The notes under the pieces: model-generated
Told to the model about the DNA's origin: nothing
What the model saw: only the letters and a program-made list of their open reading frames with translations
The model's database searches: none
Part shown: positions 1-56,223 of the stretch, piece after piece
Layout of the letters: each line of letters begins with the position of its first letter
Position numbering within the stretch: position 1 is the stretch's first letter
Program-made: the position numbers and the translations under genes
From: Akkermansiaceae bacterium
GTDB taxonomy: Bacteria; Verrucomicrobiota; Verrucomicrobiia; Verrucomicrobiales; Akkermansiaceae
Reading direction: 5' to 3'
Length of the DNA stretch: 56,223 bases
Assembly (NCBI GenBank): GCA_025354565.1
Contig: JANXMQ010000065.1
Location: 1 to 56,223, forward strand

Positions 1-68
1 AATGGCTGCCCGGTCTGCCGGACGAGGCCGCGCTCCTGCTCAGCGGGTGAAAACCGATCCCTTTGCCA

Positions 69-591
69 TCATCCGGACCCGCCATCAAACGCCTTGCTCA
101 AAGGTGCCCCACGAACACGCCCATTTTCCTTTTTAGGTTCATGGATTTTAGCCAACTTCTTACCGGCTTGGGGGTGGCCGCCCAGAGTCCTCGATCAAGA
201 ACGCGGGCGCGTCAGTATCGTCTTTGATTGCGGACTTGATGCCAGCCACCAATTTCTGGAGTACCCAGATTACATGGGAGTTCTCCGATGGTGTGCTGTG
301 GTGATTGTCCACGTCGATACAGGCCCACGTGGATGTTGCCTCACCGCTGGTGCAATATTAGACTGCGGCAAATGGACGCGGAACACTCCGCGTGAGACTC
401 TTCCAAGTGGATTGCACGGCGTCCAGATAGGTGACGGTCTTGGACTTCTTGATGGAGGATGTTCCTTCTTTGAGAAGCATCGACATCGCGAAATCGAATG
501 CGTTCTTCCCTTGGAAGAAAGGGAGCGCAAGGCGTTGCCAATTCTCCTCCGAAAGATGATCCGATATTGGGATCTGGTGCTTGAAATTCAT
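69..591 (-). pseudogene. Broken ORF downstream of the SGNH esterase gene
   Basis: An ATG at 589-591 overlaps the stop of the SGNH gene (ATGA) and opens a 77-codon frame ending at a TAA at 358. Beyond that stop the same frame stays open to 160 and reads like protein. A shift of one frame then gives a further open stretch rich in Lys and Gly ending near 69. One in-frame stop plus one apparent frameshift suggest a decayed gene that was once translationally coupled to the esterase. I do not recognise the family. The 77-residue product could also be a genuine small protein. The plus-strand frame across the same bases runs into the SGNH gene and looks like a shadow. Confidence 0.3.
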
Positions 592-1970
592 GGATTTCCA
601 TTTTCATCCAACAGATCGCCCAGCACGATGATCTGACCGACGGAGAAGGTGTTGTTCTGGTATTTCTCCGGATGGTCGCGGAAATCCTGATCGGTCTTTT
701 TCACACTGAGCATCTTCTCCTTGGGTGGCGTCTCATCGAGCAGTGTCCAGGTGACCGTGTGGTCGCCCATCGCCACGGCGGGCAACGGCGCGCCGACATA
801 AACCCAGGCGTTGGCATACACGGTGAAGAGCGTTTGTTTGAACGCTGGCTTGTCATCCATCTTGATACTGACGATGCCGGAGTCAGGACCTTCCATGCCT
901 TTGATGCCGATATGGGTACCGCGAAATCTAACAGTGACGGACGATCCGGGAACACCGGAGCGAAAAAGGTGTGGAAACCATGCGTAGAAGTTCTTGCCGA
1001 AACGGCGGCAAGAAGGACCGTTCGCAGCGGTGAGTTGTTCCCAATCGCCCTTGAAATTGGCATGGCCCTCCGCCGCGATGGTCTTTGCCTTCTCCCATGG
1101 CACGGCTGATAAAGCCGCAGGAATCGCGTGGGGAGCTGCGCCGGTGTTGGCCCGCAGTTTTTCCAATCCACGGATGGCGGCGGCACCATTGAGCGCGTGA
1201 CCGGTCTCGGACGGATGGGTGCCGTCGTTGGAGAAAATAATGCGGCCCTGCGCGTCCTTGTCGCCGGGACTCTTGGCTGCTGTGAAGACGAGTTTATCCT
1301 CGGCAGCCATTTTCGACGCCTCGACTCCGAGATGAATCGCCGGGATCTTATAGAGTTCCGCGATGGTCTCATGCAGCGAGACCGATGCGCTGAATTTCCC
1401 CTGATTGAGCAAGTCCACCGCACTGGAATGCAGGGTGTAGGCAAAGCAGATATCGGTCTCGGGCTTGCTCTTCCAGAGTTTGCGGACGATGCCCTCGACG
1501 GCTCCCGCGACTTCCGCCGGGCGATCTCTAACATCGCCTACATCATTGAGTGAGAACTCGATGAACACGGCGTCCGGTTTTTTTGCGACCAGATCGTGAT
1601 CCGCGCGGAACACGCCCACCAGCGAACCGGAACCGCCGACACATGCATTCAATTCGGTGATGTTAGATTTCGAAAATTGTTTTTTGAACCAGTCCATCGT
1701 GATCGTGCGCCAGCCCGGACCCGCAGTGATACTACCGCCATAGTAGGCGATGGTGACCGGCTCGCCGCGTTCCAATTTTCCGAAAAGGTTCGGCATGCCG
1801 CCACGCAGGCTGATCTCGGCGGCGGGACGCAAGGCGATCTTCGATTCCTTCTCGGCCTGGGCATTGATCTTCGCGTAGTCGGTTTCGATGCCGATGCGTT
1901 CGGTGGACGGTTCGGCGGCATGGAGGGCCACGTTTAGGAATAGGGGTATGATAGGCAGGGTGAGTTTCAT
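588..1970 (-). CDS. Secreted SGNH/GDSL-family hydrolase (carbohydrate esterase-like)
   Basis: A 460-residue protein starting at the ATG with the signal peptide (MKLTLPIIPLFLNVALHAA); an earlier in-frame start would run back into the upstream gene. The SGNH blocks are visible: block I GGSIT with nucleophile Ser80, block III in FSLNDVGD, and block V as DGTHPSETGH with the Asp/His pair. The C-terminal third is a beta-rich extension of the kind seen on carbohydrate-active esterases. The family deacylates glycans such as acetylated pectin or xylan. It is the last intact gene of the third operon, 8 bases after the lamG-lyase gene, so it probably removes acyl groups so that the lyases can act. The exact substrate cannot be read from sequence. 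Confidence 0.85.
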   Translation of the reverse strand: MKLTLPIIPLFLNVALHAAEPSTERIGIETDYAKINAQAEKESKIALRPAAEISLRGGMPNLFGKLERGEPVTIAYYGGSITAGPGWRTITMDWFKKQFSKSNITELNACVGGSGSLVGVFRADHDLVAKKPDAVFIEFSLNDVGDVRDRPAEVAGAVEGIVRKLWKSKPETDICFAYTLHSSAVDLLNQGKFSASVSLHETIAELYKIPAIHLGVEASKMAAEDKLVFTAAKSPGDKDAQGRIIFSNDGTHPSETGHALNGAAAIRGLEKLRANTGAAPHAIPAALSAVPWEKAKTIAAEGHANFKGDWEQLTAANGPSCRRFGKNFYAWFPHLFRSGVPGSSVTVRFRGTHIGIKGMEGPDSGIVSIKMDDKPAFKQTLFTVYANAWVYVGAPLPAVAMGDHTVTWTLLDETPPKEKMLSVKKTDQDFRDHPEKYQNNTFSVGQIIVLGDLLDENGNP

Positions 1971-1978
1971 GGATGATG

Positions 1979-4900
1979 TTAGGGATGACTGACTCCGAAT
2001 TTTCCCCACAGATAAAGATTGCCGACTGCATCGGGATCGAGGGCGGTGTTATAGATCAAGACGCTTTGTGCGGTCACTTTGGGATCGTCGTTGTAGGCGA
2101 CGCCACCCAGGGAAAACTTGCTCCCAATGGCGATTTTCCCGTTTTCTGGCACCGGGATCGACGACATCAACTGCCCGTTGCGGTAGGCGCTGAGCGTTTT
2201 GCCGTCAAACGTGGCGACCACATGCGTCCAGCTTGATACGACTGAGGACGACCAGTTGTCCGACAGAATCCGTCCCACATTGAACCGCAGGTTGCCTTGG
2301 GTGAACTCGCTGCCAAGGACTCCGTCCACGTTGATGTAGCCACCCATGAACGGGCCCGGCTTGGTCTTCAGCCAAGCGGCCACGGTGAAGGGCTTGCCCT
2401 TCAGATCCGGGGCGAAATCCAGCGTCCCGCCAAGCGGTGCGGGACCAGTTTCCACCGCTTGCCTTCCGTTCATGCCTTCGGCCATTCTGGCCTTGCCGAG
2501 CGGAACCGGTTTGGCTGCGGCCACACTGCCGGGCAGCGGGGCGAACGCCGAGTTCACCGGCTTGTCAAAAACCCATCCGGCGACAAATCCGGGCAGTTTG
2601 GCGGGATCGTAACCGGATTTTCTCAGCGCATCCAAACGCCCGGGGATGGCTTTTAAATTTGCGGTTAAAGCGTCCATCTCCGGGTCGTTCAAGGGAACCA
2701 CCGGCTTGTTGACCTGCGCCAGCACGGTGCCGCCGCGGGTGACCGAGAGGTTGGTTTTGCCCGCCGGGGTCGGCGTGAATTGCACCGTGTCCTTCTGACC
2801 GGCGAACGAGACCGTCACGGCCGTCCGGGCCGCGTTCCATGTGGTCTGAGGCAGAGGATCGCCCGCGCGAAAGGCGTAGAGCAGCATTTTGAAATCCGGC
2901 GATGAGGCAACTGTGCTCAGCGTGTAAAGATTCACCTTTTGGCGCTCGCCGACCGCCACCGGGTCGCGCTTGCCGGCGCAGGCCAGCGCGCGGATGAGGA
3001 GCGCGGGTTCGTTAGGCTTGAGCGTGCCATCGGCGTCGAGGCTGGTTTTGCCAGCAAGGATGGTGTCCCCTTCAGCGACCATGCCCTTGCGATTTTTGAC
3101 CTCCACCAAGTCGTTCTCCAGTGTCAGGTTCCAATCATACCGTGCAGGCAGTGCGTCGCGCTGAACATCATCCACCACCAGGACATATGGGCACGTGCCG
3201 CGGACAACTCCGGCGGTGCGGAACGATTTCAGCACCGGCGTGTTGATCTGGCGGATGTAGGGCGAGAGAACCCCGTCCCGGGCCAGCCAGTGGTTGCTGA
3301 ATTTCAGGGGCTTTTGATAAACGGGATAAGCAGTTTTGGTCCAGGCAAAGTCATTGAAGCATTGATCGACCAGCTTCCAGGAAAGCCCGGTGTCCACATT
3401 GTTTTTAATAACGTCCTCGCGGGTGATCTCTTGGCCATCTTTCGTTTTTCCGGCGGTTCTCCAAACCCAGTCCCAGCAATACTGCGCGTCCCCGGTCATG
3501 AAGGTAGCGAGCGGCTGGTCAACATAATCCACCACTCGCGCGGGGGTGGTGGGCGTCTGCCCGGCACCGTCAATGATCACGGTGCTGCAGGCCCACGGAC
3601 CCTGATCCTTGCCGGGAATGGTCACCCAGGTCCGCCCCTGGGCGGCGAGCATGATCCCGTTGCGGTCCGGATAGGGATGCCCGCCGCTTGCACCGCGGGT
3701 GTGCATTGTTAGGAACGTCGCTTGCCGGTCCCAGGAGGAGCGGGTCATCATCACCGCGCGCTGGCCGCAGAAGAAGCTTTGACCGAGGTTCAATTTCTCC
3801 GGATCAATTTCGGGCGAGTAGGCGGTGGCAAAGATCGCCGAGGTGATCGCCTGATGGGCCAGCGAGTGCAGGCTGCTTGGCAGCTCCTTGTAATCATCCC
3901 GGACGAGTGCCCGATAGACAAAGTCCGTGGTCTTGTCGCCGGGGAACAAATAATGGGCCACGACCAAGTCATGTGGGGTGGTGAAGCTTCCCTTGATGCT
4001 TCCCAGGATGTCAAAGACGGCGAACTTGTCGCGCGTGGGCAGCATGGCATAGGCGGAAAACTTCCCGTAATAGGAGCGGGCGAGCGGGTGCTGGGTGAGC
4101 GGCTCGAGGCCGTATTTGTGAGCCACACGGTCCATGGTGACCGCCGCATCCAAGCCAAAGAGCAGCTTGCCCTCGGCCTCGTAGGCCGCGCCACTGTCAA
4201 AAAAGGAATAGGTGTAGAAATTCCGCCAGCCCCGGTAGAGCGCGAGATATTTCAGGTCGTTGAATCCCGGTTCACCCTCGATGGCCATGAGGTCGAACAC
4301 CCAATACGAGAATGTCGCCCAGTTGCTACGGCTGGCCTCCGCGTTGTTGAATGAGCCATAGTTGTCCGCCCAGGCGGACAGCGTCACGAGCTCGTCATGC
4401 ATGATTTTTTTCTGCTCCGCAGTCAGGTAGTTGAAGATGAAGTCATAGACGAAGCCCAGAGCGCAGGCATCCGTGCGACCGGTGGAAGGTTTCGGTGGCT
4501 CGCCCGGTTTCACGGGCTTGTCATCTTTTGCGCGGCGTTCCTGTTCGAGCTTGATCGCGGTGATGGTGGCCCGGGCGAGTGTTTCCGCCCCGGCTTTGTC
4601 GTCGTCGATCAGGCAGCGGAACGCCTCGCAGGCCCCGGGTTTGAAAAAGGCGGCTGGCGACGATTTCTCGTAGGTCTTGGGCCGCCCGCCCTCGGCCAGG
4701 ATTTTGTAATAATCCTCGCGCTTGTTGTAACCGCCGATGCGATAGAGGCTAGGAACACGGCCCTTGATGCCAAATCCCGCTCCCCAATCCGGCTGGGCGT
4801 AGTCGGCCTTCTCGTCATAAGTCAGCTTCAGCGCGTTGCTCCAGCACAGGATATTATTCCAAGCCGCCTGCGCGGCAACGTCCTCTTTGAACCGCTTGCG

Positions 4901-5197
4901 CAAGGCGGGCAGATCTTCTGGAGAGAAGAACATGCGCGGATGCACGCCCGGTGCGGGCACTTGTCCGACGGGGCGCACTCCTTCCGCACTGAATTGAACC
5001 TTCGAGGAGCCGTAATCACGCGGTTTGAAAATGCTCCACGGAAGCGGGTCTTTGCCGTGGTAGGACCAGACGCTTTTATCGCGGTAGGCGGAGGCTGAGA
5101 CAAGCGGATCGAGCGCGGCCGGGGAGTCGGCGGCGAAGACGGGGCATGCGAAGGCGAGAAGCCGCAGCGCGGTGAGGAGGAGGGTGGTTTGTTTCAC
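1979..5197 (-). CDS. Secreted heparinase II/III-like polysaccharide lyase with C-terminal LamG domain
   Basis: About 1070 residues. I chose the GTG at 5195-5197 because it begins a clean signal peptide (MKQTTLLLTALRLLAFACPVFAA); a TTG three codons upstream is also possible. The middle part has the alpha/alpha-toroid character of the heparinase II/III and alginate lyase superfamily, with the G(V)HPR(M/I)(F/L) entry motif shared with the other two lyases here, and a Gly/His-rich HTRGASGGHPYPDRNG stretch typical of the second domain. The last ~200 residues form a LamG/concanavalin-A-like module (GFVAGWVFD, FTVAAWLKT, WTHVVATFDG, AYRNGQL), probably glycan binding. It starts inside the stop region of the upstream esterase gene. 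It likely cleaves a uronate-containing polymer outside the cytoplasm. Confidence 0.8.
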   Translation of the reverse strand: MKQTTLLLTALRLLAFACPVFAADSPAALDPLVSASAYRDKSVWSYHGKDPLPWSIFKPRDYGSSKVQFSAEGVRPVGQVPAPGVHPRMFFSPEDLPALRKRFKEDVAAQAAWNNILCWSNALKLTYDEKADYAQPDWGAGFGIKGRVPSLYRIGGYNKREDYYKILAEGGRPKTYEKSSPAAFFKPGACEAFRCLIDDDKAGAETLARATITAIKLEQERRAKDDKPVKPGEPPKPSTGRTDACALGFVYDFIFNYLTAEQKKIMHDELVTLSAWADNYGSFNNAEASRSNWATFSYWVFDLMAIEGEPGFNDLKYLALYRGWRNFYTYSFFDSGAAYEAEGKLLFGLDAAVTMDRVAHKYGLEPLTQHPLARSYYGKFSAYAMLPTRDKFAVFDILGSIKGSFTTPHDLVVAHYLFPGDKTTDFVYRALVRDDYKELPSSLHSLAHQAITSAIFATAYSPEIDPEKLNLGQSFFCGQRAVMMTRSSWDRQATFLTMHTRGASGGHPYPDRNGIMLAAQGRTWVTIPGKDQGPWACSTVIIDGAGQTPTTPARVVDYVDQPLATFMTGDAQYCWDWVWRTAGKTKDGQEITREDVIKNNVDTGLSWKLVDQCFNDFAWTKTAYPVYQKPLKFSNHWLARDGVLSPYIRQINTPVLKSFRTAGVVRGTCPYVLVVDDVQRDALPARYDWNLTLENDLVEVKNRKGMVAEGDTILAGKTSLDADGTLKPNEPALLIRALACAGKRDPVAVGERQKVNLYTLSTVASSPDFKMLLYAFRAGDPLPQTTWNAARTAVTVSFAGQKDTVQFTPTPAGKTNLSVTRGGTVLAQVNKPVVPLNDPEMDALTANLKAIPGRLDALRKSGYDPAKLPGFVAGWVFDKPVNSAFAPLPGSVAAAKPVPLGKARMAEGMNGRQAVETGPAPLGGTLDFAPDLKGKPFTVAAWLKTKPGPFMGGYINVDGVLGSEFTQGNLRFNVGRILSDNWSSSVVSSWTHVVATFDGKTLSAYRNGQLMSSIPVPENGKIAIGSKFSLGGVAYNDDPKVTAQSVLIYNTALDPDAVGNLYLWGKFGVSHP

Positions 5198-5202
5198 AGT
5201 GG

Positions 5203-7353
5203 TCAATTCGATTTTGGAAAGGGAGCCGTTAGATAAAATGTCTGATAGACCGTTTCGCTGGGCTTGATGCCGCCCGCCGCATTGAATTTTCCGACTTGGT
5301 AAGCGCCGGCGGTGACTTCGATCGGCTTGGTCGTACCGGTGGGGACTTCGGTGGGAATGAATGCGCCGTCCTTGATGAGGCCGGGGCCTTTGAGAACGAA
5401 GTAGTCCACCGGCAATCCCGCTGAGCTTTTCGCATGAAGCTCGATCTTTGCGGTCGTCGCCGGTGCATCTGGCACCGGGGGAAACTCCACCGTCTGCGCG
5501 GTCGCGCTCTTCATCACATCCGATGACGCCAAGGAAATCTGGCAGGTGCGGCCGGCTGCGGAAAATTCCTCGCTGCCCTCGTGGAAGACGCGGACGAACG
5601 ACATATTGAATCCCGCGCCGGGTGCAATCCGATGTCGTTTCAATCGCAGGGTGAAGCGTGTTTCGGTCACGCCGCGATCATCGATGAACTGCTCGCTACG
5701 CAGCAGCTCGAACCCGCCGCCATGTGCATCGAAACGCAGCGGGAGCTGGCTCACGGGCAGCGTTGTTTGGCCGGGAAACAACACATTCTCAAAGGCATGA
5801 GGCTGCTCCGGGTGCTTCGCGTGATCTTTGTCCTTCACGGTGCAGATGTCGGGCGGCGTGGTGAAGCGATGGGTGGTCAACGTGAGCAAACCGTCGTCGT
5901 GAAGCAGCGCTCCGGGGTTCGACAGCGGGGCCATGCGGCCATGCGCAAGGTCAATGGGCTTCGCCTCCGCGTCGAGCAAAGTAAACAGCTCGATTTTTTT
6001 GCGCGGCTCATCGTGGCCCGCGGCAAAAACCGCGTGCGCGAGCTTCTCGTTCGGAAACCAGAGCGCCTCATTGCGGTGGCCCGTGTATTCGAGATACGGC
6101 GCGGGCATTGGGTAGTCCTTCGGCAACTCACCTGCGGCGGGAATCTTCGGACTCATCAGCCAGCCGTCGCGCAGCGTGAGATTTTTCAGCGGCTCGCCCG
6201 CCTTCGCCGGGAGCCGCGCGGTGGCAATGGCGTCGATCCATTCCGCCACGAACTGGTAATTGCGCGGCAGCATGTCGAAGTGCCCGCTGGACATCTCCCA
6301 GCACGCGCCGAAGAGATCGTTGCGCGGCTCATAGCCGGTGCCGGGATTGTCTTCGTGATCGCGCCGATAGCTGCCCAGCCCATAAGTGCCCATCGCGTGG
6401 GGAAACGCGCTCCAGCTTACCGTTTCCTGACTGGCCGAGTTGACAAAAAGTATCGGCACGTTTCGCAGAGCCATATCCGCATTGGGATGCAGCGCCTTGC
6501 CGCCCGCGCCGAAGAAGCTGTAGATGTCCGGGAGTCCGGCTTTGATCGGGATGGAACCCAGGCATTTCTCCGGCTGGCGGATCGCGGCTTCAAATGCGAA
6601 ACCGCAGACCGCCGAGTGTCCGAGCGGAACGATCGGAGCGGCGATCAATTCGGGATGTTCCGACAGATCTGCGAGATTTTGCAGATAGCCGTCGTAGATG
6701 GCCGTCCGCCCGGGGTCGGTGACATCGAAGGTCAGATCCTTCATCATCACGCCGCCGATGTCCTTCGCCCACGGGGTGAATAGAATTTGCGCGATGCCAT
6801 GCTTGCGGCACACGGCGCGTACCGGCGCGCTTTGCAGGATGTTGATCGGCAATCCGTTGTGCATCCCGATCATCACCGCGCGAATCTTCGGTGTCTTCGG
6901 CGGAATCCAAAGATACGCGCCCAAGTTCGGTCGATCAGCCTCACCGCTCGCGATGAAGAATTGGTAGATGCGATCCAACTCAGGGTTCGTTTCAGCCGCC
7001 GACGCGGCTGGGAGCATCGCCACCAGACTGAGCGTGAGATTGGCAAGAAACGCGAGGGCGAGTCTCGTGCTGGCTGTTCGTGCTGGCGCGGCGGAAGGGA
7101 GTTTGAACACGGTCGTGCCCGCAGTTGTTGCCGAGGGCGCGGACTGGCTAGCGTCGGCCAGCAGCATTTTGCGCATGTGCCACTCGCCGTTGGCGGGAAT
7201 CGCGGAGAGAACCCAGTGGATGAACCTGCCTAACTTCGCCTCGCGCCACCCTGTCAAGCGGGCATCGCGGTCAGCCGCAGCATCGTCTGTGAACAAAGAG
7301 GATAGGTGCCCAAGTGAAAAGATAACGTGCGGAGAGAACGTGGGCAGCTTCAT
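5203..7353 (-). CDS. Secreted alpha/beta-hydrolase-type esterase fused to a GH29 N-terminal remnant
   Basis: Starting at the ATG 28 bases after the upstream gene, the product has 716 residues. Residues ~27-59 are a recognisable fragment of a GH29 alpha-L-fucosidase N-terminus, joined in frame to an esterase. The esterase part has its own signal-like segment (LALAFLANLTLSLVAMLPAASA) and could start at an internal GTG near 7111. Its hydrolase features are AYLWIP, a GHSAVCG nucleophile elbow and a late SGHFD histidine motif, followed by a beta-rich C-terminal domain. The protein at 22232-23941 has the same layout (AYLWIP, GESGH, SGHFD, similar tail), so the two are paralogues. Predicted role: deacylation or de-esterification of the polysaccharide outside the cell. 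The fusion looks like an internal deletion between two genes. Confidence 0.75.
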   Translation of the reverse strand: MKLPTFSPHVIFSLGHLSSLFTDDAAADRDARLTGWREAKLGRFIHWVLSAIPANGEWHMRKMLLADASQSAPSATTAGTTVFKLPSAAPARTASTRLALAFLANLTLSLVAMLPAASAAETNPELDRIYQFFIASGEADRPNLGAYLWIPPKTPKIRAVMIGMHNGLPINILQSAPVRAVCRKHGIAQILFTPWAKDIGGVMMKDLTFDVTDPGRTAIYDGYLQNLADLSEHPELIAAPIVPLGHSAVCGFAFEAAIRQPEKCLGSIPIKAGLPDIYSFFGAGGKALHPNADMALRNVPILFVNSASQETVSWSAFPHAMGTYGLGSYRRDHEDNPGTGYEPRNDLFGACWEMSSGHFDMLPRNYQFVAEWIDAIATARLPAKAGEPLKNLTLRDGWLMSPKIPAAGELPKDYPMPAPYLEYTGHRNEALWFPNEKLAHAVFAAGHDEPRKKIELFTLLDAEAKPIDLAHGRMAPLSNPGALLHDDGLLTLTTHRFTTPPDICTVKDKDHAKHPEQPHAFENVLFPGQTTLPVSQLPLRFDAHGGGFELLRSEQFIDDRGVTETRFTLRLKRHRIAPGAGFNMSFVRVFHEGSEEFSAAGRTCQISLASSDVMKSATAQTVEFPPVPDAPATTAKIELHAKSSAGLPVDYFVLKGPGLIKDGAFIPTEVPTGTTKPIEVTAGAYQVGKFNAAGGIKPSETVYQTFYLTAPFPKSN
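7177..7275 (-). pseudogene. Remnant of a GH29 alpha-L-fucosidase N-terminus
   Basis: In the frame of the downstream esterase, this stretch reads ADRDARLTGWREAKLGRFIH, followed by WVLSAIPANGEW. GH29 enzymes begin with a motif close to [23 protein letters not shown], so the match is specific. Nothing else of GH29 follows, and substitutions such as FGM to LGR and HWG to HWV fit decay. The fragment keeps a normal operon position and start codon. Confidence 0.65.
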
Positions 7354-7381
7354 GAGATGGTTAGCGGCGACATGGGTGAGC

Positions 7382-10300
7382 CTAATGGAAATCGGTGAGC
7401 AAAACAGCATCGCCACGACTGGCGCTGAGGCGGGTGCGCGAGTCTTCCCCGATTGAGAAACGCAGCGTGTCCGATTGATCCGACCATGACACGGTGGCGG
7501 TGCCGGCCTTGGCGTCGGACTTCACCACGGGCAGCGAATCCCCCCGGCGGACGGGCAGAAGAATAACCTTGAATCGAACCGCGGTATCGCGCCGATTGAT
7601 CATCAGCCGATCATGGAATTGGGCCTTGCCATTGCGATCCAGCGGTCCGGGGGCCGTTTCCACTTGGAACAGCGGACATCCCGGATCACCACCGTCCTCC
7701 ACGCCGAGCACCGTCACTAACAGCATAGGATCTCCGGCTTTTGGAGTGAGTGCGGGTTTGACTTCGTTAGAGTCCGGTTTCGGATCGCCCTTGCTCCAGG
7801 CCAGCACGACTTGATTGGCAGCGAGCCCGGCGACGTCGGCCTTCCAAACGCCACCGTTGAGCATGCCCGCCCATTGATAGAGATGGACATTGTCGTCCTT
7901 TTTCAAATCGTCAATGACTATCCCGTAAGGATGAGTTCCACGAACGAGTGCGGTGCTGCGGAAGACGTATTTCATCGGGTTGAACGGCGCACGACTGGTC
8001 GGGATGTAATTGGAGTAATTGTAATTGCTCCACCACGGGCGCATCTTGTAACGCGCAGTGCCCGCCCAGATCCGGAGGTTTTCCGGTGAGGGATCGAGTT
8101 CCCAACCCATCGCGTTGAGCTCGGGGGACCAGACTTGCGGCGGCTGGGTGTTCCAGCGCCACGAGTAGGCGTATGTTAGATCCGCACTGGCAATGGAAGC
8201 ATTGCCCCCGAGAGTCGCCCCAAGATAAGTGGCGGCACCGTTGTATCCCAGCGGACCGCCAGGGATTGCCGTGGGTTCCGATTCGCCGTCCACCTGCACG
8301 AGATTGTAATATTTCCCGTCATACGTCTGGGTGAATGGCGACTGCGTGAACCAATCCACTCCAAGCGCCGAGAAATGGAACATACCCGCGTCCGCATGGT
8401 GATGGCCGGCACCTAAATAATGGTTAGGCCGGACATACAGGTGCATCCATGCCGCCTCGGGTGTGCGGTCGCTGTAGCTGGAAAATGCGCCGGAGACAGG
8501 TGCGCTGAAATCGAGCGGCAGCTTGAGATCGGCGCGAGTCGTCGGCTTGATGTCGCTGTCGTAGAGGACATTGCGGGCCATGCCCGGATAGGTCAGGCTG
8601 GGCAGGCGCAGGCGCTGGAGCGTGGGTACCAGTTTGCGGTAATCATCCGTGGGAAACTTGTCCGGCGGTAGCAGCAGTTTCCGGTCGTTAGGATCGGCTC
8701 CGGGATCATCGATAAATGTATTGAGCCAATAGTCGGCCAGCCGGTTTTCCGGATAGAAGGACTTCAGTTGAGCCACGAGGTAACGCGAGAGTTTCTGGCG
8801 GCTGTACGGGCTGTATTGTGTGCCGCTGTTGACCATCACCCGTCCGGTCGGCGAACTCATCTGGATAGAGCCTTCTAGCAGATTTCGCCAATGAGGGTGG
8901 CCGAACAGATTTTCTCCGCGTCGTGCCATGATGACCATCGAGAGCAGTTGAAATTGGAGGGCTCCGGGGTTCTTTCCGGTGCTTTCGAAGATCACGCCCG
9001 AGTCATCAATGCCCCAATCGCAGAATGCCCGCACGCTTTCCAAGCCGGACGCGTAGGCTTCCGCATCGAATCCTGGAAGCCCTTCGATCGCGGCCAGCGC
9101 GATGAAGTGCGGCAAATCCCAGCTCATCCAATTCACGTCGCGGAACCTGACCGGCGCGTCCTGGCCATACGAGCGCCTGCCATACGTCGCCTTGGCGATC
9201 ACTCGGCGCATGATATCCTTCTGCTCCGCATTCATCCACTTGCCTGCTAGATCCAGCGAGAGGCCGAGGTTCATATGTGCCACGAGGCCGTGGATATTTC
9301 TCCAATGCGTGCGTGCCCCGACCGCGTTCAACTCGCGGAGCGATCCATCTGGCAACTTCAACGAGGAGCCGAACTCGGAATCGCTGATCTTCAGCCAATC
9401 ATCGATCAACGGCTCGCGCAATTTGTAGTAATTTGCGACCGCGGCGGCAACCTGCCGTCCATGTTCGTCGTCGCGGGTCAGGAGACAATACAGGGCCATT
9501 GAGGTGAGGCATTCGGGCACATAAGCGACATGGGAATTGAATATCCCCTGCTTCTGCCCCTTGAATTGCTGGGCGACATTCACGGTGGCGACTTGCTCCG
9601 GCTTGACATCATCCGGCCATTCGAGACCCGCGAGATCGCCCGACGAGAGTTTTTGGAAAACCTGTCCGTCGCTCGTCGTCGGATCCCAAAAACTTTTTCT
9701 GAACAGATGCTCCATTTCTATCAGCGACATCTGACCCACCGTGGTGGCTTTCAACCGCTCCGCCAGAGCCGGCAAATCGGCCTCGCTGAACAACAATCTT
9801 GGATAGACGCCCGGCGGAGGAACCTTCGTGCCAAGCAGCTTCTGGTCGAAACCGTTAGAGTTATATTCTTTCTTCGGCGCGGTTGGCCATTCGGTTTCCG
9901 GCCCGTTGAGTATAGCGAGCTGTTCTGGAGTGACCTTGACGTGATCGGTCCATTTGCCTTGCCGTGTTAGATTGGGAATCGACCTCGTTGCAATATCCGG
10001 ATCCGCCAGCTTCTCTGGCGTGTCGAAGAGCGTGATCACGCTGTCCAGCAGCGCTTCCTCCCCCGCGCCGAACACCAACGGCTTCTCACCCAAAAAGCAA
10101 AGTCCGCGCGGATGACGCGTGACTTGCAAGCCGCAGGCTCTCGCCATATCCGACAGCGAAACCCATGTGCCGCCCTTGTTCTCTTGAGTAAATACTCCGT
10201 TAGGGACCTTGAAATCGGAAATCCCACCAAGTTCCGTAGGCGCGAACACCCATCGGTCGGCGATGGCTGATAGATCTCCAGGCACCGCAGGCGGCGTCAT

Positions 10301-10606
10301 ATTTCTGCGGCCGATCAAGGAGGCGAATACGGCAGGTACCAGCAAGTGACCGCCAGCCTCCGTGGCTTCACTATGCAGCAAGTCGTGATCGTCGAGGCGC
10401 ACCCGGATGCCGCGCACATAGCCGTAGCGGCTCCCCGGATAGATCGCAATTCCGTCCTTGATTTTATCCAAGGCCGCGGCCTGCGCCGAGCGGGTGTATG
10501 GCAATCCCCGGTCTTGGGCAGGAGGTGGAAGCGCAGGCCGCCCATCCTCCGCCGAGACGCTGGCGATGGAGTAAAAGAAAAAGAGGAAGAGTGTTTTTGA
10601 TTTCAA
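7382..10606 (-). CDS. Secreted heparinase II/III-like polysaccharide lyase (large N-terminal extension)
   Basis: A 1074-residue protein from a TTG start followed by a short signal peptide (MKSKTLFLFFFYSIASVSA). The first ~230 residues are an extra domain with ordered beta structure (LDDHDLLHSEATEAGGHLLVPA), reminiscent of copper-amine-oxidase-like N-domains. Next comes the shared PPPGVYPRLLFSEADLPALAERL entry segment (also in the lyases at 1979-5197 and 17894-20503), then an alpha/alpha-toroid region and a beta-sandwich with YLGAGHHHADAGMFHFSALG, matching the His-rich active-site region of heparinase II/III-type lyases. It is the second lyase of the third operon, between the GH141-like protein and the chimeric esterase. 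Substrate is not predictable in detail. Confidence 0.78.
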   Translation of the reverse strand: MKSKTLFLFFFYSIASVSAEDGRPALPPPAQDRGLPYTRSAQAAALDKIKDGIAIYPGSRYGYVRGIRVRLDDHDLLHSEATEAGGHLLVPAVFASLIGRRNMTPPAVPGDLSAIADRWVFAPTELGGISDFKVPNGVFTQENKGGTWVSLSDMARACGLQVTRHPRGLCFLGEKPLVFGAGEEALLDSVITLFDTPEKLADPDIATRSIPNLTRQGKWTDHVKVTPEQLAILNGPETEWPTAPKKEYNSNGFDQKLLGTKVPPPGVYPRLLFSEADLPALAERLKATTVGQMSLIEMEHLFRKSFWDPTTSDGQVFQKLSSGDLAGLEWPDDVKPEQVATVNVAQQFKGQKQGIFNSHVAYVPECLTSMALYCLLTRDDEHGRQVAAAVANYYKLREPLIDDWLKISDSEFGSSLKLPDGSLRELNAVGARTHWRNIHGLVAHMNLGLSLDLAGKWMNAEQKDIMRRVIAKATYGRRSYGQDAPVRFRDVNWMSWDLPHFIALAAIEGLPGFDAEAYASGLESVRAFCDWGIDDSGVIFESTGKNPGALQFQLLSMVIMARRGENLFGHPHWRNLLEGSIQMSSPTGRVMVNSGTQYSPYSRQKLSRYLVAQLKSFYPENRLADYWLNTFIDDPGADPNDRKLLLPPDKFPTDDYRKLVPTLQRLRLPSLTYPGMARNVLYDSDIKPTTRADLKLPLDFSAPVSGAFSSYSDRTPEAAWMHLYVRPNHYLGAGHHHADAGMFHFSALGVDWFTQSPFTQTYDGKYYNLVQVDGESEPTAIPGGPLGYNGAATYLGATLGGNASIASADLTYAYSWRWNTQPPQVWSPELNAMGWELDPSPENLRIWAGTARYKMRPWWSNYNYSNYIPTSRAPFNPMKYVFRSTALVRGTHPYGIVIDDLKKDDNVHLYQWAGMLNGGVWKADVAGLAANQVVLAWSKGDPKPDSNEVKPALTPKAGDPMLLVTVLGVEDGGDPGCPLFQVETAPGPLDRNGKAQFHDRLMINRRDTAVRFKVILLPVRRGDSLPVVKSDAKAGTATVSWSDQSDTLRFSIGEDSRTRLSASRGDAVLLTDFH

Positions 10607-10656
10607 GGAAAAAGCGGTGCCGGAATCATTAGCACGGAATGCCGGGGATCGGAGTA

Positions 10657-12954
10657 TTAGAGGGTGCCGAAGTGCTTGTTGATGTTTTGTTCGAGCATCG
10701 GGTTGTTGCGTGGGCGGAGAATCTCGTCATCGGCGGGCAGTTCGCGGCGGCACGCGTCCTTGAACAGGCCGATTTGATCGAAGGGAATCGACTTGAAACC
10801 GGGGATTTTTGTGAAAACCTCAGAGTCCGGACGCAAAGCGAGTTTGCTATTGGCGATATCGATGAAGCCCGGGTCGAGGGCGGTGACATAGTTACCACCC
10901 TCGGAAAAGAGCGCGGGGTCAACCTTGTTTTTCGGGTTCATTTTCAGCAGCACCGGATCACCTTTCTGGATGACGATGAGATTGTTAGTAAACTTGTTGC
11001 GCAGCGGGAGTTCCGGGCGGCTTTCAAGCAGGGTGGCCATTTCAGGGAAGTGCTTCGACCAGGGTTCCTGCTGCGGTTGGAGTTCCTGGACGGGTTTGGC
11101 GAGCCGCGGATTTTTCGCATAGCCACGCGAGCCGCCGCGATCGTCGATGCCGAGGATGGGACCTTCATACTTGATGAAGATATTATTACGGATGGTGTGG
11201 TCCGGGCCGGAGGCGATCCAGACACCGGTGCGCGGGCCGGCGAAGATGTTGCCTTCAATGAGACTACCGGATGCGCCGTCGTCCGGGTTCACTCCGCCAA
11301 TGGTATCGTGGATGTAGTTGTGACGGATGACGATGCCGCGGATGGTCCAATCGAACCATGAGTAAAATGCGCCGAGGTCTTCTGAGGCGAACCCACAACG
11401 GAAGATCTCGTTTTTCTCGAAGACGTTATCCTGACCGGAAACGAGGACGGCATCGCGAGGACCATCGTGGATCAGATTGTTCGCGACGCGAATGCCGACC
11501 GCCGGGCGGTGCTTGTCGTAGTTGGGTGCACCGCCGAAGCCGACATCGACGGCGGCGGAATACATCGCCTTGCGCACGGCGTAGTGGTGGAGGTGATTGT
11601 TGATGACGAAATTTTCCGAGGGAATGAGGCGCTTGGAATCGCCGCCGGAGATGAAAATGCAGCCTTCGCCGAGGTCGTGCATGTCGCAACTGCGAACGCC
11701 ACTGCGGTAACCATCCAGGATGACGCCAAATTTTGCGAGGTTGCGAAAAGTGCAGCCCGCGATTTCGTTAGACTCGGATTTTTCCATGACCACGCCGTGG
11801 CCGAGCGAGGCATCAAAGGTGAGACCGATCAACTTCAGGTTGGCCGCGCCATTCACATTGACGAGCGGTTTCTCAAGTTGGGAAACGCGCAACTCTCCCG
11901 CCCCGGCGGGTGGCAGGAGTAGCAAAGTGCGAGTGGCGAAGTCGATCGCCCACTCGCCGGGCAGGTCGATTTCCTCGGGCAGGTTGATCGCACACCAGGG
12001 CTCCTTGCCGTTGCCTGCGGGGCGCGTGTATTTGTTGCCGATGCCCAATGGGAGGGCCTGGGCGAAGGTGATCGTGCGGGTCTTGGTGTCGATGGCGGCC
12101 ACGCGGACGGCGGGCTCCTCCCAGGCCACACGCCACTGACCCTTGAGCCAGAGGTTGCGGTTAGAAACCCAGCGTTGCGGGCGATCATCGCGGTATTCGA
12201 AGGTGCCGGGAGTCTTCGCGTCGCCATTGACGACGACACGTTTCATGGTGGTCCAGCCCTCTTTGGGCCAGCGCGAGAGCGGCAGCCGCTTGCCATTCCA
12301 GAACAACTCGAAGATGCCGCCACTGTCGTCGAATTTTTCCGGAAACGGCCCAGCGTGCAGCAGGCCAAGCGCGGAAATTGAGGCACCCAGCACCTTGCCG
12401 CGCACGGCGGGATCCATCCGGCGCAGGAGTTCCGGATCGGAAACCGGCGCAAGTTCCGCGGTCTTGAGCACTCGTGAGCCATGGATGACTACCGGACCAC
12501 TGCCCGATGCGCGGTAGTAAACCGGAGCCGCAGTCGTGCCGGAGTCCTGCGGGCCGAACTCCAAAGAATCTGATAGTCCATATTCGCCAGGTGCGATTTC
12601 CACCGCGATGCCGCGCTCCGGCAGCGGGCCGGCAGTCTTGAGAGCGCGGATTTCATCGCGGGCGCGGGCGATGGTCTGGAACGCGGTTTGACCGCTACGA
12701 CCGCCGGCCGCATCACTTCCAGTCGGGGAGACATAGAGATGGAGGCTGGGTTCAGGCACGGCTGCGTCTCTCGCCGGGCGCGCGGCATTATTGGCTCGTT
12801 GCAATGTGGCGTTTGGGTGCTCCTTTTCGCCACTCGGCCTTTCTCCACTAACAGAAGATTGGGGTAAATCCAGGGCAAAGCAGGAGCCAACGAATGCGAT
12901 GCCCGCGGCAAGACCCTGCAGACTGGTGCGGAAACGAGCGGTGAGGATCATCAT
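10657..12954 (-). CDS. Secreted right-handed beta-helix glycosidase/lyase (GH141-like)
   Basis: The ATG pair at 12949-12954 precedes a signal peptide (LTARFRTSLQGLAAGIAFVGSCFA). Longer in-frame starts would overlap the pseudopilin gene and add low-complexity shadow sequence. The mature N-terminus (LYVSPTGSD, TAFQTIARARDEIRALK, FGPQDSGTTAAPVYYRA) is typical of the GH141-type beta-helix family. Around residues 430-700 there are many helix-coil repeats (NHLHHYAVRKAMYSAAVDVG, ANNLIHDGPRDAV, RHNYIHDTIGGVNPDDGASG). Known GH141 enzymes act on fucosyl or xylosyl linkages in pectin and xylan. The family call is by motif memory, so pectate-lyase-like is the safer statement. It starts 31 bases after the pseudopilin stop. 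Confidence 0.72.
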   Translation of the reverse strand: MMILTARFRTSLQGLAAGIAFVGSCFALDLPQSSVSGERPSGEKEHPNATLQRANNAARPARDAAVPEPSLHLYVSPTGSDAAGGRSGQTAFQTIARARDEIRALKTAGPLPERGIAVEIAPGEYGLSDSLEFGPQDSGTTAAPVYYRASGSGPVVIHGSRVLKTAELAPVSDPELLRRMDPAVRGKVLGASISALGLLHAGPFPEKFDDSGGIFELFWNGKRLPLSRWPKEGWTTMKRVVVNGDAKTPGTFEYRDDRPQRWVSNRNLWLKGQWRVAWEEPAVRVAAIDTKTRTITFAQALPLGIGNKYTRPAGNGKEPWCAINLPEEIDLPGEWAIDFATRTLLLLPPAGAGELRVSQLEKPLVNVNGAANLKLIGLTFDASLGHGVVMEKSESNEIAGCTFRNLAKFGVILDGYRSGVRSCDMHDLGEGCIFISGGDSKRLIPSENFVINNHLHHYAVRKAMYSAAVDVGFGGAPNYDKHRPAVGIRVANNLIHDGPRDAVLVSGQDNVFEKNEIFRCGFASEDLGAFYSWFDWTIRGIVIRHNYIHDTIGGVNPDDGASGSLIEGNIFAGPRTGVWIASGPDHTIRNNIFIKYEGPILGIDDRGGSRGYAKNPRLAKPVQELQPQQEPWSKHFPEMATLLESRPELPLRNKFTNNLIVIQKGDPVLLKMNPKNKVDPALFSEGGNYVTALDPGFIDIANSKLALRPDSEVFTKIPGFKSIPFDQIGLFKDACRRELPADDEILRPRNNPMLEQNINKHFGTL

Positions 12955-12985
12955 GGTCGGATTTGAACAAAGCTTAAAGGGATCA

Positions 12986-13750
12986 TCACTTCCACCATTT
13001 CCAGATGTTCCTTTCGCTCGGATGCGTGTCATAGTAGGATTGGCTCCGGTCCCCTTGCAATGTCTCAACATGTCCATCCAGAAACAGATAGAGAGCGGTC
13101 TTGCCGGTACGGCTGACGCGGTAGCGGGTGTTGACGTTGTTGGCGAAGGTAACACTATCAGTCGGACGCATTTCACCACCCACATGGTTGGTTTCAGCAC
13201 AAATGACGATCTTCGATTGGTCGGGAACGTTCGCGAGTCTGCCCACCCAATTTGAGTTGTTCAGATTGGCATTGTATGAAAACCAAAGAGGCCCGGGGAG
13301 TGAGCCGTTTGAAGTGTATCCGGCCCATGGTTTTGCCGCCTTGCTGCAAAAGATGCTATCGTTTCCCGGTCGGGTCTGGTAATTGTAAATGCTTGTAGGA
13401 TTGAAAACAGGTGGTGGCGGGAAAAAGCGATCAATCATTTCATGGAAAGCGTATCGGTTTCCAGCTCCCTGAACCGCTTCGGTACCGGGTATTCCATATC
13501 CAGGATAATTGATATTATTGTGGGGAATGATACCACTGTTTTCTTGCGCGATACTCATCAGTGCAACCGCCACTTGTCTGAACTTGCCAGTATCCACCGC
13601 TGCGATCGCCTGCTCCCGCGCACGGGTCAACACATTGAAACCGAGTGCCGCGAGCACGGCGATCATCACGATGACGACGAGTAGTTCAACCAACGTGAAT
13701 CCACCGACTCGGCCTTGGACACGTGATAAGGTGCTGGATTTGGATTTCAT
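12986..13750 (-). CDS. Type II pseudopilin-like protein with H-X9-DG signature
   Basis: A 254-residue protein. The N-terminus has the prepilin cleavage/methylation motif GGFTLVELLVVIVMIAVLAA: cleavage after Gly, Phe+1, Glu+5, then a hydrophobic helix. The C-terminal half carries a FLDGHVE block of the prepilin-type H-X9-DG domain frequent in Planctomycetes and Verrucomicrobia. Such proteins are assembled by type II secretion-like machines, or decorate the surface. It is the first gene of the third operon, directly downstream of operator A and just before the GH141-like gene, which suggests a role in exporting or tethering the operon's enzymes. That role is inference. Confidence 0.85.
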   Translation of the reverse strand: MKSKSSTLSRVQGRVGGFTLVELLVVIVMIAVLAALGFNVLTRAREQAIAAVDTGKFRQVAVALMSIAQENSGIIPHNNINYPGYGIPGTEAVQGAGNRYAFHEMIDRFFPPPPVFNPTSIYNYQTRPGNDSIFCSKAAKPWAGYTSNGSLPGPLWFSYNANLNNSNWVGRLANVPDQSKIVICAETNHVGGEMRPTDSVTFANNVNTRYRVSRTGKTALYLFLDGHVETLQGDRSQSYYDTHPSERNIWKWWK

Positions 13751-13856
13751 GGATTTTCGACCTTTAAAATTTTCTCTGGTACTGCGGCAAGCTCGCAGCT
13801 CGATTTAAGGATCAAAAAAAGATCAGCATGTTTCACTGCTTGCGGAAGGGGGGATA

Positions 13857-13884
13857 TTGCGTCGCAGGCGTATTGTTTTGCGTC
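13857..13884 (+). promoter_or_regulatory. Operator A: direct repeat TTGCGTC-N14-TTGCGTC
   Basis: TTGCGTC at 13857-13863 and again at 13878-13884, a 21-base period (two helical turns). It lies ~107 bases upstream of the pseudopilin start and between it and the regulator gene. The same arrangement and orientation occur at 17843-17870 and 33312-33339, each ahead of a minus-strand operon. AraC/XylR-type regulators bind direct half-sites with this spacing. Confidence 0.75.
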
Positions 13885-13907
13885 GCAATCCCTCCATCTT
13901 GCCAGAG

Positions 13908-15074
13908 TCACCTCCCATTCTCGCGCAGCCACGCAGCCGGGGATTTCCCGACGACGGTAAGGAACACTTGGTTGAGACGCCGGCGGTCGGCGAGACCACA
14001 TTGCTTGGCCACTTCTTGCAGGCTCGGCACTGGATTGGCATTCAGCAACTCCATGGCCCGGCGCACCCTGAGATTTGTCAAATACTCATGCATGGTCTGC
14101 CCCATCACATGACGAAACCTTCGCTCCAAGGTCACACGGGCCACTTGAACCCGGCTGCTGATATCAGCCACATTGATGTTTTCGAATCCGTGGGCCCTGA
14201 TGAATTCCACGGCGTGGGCCAAATCCCGGTCCTCGATGGCCATGGTTGCGGTGGACGCCCGTTCCACCACGCCCAAGGGAGGAACATTGATAAGCGGTTC
14301 ACGGGGTTGCTTATCCGCCATCAACTGATCCAGACAACTCACGGCGAAGCGAGCAAGCAACTCCTGATCCTCCTGCACCGCACTGAGCGGCACCCGGCAC
14401 AATGGCTGCACCTCGCTATGAAATCCGGTGGAGATCATCACCAGGTCACGCGGAATCTCATAGCCGGCCTCACGGCACAATTCCTGCAAAACCGGCGCAT
14501 CCCAATCATCCATCAGCACCAGCGCCGCAGGACGCGTGAGCGTGCTCACCCACTCCACAAACCGCCGCCGCTCGGCTTGGGCCAGCGGCTGGACCAAGTT
14601 TGGCATCGTGGTTTGCAGTTCGAAGGTTTTCAAGGAACCACCGCGAGCTTCAACCGCACGAACCAATGCATGATGTCGCTGATGGAGAAACCACCCACCC
14701 GGCACCAGCACACAGCCGAACCGACGGTAGCCTTTTTCTAACAAATGCTCGGCGGCCAGACGACCCACCGTTTCGTAATCGTGGCGCACCGTGGGGACTC
14801 CGGGTTTTTCCAGCCAAGAGGAGATATTGACGATCGGAAACTGGACTTTTTTCGCCTCGCAGAGCATCGCGGTGTTCATGATTCGCACGATGGCACCGTC
14901 ACAATCCAGTGTTCGCAGGAAACGGAATGCCTCCACCGAAGCCTCCGCACTGAAAACGAACTGCCAGTCCCCGCTCTCCTCAGCATGACGCGCGATCGCG
15001 GCATTATTGAGATTGTTGACCGACTGAAGAATCGGCAGACCAATCAGCGCAATTCGTTTCTTTTTAGACTTCAC
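13908..15074 (-). CDS. XylR-like AraC-family transcriptional regulator
   Basis: A 388-residue protein from a GTG start. Residues ~1-270 resemble the periplasmic-binding/LacI-type sensor domain of XylR proteins (RIALIGLPILQSVNNLNNAAIARHA; later PAALVLMDDWDAPVLQELCREAGYEIPRDLVMIS). The last ~100 residues are an AraC double helix-turn-helix (NVADISSRVQVARVTLERRF, ...MHEYLTNLRVRRAMELL, ...EVAKQCGLADRRRLNQVFLTVVGKSPAAWLRE). XylR-type proteins bind a sugar and activate through paired direct half-sites. This is the only regulator in the locus and three matching direct repeats lie nearby, so it is the likely controller of the whole cluster. It may be cotranscribed with GH105 (60-base gap). Confidence 0.9.
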   Translation of the reverse strand: MKSKKKRIALIGLPILQSVNNLNNAAIARHAEESGDWQFVFSAEASVEAFRFLRTLDCDGAIVRIMNTAMLCEAKKVQFPIVNISSWLEKPGVPTVRHDYETVGRLAAEHLLEKGYRRFGCVLVPGGWFLHQRHHALVRAVEARGGSLKTFELQTTMPNLVQPLAQAERRRFVEWVSTLTRPAALVLMDDWDAPVLQELCREAGYEIPRDLVMISTGFHSEVQPLCRVPLSAVQEDQELLARFAVSCLDQLMADKQPREPLINVPPLGVVERASTATMAIEDRDLAHAVEFIRAHGFENINVADISSRVQVARVTLERRFRHVMGQTMHEYLTNLRVRRAMELLNANPVPSLQEVAKQCGLADRRRLNQVFLTVVGKSPAAWLRENGR

Positions 15075-15134
15075 AAGTATTTATAGGGTCAGGAAACCGC
15101 CGCGCACTGCCGGGTTCGAGATGATTTCTCGAAA

Positions 15135-16928
15135 TCATGCAAACGCCGGCACAAGCTGCTTACCATTCGCAATGCCCGACAACGAGGAAATCAAAAGCTC
15201 GACCTCGATGCCAGCGAACAGCACGGCAAAAAGCCCGTGCGTGTCGTTGTCGTAGAACGGACGACTGTTGTAATAGGCCACATCCTCGCTGCACATCGTT
15301 CCCATGCAGATGTCGCGGACGTCACCATCCGCTTCCACCCGGGTCTCCAAGCCTTCCCAGCCCTTGATCACGACCTGGTGGAAGACGGATTCATCTAACC
15401 AGCCATGCCTCACACCGCGGGCCATCGCCATGACGAAAATGGCGGAGCCAGAGACTTCCAGCGGGGATTCCGGATGGTCGAGCACGTTCGGCCACAGCCC
15501 GCTTGCGTGCTGGAACCGCAGAAGCGAAGCACAGTGACGTCTAAAATGGTTGAGAATCGCCTGATAGTCTTGATGCCCTGGCGGTAGATGCGCCAACACC
15601 TCGCTCATTGCCCAGGAAGCCCATCCATTGCAGCGCGACCAATGAGGCAGTTTGGCAGGATTTCCAAAATAACGGGCATGCATGTAGAGTGCAGCCTCCT
15701 CGTCCCAAACCTGAGAATTAAACTCGAGCGTCTGGCGGGCGGCATCGTCGAGAAATCGCCGCCGCTCCGCCAAATCCTCGCTGTAGAGCGCGGCCTGCAC
15801 CAGAAACGGAATACCCATGAACATGTCGTCCACCCACGTCGTGAATTCCACCGGTGTGGTGCGCGTGAAAATCGAGGAACCGGGCAAGCGGATCTGCTCG
15901 TCGCGCGCATATCGGATCATGCGGCCGATCCACTTTTCGTAGCGACCTCGGTTGGGAAAATTTGGCTCGCATCGCAGGCGCTGAATGAAGGGTAGCGATG
16001 GGGCAAGTGTGAAGTCCAGCAACGGTGTATCGATGATGAAATGGTTCGCCGAATTCACGGCATGAAGGGTCTTTACCTGATATTCCACAAAGGGGATACC
16101 ATCCAGATGGAAGTCACAGAAGCGCGTCGCGTAATCGCTATAGCGAGGATCTCCTGAAACTTCCGCCAATGCCTGCATCGCCCAAGCGACACCGCCATTG
16201 TGATAGTTCCAACTGTCGTTGGTGCCCCACGGCAATGGATTGATCAATGCGCCTAGAATTTCCACTTTCGGAATCGTCCAAGTCACCGGGCCGTCAAGAC
16301 CGGGATACATCCGGCCGATGCAAAACTCCCGTTCAGGAGAATGCTGCAAATCCAAGCCCGTTCGCCCACCACCCACCCTAGGATTGGGAAACGGACCGGC
16401 CACGAGCCAGTTCGACAGCCCGGCCACCTGCCCGGAAATAGGATCAAGTCCCCCCAGCCCGATCTCGGGATGCCGCACCTCATCCATGACCACCGCGCCG
16501 TGCGCACTGGGTGGCTGTAGGAAGACCGCCCACTCACCACCTGCGGTTTCGGATTTGATCAGCAACGTATGACTGCCCGGTTTCAGGTGGATTTCAAATT
16601 GGTGGGACATCCTGATGCTGCGCTCGTCAAACTCCAGACGAATCGGGCGGTCGCCCGTTCGTTCATAGACCACCTTGCCATCAAGCCAGATCCGGCAGCC
16701 ATCATTGTGATCGATTTCCAATTTCAACCGCATCTCCTCCAGTGTTGTTAGGCGGGTCCATGCATAAGCCGTCGCAGGACGGCCAACACCGAAGGTCCGC
16801 CCGAAATCAACAAACTGCATCCGATCCAGCTTTCCCGTCACTTGGGACACTTCCAGACGGTACTCAAACGGGGTGTCCCGAATGACTTTGTCGCCGATTC
16901 GCCTTACGATTTCCAATGGCTTGCTCAT
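15135..16928 (-). CDS. GH105-like unsaturated glycuronyl hydrolase (cytoplasmic)
   Basis: A 597-residue protein with no signal peptide. Residues 1-~150 form a beta-sandwich of PA14/galactose-binding type (LKLEIDHNDGCRIWLDGKVVYE). The rest is an (alpha/alpha)6 barrel of the GH88/GH105 type: WNYHNGGVAWAMQAL, TTWVDDMFMGIPFL with the catalytic Asp near residue 367, WSRCNGWASWAMSEVL and SGSAIFVMAMARG. GH105 enzymes hydrate the 4,5-unsaturated uronic acid left by polysaccharide lyases, which fits the lyases encoded around it. Its start overlaps the epimerase stop by ATGA at 16925-16928, so the two are translationally coupled. Confidence 0.88.
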   Translation of the reverse strand: MSKPLEIVRRIGDKVIRDTPFEYRLEVSQVTGKLDRMQFVDFGRTFGVGRPATAYAWTRLTTLEEMRLKLEIDHNDGCRIWLDGKVVYERTGDRPIRLEFDERSIRMSHQFEIHLKPGSHTLLIKSETAGGEWAVFLQPPSAHGAVVMDEVRHPEIGLGGLDPISGQVAGLSNWLVAGPFPNPRVGGGRTGLDLQHSPEREFCIGRMYPGLDGPVTWTIPKVEILGALINPLPWGTNDSWNYHNGGVAWAMQALAEVSGDPRYSDYATRFCDFHLDGIPFVEYQVKTLHAVNSANHFIIDTPLLDFTLAPSLPFIQRLRCEPNFPNRGRYEKWIGRMIRYARDEQIRLPGSSIFTRTTPVEFTTWVDDMFMGIPFLVQAALYSEDLAERRRFLDDAARQTLEFNSQVWDEEAALYMHARYFGNPAKLPHWSRCNGWASWAMSEVLAHLPPGHQDYQAILNHFRRHCASLLRFQHASGLWPNVLDHPESPLEVSGSAIFVMAMARGVRHGWLDESVFHQVVIKGWEGLETRVEADGDVRDICMGTMCSEDVAYYNSRPFYDNDTHGLFAVLFAGIEVELLISSLSGIANGKQLVPAFA

Positions 16929-17806
16929 ATAACTGTGGTGAGTGTGTGGTCCCTGAGAAATTTTCCGCTAGAGACGATCTGGTCCGGTTGGATCTCCTCC
17001 AGCAAAGTGGCGATCCCGGGTCTGATGTTTGCCAACCAAGGCAGAATCAACCCGTAATCCAGCATTCCCTGCCCCGCTGGACGGATCACCAAATGATCGT
17101 GCTCAACAACAAAATCCTTCGCATGAACCACCGCAATCCGGCCACCGAACAATGCTAACGACTGCTGGATGATTTCCCGCTGAAACTCGAAATTCATGAT
17201 GCTCAGCAGATTTACCGGATCGAAAACCACTTGGAGGTGCGGCGAGGGAATCGCATCCAGCAACCGCCGCATCTTTTCCGGGGTGGAAATGACGTGCGGG
17301 GTCACCGCCTCGATGCCGACCACCACTCCGCAGCGCTCGGCCTCCGCCACCAGTTCCTCCATGCTGCCGAGCAATTCACAAAACGCCGCTTCGCCACCGT
17401 TGGCCGGGTGCGGCGAGTAATCGGCATTCAGCGAACCACTTTCCAAGGCCACAATGCCGCAGCCGAAATCCCGGGCATGACGCAGGTGCTCCTTGAATAG
17501 ACCGAGCAACGAATTTCTAACGTCCGGCACCGGATGAATCGGGTTGATATAACACCCGAGCACTTCGATTCCAATGCGGTGTTTGTCGAATGCCATGCAG
17601 ATTTCCGCGGCAAGGGCCGAAGTAAGAAGTCCCGGTTTCATCTCTAATCCCGCGATTGCTTTACCCAGCGCCAGTTGCACGCAATCCACTCCATGCGAGG
17701 CAACCCGAAGTGCGAGTTCCTCGACGGAAAAGCACCCGAGATCATGGGCGCGAAGGCCAAGTCGAAATTGCTGGACTGTGGTGTTAGCGGTCACTCTGAA
17801 AAGCAT
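16925..17806 (-). CDS. Sugar phosphate isomerase/epimerase (xylose isomerase-like TIM barrel)
   Basis: A 293-residue protein of the AP_endonuc_2/xylose-isomerase-like TIM-barrel superfamily. It has strand-ending acidic residues in the expected order: GIVALESGS, VVVGIEAVTPHV, LQVVFDPVNLL, IAVVHAKDFV, and a final ILPWLANIRPGIATLLEEIQPDQI. Members isomerise or epimerise keto-sugars, often in uronate or inositol catabolism. It is first in the second operon, 37 bases downstream of operator B and overlapping GH105 by four bases. It probably processes the monosaccharide released by GH105. The precise sugar is unknown. Confidence 0.85.
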   Translation of the reverse strand: MLFRVTANTTVQQFRLGLRAHDLGCFSVEELALRVASHGVDCVQLALGKAIAGLEMKPGLLTSALAAEICMAFDKHRIGIEVLGCYINPIHPVPDVRNSLLGLFKEHLRHARDFGCGIVALESGSLNADYSPHPANGGEAAFCELLGSMEELVAEAERCGVVVGIEAVTPHVISTPEKMRRLLDAIPSPHLQVVFDPVNLLSIMNFEFQREIIQQSLALFGGRIAVVHAKDFVVEHDHLVIRPAGQGMLDYGLILPWLANIRPGIATLLEEIQPDQIVSSGKFLRDHTLTTVI

Positions 17807-17842
17807 TGTTATCCAGATCCGTGAACTGCGGGAGGGGGATAG

Positions 17843-17870
17843 TTACGTCAATGGGGTGCACTTTTGCGTC
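17843..17870 (+). promoter_or_regulatory. Operator B: direct repeat TTACGTC-N14-TTGCGTC
   Basis: TTACGTC at 17843-17849 and TTGCGTC at 17864-17870, a 21-base period. It sits 37-64 bases upstream of the epimerase start and downstream of the lyase stop at 17894. One half-site differs by one base from operators A and C. The position overlaps where a -35 element would be expected, as for class II activation by AraC-family proteins. Confidence 0.75.
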
Positions 17871-17893
17871 GCACGCGGCGATTACATCCCCAC

Positions 17894-20503
17894 TCATTTT
17901 GCTGAAATCATGGTGCGACCCGAATCGGTCATTTTGACCCCGAAGACGCGCTTCACACCACCCACCTCAATCGTCAGCTCTGTCCGTGCCTCATTCCACG
18001 ACGTCGCCGGCAGCGTTTCGCCATGGCGATACGGGAAGAGCAGGATCTTGAAATCCGGCGCGACCGAGCGGCTGGCGATCACGAGACGTTTGTCGATGCC
18101 GAAAGAACGAGCCCCGGCCAAAGCCCCGGCTCGTGGCTCACGGTCCAGAGTGTCCTTGCGCTCGAATGTTTCCAACCGGAACGATGGCTTGGCTTGGTAA
18201 AGGTGCGTATCCTGCGGATCTTGCAGATCGAGCACCCTCACCAAAAGTTGCCGGTCTCCCTTTGCTGGAGTGAGAACCCCATCGTTATTTCGTTTCCCGT
18301 CCGCATCGCCGAGAATGATGTCGTTTCCTGCAATCGAGACGACCTCGGTGTTCACTCCTGTCTGCATGAGCCACTCGTAAAGCCGCTCATGCTCATCCTT
18401 TTGAATGTCATCCACCACGAGCAGCCATGGGTTTGCGCCCTGGCAAAAGACCGTGCTCCGGAACGCCCTGCGCACCGGATTGTGCGGTAGCCTCATCGGC
18501 CAGGAATCCTCATCCCAGAGCCTGGGATCGGTTTTCTCAAACCCTTTCCAAAAAGCCACCACGCCCGGCCGGGTGTCCCTCTCGTAAGGTCCCTCACCAA
18601 AGATTTTTTGAAATGTAGCGCTTTCCTGTGCATAGCTCTCCCAGCGCGGATACTTGAAACGGATAAAATTGTTAGGCTCCGCCTTGATCTGCTTCGGCCA
18701 CCACCAATCATAGGCGGACTTCACATCGACCGAAGCCATCACGAGATCCCCCGTCTTCGCTTCGTGAAGCCATTGTCCCGGTCCCGGCCAATAGCCCTGC
18801 CCCATGCCGTCGATCAGGATATTGTTGTGATGCCGCGTCTCGACCGAGCGAAAATTATCCTTCGCCCAAGCGCGTCCATGCGAAAAAAAAGTGAAACTCC
18901 CACGGTCCGCGTGCTCGTGGCTGGCACCCACGGAATCGATCCGACACTCCATCTGGAATGTCGTCGCATCCGCTTGCCAGCCGCTTCGTGCATTGAGCGA
19001 GCCGCGCAACGGATCATAGGCGTAATTTGCCAGGCCGAGCTTTGCCCCACCCTGATAATCGACCGCTCTACCAGCTTCGTCTTTCTGATAGTCAGATGCC
19101 CAGAGCATGGCCTCGATGATGTGAAAATTCCCCTTGAACGGGCTGAACCGATCCGGCACGGGAAGATGGCGGGTGGCTACGTCGTTCTTTACGTCCAGTT
19201 GATTGGCCGCGAGCGGTGTGCCCTCGGATTTGGTGACGAAACATTGCCAGAGAAAATCCGCCTTTGGATCCTGCGGGAAAAAATACCGCCACATTGCCAA
19301 GGTCCAAATTGTCGGCGGGCCGTCACCACCATCGCCATGACTGGTGAAATGATCCAGGCTCGGCTCCATGGATTGGAGATACCAGTCGAGCATCGCCCGG
19401 TGATGGCTGTGAACCAGCAGATTATCTCCCCTGCGCGTGGCCGCCACGAAAAACGGATTCGCCCACACCAGTCCGAACTGCGTATAACCAACGGCTTCGG
19501 TGGATTGTCCGGAAGGCGAAATCGCATAGGTCAGGTAGTCCTTGGCTATATCCACCCCGAGCTTGTAAACCCTCGGATCCGAGCCCTTCTCGCCTTCGAT
19601 CGCCAGCGCAAGCAAGGGCTGTTGGAGTCCCACCGCCACCCAGTTCCAGTTCCGGAAATGATGAGGCAGCCGCGCACCTAACCAAACCCGGCCATGCGTC
19701 ACTTGCGCAATCAAATCACGAACAGTCGCCCGCTGCGGCTCGGTCATGAATCCGTATGCGAAATCATAACCATAACCTAACAGGTGTCCGCCAACTCCCT
19801 CCCGCAGTCCCTGGCCCATCGCACCCGACCCCGTCACCGGCCCGGAAACTTTCGTCCGCCAGACGTCATCACTCATCGGCCCGGAAAACACCTCATCCAG
19901 ATTCGGACGGATGAGTTTCACATACGTCGCGATGGCCGATGCCGCCTTGCTCCCTTTCACAGGATCATCAAACACCATCGCGTCGAATGCCTCCATCACT
20001 AGAGCATAGATCCACGGCTGATAGTGTCCGATAGAGGGCGGGAATCCTTTCTTTTCAGCGACGAGAGCGAGCACACCCGCCTCATCGCCCGCTGCGAGAC
20101 GATCATAAAGTCCGCTGCTCCAATTCGCAGGATCGCGCAGCGCGGCATCCGTGCGGGATCGCAGCGTCACCAATAAAGCGCGCCCGGTTTCGGTGTGTTC
20201 AAGACGACGACGCAAATCCGGTAAATCGCCAGGGCTGAGCAAAATACGGGGATGAACTCCGGGTGGTGGCACTTTCGAAATCCGCTCTGTGGCAAACCCC
20301 GCCGTGTCGTATTTCACATCGAATTGCGGCGATGGCGGAAACGGATAAGAACCATTCAGGATCTCGTCCGCAGACAGCTCACCCGGCAACATTCGCGGGA
20401 CCGGCTCGGCAGCGGATACCAGCCCCAGTGATTGCAACACGACCGCGCCCACCAACGGGAACAGGGATTTGAATTTCAAGTTTTTGCAATCTAACGCATT
20501 CAT
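17894..20503 (-). CDS. Secreted heparinase II/III-like polysaccharide lyase
   Basis: An 869-residue protein with an N-terminal signal segment (LFPLVGAVVLQSLGLVSAAEP). It shares the VPPPGVHPRILLSPGDLPDLRRRL entry block with the two other lyases. It has an alpha/alpha-toroid core (HFRNWNWVAVGLQQPLLALAIEGEKG), then a beta-sandwich region with DSVGASHEHADRGSFTFFSHGRAWAKD, whose His-rich motif matches the metal and active-site region of this lyase class. It is the last gene of the first operon and overlaps the TIM-barrel gene by ATGA at 20500-20503. It likely cleaves the backbone outside the cytoplasm, leaving unsaturated ends for GH105. Confidence 0.8.
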   Translation of the reverse strand: MNALDCKNLKFKSLFPLVGAVVLQSLGLVSAAEPVPRMLPGELSADEILNGSYPFPPSPQFDVKYDTAGFATERISKVPPPGVHPRILLSPGDLPDLRRRLEHTETGRALLVTLRSRTDAALRDPANWSSGLYDRLAAGDEAGVLALVAEKKGFPPSIGHYQPWIYALVMEAFDAMVFDDPVKGSKAASAIATYVKLIRPNLDEVFSGPMSDDVWRTKVSGPVTGSGAMGQGLREGVGGHLLGYGYDFAYGFMTEPQRATVRDLIAQVTHGRVWLGARLPHHFRNWNWVAVGLQQPLLALAIEGEKGSDPRVYKLGVDIAKDYLTYAISPSGQSTEAVGYTQFGLVWANPFFVAATRRGDNLLVHSHHRAMLDWYLQSMEPSLDHFTSHGDGGDGPPTIWTLAMWRYFFPQDPKADFLWQCFVTKSEGTPLAANQLDVKNDVATRHLPVPDRFSPFKGNFHIIEAMLWASDYQKDEAGRAVDYQGGAKLGLANYAYDPLRGSLNARSGWQADATTFQMECRIDSVGASHEHADRGSFTFFSHGRAWAKDNFRSVETRHHNNILIDGMGQGYWPGPGQWLHEAKTGDLVMASVDVKSAYDWWWPKQIKAEPNNFIRFKYPRWESYAQESATFQKIFGEGPYERDTRPGVVAFWKGFEKTDPRLWDEDSWPMRLPHNPVRRAFRSTVFCQGANPWLLVVDDIQKDEHERLYEWLMQTGVNTEVVSIAGNDIILGDADGKRNNDGVLTPAKGDRQLLVRVLDLQDPQDTHLYQAKPSFRLETFERKDTLDREPRAGALAGARSFGIDKRLVIASRSVAPDFKILLFPYRHGETLPATSWNEARTELTIEVGGVKRVFGVKMTDSGRTMISAK

Positions 20504-22224
20504 AAGCTGGCAATAATTCTCCGGTAGTGGTTAATGGATTCATCAAGGCCCGCCACCGCAGATTCGCCGGGCAGACTGAAGTATTCGCCCCGATAGAGCG
20601 AGGAGCAAAGCGGATGATTGCCAAGCCGCCGATACTCCCGCCAAAGGGCATCATAGCGGTCGATTGCATCCGCTAGATCTGCCTTGTTGCAACCCTCGCT
20701 GCGATCCTCCCGGCAGCCAGCGATGAGGATCCGCCAGCCTTGATGAATGATATTGAACAGCAGACGCCCGTATTCGGCAGATACCTTGATGAATTCTCCA
20801 TCCGCGCAATGACTCCAATCGATCCCGTCCGCCAACGCCACAATCTCATCCCACAAAGCTACCGCTTCCGCCTTCTCTGCCAGCGCGGAATCGAGTTGGC
20901 CCTGTGATGCGAGCGTTGCCAGCACCATCCCCAGTTGATCGCCACCACCCAGCCGGTCATCGCGCATCCACAGGGCTGTCGGCAGCACGGATTCATCGAG
21001 CAGTCGATCGAACGCCTCGCATTGCCGGCCCGTCAATATCGCCCTAGCAGAAAGCAGACAGAGTTTCCGAAAACGCAAAACATCATCCCCATTCAAGCCC
21101 ATCCGCCGCTGGGCATATTCATTGAAAACCGCTTCCTCACTCCGCGACGGATCACGAATTAAGGATGCCAGAACATAGGCATTCAGATCCGGCCAGAACT
21201 CATTCTTCACATACGGCCCATACCATCCCCCTCCCCTCGACCAACTGTAAACCCCCACAACGAGCGGATCTATCAGCACATCGCCGAGACCGAGCCTCAC
21301 ACGGTTTTCCTCAAATCCGTTGATCACGCCATCCATCACATAGTTCGGATAAGCGCCCTTGCCTTCATATTCGCGCTGGCACTGCACCTCGATGATCTGG
21401 GGATGCCTGCCGCGCGTCAGACACTCATTCACCTTCACCCGCCTCCAGAAATCGAGGGCCGTATGTTTGATCGAAAAGACCAATTTGGGGTGCGGTTCGA
21501 TCCGATCAGTGACCTCCAGATAATGATCCAAGCGGGCGTGAAGTTTATCAGGAAAAATATCCCAGGTGCGGAACATCAGGGTCAACTCATGTCGATCACA
21601 GATTTCATCCCGCAAAAAACCGATCAGCTTCGCGTATGCACCGACCTGTGCGTCCGTCCATGCCTGCTCCGGCTCCAGGTGATGCAGCGTTTCTGCGTAA
21701 AGATAGGTCGCGGTCCACGCGGAACCCATCCGCGGAATCGGTCCATTTCCAAGGTGGAACGGCGTATCCATCAGATAGGTCTCACCGACGCGGATGATGT
21801 ATCCGTCCACTTCGGGAAATCGTGCCGTGAGTTCATCGAACAGAATGCGGTGCAGCTCTAGAGTCCGCGGCCGGTCCAACAGAATCCGGCCGGTCTCCGG
21901 GTCACAGATCTCGTCCCGGAAGTGCTCCGCTATCCGCTTCGGCAGCACGAATAGATCCACGTGATAGAAAACCATCAGCCCCTTGGCCTTCGCCGCCTTG
22001 ATTTCACGCTCGATACCCGGTGTGAATTGATCCAGCCATGCGCGGTCCGGTGATCCTAACGGGAATGCGTCCACGCCGGTCGCCGCGAAACTGGCCACGC
22101 AGTTGATGTGTTTGAACACCTGACCGTTGAAACCGTAATCCGCTAGATGCCCGGGATCGAGGAACTTTGATTCAAAAGGCGCTTCACCGGGATTGTGATG
22201 CACCATGTCGAGAATGTATCGCAT
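20500..22224 (-). CDS. Cytoplasmic TIM-barrel glycoside hydrolase-like protein (alpha-glucuronidase-like)
   Basis: I use the ATG at 22222-22224 (MRYILDMVHHNPGEAPFES), 7 bases after the upstream esterase stop, because residues before it are low-complexity shadow. The 574-residue product has no signal peptide. The core (GLMVFYHVDLFVLPKRIA, PEVDGYIIRVGETY, LVFSIKHTALDFWRR, IIEVQCQREYEGKGAYPNY) resembles the TIM barrels of GH67/GH115-type alpha-glucuronidases and of uncharacterised Verrucomicrobial glycosidases. A helical C-terminal domain follows. It could remove a glucuronic acid side group from imported oligosaccharides. Family assignment is tentative and no catalytic residue is asserted. Confidence 0.6.
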   Translation of the reverse strand: MRYILDMVHHNPGEAPFESKFLDPGHLADYGFNGQVFKHINCVASFAATGVDAFPLGSPDRAWLDQFTPGIEREIKAAKAKGLMVFYHVDLFVLPKRIAEHFRDEICDPETGRILLDRPRTLELHRILFDELTARFPEVDGYIIRVGETYLMDTPFHLGNGPIPRMGSAWTATYLYAETLHHLEPEQAWTDAQVGAYAKLIGFLRDEICDRHELTLMFRTWDIFPDKLHARLDHYLEVTDRIEPHPKLVFSIKHTALDFWRRVKVNECLTRGRHPQIIEVQCQREYEGKGAYPNYVMDGVINGFEENRVRLGLGDVLIDPLVVGVYSWSRGGGWYGPYVKNEFWPDLNAYVLASLIRDPSRSEEAVFNEYAQRRMGLNGDDVLRFRKLCLLSARAILTGRQCEAFDRLLDESVLPTALWMRDDRLGGGDQLGMVLATLASQGQLDSALAEKAEAVALWDEIVALADGIDWSHCADGEFIKVSAEYGRLLFNIIHQGWRILIAGCREDRSEGCNKADLADAIDRYDALWREYRRLGNHPLCSSLYRGEYFSLPGESAVAGLDESINHYRRIIASL

Positions 22225-22231
22225 GCGCGTT

Positions 22232-23941
22232 TTATTTTGATGGAAGGATGTGGAAATCAATCTCAGTGGTCGCCGTCTGCACGGCGGGCTCGACGGCACG
22301 GCCCCATTGCCAAGCGCACACGGTTATCGTGAGCGGCAGCTTGCTGCGCGGCGGAATGGGCGTGAATATCAATTGATCCCCATGGATCACGGCCGGACCC
22401 GAGCGTACGAAAAAGCAGATCGGCAAACCTGCGTCTGACTTCGCCTTTAAACGAATCGATTTCACATCCGCTGGCACGTCAGGAATCGGATCAAACGTGA
22501 TTTTCTGTGGTGTCCCCGACGTGTTCTTTTGCAGTTTCACTCCGCACGGCTGGACAGACTCGCGGATTTGATCGGTGCCATGCTGGCGGGCCGCCAAATA
22601 ACAGGCGGAGCTCGGCCAACTGCGGTCGAGACTGATGCGGAACTTGTCGCCGCCGACCGGCACGACCGGCCCGCAGAGCCACTCGATCGACGGCATACCG
22701 GGAGCCTTCGCCAGGTTTTCTCCGGCACCGACAAAGTTGTTAGGAGGCTTGTCGAGCATCACACTGCGCAACGTGAAGGTCACACCATCCTCCTCCATCA
22801 CCGGTGTCACGCTCGAAATGCCGTTGAAGTCGAAGGGAAGAACCTTGCCATCGGCTGGAGCAAATGCAGGCAATTGAGTCTCAGCTTGCCAATTGATTGC
22901 GGCAAAGGCGCGCGCTTCATCGGCGCTGGTCCTATCGAAATACCATGGCAGTCCCCTGGCATCCGGAACCGCGTCAAGAGCTGCCACCACCTTGCGATCC
23001 CCATGTCCGGGAACCGGCAAATCCGCTAGATAACCCTTGCTCAAATCCACCGAATTCAAAACCGCACCACCCTCAACAGACAGGCGTGCCTTGGCCGCCA
23101 GATCAATGTAGTGGGCGAAGTAAGCCGTCAAACGTTCAGAACAATCGAAGTGGCCGCTTCCGCCATCGATGATATAACTCAGCGGCCATTCGGGATTCGA
23201 CTGACGCATCTTCAGCACCCCCTCGTAGGGAGCGCCAGCCTGGTTCCACTTTGTCCGGATGTCAGCCTTCTCCTGAGACCATTCCTGAGCGGTTCCAAAG
23301 GCGACCAATGCGGGTACCTTTCGGTTTTTCGGAGAAAAGTGGTGGTTTTTGATCCAGATCCCCGCAATGCAGCGTTGCGGACATTGCTCCACCAGTGCGT
23401 CAACCATCAGCAGATGACCGGACTCGCCCATGGGCAGCCACGGAACGGTGGCCACTTCCTCGTAGCCGGAGTTCTTCGCGAGCCCATCTAGCAGTTGCTG
23501 TAGAAAACCTGTCGGCGTCACGTAATCCTTGGCCATGTCCGTGCCCTTGGCTGGGTCCTTGCGGAAGTTCATGAACGACGGCACGCACCAAACAATCCCA
23601 AGGTCATTCGCCGCACACGCCTCGCGGATGGCCGGGTGCCCCACCAGACGATGCTCCGGCACGTTGACGCACAAGATGAGCAATCCGCGCAGCCGTTTGC
23701 ATTGCTCGGGAATCCACAGATAGGCGGAAGCCTTGCTGTTAGATCCATCCGCCCATGTGGAACAGGTTCCGTTTTGCATGAACTGGAACACCTGATTTTC
23801 CGGCGAAGCAAGGGCAGCCTGTGAGTCAGCCGCATGGGAGGTTCCAACTGGGTTAAAGGGCGAAAAAAGAACGAGGACGATCAAGAACCAACGACAGCCT
23901 GTATGGCTCCGCAAATCGCTTCTGGTGGAATGGTCATTCAT
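22232..23941 (-). CDS. Secreted alpha/beta-hydrolase-type esterase (paralogue of the 5.2 kb esterase)
   Basis: A 569-residue protein with a signal/anchor segment (CRWFLIVLVLFSPFNPVGTSHA). Like the esterase at 5203-7353 it has AYLWIPEQC, a nucleophile elbow LPMGESGH, the late GGSGHFDCSERLTAYFAHYI motif supplying the catalytic His, and the same beta-rich C-terminal domain (FDPIPDVPADVKSIRLKAKS versus FPPVPDAPATTAKIELHAKS in the other copy). Two diverged copies in two operons of the same regulon suggest different ester positions on one polymer. It lies between the beta-helix gene (19-base gap) and the TIM-barrel gene. Confidence 0.75.
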   Translation of the reverse strand: MNDHSTRSDLRSHTGCRWFLIVLVLFSPFNPVGTSHAADSQAALASPENQVFQFMQNGTCSTWADGSNSKASAYLWIPEQCKRLRGLLILCVNVPEHRLVGHPAIREACAANDLGIVWCVPSFMNFRKDPAKGTDMAKDYVTPTGFLQQLLDGLAKNSGYEEVATVPWLPMGESGHLLMVDALVEQCPQRCIAGIWIKNHHFSPKNRKVPALVAFGTAQEWSQEKADIRTKWNQAGAPYEGVLKMRQSNPEWPLSYIIDGGSGHFDCSERLTAYFAHYIDLAAKARLSVEGGAVLNSVDLSKGYLADLPVPGHGDRKVVAALDAVPDARGLPWYFDRTSADEARAFAAINWQAETQLPAFAPADGKVLPFDFNGISSVTPVMEEDGVTFTLRSVMLDKPPNNFVGAGENLAKAPGMPSIEWLCGPVVPVGGDKFRISLDRSWPSSACYLAARQHGTDQIRESVQPCGVKLQKNTSGTPQKITFDPIPDVPADVKSIRLKAKSDAGLPICFFVRSGPAVIHGDQLIFTPIPPRSKLPLTITVCAWQWGRAVEPAVQTATTEIDFHILPSK

Positions 23942-23960
23942 ATACTTATGTTAGGTTGGA

Positions 23961-26609
23961 TTACTTCCGGCCACCGAGATGTTCCACGGCAGCGGGATTG
24001 GCCTCGATCACCGGTTGGGCGACGTCTTCAAAGTGGTTGAGGCCCAGCACCACGCCAGTCACATCCGGGCCGATCTGGATGCCGACCGCGCCATGTTCGA
24101 TGCGGTTGTCGTCGATGATCACATCGCGGAAACGGGACGGCAGGCGTGGACCCGGCGGTTTCTCGCTGGTCCAAGGCTGGACGACGAGCCGCTGATTATA
24201 GCGTAGCGTGTTGCCGCGCTGGATGTGGCCCAGCGTGGAGGGCACGGGCGCGGGCAACACGTCGTCGGAGAATACGGGCAGCTTCTTGTCCGGATATTGG
24301 AATGCCTGGGACTTGGTGATGCGGAGGCGTCCGCTGTCGAGGCCGGTGTAGCCGAAGGGTGCGCATTTCTCCGGGTTCGGTCCGCGCATACCGATGCCAT
24401 TGTGATAGCTGTTAGCATAACTCACCGTGTTGTCACGGAACTGGACGAACCATCCCATTTGCCCCCAGATGCCCTGCGTCCGTTCAACCTGGCAGTGGTC
24501 CACGGTATAATCGTAGAACGCGCCGTAGAGCTGGGCGAAGGCGCTGGTGTCGCTGGCCTCGCAGTCATAGACGACCATCTGGCGCATCAGCGACCACACG
24601 CCGATGGTGCTGGTGGAGTCCGGCGTCACGTCCCATGGCTGTTCCAGGACGGCCCGATTGTCGGTGTTGGATTTGACAACGCGGTATTGTCCCGCGCCCT
24701 TTCCGTCCAGCACCAACGCGGTCATGCCGACGAACTCCTGCGGGATCCAATGGGCACCGTCTGCCGTGAACTCCGCGGGTTTGCTCTCTAACATTCGGCC
24801 CAGCCATGCGGTGGTGCCGTTGTGCGCGCGCCAGTGGCGCGGGGCGACCTCGATATAACCCTTGCGCGGCATGATTTCCGGAACTTTCTGGAACGGCTTG
24901 TCGAGATAGATGGTGTCCGCCGTGTTGTCCACGATCTGGCGTGTTTGGTTCGCACCCTCGCCGCCCTCGTAGGCGCGGACCGTCACCGTGCCCTCCTTGA
25001 AACATCCCGGCGTGAAACCGGTGGTGAAGCCGTCCGCATTTTTCGTGCCCGGGGGTGGAAAGCGCAGAAACGGTTTTTCCGGCGTGTTTCCAACCTCCAC
25101 CGGACTGCCCCAATACTGACTGACGGGCCGCGCGGTGGGCAGCGAGCTGATGTCGAGCGTCATCGCTTCGCGTTCGCCGCGCACGAAATTGTGGCTGTTG
25201 TTATGGGCCGAGTACACGCGCTGCATGCCGGTCCATCCCCAGCCCCATGACGACGAGCAATTGAGGTCGTTGTTTTCGCAAACCATGTCGATCGCACCGC
25301 CGCCGAGGCAGGTCCAGGAGTGGCCACCCATGCCGTTGGCCACGCGGTTGCCGGTGAACCGGACGTTGCGGTTGTTGGATAAATAATTGTTAGCTCCCCA
25401 CAGCATGCAGTCGCTGACCTCGAGGTTTTCCACGCCGCCGATTCTAACATTGTAGGCTCCTTCCCAGTATTTTTTGGCGAGATCGGGCTGGCGTTCGGGA
25501 TGTTCGCACTGGATCCAGTTTTGGAAAAACAAGCGGCGCAGGAAGACATCACGGAAGCCGCCCCATGGTTTCAGCTTCGGCAGAAGTTCGGGAGGCACAC
25601 TCTTCGGCGCGATGTACTCCCAGCTCAGGTCCATCAGCGCGGTATCCGCCTTGCGGGTGACGATCATCAGATCCTCCATCGCATAGGGCGGTGCACCGTA
25701 GATGGCAGCCGTTTGGAAATCCTGCGCCGTCTGTGGCGTGTCCACGGGCCATTTGAGGAGGGTGTTGTTACGGCTCTCGCCATGGATGCGGGTATGCGGC
25801 GGGATGCAGATCCAGTCGCTGAGGCGATAGGTGCCCCACGGCAGGAAAACCACGCCACCGCCGTTCTTGTCAGCCGCGTCCAACGTGTCGCGGATGGCCT
25901 TGGTGTCATCGGTGACGTCATCGCCCTTCGCGCCGAAATCCCGCACGTTGAAAACTTTGTCCGGCCATACTTCCGGTTTTCGGATCTCGATTGAGAAGGC
26001 AGCGCTCCAGCCCTCGTTGCCGCCACGGCCGTTGTGAACAAGAATCTCGCAAGGACCGGTGGCGGCCGTTTCCGGGATCTTCGCGATGATCGAGAACGGC
26101 TCGGCCTTGACCACGGCAAGTTCCACGATTTTTCCACCCTTGCCTTGGCGAATGCCGATTTTGGGTCTGGCCGACTCATCACCGCTGACCGAGAAGTTTT
26201 TTCCGATCACCTGCACCTCCGAGCCGGGAGTGGCTTGGTTCACCACGAGGCCCGGTTTGAGCGCAGTGGGTTGCATGAACCAAGTTTCGGGGCGGTTGAG
26301 CACCCAGGGTTTTTCGCCGCCGTAATTCACGGCATACAGTCCACCAGGTTGGTCCTGCGGCAGTACGAATTTCAGCGAGCCATCGCCCGCTTGGATCGTC
26401 GGCACATCGACCGGCCTGCCATCTGGAATCGCGCTCAGCCGGACCTGTTTGCAAACGGCGAGTCCGCCACCGTAGAGCAGAACCACATTACCAGGCTTCA
26501 CATGATCCGAGCCCCAGAACACGACAGGGGCGGCGAGGGAATTGGACTCCACTGCTGCGAAAAACATCGCAGTCAAGCAAACACGAAGAGAAGTAAAGTT
26601 AGGTATCAC
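23961..26609 (-). CDS. Secreted pectate-lyase-like right-handed beta-helix protein
   Basis: An 882-residue protein from a GTG start that overlaps the GH43 stop (GTGA), with a signal peptide (VCLTAMFFAAVESNSLAA). Residues ~25-215 are two beta-sandwich, IPT-like modules (VKPGNVVLLYGGGLAV; ATPGSEVQVIGKNFSV). From ~220 the Pectate_lyase_3 signature appears (FNVRDFGAKGDDVTDDTKAI, GGGVVFLPWGTYRLSD), followed by beta-helix coils (LEVSDCMLWGANNYLSNN, VRFTGNRVANGMGGHSW). This family includes pectin and rhamnogalacturonan depolymerases and phage tail spikes. Here the context argues for polysaccharide cleavage outside the cell. Confidence 0.78.
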   Translation of the reverse strand: MIPNFTSLRVCLTAMFFAAVESNSLAAPVVFWGSDHVKPGNVVLLYGGGLAVCKQVRLSAIPDGRPVDVPTIQAGDGSLKFVLPQDQPGGLYAVNYGGEKPWVLNRPETWFMQPTALKPGLVVNQATPGSEVQVIGKNFSVSGDESARPKIGIRQGKGGKIVELAVVKAEPFSIIAKIPETAATGPCEILVHNGRGGNEGWSAAFSIEIRKPEVWPDKVFNVRDFGAKGDDVTDDTKAIRDTLDAADKNGGGVVFLPWGTYRLSDWICIPPHTRIHGESRNNTLLKWPVDTPQTAQDFQTAAIYGAPPYAMEDLMIVTRKADTALMDLSWEYIAPKSVPPELLPKLKPWGGFRDVFLRRLFFQNWIQCEHPERQPDLAKKYWEGAYNVRIGGVENLEVSDCMLWGANNYLSNNRNVRFTGNRVANGMGGHSWTCLGGGAIDMVCENNDLNCSSSWGWGWTGMQRVYSAHNNSHNFVRGEREAMTLDISSLPTARPVSQYWGSPVEVGNTPEKPFLRFPPPGTKNADGFTTGFTPGCFKEGTVTVRAYEGGEGANQTRQIVDNTADTIYLDKPFQKVPEIMPRKGYIEVAPRHWRAHNGTTAWLGRMLESKPAEFTADGAHWIPQEFVGMTALVLDGKGAGQYRVVKSNTDNRAVLEQPWDVTPDSTSTIGVWSLMRQMVVYDCEASDTSAFAQLYGAFYDYTVDHCQVERTQGIWGQMGWFVQFRDNTVSYANSYHNGIGMRGPNPEKCAPFGYTGLDSGRLRITKSQAFQYPDKKLPVFSDDVLPAPVPSTLGHIQRGNTLRYNQRLVVQPWTSEKPPGPRLPSRFRDVIIDDNRIEHGAVGIQIGPDVTGVVLGLNHFEDVAQPVIEANPAAVEHLGGRK

Positions 26610-28213
26610 GTTGGTTGGTATTTAAAGTAATCAAATGCCGCCCATGCGGAGCGGTCGGATAGATCCTGGCAGCACACGCCCCAGAAGGTGCCGGTGAAAT
26701 TGCTGTGCGGTGAGACCCAGTCGCCGAGCATCGTCGCTTCGAACACACGATCCACCACGCTCCATGCAACGCCATCTAACGACCAGGCGAAGCGGAGTTG
26801 GTCGAAATCGTTTTCCATGCGTAGATAAATCCTGTCACCGGCATCAAGAGGCAGCTCGGCCACCTCGCAACGGCTGGTCCTGGTGTTCTCGGATGAAATG
26901 ACGCCCAGCTTGATCAGGCCCTCACCCGCCGAAGTGATGCGGAAATAATGATAGTGCAAGCGGTCATAGTAAGCGATCAATCCGGCGGTTTGTTTGAAGT
27001 TTTCCGGCTTGAAAGAAATGCATGTCTCCGCGCTTGCCTTGAAATGCTGAAGCCGCCGCGCGACAAGGCTTTGGTCATAACAGGAAGCAAGCGAATCTCT
27101 GCCACGCAGGCTGAGCCAGCCCTTGCGAATCGTTAGAGAACACCAATCTTCGGTAACCGGCTCGCGGAGTGTTTGGAAATGGCAAGACAACTCCGGCCCG
27201 TCGAAGTCGTCGTGCAGCACATCCTGCGGCCAAGGCTGCGGCGGTAGATCAACCTCGACGGCATCCTGCGGCGAGTTGTCGCCATGTGCCATCCGCGGCC
27301 AACCTTCGTCATCCCAGCGGAGTTTCTGGATGCAGGTCTCGCGGCCGAGCGTAGCGGACTTGTTTTCCTCGCGGTCCAACACCATGCGACCGGTGCGTTG
27401 GAGCGGACGGTGGCACAAGTGAACGGTGAACCACTCGCCCGCCTGAGTCTCGACGAAACAACCGTGTCCGGTGGATTTGAGATTCAAGTGATCCTTTTGA
27501 AAAGCGGTTAGGATCGGGTTGTCGGGGTGAAGCTCATACGGCCCTAACAAATTCCTGCTGCGGCATACGCTGATGGCGTGGCGCATTGCGGTGCCGCCCT
27601 CCGCGGTGATGAGATAATACCAACCGTCCTTCCTGAGAAGATGCGGCCCTTCGGTAATGCCGATGGCGCTTCCCTGCCAGATTTTCACCGGCTTCCCAAC
27701 GAGTTTCATCGTATCCCCATCGAACTCCTGCAGAATAATACCGTCGAACCGGACGGACGTGAACGCCTCGCCCATCTGCATCTGAACGATGTATTTCCGG
27801 CCGTCTTCATCATGAAACAAGCTCGGGTCAAAGCCGCTGGAATTAAGGAATACCGGCTCGCTCCATGGACCCTCAATGTGCTCGGCAGTGACAAGAAAAT
27901 TAGGGGTGTCCATCACCACACCGCCCATGTGGTGGCGAACGTTGGTATAGACGAGCCAGAATTTCCCGTCCGCGTGAGTGAGACAAGGAGCCCAAGCGCC
28001 GCCGGAGTTCTGGCAGCCCTTCAGGTCGAGCTGCGAGACGCGATCAAGCGCCCGGCCCAGTAGCCGCCAATTTACAAGATCCCGCGAATGGTGGATCTGC
28101 ACTCCGGGAAACCACTCGAAGGTAGAGGTCGCGATGTAATAATCATCGCCCACACGGCAAATCGAAGGATCGGGGTTGAATCCCGTTAGAATAGGATTAT
28201 GCAGGGAGTTCAT
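26606..28213 (-). CDS. GH43 (subfamily 12-like) beta-xylosidase / alpha-L-arabinofuranosidase
   Basis: A 535-residue protein without signal peptide. The first ~320 residues are a five-bladed GH43 propeller: NPILTGFNPDPSICRVGDDY with catalytic base Asp15, YIATSTFEWFPGVQIHHSRD, GAWAPCLTHADGKFWLVYTN, and SGFDPSLFHDEDGRKYIVQM with the pKa-modulating Asp. The C-terminal ~200 residues are the beta-sandwich typical of XynB-like enzymes (TCISFKPENFKQTAGLIAYY). The enzyme removes terminal xylose or arabinose from oligosaccharides in the cytoplasm, in line with uptake by the upstream SSS transporter. This is one of the firmest calls in the locus. Confidence 0.93.
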   Translation of the reverse strand: MNSLHNPILTGFNPDPSICRVGDDYYIATSTFEWFPGVQIHHSRDLVNWRLLGRALDRVSQLDLKGCQNSGGAWAPCLTHADGKFWLVYTNVRHHMGGVVMDTPNFLVTAEHIEGPWSEPVFLNSSGFDPSLFHDEDGRKYIVQMQMGEAFTSVRFDGIILQEFDGDTMKLVGKPVKIWQGSAIGITEGPHLLRKDGWYYLITAEGGTAMRHAISVCRSRNLLGPYELHPDNPILTAFQKDHLNLKSTGHGCFVETQAGEWFTVHLCHRPLQRTGRMVLDREENKSATLGRETCIQKLRWDDEGWPRMAHGDNSPQDAVEVDLPPQPWPQDVLHDDFDGPELSCHFQTLREPVTEDWCSLTIRKGWLSLRGRDSLASCYDQSLVARRLQHFKASAETCISFKPENFKQTAGLIAYYDRLHYHYFRITSAGEGLIKLGVISSENTRTSRCEVAELPLDAGDRIYLRMENDFDQLRFAWSLDGVAWSVVDRVFEATMLGDWVSPHSNFTGTFWGVCCQDLSDRSAWAAFDYFKYQPT

Positions 28214-28306
28214 CGGATTACGATTGAGGTTCGCCAGATATAGAATGAAGCACCTGCGCTGGTAACAACCCGATTGAGAATACCGAGAGTTGAACTATCG
28301 TAATAG

Positions 28307-30586
28307 TCATGATTTTAAACAGATAGATATGGATTTCGGAAAGGATGCCAATTTTGTCTCCGCCGCCATAAGAAGCACCGTTGGACACCCGAACAGCGCG
28401 TTTTCCGACATGGGGCTCCCAGTTTCCTGGGTGCTCTCCGCCAGCACCCTAACGACTGCGGTGACGGAAGTTGGGTTGGTTAGCCTGACGACCAATTCCG
28501 TTTCATCATCGGAAACAATCTCCGCCTTGATGTGATCGAATGCAACGACCAGCGAGCGATCCGGCTGCACGTATAAGCCGGGAATCTCGATGGTGGTGAG
28601 CATCAACGAGGTTTCCGCCCAAGTCGTCATGCGCAATGTCTCGCCGATGCGCTCGGGCCCTTCCCAGTCAGTCATGTTCACACGCTCACACATGTGGCCC
28701 GGTTTGGCATCGCCCAACGGCCTGAGCGAATGGGGAAGATATTGCGGCAAGCCGCTGGCGATGTCGTATAGCAGATCGAGAGGGAAACGGTCGCCGGTCG
28801 CGCGGAACAACTTGAACAAGCCAAGCCCGGACAGCGTGCACAGACCAGGAGCCGAGTGTTTGTTCTGCGTGTTCGCATAAACCGAGCCGTTAGTGCGGAT
28901 AGCGGCCTTACCAAACATCGAGTCTAACGGAAATTTAAAATCATACGAAACCACCCAGGTGGAAAACTGCCGCGTTACCTCGCCGGCCCGCGCCAGCCAT
29001 TTCGCATCGCCAGTGGCTTCATGCAGTGCGATGTAAGACTCGATCAAGGCCGCCCACGATTCCGAATCCGGATTCTGCAAGGCATCGCCGGGGCCACCGC
29101 AACTGAGGCCCCTGCGGGTAAAATTTTGATAGAAATACTCCGCCGACTGATGCGCGACGTCCTGATAATCGGGCCGATCAAACCACGCCGCCGCCAACAC
29201 CAGCGCCGCCGGGGCAAGCGCCGCACTGGTCGAGCCTCCAACGCGGATCTCGCCGGTGAGTGAATCGACAAACTGTCCGAACTGGCCGTTTTCACGCCAG
29301 AGTTTCACAAACGCATCGCAGACTTGGCGGGTTCCATCGCACCACGCGGACTTCACCTCAATCCCGAGTTTCTCCATCAGCATGAATTGTTTGATGATGA
29401 AAAACACGGCGTCGGCGCTCTTGCGGATCAGGTGCCAATTGGCGGTGTGGGGTTTGCGAATATCGCCGCCAAACCACTCGGTGCCATTTCGGCCGCTATC
29501 CCAGAAGAATCCGGACGGGGCGATGCCGTTGGGAAACAGCCAGTCAAAATTGCGCAGCACATTCGCACGCGTCTCATCACTGCCTGCGAAGAGCAACGGA
29601 TAAGTGCTGATCATGCCGCCGGTCCAGCCGATCTGCCAATCCTGCAGGAAATTCTGCCGCGGACCTACCGAGTAGTAGCCATACTCCGGAACAAAATTAT
29701 CACGATTGAATTTCTCCTCCTGTTGTGCCATGCAAGCTGAGAATGGTAGTAATTTGTTAACTTCCATGCCAACGGGCTTGCGGATCTCTGCATACTTATC
29801 GAAAAGCGTCTGCAATTCGCTGGCCGGAAAGCCATGCACTCTGAATGAGATACGCACCTCATCGCCCGCCTTGAAATTTGCGGGCACATCCGTTGATGGC
29901 GCACGCATGTCGCACATCCGGTAACTATAAAGCTCCCTCACCAGCGGCGTGGTGATAGAAAGCGTCGCCTGGCTGCGATCGTGATTTTCCTCGATGTTGA
30001 GACCGTAGTCACCCAGCAGGTTTCCCTGATCGGTTAGCAGCCACAATCCGCGCCTGCATCCCTCTGCATGATAGCCGATGGACGGCAGCGCCATGCTGCC
30101 GCTGCGCTCCTGAATGCGCGACGGTCCGGCTGTGTCATTAAGCTTCGGTATGTCGGTGACGATGATTGGCTTGTCCGGGCCGATATCATCCACAAACCAT
30201 AACTTGGGCGAATAAGGAATACGGCGGGAAAGGAAGCGATTGCCGTTATAGGCGGCAGCAGGCATCAATACATAGTTTTCCGCACTCCAACCGGAAACAT
30301 CGAGATCCACTGAGAGCGCCGCACTAGAAATGACACCGGACTCGCAACGAAAACGGACCTCGAACTCCATCGACGCGTCACGATCTGGTAGATTTGCGGC
30401 ATGCACAACGACACTCCAGCTTGATCCGCACAGATCGATAGGATGATCACAGCTATCCAACTGCACCCGAGCCTCGTTGATCCGCAGGTTGAAACGATCG
30501 GCTGCAAATTGGTTGATCCGGGCGTGGAGCGTCACACCCTGCTCCGCGAGCCATGAGGAAAAAACAATGTTAGAGGCCCGACTCAT
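28307..30586 (-). CDS. Six-hairpin glycosidase-like protein, family not identified
   Basis: The ATG at 30584-30586 overlaps the transporter stop (ATGA) and precedes MSRASNIVFSSWLAEQGV; longer starts would run into the transporter. About 759 residues with no signal peptide. Residues ~1-260 are beta-rich. From ~270 helical repeats suggest an (alpha/alpha)6 barrel (QDWQIGWTGGMISTYPLLFA, SESWAALIESYIALHEATGD, KWLARAGEVTRQFSTWVVSY), followed by a short C-terminal beta region. I do not recognise a named GH family. Position between importer and GH43 makes cytoplasmic oligosaccharide hydrolysis likely. A 93-base gap without obvious features separates it from GH43. Confidence 0.7.
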   Translation of the reverse strand: MSRASNIVFSSWLAEQGVTLHARINQFAADRFNLRINEARVQLDSCDHPIDLCGSSWSVVVHAANLPDRDASMEFEVRFRCESGVISSAALSVDLDVSGWSAENYVLMPAAAYNGNRFLSRRIPYSPKLWFVDDIGPDKPIIVTDIPKLNDTAGPSRIQERSGSMALPSIGYHAEGCRRGLWLLTDQGNLLGDYGLNIEENHDRSQATLSITTPLVRELYSYRMCDMRAPSTDVPANFKAGDEVRISFRVHGFPASELQTLFDKYAEIRKPVGMEVNKLLPFSACMAQQEEKFNRDNFVPEYGYYSVGPRQNFLQDWQIGWTGGMISTYPLLFAGSDETRANVLRNFDWLFPNGIAPSGFFWDSGRNGTEWFGGDIRKPHTANWHLIRKSADAVFFIIKQFMLMEKLGIEVKSAWCDGTRQVCDAFVKLWRENGQFGQFVDSLTGEIRVGGSTSAALAPAALVLAAAWFDRPDYQDVAHQSAEYFYQNFTRRGLSCGGPGDALQNPDSESWAALIESYIALHEATGDAKWLARAGEVTRQFSTWVVSYDFKFPLDSMFGKAAIRTNGSVYANTQNKHSAPGLCTLSGLGLFKLFRATGDRFPLDLLYDIASGLPQYLPHSLRPLGDAKPGHMCERVNMTDWEGPERIGETLRMTTWAETSLMLTTIEIPGLYVQPDRSLVVAFDHIKAEIVSDDETELVVRLTNPTSVTAVVRVLAESTQETGSPMSENALFGCPTVLLMAAETKLASFPKSISICLKS

Positions 30587-33126
30587 GATTTTGACGGAGT
30601 GAAGATGGTCAAACCCGTCAGATCCTTGCCTTGCTTGGAGAACAAGCTGAAGCAATAGCCGGAAACCATACACGAGAGGATCGCAATGGGAATCAATGTC
30701 TGCCAGTGCAGCGGGGTGTAAAACTTCACCCACGCCGTGACCAGAATGCTGGTGATCGCGCCCGCCACGGCGCCAAAGCCGTTAGCCCGCCGGGTGAACA
30801 TGCCCAACGAGAAAACCCCGACAATACCACCGCCGAGCAACGCACTGATAATCGACCACGTCACCATCAGCGACTTGAGGTTCAGCGTGGCGAGCAACAT
30901 CGCGATAGCCAGCGCCACAAGACCCACGATCGTGGAGGTGAGGCGCAGGATAAACACCCGCCGCTTGTCTGTGGCATCCGGCCTGGAGCGCATGTAGAAA
31001 TCCTCGGTGAACACCGTGGCCGAGCTGTTCATGCTACTCGCGACCGTGGTCATGGCGGAGGCAAAAATCGCGGCGATCACCATGCCCACAACGCCATGCG
31101 GCAGCGCCTGGATGACGAACAGCGGCACGATCTTGTCGTTCTGCGCGAGCGGATCGAGCTGAGCCGGATTGGCATGGAAATAACCGAAAATCGCAATACC
31201 AAGGACGTTGGTGACCACCGAAATCAGAATACTGCAGGCCGCACTCATCGCAGCTACACGACGCACTTCCTTTTGTGGCGAAGAAAACACGCGTTGAATC
31301 GTCGGTTGATCGCCCGCCTGCATGATAGTTCCCGCCATGAAGGTAGTCACAAAAAGAATCCACACCGCAGGGATGGTTGGGTCCCACGTCATCAGCGCGA
31401 AGTCGAATTTGTGGTGGGCAAGACCGATTTTTACGAACTCCCGAGTCCCGCCCGGGACTGCGAAAATACACACGCCGATCATGCACAGTGGCGCGAAGAA
31501 TTTCAGCAGCCCTTGAAATACATCGGTATAAACCACTGCCTGAAACCCACCAAAGGCGGTGTAAATTGTGGTGACCGCCCACATCATCAACACGCTGACA
31601 AACACATTGATGCCGGTGGTCGCGGAAATCGCCAGCGCTGGAAGCACGAGCACCACGCTGGCACGGCCGAAGGTCTGGAAAACGATGCACTGCGCACTGG
31701 CAATGAGCCGTAGCGTGCGGTTGAAACGGCGTTCGAGATATTCGTAGGTCGAGGTGATTTCCATCCGCCGTAGCAGTGGGAAGATCAACCGGGACTGCAC
31801 ATAATACGCGAGGATGTAGATGATGATCGGAAACAAGAAGACGAGGTTGGTGGCAAACGCCAGTGCCGGAATGGCCATGAAACTGATCGCACTCGCACCG
31901 GTGGCGAACATGCTGATGCCAGCCACCCACCACGGCACGTTGCGCCCCGCCAAAGAGAAGTCCGCACTCGATTTTTGACGCCGCGACGCGAAGATGCCGA
32001 TTGACGCGATAAATAGAAAATAACCGGCGATGACCGCGTAATCGACCCACGACAGATTACGGGCTGTGCGGACGATTTTGAACTCATTCAGAGTGACCTG
32101 GCGCGCCTCTGATCTAACACCAAGCATCAACAACTTGCTATCAAGCGCCGACGTTTGCGGCACCGCCAGCACCGTGCGCAGTCCCAGCGGCTGATTGAAA
32201 TCGCACCAGGCGTCGGTGATGGTGTGATATAAGAATGGAACACCACCGGTTAGTTCTTCTGCCTTTGGAAACAGTGCCGCAGGGGCGGTCTCGCCGCCAC
32301 CGGCAAGCGCCACGGCTGACTGGCCCACCGGAAACGCGACGCCGCCCACACAAGGGCGCGGCAGATCCGCCACGCGCGTCCATCCATCACGCAACGAGGC
32401 TTCCGGCGGCTTCAAGCGGAACAACCAGGCATCGCGCGAAACTGAATTTACCGCGCCGCCGTTACCCGCGACCAGACCGCCAAAGACACAAAGCGCGTCA
32501 TACTGGGCAGTTACCGCAGCAAACGCCCGACCCGGTCCCGGTAGTGGCGTGGCCGCGCACCATTGCGCCCCTGAGTCCTCCAGATTCAAAATCCAGACGG
32601 CATTTTCAAATACCGGTGGATCCACGGATGACAATCCTCCGAAAACCAACATCTTGCTTCCCATCACTGCCGCTCCCGCACCGGCCAGCGGTTTGGGCAG
32701 TTTAGGCAATTCTTCCATCGTCACCTGATCGCCAGTTAGAACCAGCTTGCTCACCCGGTCGGTCGGTCTGGCATCGATCACCCCCCCCGCACAGACCATC
32801 GCGTTTCCCCACCGGACGGCCGCGCTCCACGCCGGAACAAGCGCCCCGGTCCGCTTCCACCCGGACCCTGCGCCACTCATCGGCAAGGTCCAAACGGCAA
32901 GTGCCGGGTCACCGATCGCCGCGCGACCACCCACAACCAAGACATTCTTGTCCGCAGAGGCAAAGCCTCCAGCGAGATCCGCCTCCATTGCCGGAAACTG
33001 GCCTTGGAGAAGTTCAAAATACTGTGCTTTTGTCGTCTTTTCCTGATTCTGCGCCGCAGTCAGGGAGGAAAGGCTGATCGCGGCAAGCACGTTAAGAAAC
33101 AGGTTGATAGACCGGAAGACACTCAT
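30583..33126 (-). CDS. Sodium:solute symporter with N-terminal Kelch/mutarotase-like propeller
   Basis: Start chosen at the ATG of MSVFRSINLFLNVLAAISLSSLTAAQ, a signal peptide; 847 residues. Residues ~30-350 contain Kelch-type repeats (VLVVGGRAAIG, MLVFGGLSSVDPP, LCVFGGLVAGNGG, VALAGGGE), like the cyclically permuted sialate-mutarotase propellers. From ~375 a complete SSS-family transporter follows (DYAVIAGYFLFIASIGIFAS, FSLAGRNVPWWVAGISMFATG, then about a dozen hydrophobic segments). Propeller-SSS fusions are known from Bacteroidetes and PVC bacteria. The propeller would sit outside the membrane and may epimerise or bind the sugar before sodium-driven import. It is first in the first operon, behind operator C. 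Confidence 0.9.
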   Translation of the reverse strand: MSVFRSINLFLNVLAAISLSSLTAAQNQEKTTKAQYFELLQGQFPAMEADLAGGFASADKNVLVVGGRAAIGDPALAVWTLPMSGAGSGWKRTGALVPAWSAAVRWGNAMVCAGGVIDARPTDRVSKLVLTGDQVTMEELPKLPKPLAGAGAAVMGSKMLVFGGLSSVDPPVFENAVWILNLEDSGAQWCAATPLPGPGRAFAAVTAQYDALCVFGGLVAGNGGAVNSVSRDAWLFRLKPPEASLRDGWTRVADLPRPCVGGVAFPVGQSAVALAGGGETAPAALFPKAEELTGGVPFLYHTITDAWCDFNQPLGLRTVLAVPQTSALDSKLLMLGVRSEARQVTLNEFKIVRTARNLSWVDYAVIAGYFLFIASIGIFASRRQKSSADFSLAGRNVPWWVAGISMFATGASAISFMAIPALAFATNLVFLFPIIIYILAYYVQSRLIFPLLRRMEITSTYEYLERRFNRTLRLIASAQCIVFQTFGRASVVLVLPALAISATTGINVFVSVLMMWAVTTIYTAFGGFQAVVYTDVFQGLLKFFAPLCMIGVCIFAVPGGTREFVKIGLAHHKFDFALMTWDPTIPAVWILFVTTFMAGTIMQAGDQPTIQRVFSSPQKEVRRVAAMSAACSILISVVTNVLGIAIFGYFHANPAQLDPLAQNDKIVPLFVIQALPHGVVGMVIAAIFASAMTTVASSMNSSATVFTEDFYMRSRPDATDKRRVFILRLTSTIVGLVALAIAMLLATLNLKSLMVTWSIISALLGGGIVGVFSLGMFTRRANGFGAVAGAITSILVTAWVKFYTPLHWQTLIPIAILSCMVSGYCFSLFSKQGKDLTGLTIFTPSKS

Positions 33127-33311
33127 TATGATGGATTTGAATTCTGGGTTTGCTCGAAGTTCGGGAGTGCCCCAGTCACCGCTCAGCAGCTTCTCTAACG
33201 ATCTGTCGGGAAAACCAAATCGGGTGGTTGATGTGCCAAGAGCTTCCCTATTCAGCAATGTGGCTTGGCAAGTATTCAACCGATTAAAAACGACCTGTTA
33301 CAGGGGTAAAA

Positions 33312-33339
33312 TTGCGTCAAGAAGGGGCATTTTTGCGTC
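33312..33339 (+). promoter_or_regulatory. Operator C: direct repeat TTGCGTC-N14-TTGCGTC
   Basis: TTGCGTC at 33312-33318 and at 33333-33339, a 21-base period, 186 bases upstream of the transporter start. It matches operators A and B in half-site, spacing and orientation. The A/T run before the second half-site (CATTTTTGCGTC) is also shared with the other two (GTTTTGCGTC, CTTTTGCGTC). Confidence 0.75.
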
Positions 33340-34185
33340 CCCGTCTCTAAACAGCGACCTTTTGGAGTATCTCCCTGCAAACTTCCAGTGCAAAATTGGC
33401 AATGCTCGGGCTTCAGATGATCAGGCAAATTTTCCGAATAAAACACGCCCTCTCAAGACCAGTTTTCGATACACTGAGACACTGGTGGAGAACATTAAAT
33501 CGGCACGGCTTTCAAAGGGGTGGAGCATCTACAACCGCACTCACGACATCTTCCTCTACTTCAATCTGCCCTACGACGCACCGCCGCCGGAGGAGGAGTG
33601 AGAGCGCGGCACAAGCAGGCCAAGGTCAAGCGCCTCCATCGCCGTTGTGGCTGCTAACGGGAGATGCCAATGAGGAACTTCCAGGCCGTCCTCGTGCGGG
33701 TTGATATTGATGATCTCGCATCCGGCGTTCCCCTTCCGGCAATGGTTCAGTAGCAGGTCCAAGATGGTTGTCTCAACCGACACTTCCGGCTTCATTCCCG
33801 TTCCATAGTCTCTCCCAATAGAGTAAAATAACCCAGCCCTTGCATTGCTCTGGACTCCAATATTGAAAATGAACCAACGCTTGCCCAGGGCGAAGCACTC
33901 TCAAGCTCTCCTGTCTTGTGTCTTGAAGTCTTCTGTCTTCATTTTATGACCCGGGCGAAGAAACTGATGATCACGGCATCGGGGAGGAATGAAGTTTACG
34001 GTGTAGCTGGGCACGATTACGCGCGCTGCCCGCGCCGTTGCATGAACCACAACCAAAGTGGCGAAAAGTCGCCAGAAATCCGCGATTTGGCCACTGATGA
34101 AACCACGTGGCGGCGGCACCTGTTTGAGCTTGGTGTCAAATCGGTGTCATTTTGAGGTTGATCGACCGAAGAATTCCACTACTCT
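33340..34185 (-). other. Junction between polysaccharide locus and accessory island; no intact gene
   Basis: About 850 bases without a convincing intact gene. On the plus strand an open stretch ends at 33601 with a protein-like tail (FLYFNLPYDAPPPEEE). On the minus strand 33571-33795 may be a PIN-toxin remnant (separate entry). GTCTT-rich sequence lies at 33910-33945, and GGTGTCA occurs twice at 34133-34150. No tRNA or integrase was seen. Confidence 0.4.
33571..33795 (-). pseudogene. Possible remnant of a PIN-domain (VapC-like) toxin
   Basis: A 74-codon frame begins MKPEVSVETTILDLLLN, close to the first strand of PIN-domain toxins (KPxVYIETTIxSYL). It then jumps to NHCRKGNAGCEIININ and DGLEVP, resembling the C-terminal N-C-R-H-I-A-N-A / G-x-x-P block of the same family. 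The ~80 residues normally between these blocks are missing, so an internal deletion is likely. Similarity is weak and judged by eye. Confidence 0.25.
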
Positions 34186-34191
34186 GTGTTC

Positions 34192-34491
34192 ATGAAAATC
34201 GTGGAGAACAAAACGGCTGGCAAAACCGTGCGGGTGAACCCCCGTTTCCCGGAAAGCACGGCCAAGCGTCTCAAGGAAGCTTCGGCCATTCGGGGGCAGT
34301 CCGTGGCCGCGTTCATTCTGGAAACGGTTTCCCGGGAGACCGAGCGGGTGCTTGCGGAGGAGCGTTATTGGAACATGAGTGCCCAGGCTGCGGAAACCAT
34401 TCAAAAGATGCTCGCCAAGCCGCCCGCCATCAATGCAGCGGCGAAAAAGGCTGCCAAAGACCTTGCCGCCCATGTCCGAATTCGATCTTGA
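34192..34491 (+). CDS. DUF1778/TacA-like antitoxin (ribbon-helix-helix)
   Basis: A 99-residue protein from the ATG at 34192 (a GTG two codons upstream is possible). The N-terminal KTVRVNPRFPESTAKRLKEA segment and the SVAAFILETVSRETERVLAEE helix fit the RHH fold of DUF1778 antitoxins. The C-terminal region (MLAKPPAINAAAKKAAKDLA) would wrap the toxin. It overlaps the acetyltransferase gene by 20 bases, the usual arrangement for TacA-TacT pairs. The antitoxin binds its own promoter and neutralises the toxin. Confidence 0.85.
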   Translation: MKIVENKTAGKTVRVNPRFPESTAKRLKEASAIRGQSVAAFILETVSRETERVLAEERYWNMSAQAAETIQKMLAKPPAINAAAKKAAKDLAAHVRIRS

Positions 34492-34969
34492 GCTGCTGTC
34501 TGACGACCACGACAGAAAGGGGTTCCGTTGCGGCAAGGTTTGCTTGGAACGCTATTTGTGTGAAACGGCCAAAGGGCATCTCCACAAAGGCGTAAGCATT
34601 ACCCGCGTGCTGGTGGAGCGGAATGCCCGCAAGCCTAAACCCGTCCTCGGCTATTTCACCCTCACCAGCAGGGTTGCATCGGCCGCCAACTGGCCGGGAG
34701 TCACGAAAAGTCTGCCAGCCATGCCGGTGTCCATGGTGCTGCTAGGCAGGATGGCTGTGGCGGAATATTGGCAAGGACGAGGCATCGCCAGGCTGCTGCT
34801 TGCCGCAGCCCGTCAGATCGCGGCGGGATCGATGCGTGGTGCGGGCGGCATCGGCATGGCGGTGGATCCAGCCGATGAAGAACTCGTGGCCTTCTACGCC
34901 AAATACGGGTTCAGACGTGTGGATAATGAGTCGTTGAGGATGTTCCTTCCGCTCGACTCGCTCTGCTAA
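34472..34969 (+). CDS. GNAT acetyltransferase toxin (TacT-like)
   Basis: A 165-residue protein from the ATG at 34472. GNAT features: PVLGYFTLTS (beta4), MPVSMVLLGRMAVAEYWQGR with the acetyl-CoA-binding QGRGIA turn, LLLAAARQIAAGS, and FYAKYGFRRV near the end. TacT-type toxins acetylate the amino group of charged tRNA and stop translation. The overlap with the DUF1778 gene and the size of ~165 residues fit a type II toxin-antitoxin module. Confidence 0.88.
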   Translation: MSEFDLELLSDDHDRKGFRCGKVCLERYLCETAKGHLHKGVSITRVLVERNARKPKPVLGYFTLTSRVASAANWPGVTKSLPAMPVSMVLLGRMAVAEYWQGRGIARLLLAAARQIAAGSMRGAGGIGMAVDPADEELVAFYAKYGFRRVDNESLRMFLPLDSLC

Positions 34970-35387
34970 GATGGCTCAATCTCAAGGCGCGCACCGAAGA
35001 CCGTGGATGTTAGACGGTGGATTGTGGGTTGTGGATCGGAGATCGGGGGGAGGGTGAAAAAGCCTCCATCCCAACGGGGGAGCGAATGGATCGCTCTGCA
35101 AATGGCCCGCTTGTAGCGTCGCTCTATGAGCGTCGATGCTGATGAGATGCGCGGAGCCTCTTCATCGGATTTTCCCATATCTTTCCGGCCTCAGGTGTGC
35201 GACTTTTTCCGCAGGGAAAAAGCAGTCACAGACGCGCCGCTACAGGGGGTGAAATACCACAGCCCAAGACCGCGCCCAAGTGCCGAATTAGAAAATGATC
35301 CCCCACAAGTCACCGGACAAGTCACCTCTTCCTTTCTCAGATTCCCCGCTTGGCGTCTCCCGCTTGGCGTCTCCTTGAGGTTTCACA
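34970..35387. repeat. Intergenic region with REP-like palindromes and a 14-bp tandem duplication
   Basis: About 420 bases between the TacAT pair and the HNH remnant. Near 35110-35140 there is an imperfect palindrome (GTCGCTCTATGAGCGTCGATG), and around 35195-35255 another dyad-like stretch ending in GCGCCGCTACAG. Both look like REP/BIME-type elements common in this phylum. CGCTTGGCGTCTCC occurs twice in tandem at 35347-35360 and 35361-35374, just before the HNH remnant. No gene is supported here. Confidence 0.4.
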
Positions 35388-35783
35388 ATGAATCATGGAA
35401 TCGACCCAATCACGAATCTCTCCATGTCCAAAGTCCCTTCTCTCTGGCTCGGAAAACTTGCCACCCTCAACGTCGCCCGCCCGGCGGAACGCGGCGCGGC
35501 CCCGCACAAGCCCTTGATGCTGCTCACCGTTATCGACCTGATCGAATCCGGCGACATCCCGGACGGCTGGGTAAAATTCGACGTCCACCTCGTTTCCCGT
35601 TTCCGCGATTACTGGGAACTCGTCCTCGGCACCCACGCCTGCTGTCGCGCCCTGGCACAGTTGGAAATCGATCCCCGACTCCCTCATCCCGTGGAGCAAG
35701 CTGGAAACATGCGGGCTGGAGATGCTGGCCGCATTTGCCCGCACTCAAAAGAATCATCCCTCCTTGTAGCGGCTCGTCTGTGA
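35388..35783 (+). pseudogene. Truncated copy of the HNH nuclease N-terminus
   Basis: Residues ~13-70 of this frame (MSKVPSLWLGKLATLNVARP, APHKPLMLLTVIDLIESGDI, PDGWVKFDVHLVSRFRDYWE) are nearly identical to the first ~70 residues of the intact HNH protein at 44659-45603, and the DNA is clearly related too. After DYWELV the similarity stops and the frame becomes low-complexity. Another frame then ends with a protein-like segment (LETCGLEMLAAFARTQKNHP). The HNH catalytic region is gone. This is a decayed duplicate, marking earlier rearrangement of the island. Confidence 0.65.
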
Positions 35784-35829
35784 CCGCCGCGCTTCCCTTT
35801 CTCCCGCCGGAGGTTACTTGGAATTGCTG

Positions 35830-35857
35830 TTGCGGTGTTCTCTTTTTAGATTACAAT
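35830..35857 (+). promoter_or_regulatory. Candidate sigma-70-type promoter for the HigBA pair
   Basis: TTGCGG at 35830-35835 and TACAAT at 35852-35857 are separated by 16 bases and lie 8 bases before the HigB start codon. The very short leader makes this tentative. HigBA promoters normally overlap the HigA operator. Confidence 0.3.
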
Positions 35858-35865
35858 ATCCCACG

Positions 35866-36171
35866 ATGATTAAAAGCTTCGCCGATCCACTCACGGAGAA
35901 GATCTTCTGCGGCGAGAACCTGACGAGGAAAGAAGCCAAACTATTGGGCGACATCCGCATCGATGAAGCACAGGAACGCCTCGTGGTCCTACATCATTCA
36001 TCCGAAAAAGATCTTCTAACCCTTCACTCGCTTCATTATCATAAACTCCACGGCACGAAGAAATATTCCATCGACGCCAATGCCCGCGCCTCGAAATGGC
36101 GCATCACTTTCGCATGGGCCAACCAAGAACTCACCGATGTTTCCCTCGTTAAAATCGAAGACACCCATTGA
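35866..36171 (+). CDS. higB: HigB-like mRNA-interferase toxin (RelE/ParE superfamily)
   Basis: A 101-residue protein from the ATG at 35866 (MIKSFADPLTEKIFCGENLT). The C-terminal half has the plasmid-killer/HigB pattern: LLTLHSLHYHKLHGTKKYSIDANARASKWRITFAWANQELTDV shows the NxxWRITFxW-type beta strands and basic residues. HigB cleaves mRNA on the ribosome. The antitoxin gene follows after 4 bases; toxin-first order is characteristic of HigBA. Confidence 0.88.
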   Translation: MIKSFADPLTEKIFCGENLTRKEAKLLGDIRIDEAQERLVVLHHSSEKDLLTLHSLHYHKLHGTKKYSIDANARASKWRITFAWANQELTDVSLVKIEDTH

Positions 36172-36175
36172 TCCC

Positions 36176-36475
36176 ATGAAACTCCGCACCAACCCCGCCG
36201 CCGGCCTCATTCACGATGAGCTGGAAGCACGCTCCATTCCCGCCGCCAAGGCTGCCCGCGACATGGCCATTCCGCGCAGCCGCCTCAGCGATATTTTCGC
36301 CGGGCGAAAAGGCGTCTCCGCCGATACAGCCCTGCGTTTCGAGCGCTACCTCGGCATTTCCGCAGCCCTTCTAATCCGCCTCCAGGCGGAGTATGACCTC
36401 AGCAAGGCGGTCGCCGACAAGGGGCCTCAGATCAAACGAGAAGTCCTTCCTGCTCCAAAACTCGCAATGGCCTGA
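36176..36475 (+). CDS. higA: HigA-like antitoxin (XRE-type helix-turn-helix)
   Basis: A 99-residue protein from the ATG at 36176. The HTH is clear: IPAAKAARDMAIPRSRLSDIFAGRKGVSADTALRFERYLGISAALLIRLQAEYDL is a standard VapI/HigA arrangement. It neutralises HigB and represses the pair. It lies 4 bases after higB. The region downstream is the dndA remnant on the opposite strand. Confidence 0.9.
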   Translation: MKLRTNPAAGLIHDELEARSIPAAKAARDMAIPRSRLSDIFAGRKGVSADTALRFERYLGISAALLIRLQAEYDLSKAVADKGPQIKREVLPAPKLAMA

Positions 36476-36489
36476 TCGCTTTTTGATCC

Positions 36490-36697
36490 TCACCTCAAAC
36501 TCGAAATTCTCCCCGCCACACCCTCCCAATCCACCTCCGGCGTCAGGTGGCACCAACTCAGCCGGATCGCCTCGTTCGCTTCGTCGTCACTGTATCGCAT
36601 CGCCTTGATGACATGGCTGGGAGTATAACTGCTGGACGTGCAGGCGGAGCCGTTGGAGATCGCCACTAGATCTTTGAGCGCCACGAGCGCATCATGC
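36490..36697 (-). pseudogene. Remnant of cysteine desulfurase DndA (C-terminal end)
   Basis: The minus-strand frame ending at 36490 reads ALVALKDLVAISNGSACTSS, then SYTPSHVIKAM and EAIRLSWCHLTPEVDW. This is the conserved end of DndA-type cysteine desulfurases, including the catalytic-loop Cys in SNGSACTSS. The preceding ~310 residues of a normal DndA are absent; upstream sequence is occupied by a plus-strand small gene. DndA supplies sulfur for phosphorothioation, so this is a footprint of an older, more complete dnd locus. Confidence 0.75.
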
Positions 36698-36975
36698 GCG
36701 ATGAAATTTTTCACAGCACACTCGATTGGCAGACGGCCCGCCAATTCAATGCCGCCGCCCGCAAGGCCCACAAAATGTATCGCGCGACCCAGCATTATTA
36801 CGATGCGCAGCACGCTTGGCACGCAGCGCGTTGGGCTGCGTGCCTTGCAGATTCCGCGTTGACTGCCGCCCGCCAAACCGATGCCGCCCACGTCATCCAA
36901 GAAGCGGAAGCCGCCAGCCTCCAAGCCCGCGCCACCTATGATCGCGCTCATCAAAATCTTCTATCATTTTGCTAA
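36694..36975 (+). CDS. Small hypothetical protein, helical
   Basis: A 93-residue frame (WQTARQFNAAARKAHKMYRA, WHAARWAACLADSALTAARQ) with strong alpha-helical, Ala-rich, coiled character. It ends 14 bases before the DndB start and is read in the same direction, so it could be cotranscribed. Its 5' end touches the dndA remnant and the true start is uncertain. I do not recognise a family. Confidence 0.5.
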   Translation: MRDEIFHSTLDWQTARQFNAAARKAHKMYRATQHYYDAQHAWHAARWAACLADSALTAARQTDAAHVIQEAEAASLQARATYDRAHQNLLSFC

Positions 36976-36989
36976 ACGAACAAGCCGCC

Positions 36990-38069
36990 ATGGAACCCAC
37001 CCTCACTTTTCCTGTCATTCGCGGTATCCAATCGGGCCGTGAATACTATGTGGCCATGTGGAGCCTCCGCACCATGCAGAGGATTTCCATTTTCGATGAA
37101 AACGACCTTCCTCCCGAGCTACGCGCCCAGCGTATCCTCAACAAGGCGCGGGTGCCTGAGATCGCCAACTACATCCTCGACAACCCGGATGACTACGTCT
37201 TCTCCGCTCTCACCGTTTCCATCGATTCGGAAGTCGAGTTCGTCCCGCTCGAAGGTCAGGACAAGCTGGGGATGCTGATCATCCCGATGGAGGCCAAGTT
37301 CATCATCAACGACGGCCAACACCGCCGCGCCGCCATCATGGCCGCACTTGATCAACGGCCCGCACTCGCCCACGAGACCATCGCCGTGGTCTTCTTCCTC
37401 GATATTGGCCTCGACCGTTGCCAACAAATGTTTGCCGATCTCAACCGCCACGCGATCCGCCCAAGTCGCTCCATTGGCCTGCTCTACGACCATCGCAATG
37501 AGAAGGCCAAGCTCGCCAAGCTCGTCATCCTTAAATCCAGCTTCTTCAAGGAAATCGTGGACATGGAAAAATCATCCTTGGCTCCGCGATCGCGCAAGCT
37601 CTTCACCCTTTCTGCCTTCCACAATGCCTGCGCCGCCCTCATTGAGGGCCACGCTACCGGCAACCTAGACGCCGACTCCGCGCTGGCAGAGGAATTTTGG
37701 GAAGAGGTCGCCAGCCATTTTCCCGCATGGACTCAGGTCAAAGATGGCCGCATGCCCGCCAGCGAATTGCGCGAGGGATTCATTCACTCCCACGGCATCG
37801 CCCTCCAAGCCATCGGCAAGGCTGGAAATGCTCTACTGAAACTGCATCCCAAGGACTGGAAATCCAAACTCGCCAGACTTGAAAAAATCGACTGGTCCCG
37901 CGCCAACGCCAAGGTCTGGGAAGGTCGCGCCCTCATCGGCGGCAAGGTCTCCAAGGTCACCACCAACGTCACCCTCACTACCAACGTCATCAAAAAAGCC
38001 TTGGGCTTGCCCCTCGATCCAGAAGAGCAAAGAATTGAAACCGCCGCCGGCACGAGAGAACTGAAATGA
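36990..38069 (+). CDS. dndB: DndB-like DGQHR-domain protein
   Basis: A 359-residue protein from the ATG at 36990. The defining DGQHRR motif is at residues 108-113, followed by an AVVFFLDIGLDRCQQMFADLNRHAIRPS block typical of DndB. In classical systems DndB is a DNA-binding repressor or modulator of the dnd operon. Here it is separated from dndC by about 2 kb of remnants and small genes. A degenerate relative is encoded after dndD (43646-44662). The stop overlaps the AlbA_2 remnant start by ATGA. Confidence 0.88.
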   Translation: MEPTLTFPVIRGIQSGREYYVAMWSLRTMQRISIFDENDLPPELRAQRILNKARVPEIANYILDNPDDYVFSALTVSIDSEVEFVPLEGQDKLGMLIIPMEAKFIINDGQHRRAAIMAALDQRPALAHETIAVVFFLDIGLDRCQQMFADLNRHAIRPSRSIGLLYDHRNEKAKLAKLVILKSSFFKEIVDMEKSSLAPRSRKLFTLSAFHNACAALIEGHATGNLDADSALAEEFWEEVASHFPAWTQVKDGRMPASELREGFIHSHGIALQAIGKAGNALLKLHPKDWKSKLARLEKIDWSRANAKVWEGRALIGGKVSKVTTNVTLTTNVIKKALGLPLDPEEQRIETAAGTRELK

Positions 38070-38341
38070 ATCCAAACACCCTACAAGCCATCGTTACCGC
38101 TGGTGAAAGCGAGACGGTGGAATTCAAAAAGTCCACCGCCCAGCTCACCCGTGCCGGTGAGACTCTCTGCGCATTATCATCCCTGCCATTCGGACTCCGT
38201 CTGGAGGATCTCAAAGTTGCTCATGCCTCCCGGCCACGAAATCCGAACCTCACCAACGGGACCAGAACTAAACGCTCTTTCCGCACCCACCGGCATAACC
38301 GCTTGACACTTCAATTTTTCTTGAACACTTATGATTCATGA
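38066..38341 (+). pseudogene. Truncated AlbA_2/Schlafen-type protein
   Basis: The first ~35 residues (LQAIVTAGESETVEFKKSTA, QLTRAGETLCA) are the start of AlbA_2-domain proteins (RecG-like/Schlafen family), with the ESxTVEFK signature. The usual continuation (F-x-N-T-x-G-G) and the rest of a ~400-residue protein are missing, and the following residues look random. It is coupled to dndB by ATGA. Confidence 0.6.
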
Positions 38342-38508
38342 ATCCAATCAAAGTGACGCTTCCTCTCCCCGCAGATATCGCGGCCCGGAAGGCCTTGGCT
38401 GCGATGCCGCCAGCGCCCTTGAGCAGGGTGCTCTCTCAGGCCAAGGCATCGGAGGAGTGGCGGAAGAATCAATCCTCAAGCAGTGGGCAGAAAAAAACCG
38501 GTGCGTGA
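38338..38508 (+). CDS. 56-residue hypothetical protein
   Basis: ATG at 38338, reading MNPIKVTLPLPADIAARKAL and RVLSQAKASEEWRKNQSSSS to a TGA at 38506-38508. It is protein-like (helical middle, polar tail) and overlaps the following gene by about 50 bases in another frame. Such a close overlap suggests a two-gene unit, perhaps toxin-antitoxin-like. No family is recognised. Confidence 0.45.
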   Translation: MNPIKVTLPLPADIAARKALAAMPPAPLSRVLSQAKASEEWRKNQSSSSGQKKTGA

Positions 38509-39044
38509 TTCCGGATGAGGAATGGGCCGGATACCGTCTCATTACCAACCACACCTCCGAGCACGAAGTCCGCTATCGGGCGGAAGATCACCGGGCCATC
38601 AAGCGGACTTGGCCGGGCATGTTCGGATTCATCCCGCAGAAGCTGGATGGGCGATGGGTGTCGCAGCCCGCCACTCCGCGAGAGTATCTCTTCCGCCAAG
38701 CCTTGCAGAACGAGATTTTCGGCGACTCAATCCGCCTCGAAGGGACCATGATCAGCCAGGGTCCGTCCATGTTGATCGGCCAGCCGCCCGGCGGTCTCTC
38801 GCTCGTCATTTCACAGCCATGGCTTGATGCCGCCGACAACCTCCAGCCCCACCCCACGGACGAGCAAATTGCGGCGCATCTCAAGGAGCGAGGTTTTGAA
38901 CCGCTTTTCGGCACTCTATTCGGCTGGTTGAACTCCGATTACAGATACGTCGTCCTCGACGCCAAAGCCGACAACTTCATCGTCACCGCGCGGGGCGTCC
39001 TCCCGATTGATCTCCTTATCACCGATTGCCAGGCGGCTGCCTGA
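38457..39044 (+). CDS. Putative kinase-like protein (polyvalent-protein-kinase type)
   Basis: A ~195-residue product if started at the GTG at 38457; a longer in-frame start at 38331 would overlap the 56-codon gene throughout. Conserved-looking blocks are LITNHTSEHEVRYRAEDHRAIKRTWPGMFG, ATPREYLFRQALQNEIFGDSIRLEG, SLVISQPWL and VVLDAKADNFI-VTARGVLPIDL. The last resembles a kinase catalytic D-x-K-x-x-N plus a following acidic strand. This resembles small proteins annotated as polyvalent-protein kinases in Verrucomicrobia. The function is unknown. Confidence 0.55.
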   Translation: MAEESILKQWAEKNRCVIPDEEWAGYRLITNHTSEHEVRYRAEDHRAIKRTWPGMFGFIPQKLDGRWVSQPATPREYLFRQALQNEIFGDSIRLEGTMISQGPSMLIGQPPGGLSLVISQPWLDAADNLQPHPTDEQIAAHLKERGFEPLFGTLFGWLNSDYRYVVLDAKADNFIVTARGVLPIDLLITDCQAAA

Positions 39045-39397
39045 CCCTAACTCCCCTGATCAACTGCGGCTTATTCCTCTTCCTGAACACTTTCAACTGG
39101 TACCCGGACTGAGTATTAGCGAACCATAAACTATCCGGCAAAGCCGCAAACCAGCATAGCCAGAGGCAAAACCAGAAAACTTCTTCCAGCATTGACTCAT
39201 TTCATGTCCACCAGTCGCCGATCCAACTATTCCTGTGAAACAACGGGTTCCTATTCTGAACACCCGTTTCGTGGCGTCGCGAAAATGCTCATCCTGGAAT
39301 CATGGCAAAAAAAAGACCGGGGATTCATCATCCACCTTGCGGCGGAGAGAGGAGTGGCCCCCGGACTGTGCAAAGAGTTTAATTGAGGTATCCGACC
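39045..39397 (+). other. Intergenic region upstream of the HEPN-dndCD operon
   Basis: About 350 bases. A 64-codon frame at 39192-39386 is open but has no recognisable composition. TTGACT near 39193 could be a -35 element without a clear -10. AGG in TTGAGGTAT just before the ATG at 39398 is a plausible ribosome-binding site. I see nothing else. Confidence 0.35.
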
Positions 39398-40069
39398 ATG
39401 CAAAGTCCTTTTCTGACCGATTTTCAACGGCTTGTTTCTCCACCTCGATACCACGCATTTCGCGACGGAGGAACGGACGCAGAGGCTCTGGCCCGGTATC
39501 TGTGGAATACCGCCTTATGTGAATCCCTTTACCCGGTGTTTCAAATTCTGGAGGTGGGATTCCGCAACTCGGTCCACACTGAAATCGGCAACGAAGCTGG
39601 AATCTCGCAGTGGCTTCTGAATCCGCCCCTCTTTATTCAACCCAGAGAGGTGGAGGCCATCGAACAAGCCCGTCAGGGGCTGCGAAAGGAGCACAAGCCT
39701 GTGGATGAAGCCCGTCTGGTGGCGAAACTCAGCTTTGGATTCTGGACCTGCCTTCTCGACAAACCTTATGATCAAGTCTGGCACCGCATCATCCGCCAAG
39801 TGGTGCCGCTCATGCCACGGCGGCAGCGGACCCGCCAGAATCTTTCCAGCCACCTCCATTCCGTGAGAAAACTCCGGAACCTTACTTTTCACCACCATGC
39901 GATCTGGCACCATCCAGGATTGCTGAACATCCACCGGCAGTCCGTCGAGGTGATCGAATGGTTTGGAGTTTCCCTCGGACCCGTCAATGGGATCCTGGAC
40001 CGATTCCCCGACGTTCTGGCGGCAGGTCCCGAAGCCTTCCACCCCGCCGCTACTTCGCTTCTTTCCTGA
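39398..40069 (+). CDS. Abi_2/AbiF-like protein with HEPN ribonuclease motif
   Basis: A 223-residue protein from the ATG at 39398. The middle (YLWNTALCESLYPVFQILEVGFRNSVHTEI, LVAKLSFGFWTCLL, KPYDQVWHRII) and the end (VRKLRNLTFHHHAIWH) match Abi_2/AbiD/F abortive-infection proteins. RNLTFH is a good RNxxxH HEPN catalytic motif, so RNase activity is plausible. It lies 44 bases upstream of dndC on the same strand and could be a toxic effector or modulator of the Dnd-like system. Confidence 0.8.
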   Translation: MQSPFLTDFQRLVSPPRYHAFRDGGTDAEALARYLWNTALCESLYPVFQILEVGFRNSVHTEIGNEAGISQWLLNPPLFIQPREVEAIEQARQGLRKEHKPVDEARLVAKLSFGFWTCLLDKPYDQVWHRIIRQVVPLMPRRQRTRQNLSSHLHSVRKLRNLTFHHHAIWHHPGLLNIHRQSVEVIEWFGVSLGPVNGILDRFPDVLAAGPEAFHPAATSLLS

Positions 40070-40113
40070 AAACTTCCAACGGATCACTACACACTTCCAA
40101 CTCTTCCCTACCA

Positions 40114-41724
40114 ATGCCCGCCAAATCCAAAAAACAGACTGAGCCTCCGAAGTCACCTCCTTCCGATGAACCGAATGTCGTCAGAGCTTCAGCATTCAAT
40201 GAACTCGGCTTCCAGCCAACTATCGACAGTTTGTGTGAGGAAATTCGCGAACTGTATCTCGCGGATGAAGTCCCTTGGATTCTCGGTTACTCCGGGGGCA
40301 AGGATTCGACTGCAACACTGCAACTGGTCTGGACCGCTCTAGCAGGTATTCCAGCCGATCAAAGAACCAAGATCGTTCATGTCATCTCGACAGACACATT
40401 GGTTGAAAATCCAGTTGTTGCCGCTTGGGTTTCCAAGTCGCTGGCGATTATGAATGCCGCAGCATCCGCTCAGAATCTTCCAATCAAAACCCACCGCCTC
40501 ACACCCGACGTCGCAAGTACCTTTTGGGTGAATTTAATCGGGCGTGGCTACCCTGCACCGCGAAACAAATTCCGCTGGTGCACGGAGCGACTCAAGATCC
40601 GCCCCTCAAATACTTTCATCAATAAAATGGTGAAATCGAGCGGTGAGGCCATTCTGGTTTTGGGAACTCGAAAAGCTGAAAGCACTCGACGGGCAGCAAA
40701 CATGAAGAAGCACGAGAAGGGGCGTGTTCGTGATCGTCTTAGCCCAAACTCAAGTCTTCCAGGATCACTCGTCTATTCTCCGATTGAAGATTGGACCAAC
40801 GATGATGTCTGGTTCTGCCTGATGCAGATGAAAAATCCGTGGGGATATAACAACCGTGACCTGCTAGGAATGTATGCCGGAGCCTCGGCGGATGGCGAGT
40901 GCCCTCTCGTGGTTGATTCCTCCACGCCTAGCTGTGGGGATTCGCGTTTTGGATGCTGGGTCTGCACTCTTGTTGAACAAGACAAGTCAATGACCGCGAT
41001 GATCCAGAATGACGAAGAGAAGGACTGGATGATGCCTCTACTCGATCTGAGAAACGATTTGGATTTCCGGGGTAAAGGACCAGATGGTGATCCAGAGAGC
41101 ACGGATCGTCATCTTCGTGATTTTCGGCGGATGAATGGATCTGTCAATACCATGGGAAATGACAAAATTATTCCTGGACCATATTTACAGAGTTCTCGTG
41201 AGCAATGGTTGACCAAATTACTCAAAGCTCAAACGGAGGTCAGGAAGCGTGGCCCTGAGGATGTGAGTAATATCGAATTGATTACGCTCGAAGAGCTTCA
41301 GGAAATTCGACGAATCTGGGTCGTGGATAAGCACGAGCTGGAAGACTCTCTGCCGCGTATCTATGAGGAGGTCACCGGCAGCACTTATCCAGGTGCTCCA
41401 TTAGACGACGACTTGGTTTTAGGGGCGTCCGAAATGACTCACCTATCGGAAATCTGCGATGGAGACCGTCTTCATTACGAGCTGTCCCGCGAACTCCTGA
41501 GTCTCACCCGGCAGCAACGGAATTCTGCCCGACGCGCTGGCTTGTTCGAAAAGTTCGACAAAACTTTCAGCAAGCACTTCTACGACGATGAGCAAGACGC
41601 TTTACAGCGGGCGCGGACCATCACCGAACAGCGTGAAAAACTTCGCGAACAAAAGGACAGACTGCTTGGAGCCATCGTCCAAGAGAGTGCCTCATCCAAT
41701 AATTCAAACTCTGACCAAATATGA
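40114..41724 (+). CDS. dndC: DndC-like phosphorothioation sulfurtransferase
   Basis: A 536-residue protein from the ATG at 40114 (MPAKSKKQTE). It has the PAPS-reductase/ATP-pyrophosphatase loop SGGKDST at residues 60-66. The cysteines expected to bind the 4Fe-4S cluster are visible: FRWCTERLK, GECPL, SCGDSRFGCWVC. DndC activates DNA for replacement of a non-bridging phosphate oxygen by sulfur. The stop overlaps dndD by ATGA at 41721-41724. Length and motifs are those of a normal, intact DndC. Confidence 0.93.
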   Translation: MPAKSKKQTEPPKSPPSDEPNVVRASAFNELGFQPTIDSLCEEIRELYLADEVPWILGYSGGKDSTATLQLVWTALAGIPADQRTKIVHVISTDTLVENPVVAAWVSKSLAIMNAAASAQNLPIKTHRLTPDVASTFWVNLIGRGYPAPRNKFRWCTERLKIRPSNTFINKMVKSSGEAILVLGTRKAESTRRAANMKKHEKGRVRDRLSPNSSLPGSLVYSPIEDWTNDDVWFCLMQMKNPWGYNNRDLLGMYAGASADGECPLVVDSSTPSCGDSRFGCWVCTLVEQDKSMTAMIQNDEEKDWMMPLLDLRNDLDFRGKGPDGDPESTDRHLRDFRRMNGSVNTMGNDKIIPGPYLQSSREQWLTKLLKAQTEVRKRGPEDVSNIELITLEELQEIRRIWVVDKHELEDSLPRIYEEVTGSTYPGAPLDDDLVLGASEMTHLSEICDGDRLHYELSRELLSLTRQQRNSARRAGLFEKFDKTFSKHFYDDEQDALQRARTITEQREKLREQKDRLLGAIVQESASSNNSNSDQI

Positions 41725-43649
41725 CTCTTGATTACATCCGTCTTGAAAACTTCGGGGCCTACGAGGGCTATCAGGAAGCGTTGCTCACTCCCGAGGAAGG
41801 ACGGCCGGTCATTCTCTTCGGCGGCATGAACGGTGGTGGCAAGACCACCTTGCTCGACGCCATGCAGCTCGCTCTCTATGGCTCCAAAGCCAAAGTCTCG
41901 AACCGTGGTCGCATGGGCTACAAGGAATATCTCAAGGACTCCATTCACCGCAGTGCCGATCCCGGAGAAGGGGCAGGGATCACGCTCCGCTTCCGCCGCA
42001 CAGTGGAGGGCAAGGTCAGCCACTTCGAGTTGCACCGCTCCTGGCGGGTGGGTGTGAAAGGCGTTGAGGAAACGTTACGCGTCCTCCGTGATGGCGAATT
42101 CGACGATGTCTTCACCAGCCACTGGGATGAGGTGATCGAGGCCTATCTCCCGGTCGGCATCTCCAATCTCTTCTTCTTCGATGGTGAGCAGATTAAGGAT
42201 CTCGCCGAGGGCGGCAATGCCGCCGCCATTCTGGGCACGGCCATCAGCTCGCTGCTCGGCCTCGATCTGGTGGACCGGCTCGACGCTGACCTGCGGATTT
42301 TTGAGCGCCGCAAGAAGGCTGAAAGTCTCGACCCCGAGGCCGCCCGGCTGCTCGCCCAGGCCCAGGCGGAGTTGGATCACCTTGACAAGGAACAGGCACG
42401 CCTCGCCATGGAAATCGGCGGCCTCGTCAATGAGGCCGGTCGCCTTGGCAAAGACCTCCGCGACAAGGAGAAGAACTTCCAGCAGCAAGGCGGCGAGCTG
42501 TTCCTGAAGCGCAAGGGCCTGGAAGCCCAAATGGCCGATCTCAAAGCCAAAAAGAACACGGCGGAAGAACAACTGCGTGAACTAGCCGCCGGCCCACTAC
42601 CGCTGCTGATGGTCGATTCTCTTCTCGGTGAAGTTGAGCAACAAGCCCTCAAGGAAAACGAGATCCGCCACAATCAATTACTCGTCGATGCCATGGAAGA
42701 GCGCGATGAGTCATTGTTGGAAATTCTCAGATCGGAAAACTTGTCGGCGGCGGCCATCAAGCGAGTCGAAAAAGATCTCAAGATGGACCGCAAGTATCGC
42801 CTGGACAGTGCGGAAGGAACCATCGTGTTGGACGCGGATGCCCAACTGACTGCCCACATCGCCCACCTCCGCGCCAAGGTCCTTCCCGCTGCGGGTGAGA
42901 CCGCCCGCAGCGTTATGCGCAATATCGAGGATCTGGTCGAAAAGATCGCCCGTCTGGAAGCAGAACTCGGGCGCGTGCCGGACGAGGATCGCATCGCCCA
43001 TTCCCAGAAGGAACTCGACGAAGCCCGCAAGGCCCATGCGGAAAAAATCTCAGAACTCGATATTCTTAAAGTCCGCGCCGAGGTCATCGTTCGACAACTC
43101 AAGGAGGCGGATGCCCGGCTCGACCGCTTTGGGGATCGCAACATCGACGCCCGCGTGGCCGAAGACGACCGCCACCGGATGCTCCGCCATTCCAAAAAGG
43201 TCCGCGAAACCCTCGCCAAGTTCCGCACTCGTGTCATCCGCCGTCATGTCACCAACATGGAGGCTCTGATGCTGGAAGCCTTCCGCACCCTGCTACGCAA
43301 GAGCGATTTGGTCCACGGATTGACCATCGATCCAGAGTCTTTCCAAGTCACGCTCACTGGACCTAACAACCAAGTTCTTCCCTTTGACCGACTCTCTGCC
43401 GGGGAGCGCCAGTTGCTAGCCACCGCGCTGCTCTGGGGCCTTGCCCGCGCCTCCGGCCGCCCCGTTCCCACCGTCATCGATACCCCGCTCGGTCGCTTGG
43501 ACTCCTCTCACCGCCGCCACCTCGTCGAGCGCTACTTCCCGATGGCCTCCCATCAGGTGCTGCTGCTTTCCACGGACGAGGAAATCGTCGGCCCTTATCA
43601 CAAGGCCCTCGCGCCATTTGTCGCCCGTCACTACCGCCTCGCCGCATGA
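41721..43649 (+). CDS. dndD: DndD-like SMC-type ATPase
   Basis: A 642-residue protein. Walker A is GGMNGGGKTT (residues 34-43). A long coiled-coil centre is visible (AQAQAELDHLDKEQARLAME; LVEKIARLEAELGRVPDEDR). The ABC signature is LSAGERQLLATALLWG, with Walker B PTVIDTPLGRLDSSHR. DndD works with DndC and DndE, probably nicking DNA and supplying energy for sulfur insertion. It is overlapped at both ends by ATGA (dndC and the dndB-like gene), so the four downstream genes form one translational unit. Confidence 0.93.
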   Translation: MTLDYIRLENFGAYEGYQEALLTPEEGRPVILFGGMNGGGKTTLLDAMQLALYGSKAKVSNRGRMGYKEYLKDSIHRSADPGEGAGITLRFRRTVEGKVSHFELHRSWRVGVKGVEETLRVLRDGEFDDVFTSHWDEVIEAYLPVGISNLFFFDGEQIKDLAEGGNAAAILGTAISSLLGLDLVDRLDADLRIFERRKKAESLDPEAARLLAQAQAELDHLDKEQARLAMEIGGLVNEAGRLGKDLRDKEKNFQQQGGELFLKRKGLEAQMADLKAKKNTAEEQLRELAAGPLPLLMVDSLLGEVEQQALKENEIRHNQLLVDAMEERDESLLEILRSENLSAAAIKRVEKDLKMDRKYRLDSAEGTIVLDADAQLTAHIAHLRAKVLPAAGETARSVMRNIEDLVEKIARLEAELGRVPDEDRIAHSQKELDEARKAHAEKISELDILKVRAEVIVRQLKEADARLDRFGDRNIDARVAEDDRHRMLRHSKKVRETLAKFRTRVIRRHVTNMEALMLEAFRTLLRKSDLVHGLTIDPESFQVTLTGPNNQVLPFDRLSAGERQLLATALLWGLARASGRPVPTVIDTPLGRLDSSHRRHLVERYFPMASHQVLLLSTDEEIVGPYHKALAPFVARHYRLAA

Positions 43650-44662
43650 TCCAAGAGCCGACAATCAATATCCCCGTGCTCGCTGCGGGAAATGCCAAGA
43701 GACGTCAGTTCCTCACCACGTTGTCTCTCAAGTCCATTCTCATGCTCGTCGAGCCGATCATACAAAAGAAGACTACGGGTGCCGGACTTCGGGAAAACTT
43801 ACTCGCCGCACGAAAAATCGCCACCCTTTGGGATCAACGCGGTGAAATCGAGTCGATCAAACCCATCGTCATCGCCATCGACCAAACTTGCCGATTCAAA
43901 GCTCTGGACGAAATCAATCAACCCGGAGTCGGTATGCTTGAATGTCCATTCTCCTCATTCCTCGATGTCTGCGATGGTATCCAGCGCATTGCCGCACTTC
44001 GGTTCACCCTGATAAAACCCGCTGAAATCAGCGCAAACCAATGGCCGGTTCATCTAATCGAAACGCACGGTGCCGACGACCTCGCCGCATTTACTGATCA
44101 ACTTCGCCATCAAACCATCTCCAAAGGCCGTCCCGCTCCTGTTATCAAACACGACGCCGGAAAGTGGTTCACCGCCATCCTCGCCGAGTCGAGATTCCTT
44201 CGCCAAGCCGTCTCCGTCCGCAAATCTTCGCTTGCTCGGCGCAGCAGCCACTTGTGGGCGGGTTCCGCGATGGTCAAAGCACTTGCCAACATCCTTGAAT
44301 CACGCGTCGTCGAAGGCACTGCTGAAGATGCTCAAGAATTCGCCGCGCTATGGGACCGTCTCCCTTGCGCAATCCCCGCCCTCGGAGATTACGCCGCTGG
44401 CAGCATCAAAGCGTCTCAACTTCGCATGGAGTCGATCTTAACCCAAGCACCGACTCTCCAAGCACTTGCCACCGTCCTAGTGAAAATTCTAACTGGCCCG
44501 GACCAATCAGCCGACGCTTGCCTTGCAAAAATCTCCCAATTCGACTGGTCCATTGCCAACCAACCCACCAAAACAAAAATCCGCACCGCACTTCGCGAAG
44601 AAAGAACCCGAAGACTGCTAGATCACTGCGGACTCACACCTCCAACCGAACATCCGAAATGA
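43646..44662 (+). CDS. DndB paralogue with degenerate DGQHR motif
   Basis: A 338-residue protein overlapping dndD and the HNH gene by ATGA on both sides. It has the same layout as the DndB at 36990: INIPVLAAG versus FPVIRGIQS at the start, DGIQRI at residues 110-115 where DndB has DGQHRR at 108-113, VRKSSLARRSSHLW versus MEKSSLAPRSRKLF, and QFDWSIANQPTK versus KIDWSRANAKVW near the end. Loss of the His and second Arg suggests a changed or lost DGQHR activity. It sits where DndE would be expected. It may be an adaptor between the modification enzymes and the nuclease (inference). Confidence 0.75.
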   Translation: MIQEPTINIPVLAAGNAKRRQFLTTLSLKSILMLVEPIIQKKTTGAGLRENLLAARKIATLWDQRGEIESIKPIVIAIDQTCRFKALDEINQPGVGMLECPFSSFLDVCDGIQRIAALRFTLIKPAEISANQWPVHLIETHGADDLAAFTDQLRHQTISKGRPAPVIKHDAGKWFTAILAESRFLRQAVSVRKSSLARRSSHLWAGSAMVKALANILESRVVEGTAEDAQEFAALWDRLPCAIPALGDYAAGSIKASQLRMESILTQAPTLQALATVLVKILTGPDQSADACLAKISQFDWSIANQPTKTKIRTALREERTRRLLDHCGLTPPTEHPK

Positions 44663-45603
44663 CCCATCCATCGGACAAAGTAAAGCAAACCCACTGGCTC
44701 GGCAAACTCGCCAACCTCAACGCAGCTCGCACCGAGACTCGCGGTATCGCACCGCATAAGCCGCTGATGCTGCTTACCGTCATCGACCTGATCGAATCCG
44801 GCGACGTTCCAGACGGTTGGGTGAAATACGATGTGCGCCTCGTTTCCTGCTTCCGCGATTATTGGGAACTTGTTCGAGAACGCCAACGCAACTCACCGGA
44901 CATTCCTATGCCCTTCAATGCGCTCGGCGGCGACCGCGATCAGATCTGGCAGTGTTTCACTACCGATGGCCAGCCGTCGATATCCAAGCTCACCACACGG
45001 CTCTGCCACCTCGATCCCTATCTTTTCGCCTGCCTTCAAGATGGAGATTTTCGCCGCGAAGTTCGTCGCAGCTTGGTCGGCATCTACTTTACGCCATCCG
45101 AACAGGTCATGCTCTGTGCCCGCCTCGGTTTACCCACACCCAAAACGGAGGCTGTTGCCATATTGCGGGCCGATGCAGCAGCCTTCAAAGCCCAACAGAA
45201 AAAGGGACGCGACAGTCGTTTCAAAAGCGACATACTCAGCGGCTACTACTTTACTTGCGCTCTTACAGGCTATCGGCTCGAAACGGATACTAAGGCCATC
45301 GTCCAAGCCGCCCACATTCACCAACATGCCAAAAGCGGCAACGACGATTCCCGCAACGGCCTAGCCCTCACGCCCGATGCCCACTGGATGTTCGATGCCG
45401 GACTATGGACGGTCATTCCAAAAGGCGATGACTTGCTGATTCACGTCGCAATCGGAAGGTTCTCCGAGTCGTCTCCGCACGGGCACTCGCTCTCACGATT
45501 CCACGAGCAACCTCTCAAATTCCACGCCCACGCCCGCCTCAAGCCAGCACACGAGCATTTCACATGGCACTATAAGGCGAAATTCCTCGATCATCCTCAA
45601 TGA
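44659..45603 (+). CDS. HNH endonuclease with putative sulfur-DNA-binding-like N-terminal domain
   Basis: A 314-residue protein. The C-terminal HNH_2-type nuclease is clear: CALTGYRL, AAHIHQHA (His219), RNGLALTPDAHWMFDAG (Asn233, His242). The N-terminal ~160 residues (PHKPLMLLTVIDLIESG, FRDYWELV, MPFNALGGDRDQIWQCF) resemble the domain seen in HNH restriction enzymes that recognise phosphorothioated DNA (ScoMcrA-type SBD), although I cannot confirm this by structure. It is the last gene of the dndC-dndD-dndB-like unit, coupled by ATGA. Likely a restriction effector that responds to sulfur modification status. A truncated copy is at 35388. Confidence 0.82.
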   Translation: MTHPSDKVKQTHWLGKLANLNAARTETRGIAPHKPLMLLTVIDLIESGDVPDGWVKYDVRLVSCFRDYWELVRERQRNSPDIPMPFNALGGDRDQIWQCFTTDGQPSISKLTTRLCHLDPYLFACLQDGDFRREVRRSLVGIYFTPSEQVMLCARLGLPTPKTEAVAILRADAAAFKAQQKKGRDSRFKSDILSGYYFTCALTGYRLETDTKAIVQAAHIHQHAKSGNDDSRNGLALTPDAHWMFDAGLWTVIPKGDDLLIHVAIGRFSESSPHGHSLSRFHEQPLKFHAHARLKPAHEHFTWHYKAKFLDHPQ

Positions 45604-45692
45604 GGCCCGCCGTTCCGGCGCATTGACGAGGCCATGACATAATAGTTAGACGTGCCATTCTGCCATTGTCCGTGCCTTTTACTTGTCACAGG

Positions 45693-45941
45693 CTAGCAGT
45701 CTGATGCTGGCTTCCATGCGTAGGTGTATGCGTTGGACCCGATAGGAAATATCAAACCGGCTGCAACAAGTCCTTCTGCCGCTTTTTTTTCGCGTTTTCC
45801 GATCACTCGCACATATGGAACAGCCGCACAATTTGCGGGAAGCTTGATGTTTTTCCAGTAGTCTTTATTAGCTTCTTGCAAACAAGATTTTGCAGTTTCG
45901 AGTCCATCCAGTATGGACTTTTGTGTTCCGGTGAGTTTCAA
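45693..45941 (-). CDS. Small hypothetical protein (82 residues)
   Basis: From a TTG start at 45941 that overlaps the preceding frame's TGA. The sequence (MKLTGTQKSILDGLETAKSC, VPYVRVIGKREKKAAEGLVA, AYTYAWKP) looks like a small winged-helix-like or RNA-binding fold with a C-terminal beta hairpin. No family is recognised. It is the last ORF behind the methyltransferase-HNH-S24 gene on the same strand. Confidence 0.5.
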   Translation of the reverse strand: MKLTGTQKSILDGLETAKSCLQEANKDYWKNIKLPANCAAVPYVRVIGKREKKAAEGLVAAGLIFPIGSNAYTYAWKPASDC

Positions 45942-46105
45942 GATGCTGGTTGGATGTCCGGGTGATTGAAGGCCCCGGTTGGTTGATTAAACGTCTGTTC
46001 TTTGCTGCCGAGAGGCGGATGATCCGCTGGCGCCGCGCAAGTCGGTTTTCCAGATTTCATCGAAGCCCAATCCGGCTCCTTCTTAGCTGATGGTGTCGTT
46101 TTCAT
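45938..46105 (-). CDS. Small hypothetical ORF (55 residues)
   Basis: ATG at 46103-46105, reading MKTTPSAKKEPDWASMKSGK and ending HPDIQPAS. A hydrophilic, Pro-rich, probably disordered peptide, 46 bases after the stop of the fusion gene and overlapping the next ORF. Longer in-frame starts lie inside the fusion gene. Weakly supported. Confidence 0.35.
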   Translation of the reverse strand: MKTTPSAKKEPDWASMKSGKPTCAAPADHPPLGSKEQTFNQPTGAFNHPDIQPAS

Positions 46106-46151
46106 TTTGTCGTGGGGTTGGCTGACACGCTTCTCCAAAGCGGGTGAGGTG

Positions 46152-48401
46152 CTAAAGTTTTTCAACCATCGTTCCAAGAATTGGGTGGTCAGCCACATTT
46201 TTTGGAATGACAAAATCCGGATACGATGAGTTCTCTGACTGGAAAATCCAGTTCTCGGCATCTTGCCGCACTCGTTTGATGGCTTCGATGCCATGGCCGC
46301 CAATACCGAATTCAGGGATATTCGCGATCACGATTTGCCGGTCTTCGCGGGGTGAACGGTGGAATTCGAAAACCACAAGGTCACCAATTCGGAGAAACGG
46401 TTCCATCGAGTCGCCAGCGACCCGTACCACAAAACGCCGCTCCCTCGCCAAGCGGGCCGGAACTTCGATCCAATCCAAATCACTTGCGTCGTCGAGATTG
46501 CTTGTCTCTAAACCGTGGAAGGGTTGTCCGGCGGCAAGCGCACCCACGATGGGCAAATGAGTTTTGAACGCCCCGTTGCCGACTTCCAAAAAGCGGACGA
46601 TGCGCGGCTCGGATTGAGTCAGGCAATTTTCGTCCGTTTCCAATTTCACCGCTGCCCCGTGATATGGCATTGATAGCCCCGTGTTCATAAACACCGGACT
46701 GGATACAGTAGCACCTGCAATTTCCCAGCGTGGTGCGCCACGTTGAGCTGCTGTAATCTCAAAGACCTCTACGAAACGTGAAAACAACCGATTCTCCCAG
46801 TTTTGAGACTCGAAAGAATCACGCCCCAGCAGAGTCTGCGCCCCACGGCTGAATTGCTCTCCGAGGGCCTCGTTCAGACCTTGCCAATAACCAATGATCG
46901 CCTCGCGCCGCTGATTCAAGATGGTGTAGGTCGGCAACTTATCACTCTTGCTGTTATTGATCGCCGAATCGGCAGGAAAGAGATTCCAGAGTTCGTTGTT
47001 GCGCCAGAGGGAGAACGGCATCGCATGGTCGATGACGAATCTCCCGTCACTGAGCGGACTTCCTGACCAAACACAAACACGTTCCGCAAGCTTGCTGTAA
47101 TAGCCTTTCGCATCGTTGACGTTTCTAGTGGGATCAGGGATGGCGAGAAGACAGTCGATCACCGTGCTTGCTCGGACAGCTCCTTTGCTGAGTTGTTCAG
47201 TTAGTTCCGCCCAACGCAAGATGGTTGCATCCTGGATCCAGCTTCCCGTCAGGCAAAGTTCGCGCCAGAGATTTGAATCCATGCAGACGGACTTATCCGC
47301 TGGGTCGTATTGAAACACGCTGTAATTCCCCCCGCCCGCGTGCTTGACTGGCATGGTGTGGATGGTGCTCTGAAATTGTGAGCGAGCTTGTGTCCAGAGC
47401 GTTTTTGCTTCCTGAGAAAGTTTTCCACTGTTCAAACCGGCATGGAATCCGCTCATGCCGCCAGACGAGCGAAAGCAATCGATCAATGCTAATAGAGGAC
47501 GTCGGATTGCGACACCGTTCGCGGCACCTTGTTTCTCGCCCGTGCGTTGGCAAATGAATTGTTCGCTTTCGAAAATCGGCCAGTAATACATAAGCCATTT
47601 GTCAGCGATTGCCTGAACCGGGATCTTCACCTTTCCGTCATGTGTGAAAGCGGCGAGATGGTGCTGTGTTTGCGCGATTTCGGCCAACGCCCGGAAGAGA
47701 GCGAGTTTGTAGGTGGCGTCTTTCTTGTCGCGGCTGAGGATGCTCTCGACCAAATGAAGTGGCCGGTCGGCAGATTCATCGAGACGGAACTCGGTGATGG
47801 ACCAACTGATGCCGTCGCGTCCGAGCGAGTCTTCTACTTGTTCCGATTCCCTAACAACGAATCCGACACGCTCGAAAAGCAAATGAAGTTTTGGGGCCGG
47901 CAATTCGGTGAACAACCGTCCGCCGACATCACGACGGGTGGTAGGATCGACATCGCTTCTTGCCACTGGAACTGAAACCAAAAGCGTTCCGCCAGGGCGC
48001 AATATCCGTCGCAACGCGTAAACTGCATCAAAAAGTTCTTCCTCGGGAAGGTGCATCAGGACCGCCGAGCAAAGAACTCCATCAAATTCAGATTCAACAA
48101 ACTGACTCAAATCCGGTAGTGAATCCACGAAAAGTCGACCTTCGCTTGAGAATCCCCGAGCTCCAATTACTTGATGAGCCGCAACGAGCATTTCCCTTGA
48201 TGGATCGACACCGTAGGCGTCTTTGCCAATACCGAGCAAAAACGACAAATCACGGCCCGTGCCGCAACCCACGTCGAGAATTTTCTGGGATCGAGCAAAT
48301 ACAGAGGTCAAGCAGTCCTCCAGAGTGTGAACTACCGTCGCATATTGTTCCGCCAGCCTGCTGGCGTTTTGCGAATAATAGACTGAAGTCTCCGAATCCA
48401 T
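46152..48401 (-). CDS. Three-domain fusion: SAM methyltransferase - HNH nuclease - S24/LexA-like peptidase
   Basis: A 749-residue protein. Residues ~1-190 are a class I SAM methyltransferase (ILDVGCGTGRD at 41-51, VLMHLPEEELFDAVYALRRI, LRPGGTLLVSVP) of the generic type, without DNA-methylase DPPY/NPPF motifs. Residues ~225-500 contain SRDKKDATYKLALFRALAEIA and an HNH core at 456-490 (VIDHAMPFSLW, NNELWNLFPADSAINNSKSDKLP). The C-terminus is an S24/LexA-type domain with GDSMEP (Ser665) and EAIKRV (Lys709), the usual Ser-Lys dyad. The combination suggests a nuclease controlled by regulated self-cleavage and an attached modification domain. It follows the SMC-ATPase gene by 25 bases. Confidence 0.85.
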   Translation of the reverse strand: MDSETSVYYSQNASRLAEQYATVVHTLEDCLTSVFARSQKILDVGCGTGRDLSFLLGIGKDAYGVDPSREMLVAAHQVIGARGFSSEGRLFVDSLPDLSQFVESEFDGVLCSAVLMHLPEEELFDAVYALRRILRPGGTLLVSVPVARSDVDPTTRRDVGGRLFTELPAPKLHLLFERVGFVVRESEQVEDSLGRDGISWSITEFRLDESADRPLHLVESILSRDKKDATYKLALFRALAEIAQTQHHLAAFTHDGKVKIPVQAIADKWLMYYWPIFESEQFICQRTGEKQGAANGVAIRRPLLALIDCFRSSGGMSGFHAGLNSGKLSQEAKTLWTQARSQFQSTIHTMPVKHAGGGNYSVFQYDPADKSVCMDSNLWRELCLTGSWIQDATILRWAELTEQLSKGAVRASTVIDCLLAIPDPTRNVNDAKGYYSKLAERVCVWSGSPLSDGRFVIDHAMPFSLWRNNELWNLFPADSAINNSKSDKLPTYTILNQRREAIIGYWQGLNEALGEQFSRGAQTLLGRDSFESQNWENRLFSRFVEVFEITAAQRGAPRWEIAGATVSSPVFMNTGLSMPYHGAAVKLETDENCLTQSEPRIVRFLEVGNGAFKTHLPIVGALAAGQPFHGLETSNLDDASDLDWIEVPARLARERRFVVRVAGDSMEPFLRIGDLVVFEFHRSPREDRQIVIANIPEFGIGGHGIEAIKRVRQDAENWIFQSENSSYPDFVIPKNVADHPILGTMVEKL

Positions 48402-48426
48402 GCTTGGTTGCCAGCAACTTTATCGG

Positions 48427-50667
48427 CTAGCGGCCACAGTGACCAGCAATTGAGCGTGGTTTCCGAAATTGAGCCGCTTGTGAGGATCGGAGTGGTCGGA
48501 ATTTAACAGAGGGCATTCGCTCGCGCCGGCAGGAAGGCGAATGGTGGCCATGGTTCAGAGTTCGTGAAGAGGTGCTGAAGGAGGGTTGGCCGGCAGCGAT
48601 CGGTTCCCGCAGGTCCACGGTGTTGCCCTTCCACTGGAAGCGGAATGACTCGGGATCGTTCGGCATGACCGGTGTGTGGAGCCTGACGCCGTAAACCCGG
48701 GAAATGTGGGGAGCCAGAGTCTCGCAGACGCTATCAGGCCAGTTTTGTTTGGCCAATAGCAGAAGCATTTGCGGAGCCTTTCCGGGGAGGAACTCGGCGA
48801 TGGCCTTCATGAAATTCGGGTCGGCGCTGGTGAACGGGGAGTCGAGGACGAATGACTGGTCACCGAGCAGCCGCACGCCAAGGCCGGCGGAGGTCATGTC
48901 CTCGTTGATCATCGTCCTCATTTCCGCAAGGGCGATGACGAAGGCGAGGTTGAGAACCTGTTGCTCGCCGCCGCCCGGATTGGTGACGACCAGATTGTTC
49001 CGGTCGTGCATGGAGGGGAGGAAGTTTTCCTTGTCGATCCATGCGGTGTTGCCGCTGGTAGCGACGCCGAAGTAGTGGGTGAGCCGTTCCTGGAGGATGC
49101 CGTGGACGGCCTGACGGAATTTGGTTTCTCCCTCGTTGAGCTTTTCCCGAAGGGTCTCCGCCATTTCGATGGCTTTGGCGATGCCCTCCATTTTGTCGGC
49201 TCCCTTTTTGGGACGTGCCTTGGCGAGTTCGGTGGCAAGGCCGGCCAAGGTGCTTTCCTGCTTGCGGATGGATTCCGCTTTCTCGGCTTGTGACCGCTGA
49301 TTGTCGGAGATTTCCCGTTCGGCCTTGCTAACGAGGTTCACTAATTCCGAGAAACGGTCCATGGAGCCTTTCTCAATTTTTGGCATCAGTCCCTCGATGG
49401 CGTCCTGAGCACGCTTCAGCAAAGCGACGGCTGCGCCTCGCACGGCGGTCAAACGCGTGAGGCGGGCCGGGAAGGCTGCGGCTTTCTTTCTCAAGGCGCT
49501 TTCCTTGCCACCTTCAAGTGCATCGGCAAGGGCGACGAGATCACGGTTGGTCTGGGCGGCGAGGGTGAGACCAAGGTATTTGGTGAGTTCCGCGCGCTTC
49601 GTCGCGTCCAGGCAAGTGCCGCAAACGCATTGCTCGCCCTTGAGGAGTCTCTCGATGAATCCCTTGCTGACGTCGGCAGGTAACAGATTGCGGGTCCGCA
49701 GATCTTCCAAGTGCCGGTCGGCGGGGCCGAAAGCGGGTTCCAGTAAGGGAATGGCGAGAGTGCTTTTGACGAGGTCGCAGACCTGAGTGTCGGCAGTCTT
49801 GATCGCCTGTTGGGCCTGCTGTTCGTCGAGTTTGTGTTTCTGGAGCTGGGCGTAGAGTTCCTGAGAGGCCTTCGCCTGGGAACTGACTTCGGCGAGTTCG
49901 GTGTCCAAGCGGGACTTGGATCTGCCCAGCTCGGATTCCGCGGTTTTCAAGGCATTGAGGTCGAGACGGTTGGTTTCTAGGCTTTTGCGGACCACGCTTT
50001 CCCGGTGCCGGACTGCGAGATAGGCCTGATTTGCTCCCACTTCTCGGGCTTCCTGTTGGGTGAGCGATTGGATCACGGCCTGCACGGTATTGCGGGCATC
50101 TTTCCAGCGGCGGATCTGTAGCACCTTTTTCAGCGGCTCCAATACGCTGGCGGTCGCGCCACGGCCCATTTTCCCGTTGGCGGGTTCGCCTTGGAAGTAG
50201 AACCAGGAGAACAGATCCTGGGGGACGGCGTTGTCGATTTTCACCTGATAGTGGCCGTCATCCGCCTGGAATTTTTCATTCGGGCTGTCAGTCTTCTTGA
50301 TCAGGAGTTTCGGCGACTCGGCCATCCACTTGTTCTCGGTAGGCCGACGGGCGGTGATTTGCCGGCGGACGGTGAGCGTCTGGTTATCCGGGAATTTCAA
50401 CCGGGCCTCGACCCATGCCTTCACCTCGGTGCCCGCCTGCGTCTCGTCCCGGATCACGTCGGTGACGAGTTTCCAGGAAGTCTCCGCGCCCTCGCCGCCG
50501 AGCGAGCCGTAAAACAGGAAATCAATGGCGCGGAGGATGGTGGTCTTGCCGGTATTATTGGGAGCCAGAATGACGACCAGCGAGGTTTCGTCGGGATCGG
50601 GGAACTCAATCGTATTCGTGCCGCCGTAGCGCTGGAAGTTGTGAAGAGTCAGTCGTTCGAAAATCAT
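48427..50667 (-). CDS. SMC/Rad50/DndD-like AAA ATPase with zinc-hook-like cysteines
   Basis: A 746-residue protein. Walker A is APNNTGKTT near the N-terminus after LTLHNFQRYGG. A long coiled-coil centre is interrupted by GEQCVCGTCLDATKR, a zinc-hook-like cysteine cluster. The ABC signature analogue is GGGEQQVLNLAFVIALAEM, with Walker B VLDSPFTSADPNF. It is clearly related to DndD but distinct from the DndD at 41721. The last ~45 residues are low-complexity and may be read-through. It is flanked by a 59-residue protein (12 bases upstream) and the fusion gene. Predicted role: DNA-end sensing, tethering or translocation for the HNH nuclease. Confidence 0.87.
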   Translation of the reverse strand: MIFERLTLHNFQRYGGTNTIEFPDPDETSLVVILAPNNTGKTTILRAIDFLFYGSLGGEGAETSWKLVTDVIRDETQAGTEVKAWVEARLKFPDNQTLTVRRQITARRPTENKWMAESPKLLIKKTDSPNEKFQADDGHYQVKIDNAVPQDLFSWFYFQGEPANGKMGRGATASVLEPLKKVLQIRRWKDARNTVQAVIQSLTQQEAREVGANQAYLAVRHRESVVRKSLETNRLDLNALKTAESELGRSKSRLDTELAEVSSQAKASQELYAQLQKHKLDEQQAQQAIKTADTQVCDLVKSTLAIPLLEPAFGPADRHLEDLRTRNLLPADVSKGFIERLLKGEQCVCGTCLDATKRAELTKYLGLTLAAQTNRDLVALADALEGGKESALRKKAAAFPARLTRLTAVRGAAVALLKRAQDAIEGLMPKIEKGSMDRFSELVNLVSKAEREISDNQRSQAEKAESIRKQESTLAGLATELAKARPKKGADKMEGIAKAIEMAETLREKLNEGETKFRQAVHGILQERLTHYFGVATSGNTAWIDKENFLPSMHDRNNLVVTNPGGGEQQVLNLAFVIALAEMRTMINEDMTSAGLGVRLLGDQSFVLDSPFTSADPNFMKAIAEFLPGKAPQMLLLLAKQNWPDSVCETLAPHISRVYGVRLHTPVMPNDPESFRFQWKGNTVDLREPIAAGQPSFSTSSRTLNHGHHSPSCRRERMPSVKFRPLRSSQAAQFRKPRSIAGHCGR

Positions 50668-50679
50668 GGTCGTGGACGT

Positions 50680-50859
50680 CTATTTGACTCTCCTGAGAAG
50701 TTCGGCTTCCAGCTTCTCCTGCTTGGCCTTCGAGGGGACTTCCGAGTCGGCTTCTAGATTCAGAGTTAGGAGCAGGAGACCTTTAGTTTTGTCATCCAGC
50801 GATCCGAAGAAGTCGCGGAGGACGGTCGGCTTGGGAGCTTTTCGCGGTTTGGTAGGCAT
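50680..50859 (-). CDS. 59-residue conserved-looking small protein upstream of the ATPase
   Basis: ATG at 50857-50859 to a TAG at 50680-50682, reading MPTKPRKAPKPTVLRDFFGS, LDDKTKGLLLLTLNLEADSE and a helical Lys/Glu-rich end. A basic tail is followed by an amphipathic helix. It ends 12 bases before the ATPase start. Such tiny proteins preceding SMC-like ATPases are likely partners or regulators. No family name is known to me. Confidence 0.6.
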   Translation of the reverse strand: MPTKPRKAPKPTVLRDFFGSLDDKTKGLLLLTLNLEADSEVPSKAKQEKLEAELLRRVK

Positions 50860-50995
50860 GGGAGGGGAGCTTTATTGATTCGGAGGTAGAAGTGATCCGA
50901 TAGCAGATGGTCAAGATGGGGGCAGCGTCATGGGTAATAACTGACGGAAACCTGAGAGAGTGGGAAGCTGAAATGTGGGATTCCAAGGAATTCCA

Positions 50996-51484
50996 TTACA
51001 GGAAATTGGCCTGCATCCGATCAAGCCGGAAGGTTCGTGGCGCATTGCGGGACTGGCACCAGGCGAGGAGGTAAAACGGGGTTTGATTGAACTCTGGCAG
51101 TTCGGTTGGATCCTCGTAAAACATCCTGTGTGGGCAATAATCGGGATAGAACAGCAGGATGGGCCGGACGGTGCGGACGGCTCCCGGCTCGGTGCCGCCG
51201 GAGTAGCGGAAGGTAAGCGGAATATTGCCGGGGATGTAGCGCATGATGACCTCGGCCATGGCACATTGTTGCGGATCGTCGTGGCACTCCAGGTCTTTGG
51301 CGTAGATCTCTACTTTCGGGATTTTCCGCCACTCTTGAAGCCATTCAGGATCTTGAATGGGGGCCGTGCTGGGCAAGGCGAGTGCGGGTGGCTCGTGTCC
51401 GGGTGGCTCGTCATTTGCCATCGCAATGACCGGATTTGGCAACAGTGCGGCGGCGAGGGTCTGGAAAAAAGTGCGACGAATCAT
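50996..51484 (-). CDS. Putative Tat-exported WYL-like domain protein
   Basis: A 162-residue protein from the ATG at 51484; longer starts overlap the helicase gene. The N-terminus MIRRTFFQTLAAALLPNPVIAMA has a twin-arginine motif (RRTFF) and a hydrophobic stretch. The remainder (IPGNIPLTFRYSGGTEPGAV, RTVRPILLFY, PFYLLAWCQSRNAPRTFRLDRM) matches the shape of a WYL domain (F-x-Y-x-G-G, R-x-I-x-P, Y-L-x-A-x-C, R-x-F-R-L-D-R-I). WYL domains bind ligands or nucleic acid and regulate many defence systems. A WYL domain with an export signal is odd, and the N-terminal helix may instead be a retained membrane anchor. Confidence 0.6.
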   Translation of the reverse strand: MIRRTFFQTLAAALLPNPVIAMANDEPPGHEPPALALPSTAPIQDPEWLQEWRKIPKVEIYAKDLECHDDPQQCAMAEVIMRYIPGNIPLTFRYSGGTEPGAVRTVRPILLFYPDYCPHRMFYEDPTELPEFNQTPFYLLAWCQSRNAPRTFRLDRMQANFL

Positions 51485-51614
51485 GGCGCGTGGGAATTTC
51501 AGCAGTTCAGGACTTGAATGCCTTTTTCTTACCACCCGGGGTGGGACAAATGCGGGGGCAGCCTTTGGAAATTTTGGGATTTTTTGCGGGTAGCTCGCGC
51601 GTGGTCCGGAACGA

Positions 51615-52985
51615 TCAGGAAGACTCAACAATGGCCAGCAACTGCCGGGCCCGGCTGACGGCCATGAACCAGGAGTAGTGGTCGTAATCGCTAGCTAGGT
51701 TCTTGTGGGGTGGCAGACCGATGAGGATGACGGCTTTCGAGTCGAGGCCCTTGGCTTTGTGGATGGAGGTGTGGCGGATACAGCCGGGGCTGTCTTCATC
51801 CTCCGTGCATTCGCGCAAGTTTCTTCCGGCAAGGATCCGCCGGTCGCCTAGCGGACTTTTGGCGATGTCGGACTGGGCGTGGATGATGAGCACATCAGAC
51901 GAATCGCAGAGGCCGGATTTTTTCCAGCGGCTGAGGATTGCTTCGACGAGATCGCGGGCATGGGTAGTGGCGGGAAGTGTATGGGTTTCTGGGTCGGGTC
52001 CTTCCGGAAGGTGGTCGCCTTGACCGAGGGCTTCGATCATGCCAGCGGTGACGGGGCTGGAGTGATCTCGGAAAAACTGCCAGAGAGGGCGCGTGTAACG
52101 GACGGCAGGTTGCAGTCGGACGTGTGCGGGCTGTGACCATGTTGCGGTGAGCACGGCAGGATCAAAGCGCTCGGCAGCGCGGAAAGGTGGGCGCTGGGCG
52201 GCATCATAGAAAACGCCGGCGGGAGCATTTCTACCATCATGGAGTAGAATTTGATAGATATACCACCAGCCGCCGGCTTCATCTGATAGCGTATTGATTT
52301 CCGCGTGCCAGCAAGTGTCGTGATCTTGGCCCTCGTCAACGATCAAGGCCTCGAAGCACGGCCAAATATTTCGAAAAACAGGGTCACGCGAGATTTCTAG
52401 CACGAGGCCGGGTAGTTCGATTTCGTAAAATCTTCGAATTGTTTCTGTGGTGCTACCGAACGGAGGAGGGGCGAGCGGCTTTCCCGCGAGGGCACAGAGT
52501 TCGAGGAAAAGTTCCTCCCAACCACGGACGACGACCTCGCCATGTTCGATTTGGCGGAGGGCGACGATGCGGCGGAGCTGGGCGGTGAGCGCCTTGTTGT
52601 AGGTGAGGAAAAGCACGCGCTGGCCGTCGCCTTGACGCGCGTGGCGAAAGGCGAGTTCGAGGGCATGCCAAGTTTTTCCGGTGCCGGTGCCACCGCGAAT
52701 GAGGAGTTGCCGATTTTCCGAAAGTTGATCAAGCAGGGCAAAGCGGGCGGTGAACTGCCGTTCGAAAAGTTGCTCTGTGTGATCAATGAAGGCGCGCTTT
52801 TCTTCTGGGAGAGCCCCTTGCCCAAAGGCTTCCAAAACAGCGCGCTTTTGAAGCGAATCGACTGAATTGCGTGCGCGATCGCCGAAGATCCTCAACCAGG
52901 TGGGTATCCAGTTAGACAGATCGTTTCCGGTGACGAGCCAGTGGCGTGGGATGCCTTGGAAAGGCATCAATTTCAGCAGGCGCAT
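51615..52985 (-). CDS. UvrD/Rep-like superfamily 1 helicase
   Basis: A 456-residue protein. Walker A is LLIRGGTGTGKTWHA, then LFLTYNKALTAQLRRIV, Walker B ALIVDEGQDHD (DExQ type), a TSIHKAKGLDSKAVILIGL motif V, and a final WFMAVSRARQLLAIV. The length is that of short UvrD-like helicases. An upstream NERD nuclease-like domain, common in this group, is absent; the gene starts next to the group II intron remnant, so 5' truncation cannot be excluded. It is first on the strand of the ATPase and fusion genes and may act with them. Confidence 0.85.
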   Translation of the reverse strand: MRLLKLMPFQGIPRHWLVTGNDLSNWIPTWLRIFGDRARNSVDSLQKRAVLEAFGQGALPEEKRAFIDHTEQLFERQFTARFALLDQLSENRQLLIRGGTGTGKTWHALELAFRHARQGDGQRVLFLTYNKALTAQLRRIVALRQIEHGEVVVRGWEELFLELCALAGKPLAPPPFGSTTETIRRFYEIELPGLVLEISRDPVFRNIWPCFEALIVDEGQDHDTCWHAEINTLSDEAGGWWYIYQILLHDGRNAPAGVFYDAAQRPPFRAAERFDPAVLTATWSQPAHVRLQPAVRYTRPLWQFFRDHSSPVTAGMIEALGQGDHLPEGPDPETHTLPATTHARDLVEAILSRWKKSGLCDSSDVLIIHAQSDIAKSPLGDRRILAGRNLRECTEDEDSPGCIRHTSIHKAKGLDSKAVILIGLPPHKNLASDYDHYSWFMAVSRARQLLAIVESS

Positions 52986-53037
52986 TAACGGTCGGCACGC
53001 AAGGCGAAACCTACTAAAGTTGGGAGCGAACCCCTAG

Positions 53038-53428
53038 AAGGTCCACATCGCAACGCGGAGCCGAAAAGGATACTGGCGCATGAGTCGTAACAAGATCGTG
53101 CGTCACTGCTTGAATAACCAATGGCTGAAGGAACAAGGGGCTCCCGAGATGAGACTGCCATGGCCGCGATAGCGGCCCATTCAGATGCGTAGCCACTCCG
53201 CAGATCCCGACGAAGGAGGGATAAAGATCTGGATCAAACTGCACTACGGGGGCGAGTCACGGCCTGTCTCCGTCGTCTGATAGGAACCGCCGGATGCAAT
53301 GCCGTGGTCGCGATAGCGGCTCATAAAAAACCGCGAAGCCTGACCGCATGGACGGAGGAACGTAATCAAACCCGCATGTCCGGTGGTGTGGGAGGGGTGA
53401 CGGGCGCAATCCCGTCACCTCGACCCGA
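53038..53428 (+). mobile_element. Remnant of a group II intron (end of the maturase plus domain V/VI-like 3' end)
   Basis: The plus-strand frame open from 53038 reads RKGYWRMSRNKIVRHCLNNQ WLKEQGAPEMR, the characteristic C-terminus of group II intron reverse transcriptases. It reaches an in-frame TAG at 53170, and the same frame resumes to IWIKLHYGG before a TGA at 53278. From ~53375 the RNA end is recognisable: GCATGTCCGGTGGTGTGGGA followed by a GACGGG-CGCAAT-CCCGTC stem and CTCGACCCGATT. A CGCGATAGCGGC element occurs twice (near 53164 and 53309). The rest of the intron is missing. It lies on the strand opposite to the cassette genes, at the end of the array. Confidence 0.7.
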
Positions 53429-53441
53429 TTAGCCTTCTTAA

Positions 53442-53669
53442 TTATGTTCCGATGATGCCTCCAAGCGCACTACCAAGAATGGATGAAACTAGAGGCAAGT
53501 TCAGAAAATCCTTCAGCTTTTCAAGGGCGGTTGCTTTTTGTTCCGCAGGTAAGGATGACTCATTAATCTGCTTTATTAACTCTGTGAACGACTGAACAAT
53601 CTGCTGTTGGTTATAATCTCCAATCTGCACATTTGTCGCTCCTGTGATGTTGATGTGTTGTTGTCCCAT
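53442..53669 (-). CDS. Small protein with RHIM-like amyloid motif
   Basis: A 75-residue protein. Residues 5-20 (HINITGATNVQIGDYN) contain V14-Q15-I16-G17-D18-Y19-N20, matching the RHIM core (I/V)-Q-(I/V)-G-x-x-N known from RIPK1/RIPK3 and from bacterial and fungal amyloid signalling motifs. A charged amphipathic helix (FTELIKQINESSLPAEQKAT) and a hydrophobic, Gly-containing end (LVSSILGSALGGIIG) follow, which could insert into or lie on a membrane. It is 30 bases after the 146-residue gene on the same strand and is the last gene before the intron remnant. Role inferred: amyloid-templated signalling or a death effector component. Confidence 0.7.
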   Translation of the reverse strand: MGQQHINITGATNVQIGDYNQQQIVQSFTELIKQINESSLPAEQKATALEKLKDFLNLPLVSSILGSALGGIIGT

Positions 53670-53699
53670 TTTCTTTTTTTGTGGTAAGCCTGATTCTTG

Positions 53700-54140
53700 T
53701 CAGTAGAGGTTCGAATCTTTGAGTTGGACAAGGATAACTTTTACTGCCTTGAGCATAGCTATCTGCTTCTCATAGAGCTTGAGCATCTCACCAAGTGCCC
53801 AACTCGATTTCCATTCGTCGGGATGCCTCCGAAAATGGGCAATAAATTCTTCCAATTCATCGATCTGATGAACCCATTTACCATCGAAGGAGTCAACAAA
53901 TGACTTCAGCGTTGGATACTCGCCAACGTCATAATACGCGCCGAGCGCATGAGACATCCATATCGCACAGTCACGCCCGTCTGAATATATTCTTTGATGC
54001 AGGGGGCTAAAGCTGTAGAGGACGCTTCCACAATCACTTTTAAGGTTTGGCCAATCCTTCATATTGAAAGCGTTCGCCTGAGTGGCAAATAACTCCAAGC
54101 GCTCAAGTTCAGCTTTTACGGTTTTGAAATCAGGTCTCAT
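53700..54140 (-). CDS. Hypothetical helical protein, partner of the RHIM-like protein
   Basis: The ATG at 54138-54140 (MRPDFKTVKAELERLELFAT) is preferred over a TTG six codons upstream. The 146-residue, mostly helical protein has a conserved-looking centre (SDGRDCAIWMSHALGAYYDV) and a charged C-terminal helix pair. No known family is recognised. It lies directly after an attC-like site and shares a 30-base gap with the RHIM-like gene, so the two probably travel in one cassette. Confidence 0.65.
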   Translation of the reverse strand: MRPDFKTVKAELERLELFATQANAFNMKDWPNLKSDCGSVLYSFSPLHQRIYSDGRDCAIWMSHALGAYYDVGEYPTLKSFVDSFDGKWVHQIDELEEFIAHFRRHPDEWKSSWALGEMLKLYEKQIAMLKAVKVILVQLKDSNLY

Positions 54141-54165
54141 TTTATTGGCTATCGTCAAAGAGCAC

Positions 54166-54275
54166 GCAACCCCACTAGCGGGGGCGGGCGTTGAGACGGG
54201 AGTTGAGGTTCATGTTACAGGTGACGTTGCCGACAGTGCGGCTAGTGGGGGTTGCTGTGTCTCGTCTTGTTCGCT
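54166..54275 (-). repeat. attC-like site 1 (integron cassette recombination site)
   Basis: Inverted arms GCAACCCCACTAGC (54166-54179) and GCTAGTGGGGGTTGC (54241-54255), with CGTCTTGTTCGCTT at the right edge (core GTTCGCT at 54269-54275). The same right edge occurs at attC-like site 2. It separates two unrelated small genes. Confidence 0.6.
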
Positions 54276-54317
54276 TCTTCGATTGACCCGGAGATTCGGG
54301 CCATACCTCTAGTAAGG

Positions 54318-54785
54318 CTAGGTCGATGAACGGTAAAAGTAGATGCGATTCGCGGATCGATCAACGGCATACTTGCACTGGTAATCGGAAGATGTCCACT
54401 CCTCTAGCATGAACGATCCAGCCCGGACCTTGAACTTGCCGCAATACGAATCCCTCTCAATCGGTTTGAATGCACTTGGCACCTTCCAGATCTTGGGTAG
54501 ATGCAAAAAAGAGTCGATCTCTTCAGGGCGCACAGTGAATGACAGTGAAGCCGAGTAATCGCCCTGAAAATCGGCGGATCCTATCTCACCCTCTAGATCA
54601 GAAACGTAAGAGGGTACCTTAAAGCCTGACTCTCTGAAGACGTCACGGAGATAAACTTCAAGTGGACGTTGCTCGTACCACTTAGTCCAAACAATGACCC
54701 CAACAAGCAGAATTAGAGCAATCTTTAAGGCAACTAGGCCGCTCTTGCTGCTGCCGAGTGAATTGAGGCGTTCTCGAAATGTCAT
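54318..54785 (-). CDS. Cassette-borne single-pass membrane protein, hypothetical
   Basis: A 155-residue protein with a transmembrane helix at residues ~17-36 (LVALKIALILLVGVIVWTKW). The ~115-residue extracytoplasmic domain has two cysteines (YCGKFKV, YQCKYAV) that may form a disulfide. It is flanked by attC-like sites on both sides, consistent with a single-gene cassette. No family is recognised. Confidence 0.65.
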   Translation of the reverse strand: MTFRERLNSLGSSKSGLVALKIALILLVGVIVWTKWYEQRPLEVYLRDVFRESGFKVPSYVSDLEGEIGSADFQGDYSASLSFTVRPEEIDSFLHLPKIWKVPSAFKPIERDSYCGKFKVRAGSFMLEEWTSSDYQCKYAVDRSANRIYFYRSST

Positions 54786-54794
54786 AGATTCTCC

Positions 54795-54883
54795 AGCGAA
54801 CGTCTAGCTCATCCACGGCGGAAATAAAAGCCCGAATTCAAACAGGAGCGTTACCCGCCGTTGGATGGAGCGTCTTGTTCGCT
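54795..54883 (-). repeat. attC-like site 2
   Basis: Outer arms AGCGAAC (54795-54801) and GTTCGCT (54877-54883) enclose further paired arms (CATCCACGGCGG against CCGCCGTTGGATG). The site is 89 bases long with an unpaired centre. Its stem is the best in the window. The core GTTCGCT differs from the usual GTTRRRY. Confidence 0.7.
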
Positions 54884-54908
54884 TTCTTTTTCCTGGATTT
54901 GAGGGCGG

Positions 54909-55280
54909 CTAGTCGTCCTTCAAAGGACTTTTGTTCAACTCGCCAGCTCCGAACACTTCTTTGGTGAGTTTGCCGGACGAGTCACCAATAAATGCATTAA
55001 TTATCTGAATCACTCGAAGTGCTTGGTCATGGGTAAGACGGGCGGCAAGAACACCCTTCACGTTATCTAGCTCAACTTTAGCGCCCTCCGGAAACAGAAT
55101 ACCCATCGCTTTAAAATAGTCAGACATGTCCCTCCCTGAAGCTTTCATCGCGCTCGTCGCTGACGTCGTGAAATTTGGGGGAATTGGCAAAATGAAGTCA
55201 GCAAGATCTGCCTTCTTTTCCCCTGCCAGAGCAGGAGAACAGAAGAGTAAGATCGCGACAAATATCTGAAAGTATTGCAT
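54909..55280 (-). CDS. Cassette-borne exported small protein, hypothetical
   Basis: A 123-residue protein with a clear signal peptide (MQYFQIFVAILLFCSPALAG). The mature part is polar and probably helical (MKASGRDMSDYFKAMGILFP, AARLTHDQALRVIQIINAFI). Lies between attC-like sites 2 and 3, starting 10 bases from the AGCGAAC core. The function is unknown. Confidence 0.65.
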   Translation of the reverse strand: MQYFQIFVAILLFCSPALAGEKKADLADFILPIPPNFTTSATSAMKASGRDMSDYFKAMGILFPEGAKVELDNVKGVLAARLTHDQALRVIQIINAFIGDSSGKLTKEVFGAGELNKSPLKDD

Positions 55281-55289
55281 ATTATTTCG

Positions 55290-55346
55290 AGCGAACAGTC
55301 TTATTGAACGACCGGTCGGGTTTGGGGGGTGTTAACCGACCGGTCG
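55290..55346 (-). repeat. attC-like site 3 (partial or atypical)
   Basis: AGCGAAC at 55290-55296 precedes the paired arms CGACCGGTCGG (55309-55319) and CCGACCGGTCG (55336-55346). The hairpin overlaps the 3' end of the following ORF. The second outer core could not be found, so the site may be degenerate. Confidence 0.45.
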
Positions 55347-55552
55347 ATGATTAGGGTGAAACCCGACCCGGAAGTACGGATTTTGGCGATCTCGTTCATG
55401 GAACACTTGATAGGGTGTTCATGCTGGCGAGCCAAGCGGTAAATCAGGATATGGGGAAATTTTATCGGTTTAAAGATGGTCCAGGGGGCTGGGAGCTCCC
55501 GCTTCTTTTTGTCTGGGAAGTTGTATTGCAAAGCGCATAAGGCGACTCCCAC
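55301..55552 (-). CDS. Cassette-borne hypothetical ORF (83 residues)
   Basis: From a GTG at 55550-55552 with GGAG six bases upstream. The product has a basic segment (LQYNFPDKKKRELPAPWTIF) and a second possible start at MNEIAKIRTSG. It begins 15 bases from the GTTGAAC core of attC-like site 4, the usual cassette spacing. The 250-codon frame extending to 56053 is a shadow of the next gene. Confidence 0.4.
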   Translation of the reverse strand: MGVALCALQYNFPDKKKRELPAPWTIFKPIKFPHILIYRLARQHEHPIKCSMNEIAKIRTSGSGFTLIIDRSVNTPQTRPVVQ

Positions 55553-55566
55553 GTCGCTCCGGGCTT

Positions 55567-55637
55567 GTTCAACCAAACGGCGCAGACGAATGGGTGAGCT
55601 ATCGCTCACCCATTCGCAGCACCCTTTATTGTTAGGC
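55567..55637 (-). repeat. attC-like site 4
   Basis: On the minus strand it begins with GCCTAAC (55631-55637), which contains the stop codon of the preceding gene, and ends with GTTGAAC (55567-55573). Between them is a perfect 13-bp stem with a 4-base loop (CGAATGGGTGAGC, 55587-55616). Both cores fit RYYYAAC/GTTRRRY. The perfect stem could also act as a terminator. Confidence 0.7.
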
Positions 55638-56060
55638 GTTGCGGCTGTTCGGATGAAACTCGAATCGCTCGGCGATGATGTCATAAACGTCGTCGTAGGT
55701 CTGAACGAGGAAATGTGTGTGCGTGGTTGCAATGGCGTCGCCGAAACTCGCGAGCCACGCTGAGCCAGTAGCGCGGTCGAAGCAAGAGTTGGAACGCCAA
55801 GTCCAGGCGTCAATGTCGGTGTGCTCGCAGGCGGTAACGCCGAAGAACTGTAGTGAGTAAGAGGCCCACTGCTCTGTAAGAGGCGGATGGCACAAAGAGC
55901 CGTTGACCTCGCCGCGCAAGGTAACGGTGCCAGTGGGCTCGTCGTGGTGGAACTCGTCGAGGTAAATGCAATCGCGTCCGTTGAAGGTGCCGAACGCAGT
56001 CTCAACGGCATCGAAGCCAGAGCAATGCTGCCAAATGAAGAGTGCCTTTTCATCGTTCAT
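55632..56060 (-). CDS. Cassette-borne hypothetical protein (142 residues)
   Basis: ATG at 56058-56060 (MNDEKALFIWQHCSGFDAVE). Acidic and aromatic-rich (DAWTWRSNSCFDRATGSAWL, FLVQTYDDVYDIIAERFEFH), without signal peptide or membrane segment. Its TAA stop lies inside the GCCTAAC core of attC-like site 4 and its start is 21 bases from the GTTAGGC core of site 5, exactly the layout of a gene cassette. No family is recognised. Confidence 0.75.
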   Translation of the reverse strand: MNDEKALFIWQHCSGFDAVETAFGTFNGRDCIYLDEFHHDEPTGTVTLRGEVNGSLCHPPLTEQWASYSLQFFGVTACEHTDIDAWTWRSNSCFDRATGSAWLASFGDAIATTHTHFLVQTYDDVYDIIAERFEFHPNSRNA

Positions 56061-56080
56061 TACAGGACGCGCGCAGCAAC

Positions 56081-56127
56081 GCCTAACATGTTATTCGATG
56101 ACGAGTCGTGATGTTTTACGACTCGTC
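56081..56127 (-). repeat. attC-like site 5
   Basis: GCCTAAC on the plus strand at 56081-56087 (GTTAGGC on minus) followed by a paired stem GACGAGTCGT / ACGACTCGTC (56100-56109 and 56118-56127). The distal core is not clear. The remaining sequence to 56223 contains no supported gene start and probably belongs to the next cassette. Confidence 0.55.
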
Positions 56128-56223
56128 GCATAGCAAACTGATTTTCGCTGACTCATAGGTGGAAACTGCGTGACTCGGCGTTTCCCGGCAAGGATGAATT
56201 TGCCGGGGAGTAACGATTTCGAG

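Follow-up and report, generated by a model that had tools for sequence, protein, structure and literature searches.

Three blocks of minus-strand genes in a draft genome of an Akkermansiaceae bacterium are each preceded by the same short tandem repeat, which raises the question whether one regulator governs all three. An earlier note on this DNA had described the pattern TTRCGTC-N14-TTGCGTC, assigned it to a XylR-like AraC protein encoded in the locus and proposed a complete single-regulator regulon including a pseudopilin. The window, i.e. the whole stretch of 56,223 nucleotides analysed here, corresponds to the entire contig C126 of the assembly (5,125,412 bases in 257 contigs). A pattern scan of the window returned exact matches at 13857-13884, 17843-17870 and 33312-33339, all in identical orientation; dinucleotide shuffling gives a chance expectation of 0.01 matches, and none of 100 shuffled sequences contained three or more. 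According to the ORF positions, each repeat occupies the gap ahead of one minus-strand block. The first, located between the regulator gene and the pseudopilin operon, precedes the pseudopilin (start 13750), the second an operon comprising a TIM-barrel protein, a family 88 glycosyl hydrolase (GH88) and the regulator, and the third a seven-gene operon beginning with a kelch-SSF symporter fusion (Table 1); operons 1 and 3 are delimited by spacing and strand. Judged from sequence, the repeats are, with a probability of about 90% for the explanation as a whole, operators of the XylR-like regulator.

Instead of the many copies unrelated to sugar operons that would speak against such a regulon, a scan of the whole draft genome yielded three matches, all of them in the window at the sugar locus. 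Allowing up to two mismatches, with TTRCGTC on both sides, gave 73 matches in the genome compared to 140 for the reversed control pattern, and loose matches are thus noise.

Read on the gene strand (minus), the signal is GACGYAA...GACGYAA. The heptamer of the earlier description is real but constitutes only the first box (A-box) of each half-site, and a C-rich second box (B-box) follows each time. The complete operator consists of two tandem half-sites of about 17 bp, 21 bp apart, in which GACGYAA is followed by a C-run. In 21 aligned sites of relatives, the A-box of the first half-site is trailed by AA, while the B-box reads CCS in the first and CCCC in the second half-site. The window sites fit this alignment although none was used in building it; in operator 1, a C-rich B-box lies behind each of the A-boxes at 13884-13878 and 13863-13857.

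For genome searches, a sequence-only model (R1) was trained on 21 sites from six relatives (G020, G031, G034, G036, G038 and G072) and on no window site. Excluded from training were 7-bp arrays, matches in genomes lacking the regulator except those of G020, the sites of G055, a duplicate site on contig C72 of G038, and contig C86 of G038. In its own genome, R1 recovered the window sites with 36.6, 33.4 and 31.6 bits (E 1.7e-8 to 6.9e-7), and the next match listed scored 12.9 bits (E 0.53; 150 of 2572 first-look candidates scored). The regulon may thus be called complete for the draft genome, within its 95.4% completeness and the portion of candidates scored. A matrix derived from relatives only likewise detected the three sites, and no further position in the window exceeded 8 bits; a control of 324 kb, made up of reversed sequence, contained one match above this value. 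Single-mismatch matches elsewhere in the genome were rejected: those in C49 and C196 have no B-box, and the one at C43:33968 has an exact-pattern counterpart in G027, where the conserved neighbouring sequence is apparently coding.

Table 1. Predicted regulatory sites and annotated proteins in the window, and operators beside sibling regulators in other genomes
Feature	Position	Strand	Sequence, score or basis
Operator 1, pseudopilin operon	13847..13884	-	GACGCAAAACAATACGCCTGC + GACGCAATATCCCCCCT; 45.7 bits matrix, 36.6 bits R1, E=1.7e-8
Operator 2, TIM-barrel / GH88 / regulator operon	17833..17870	-	GACGCAAAAGTGCACCCCATT + GACGTAACTATCCCCCT; 41.0 bits matrix, 31.6 bits R1
Operator 3, kelch-SSF symporter operon	33302..33339	-	GACGCAAAAATGCCCCTTCTT + GACGCAATTTTACCCCT; 42.3 bits matrix, 33.4 bits R1
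Predicted -10 hexamer of operator 2, AACAAT	17805..17810	-	pooled position-locked signal
Predicted -10 hexamer of operator 3, TTGAAT	33274..33279	-	position-locked signal pooled over 33 operators
XylR-like regulator, LacI/periplasmic-binding-protein-like sensor and AraC-type DNA-binding domain	13908..15074	-	Pfam, homology to E. coli XylR, model
Operon 1, pseudopilin, first gene behind operator 1	12986..13750	-	Pfam N_methyl PF07963 and NCBIfam TIGR02532, both above cut-off
Operon 1, beta-helix	10657-13200	-	
Operon 1, no family found	7382-10606	-	
Operon 1, weak alpha-L-fucosidase match	5203-7416	-	below cut-off
Operon 1, laminin-G-like	1979-5206	-	
Operon 1, GDSL lipase/acylhydrolase	588-2009	-	
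Operon 2, sugar isomerase/epimerase-like TIM barrel, first gene	16925..17806	-	Pfam AP_endonuc_2; likely start GTG 17794
Operon 2, glycosyl hydrolase family 88	15135..16928	-	Pfam PF07470, E=4.2e-57
Operon 3 (17894..33126), kelch + Na+:solute symporter fusion	30583-33126	-	
Operon 3, no family	28307-30733	-	
Operon 3, GH43 with GH43_C2	26606-28213	-	weak AbnA match
Operon 3, pectate-lyase-like	23961-26609	-	
Operon 3, three proteins without family	17894-23941	-	
DndB-like proteins	36969-38069, 43646-44662	+	
Abi_2 protein	39383-40069	+	
PAPS-reductase-domain protein	39958-41724	+	
AAA_23 ATPase	41721-43649	+	
HNH protein	44350-45603	+	
Class B operators	beside regulators of G005 (4 sites), G064 and G060 (1 each)		
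Class C operators	beside regulator of G020 C727		3 sites, one weak
Class D operators	just upstream of regulators G036 C87, G020 C295 and G038 C29, reading away		second site in G038

The regulator displays the domain architecture of XylR, with Peripla_BP_3 at residues 108-275 and HTH_18 at residues 306-384 (Pfam). Among solved structures, that of E. coli XylR (4fe4/4fe7; E=5.5e-23) is the closest to it, the homology extending over residues 76-380 and hence both domains. An AlphaFold model (mean pLDDT 83.2) best matches apo XylR (4fe4_A; Z 26.6, rmsd 7.9, 370 aligned), and the next matches listed are LacI-type sensors, which reach Z 25.3 at most and align across some 260 residues. None of the 50 structure matches listed is an AraC-type DNA complex, which is uninformative since matches to the sensor domain fill the list. 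The model places the recognition helices at approximately 313-324 and 364-375; the motif DRRRLNQVF at the second helix is unchanged in all six orthologues. The term XylR-like is best taken to denote kinship and fold, not xylose as ligand, and family annotation named no xylose-catabolism gene in the block. In line with the earlier note, this protein is the only regulator recognised in the locus: a Pfam scan of 16 block proteins detected a DNA-binding domain in this one alone.

Orthologues of the regulator (E<=1e-60) occur in six of 145 genomes, namely its own and five of the same genus, with 77-91% identity; four related loci originate from Akkermansiaceae or Verrucomicrobiaceae metagenome bins. 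Matches of R1 (E<=1e-3) were found in eight of the 145 genomes, six of which provided the training sites, so that their matches arise partly by construction. They comprise all six genomes with the regulator and two of the 139 without, G020, which is only 59% complete, and G055. Outside the training set, R1 detected the three sites of the window genome and gave no match in 137 of the 138 other untrained genomes, the exception being G055. The numbers of matches per genome (own genome 3, G031 10, G034 7, G038 5, G072 4, G036 2, G020 3, G055 3) are lower bounds, because two weaker sites of G036 were missed at E<=1e-3, one behind the regulator gene (31.8 bits by matrix) and one at the pseudopilin (26.9 bits). 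In G031 all ten matches lie within about 86 kb on the contig of the regulator; in G038 no operator was found behind the regulator gene. Two operators of G038, on C19 (L083 8379) and C72 (L084 8209), are identical, have diverged flanks and are situated near contig ends.

The three sites of G055 (L094, L095 and L165) are weaker, with E values from 1.3e-5 to 2.6e-4; one precedes an alpha-L-fucosidase gene and two are near contig ends. No regulator orthologue was found in this 96% complete genome, even with the DNA-binding domain alone as query. The regulator may have been lost or not assembled, or another protein may bind these sites. In a pattern search of the 145 genomes conducted without regard to the regulator, 30 genomes contained repeats, a good part of which were 7-bp arrays. 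The 7-mer TTGCGTC forms tandem arrays in G037 C107, G029 C370, G059 C113, G035 C170 and G127 C1; the array unit has the letters of the A-box and three units amount to 21 bp, perhaps by coincidence.

Comparison of the upstream regions in relatives, a check that the earlier note had suggested, revealed boxes 78-100% identical, with upstream flanks at chance level (25%). For operator 2, six orthologous promoters including that of the window share 100% and 90% identity in the A-boxes and 92% in the second B-box, compared to 25% in the upstream and 27-38% in the downstream flank. Operator 3 is retained ahead of kelch-SSF homologues in five other genomes, three with genes of 53-81% identity and two with genes of about 36%. 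The window promoter and the three closer ones display 93% identity in the A-boxes, 88% in the B-box, 25% upstream and 31% downstream. On addition of G036 and G020, where the gene behind the site is the kelch-SSF homologue of about 36% identity (tblastn) and the 60 downstream bases are identical in both, these values become 95%, 78%, 25% and 37-38%. The contrast between boxes and flanks strongly indicates that selection has acted on the boxes. Confined to the locus, conserved in their boxes and present wherever the regulator was found, the repeats behave as the operator set of this regulator would.

The first gene behind operator 1 encodes a protein with the GFTLVE cleavage/methylation motif of a prepilin N-terminus. 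It is one among many in its genome, which contains 18 matches to the prepilin signal. Orthologues were detected in four of seven further genomes searched (G072, 77% identical; G038, 60%; G036; and G034, where the match covers only residues 127-219). All five detected genes, including that of the window with its operator at 13884, have an operator upstream, also at changed genomic positions, which bears out the proposed inclusion of the pseudopilin in the regulon. In G038 the operator is located on a different contig (C41:895, 39 bits), and in G072, the closest relative (C79:6112-6151, L085/L195), the half-sites are spaced by 20 bp instead of 21 bp (E 2.7e-4). Weaker operators precede the gene in G036 (C170, 26.9 bits) and G034 (C53, 23.7 bits), the next-best score in both loci being 3.4. 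That operator and pseudopilin stay together although the gene has moved is the best evidence for its membership. In G031, with the regulator and ten sites, no pseudopilin orthologue was found. Upstream of the pseudopilin operators in L196 and L198, inspection by eye suggests that the preceding sequences end in what we take to be a PEP-CTERM-like tail.

The position of the operators relative to a promoter was examined by pooling 33 of them, which remained of 39 matrix hits after removal of the three sites of G055 and of those that scored low, were truncated at an end or occurred in duplicate. A hexamer resembling TATAAT is most pronounced at offset 61 (61-66) from the operator start, with on average 2.61 of six matches compared to an overall average of 1.56 and a maximum of 2.24 in 300 dinucleotide shuffles. 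No TTGACA (-35) peak was observed over the same 33 operators. Single -10 hexamers match at two to four of six positions, that of operator 1 being weak, and a strict TAnnnT test of 34 sites gave no enrichment (at most 4 sites per 5-base window, below the shuffles); individual -10 hexamers are therefore poor. With the usual 17-bp spacer, the -35 position would fall directly behind the CCCC box. A fixed -10 distance without a -35 signal suits an activator, and we infer from this geometry a class II activation.

Two of the listed gene starts are probably to be revised. The predicted -10 hexamer of operator 3 coincides with the TTG (33279) taken as start in the ORF listing, and the in-frame ATG at 33126 opens a signal-peptide-like sequence. 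The TTG start is probably wrong and the kelch-SSF gene probably begins at ATG 33126, which would place operator 3 about 186 bp upstream of its gene. At operator 2, ATG 17806 overlaps the predicted -10 hexamer and none of five orthologues has a methionine at the matching place, making GTG 17794 the likelier start of the TIM-barrel gene.

A Pfam match is absent from five of the 16 block proteins, and others have weak or general matches only. The GH88 protein, presumably of the unsaturated uronyl hydrolase type, together with the GH43 and pectate-lyase-like proteins and the SSF symporter suggests a polysaccharide bearing uronate and pentose as substrate. Adjoining the sugar locus, a Dnd-like defence island occupies 36969-45603 on the plus strand (Table 1). 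Beyond it, on the minus strand (46152-52985), lies what may be a second restriction-like system, composed of a methyltransferase that has HNH and S24-peptidase-like matches, another AAA_23 ATPase and a protein of the ResIII type.

The observed operator structure, locus confinement, conservation, co-occurrence and pooled -10 position would be accounted for by a regulator dimer that places one AraC-type DNA-binding domain on each tandem half-site. Spaced by 21 bp, i.e. two helical turns, the half-sites would face the same side of the double helix. In proteins of the AraC/MarA type the first helix-turn-helix (HTH) reads the 5' box; by this assignment of helices to boxes, the first HTH would contact GACGYAA and the arginine-rich second (DRRRLNQVF) the C-run. 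In the inducer-bound state, the proximal half-site just upstream of the would-be -35 position would help RNA polymerase to bind, as in class II activation. The regulon would consist of three operons: one for the transporter and hydrolases, one for the isomerase, GH88 and the regulator, and one in which surface proteins and enzymes join the pseudopilin. The regulator, under its own operator 2, would be subject to feedback, and the inducer is probably a breakdown sugar of the uronate- and pentose-containing polysaccharide.

Could the three sites serve a different protein, such as a global carbon regulator or an unlinked AraC-type factor? G055, which has the signal and no detected orthologue, would fit such an assignment, as would the several block genes without family assignment. 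However, the sites are confined to the locus of the XylR-like regulator, the sole DNA-binding protein recognised in the block, they accompany it in six of six genomes compared to two of 139 without it, and their tandem 21-bp form is that expected for the XylR-like class, so that a regulator encoded elsewhere appears very improbable. An origin as a dispersed minisatellite or mobile repeat, which came to lie before operons by chance, deserves hardly any credence. It derives some appeal from the 7-bp TTGCGTC arrays of related genomes, which also satisfy the pattern, but no such array exists in the sequence around the window sites, whose upstream flanks are unrelated (26% identical) while the boxes are fixed, and all three stand in gaps preceding operons in one orientation.

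A different matter is the sign of regulation. The XylR-like protein might bind as proposed but repress, with the inducer releasing it as is often the case for LacI-family sensors; its sensor half is LacI-like, and for E. coli XylR repression is reported at a single promoter, araC (PMC7567609). Published accounts describe E. coli XylR as an activator at xylA, xylF and xylE and a Vibrio homologue as an activator as well (PMC6375646, PMC7567609, PMC12125979). Moreover, the predicted -10 follows the operators at the distance of an activator, with no -35 signal, and repression is accordingly considered unlikely.

Direct binding by the XylR-like regulator, the reading preferred here, agrees by analogy with what published work reports for its class, as the earlier note had assumed. 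XylR sites come as neighbouring pairs (PMC6375646, PMC7567609), those at xylF three bases apart (PMC7567609), and E. coli XylR thus resembles the window regulator and its predicted operators in two-domain architecture and site arrangement; the targets differ, being polysaccharide operons in the window, and so does the motif, GACGYAA with a C-run as opposed to the AT-rich motifs that a Vibrio report likens to those of XylR (PMC12125979). The E. coli xylA-xylF gap provides a weak control: the best 17-bp tandem has period 21 with 12 of 17 identities, compared to 11 of 17 at periods 14, 25 and 27, and with a 14-bp window period 25 exceeds period 21 by 11 to 10.

In Vibrio, a XylR homologue is reported to bind a motif of two direct repeats upstream of several operons in gel shifts (PMC12125979). 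The beta-1,3-xylan locus of this protein, XylRA, carries several two-repeat operators and encodes its regulator, as the locus described here appears to do. XylRA differs in being gammaproteobacterial, in having xylose as effector, and in binding a motif called AT-rich, as opposed to GACGYAA with a C-run (PMC12125979). Bacteroides AraC-type HTCS regulators have predicted direct repeats averaging 21 bp, likewise ahead of polysaccharide operons, with motifs reconstructed for 16 of 36 paralogues; they are hybrid sensor kinases with a periplasmic sensor, in contrast to the LacI-like sensor fused to a DNA-binding domain in the window regulator (PMC3878776). A link between polysaccharides and pseudopilins in Verrucomicrobiota is indicated by excerpts on Verruconatronum alginivorum, where alginate causes over-expression of a pseudopilin and the genome contains 67 homologues of a pulG-like pseudopilin (PMC13274419); these excerpts tie no operator or regulator to it. 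No paper joining Verrucomicrobi*, XylR and AraC was found in the open-licence literature. While paired direct half-sites of AraC-type regulators are known, the proposed regulator-operator pair, the pseudopilin link and the sibling classes described below are new.

Sibling XylR-like regulators were examined at 28 loci, those aligned being 22-28% identical. When recurrent tandem repeats were sought de novo across entire loci, period-3 repeats of coding sequence dominated the result. With the search limited to non-coding stretches and L103 left out due to its overlap with L192, period 21 was the commonest among recurrent tandem repeats, with 84 distinct pairs compared to between 1 and 27 at each other period in the range 16-27, a number that overstates generality, as nine pairs derive from repeats in L186 and many from within class B. 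In L186 (7958-8975; G060 C17), GGAGTAGGCGCGTCTCCGCGCC-type repeats flank a short ORF that encodes an MPNHLHLLF motif and that we take to be REP-associated-transposase-like. Seven of the 28 loci possess 21-bp tandem operators of their own, which fall into three further classes (B, C and D; Table 1) by search strings drawn from the same loci; at the remaining 21 no tandem operator was recognised.

In all four classes the first A-box contains CGCAAAA, replaced by CGTAAAA in part of the sites of class A, to which the window operators belong, whereas the second box differs. In parallel, the first recognition helix R..[LM]E.RF is common to 13 regulators of classes A-D, and the second varies with class: DRRRLNQVF in A, HPEYMNRLF or HPEYMSRLF in B and C, and SPEYMASVF in D. 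This parallel suggests a division of labour between the two HTHs, the shared box falling to the first and the variable box to the second. We tentatively envisage, at somewhat below even odds, a lineage-wide radiation of XylR-like regulators with a shared 21-bp grammar, in which second box and second HTH change together, the arginine-rich helix going with the C-run and the PEYM helices with TTCAATG or other boxes, and each locus recruits a specific pseudopilin.

For the candidate regulator, these results define a precise operator and turn a largely unannotated gene block into one putative regulon. A specific pseudopilin is tied to a specific polysaccharide response by conserved DNA and not by gene order, and searches with the operator can reveal additional regulon members on other contigs or in other genomes, while the sibling classes provide a starting point for working out how AraC-type domains encode recognition. 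Should the proposed radiation be true, a single helix and a single box would largely account for orthogonality among the numerous polysaccharide loci within a genome, and the pseudopilin would be a substrate-specific part of the machinery, one for each locus that recruited it.
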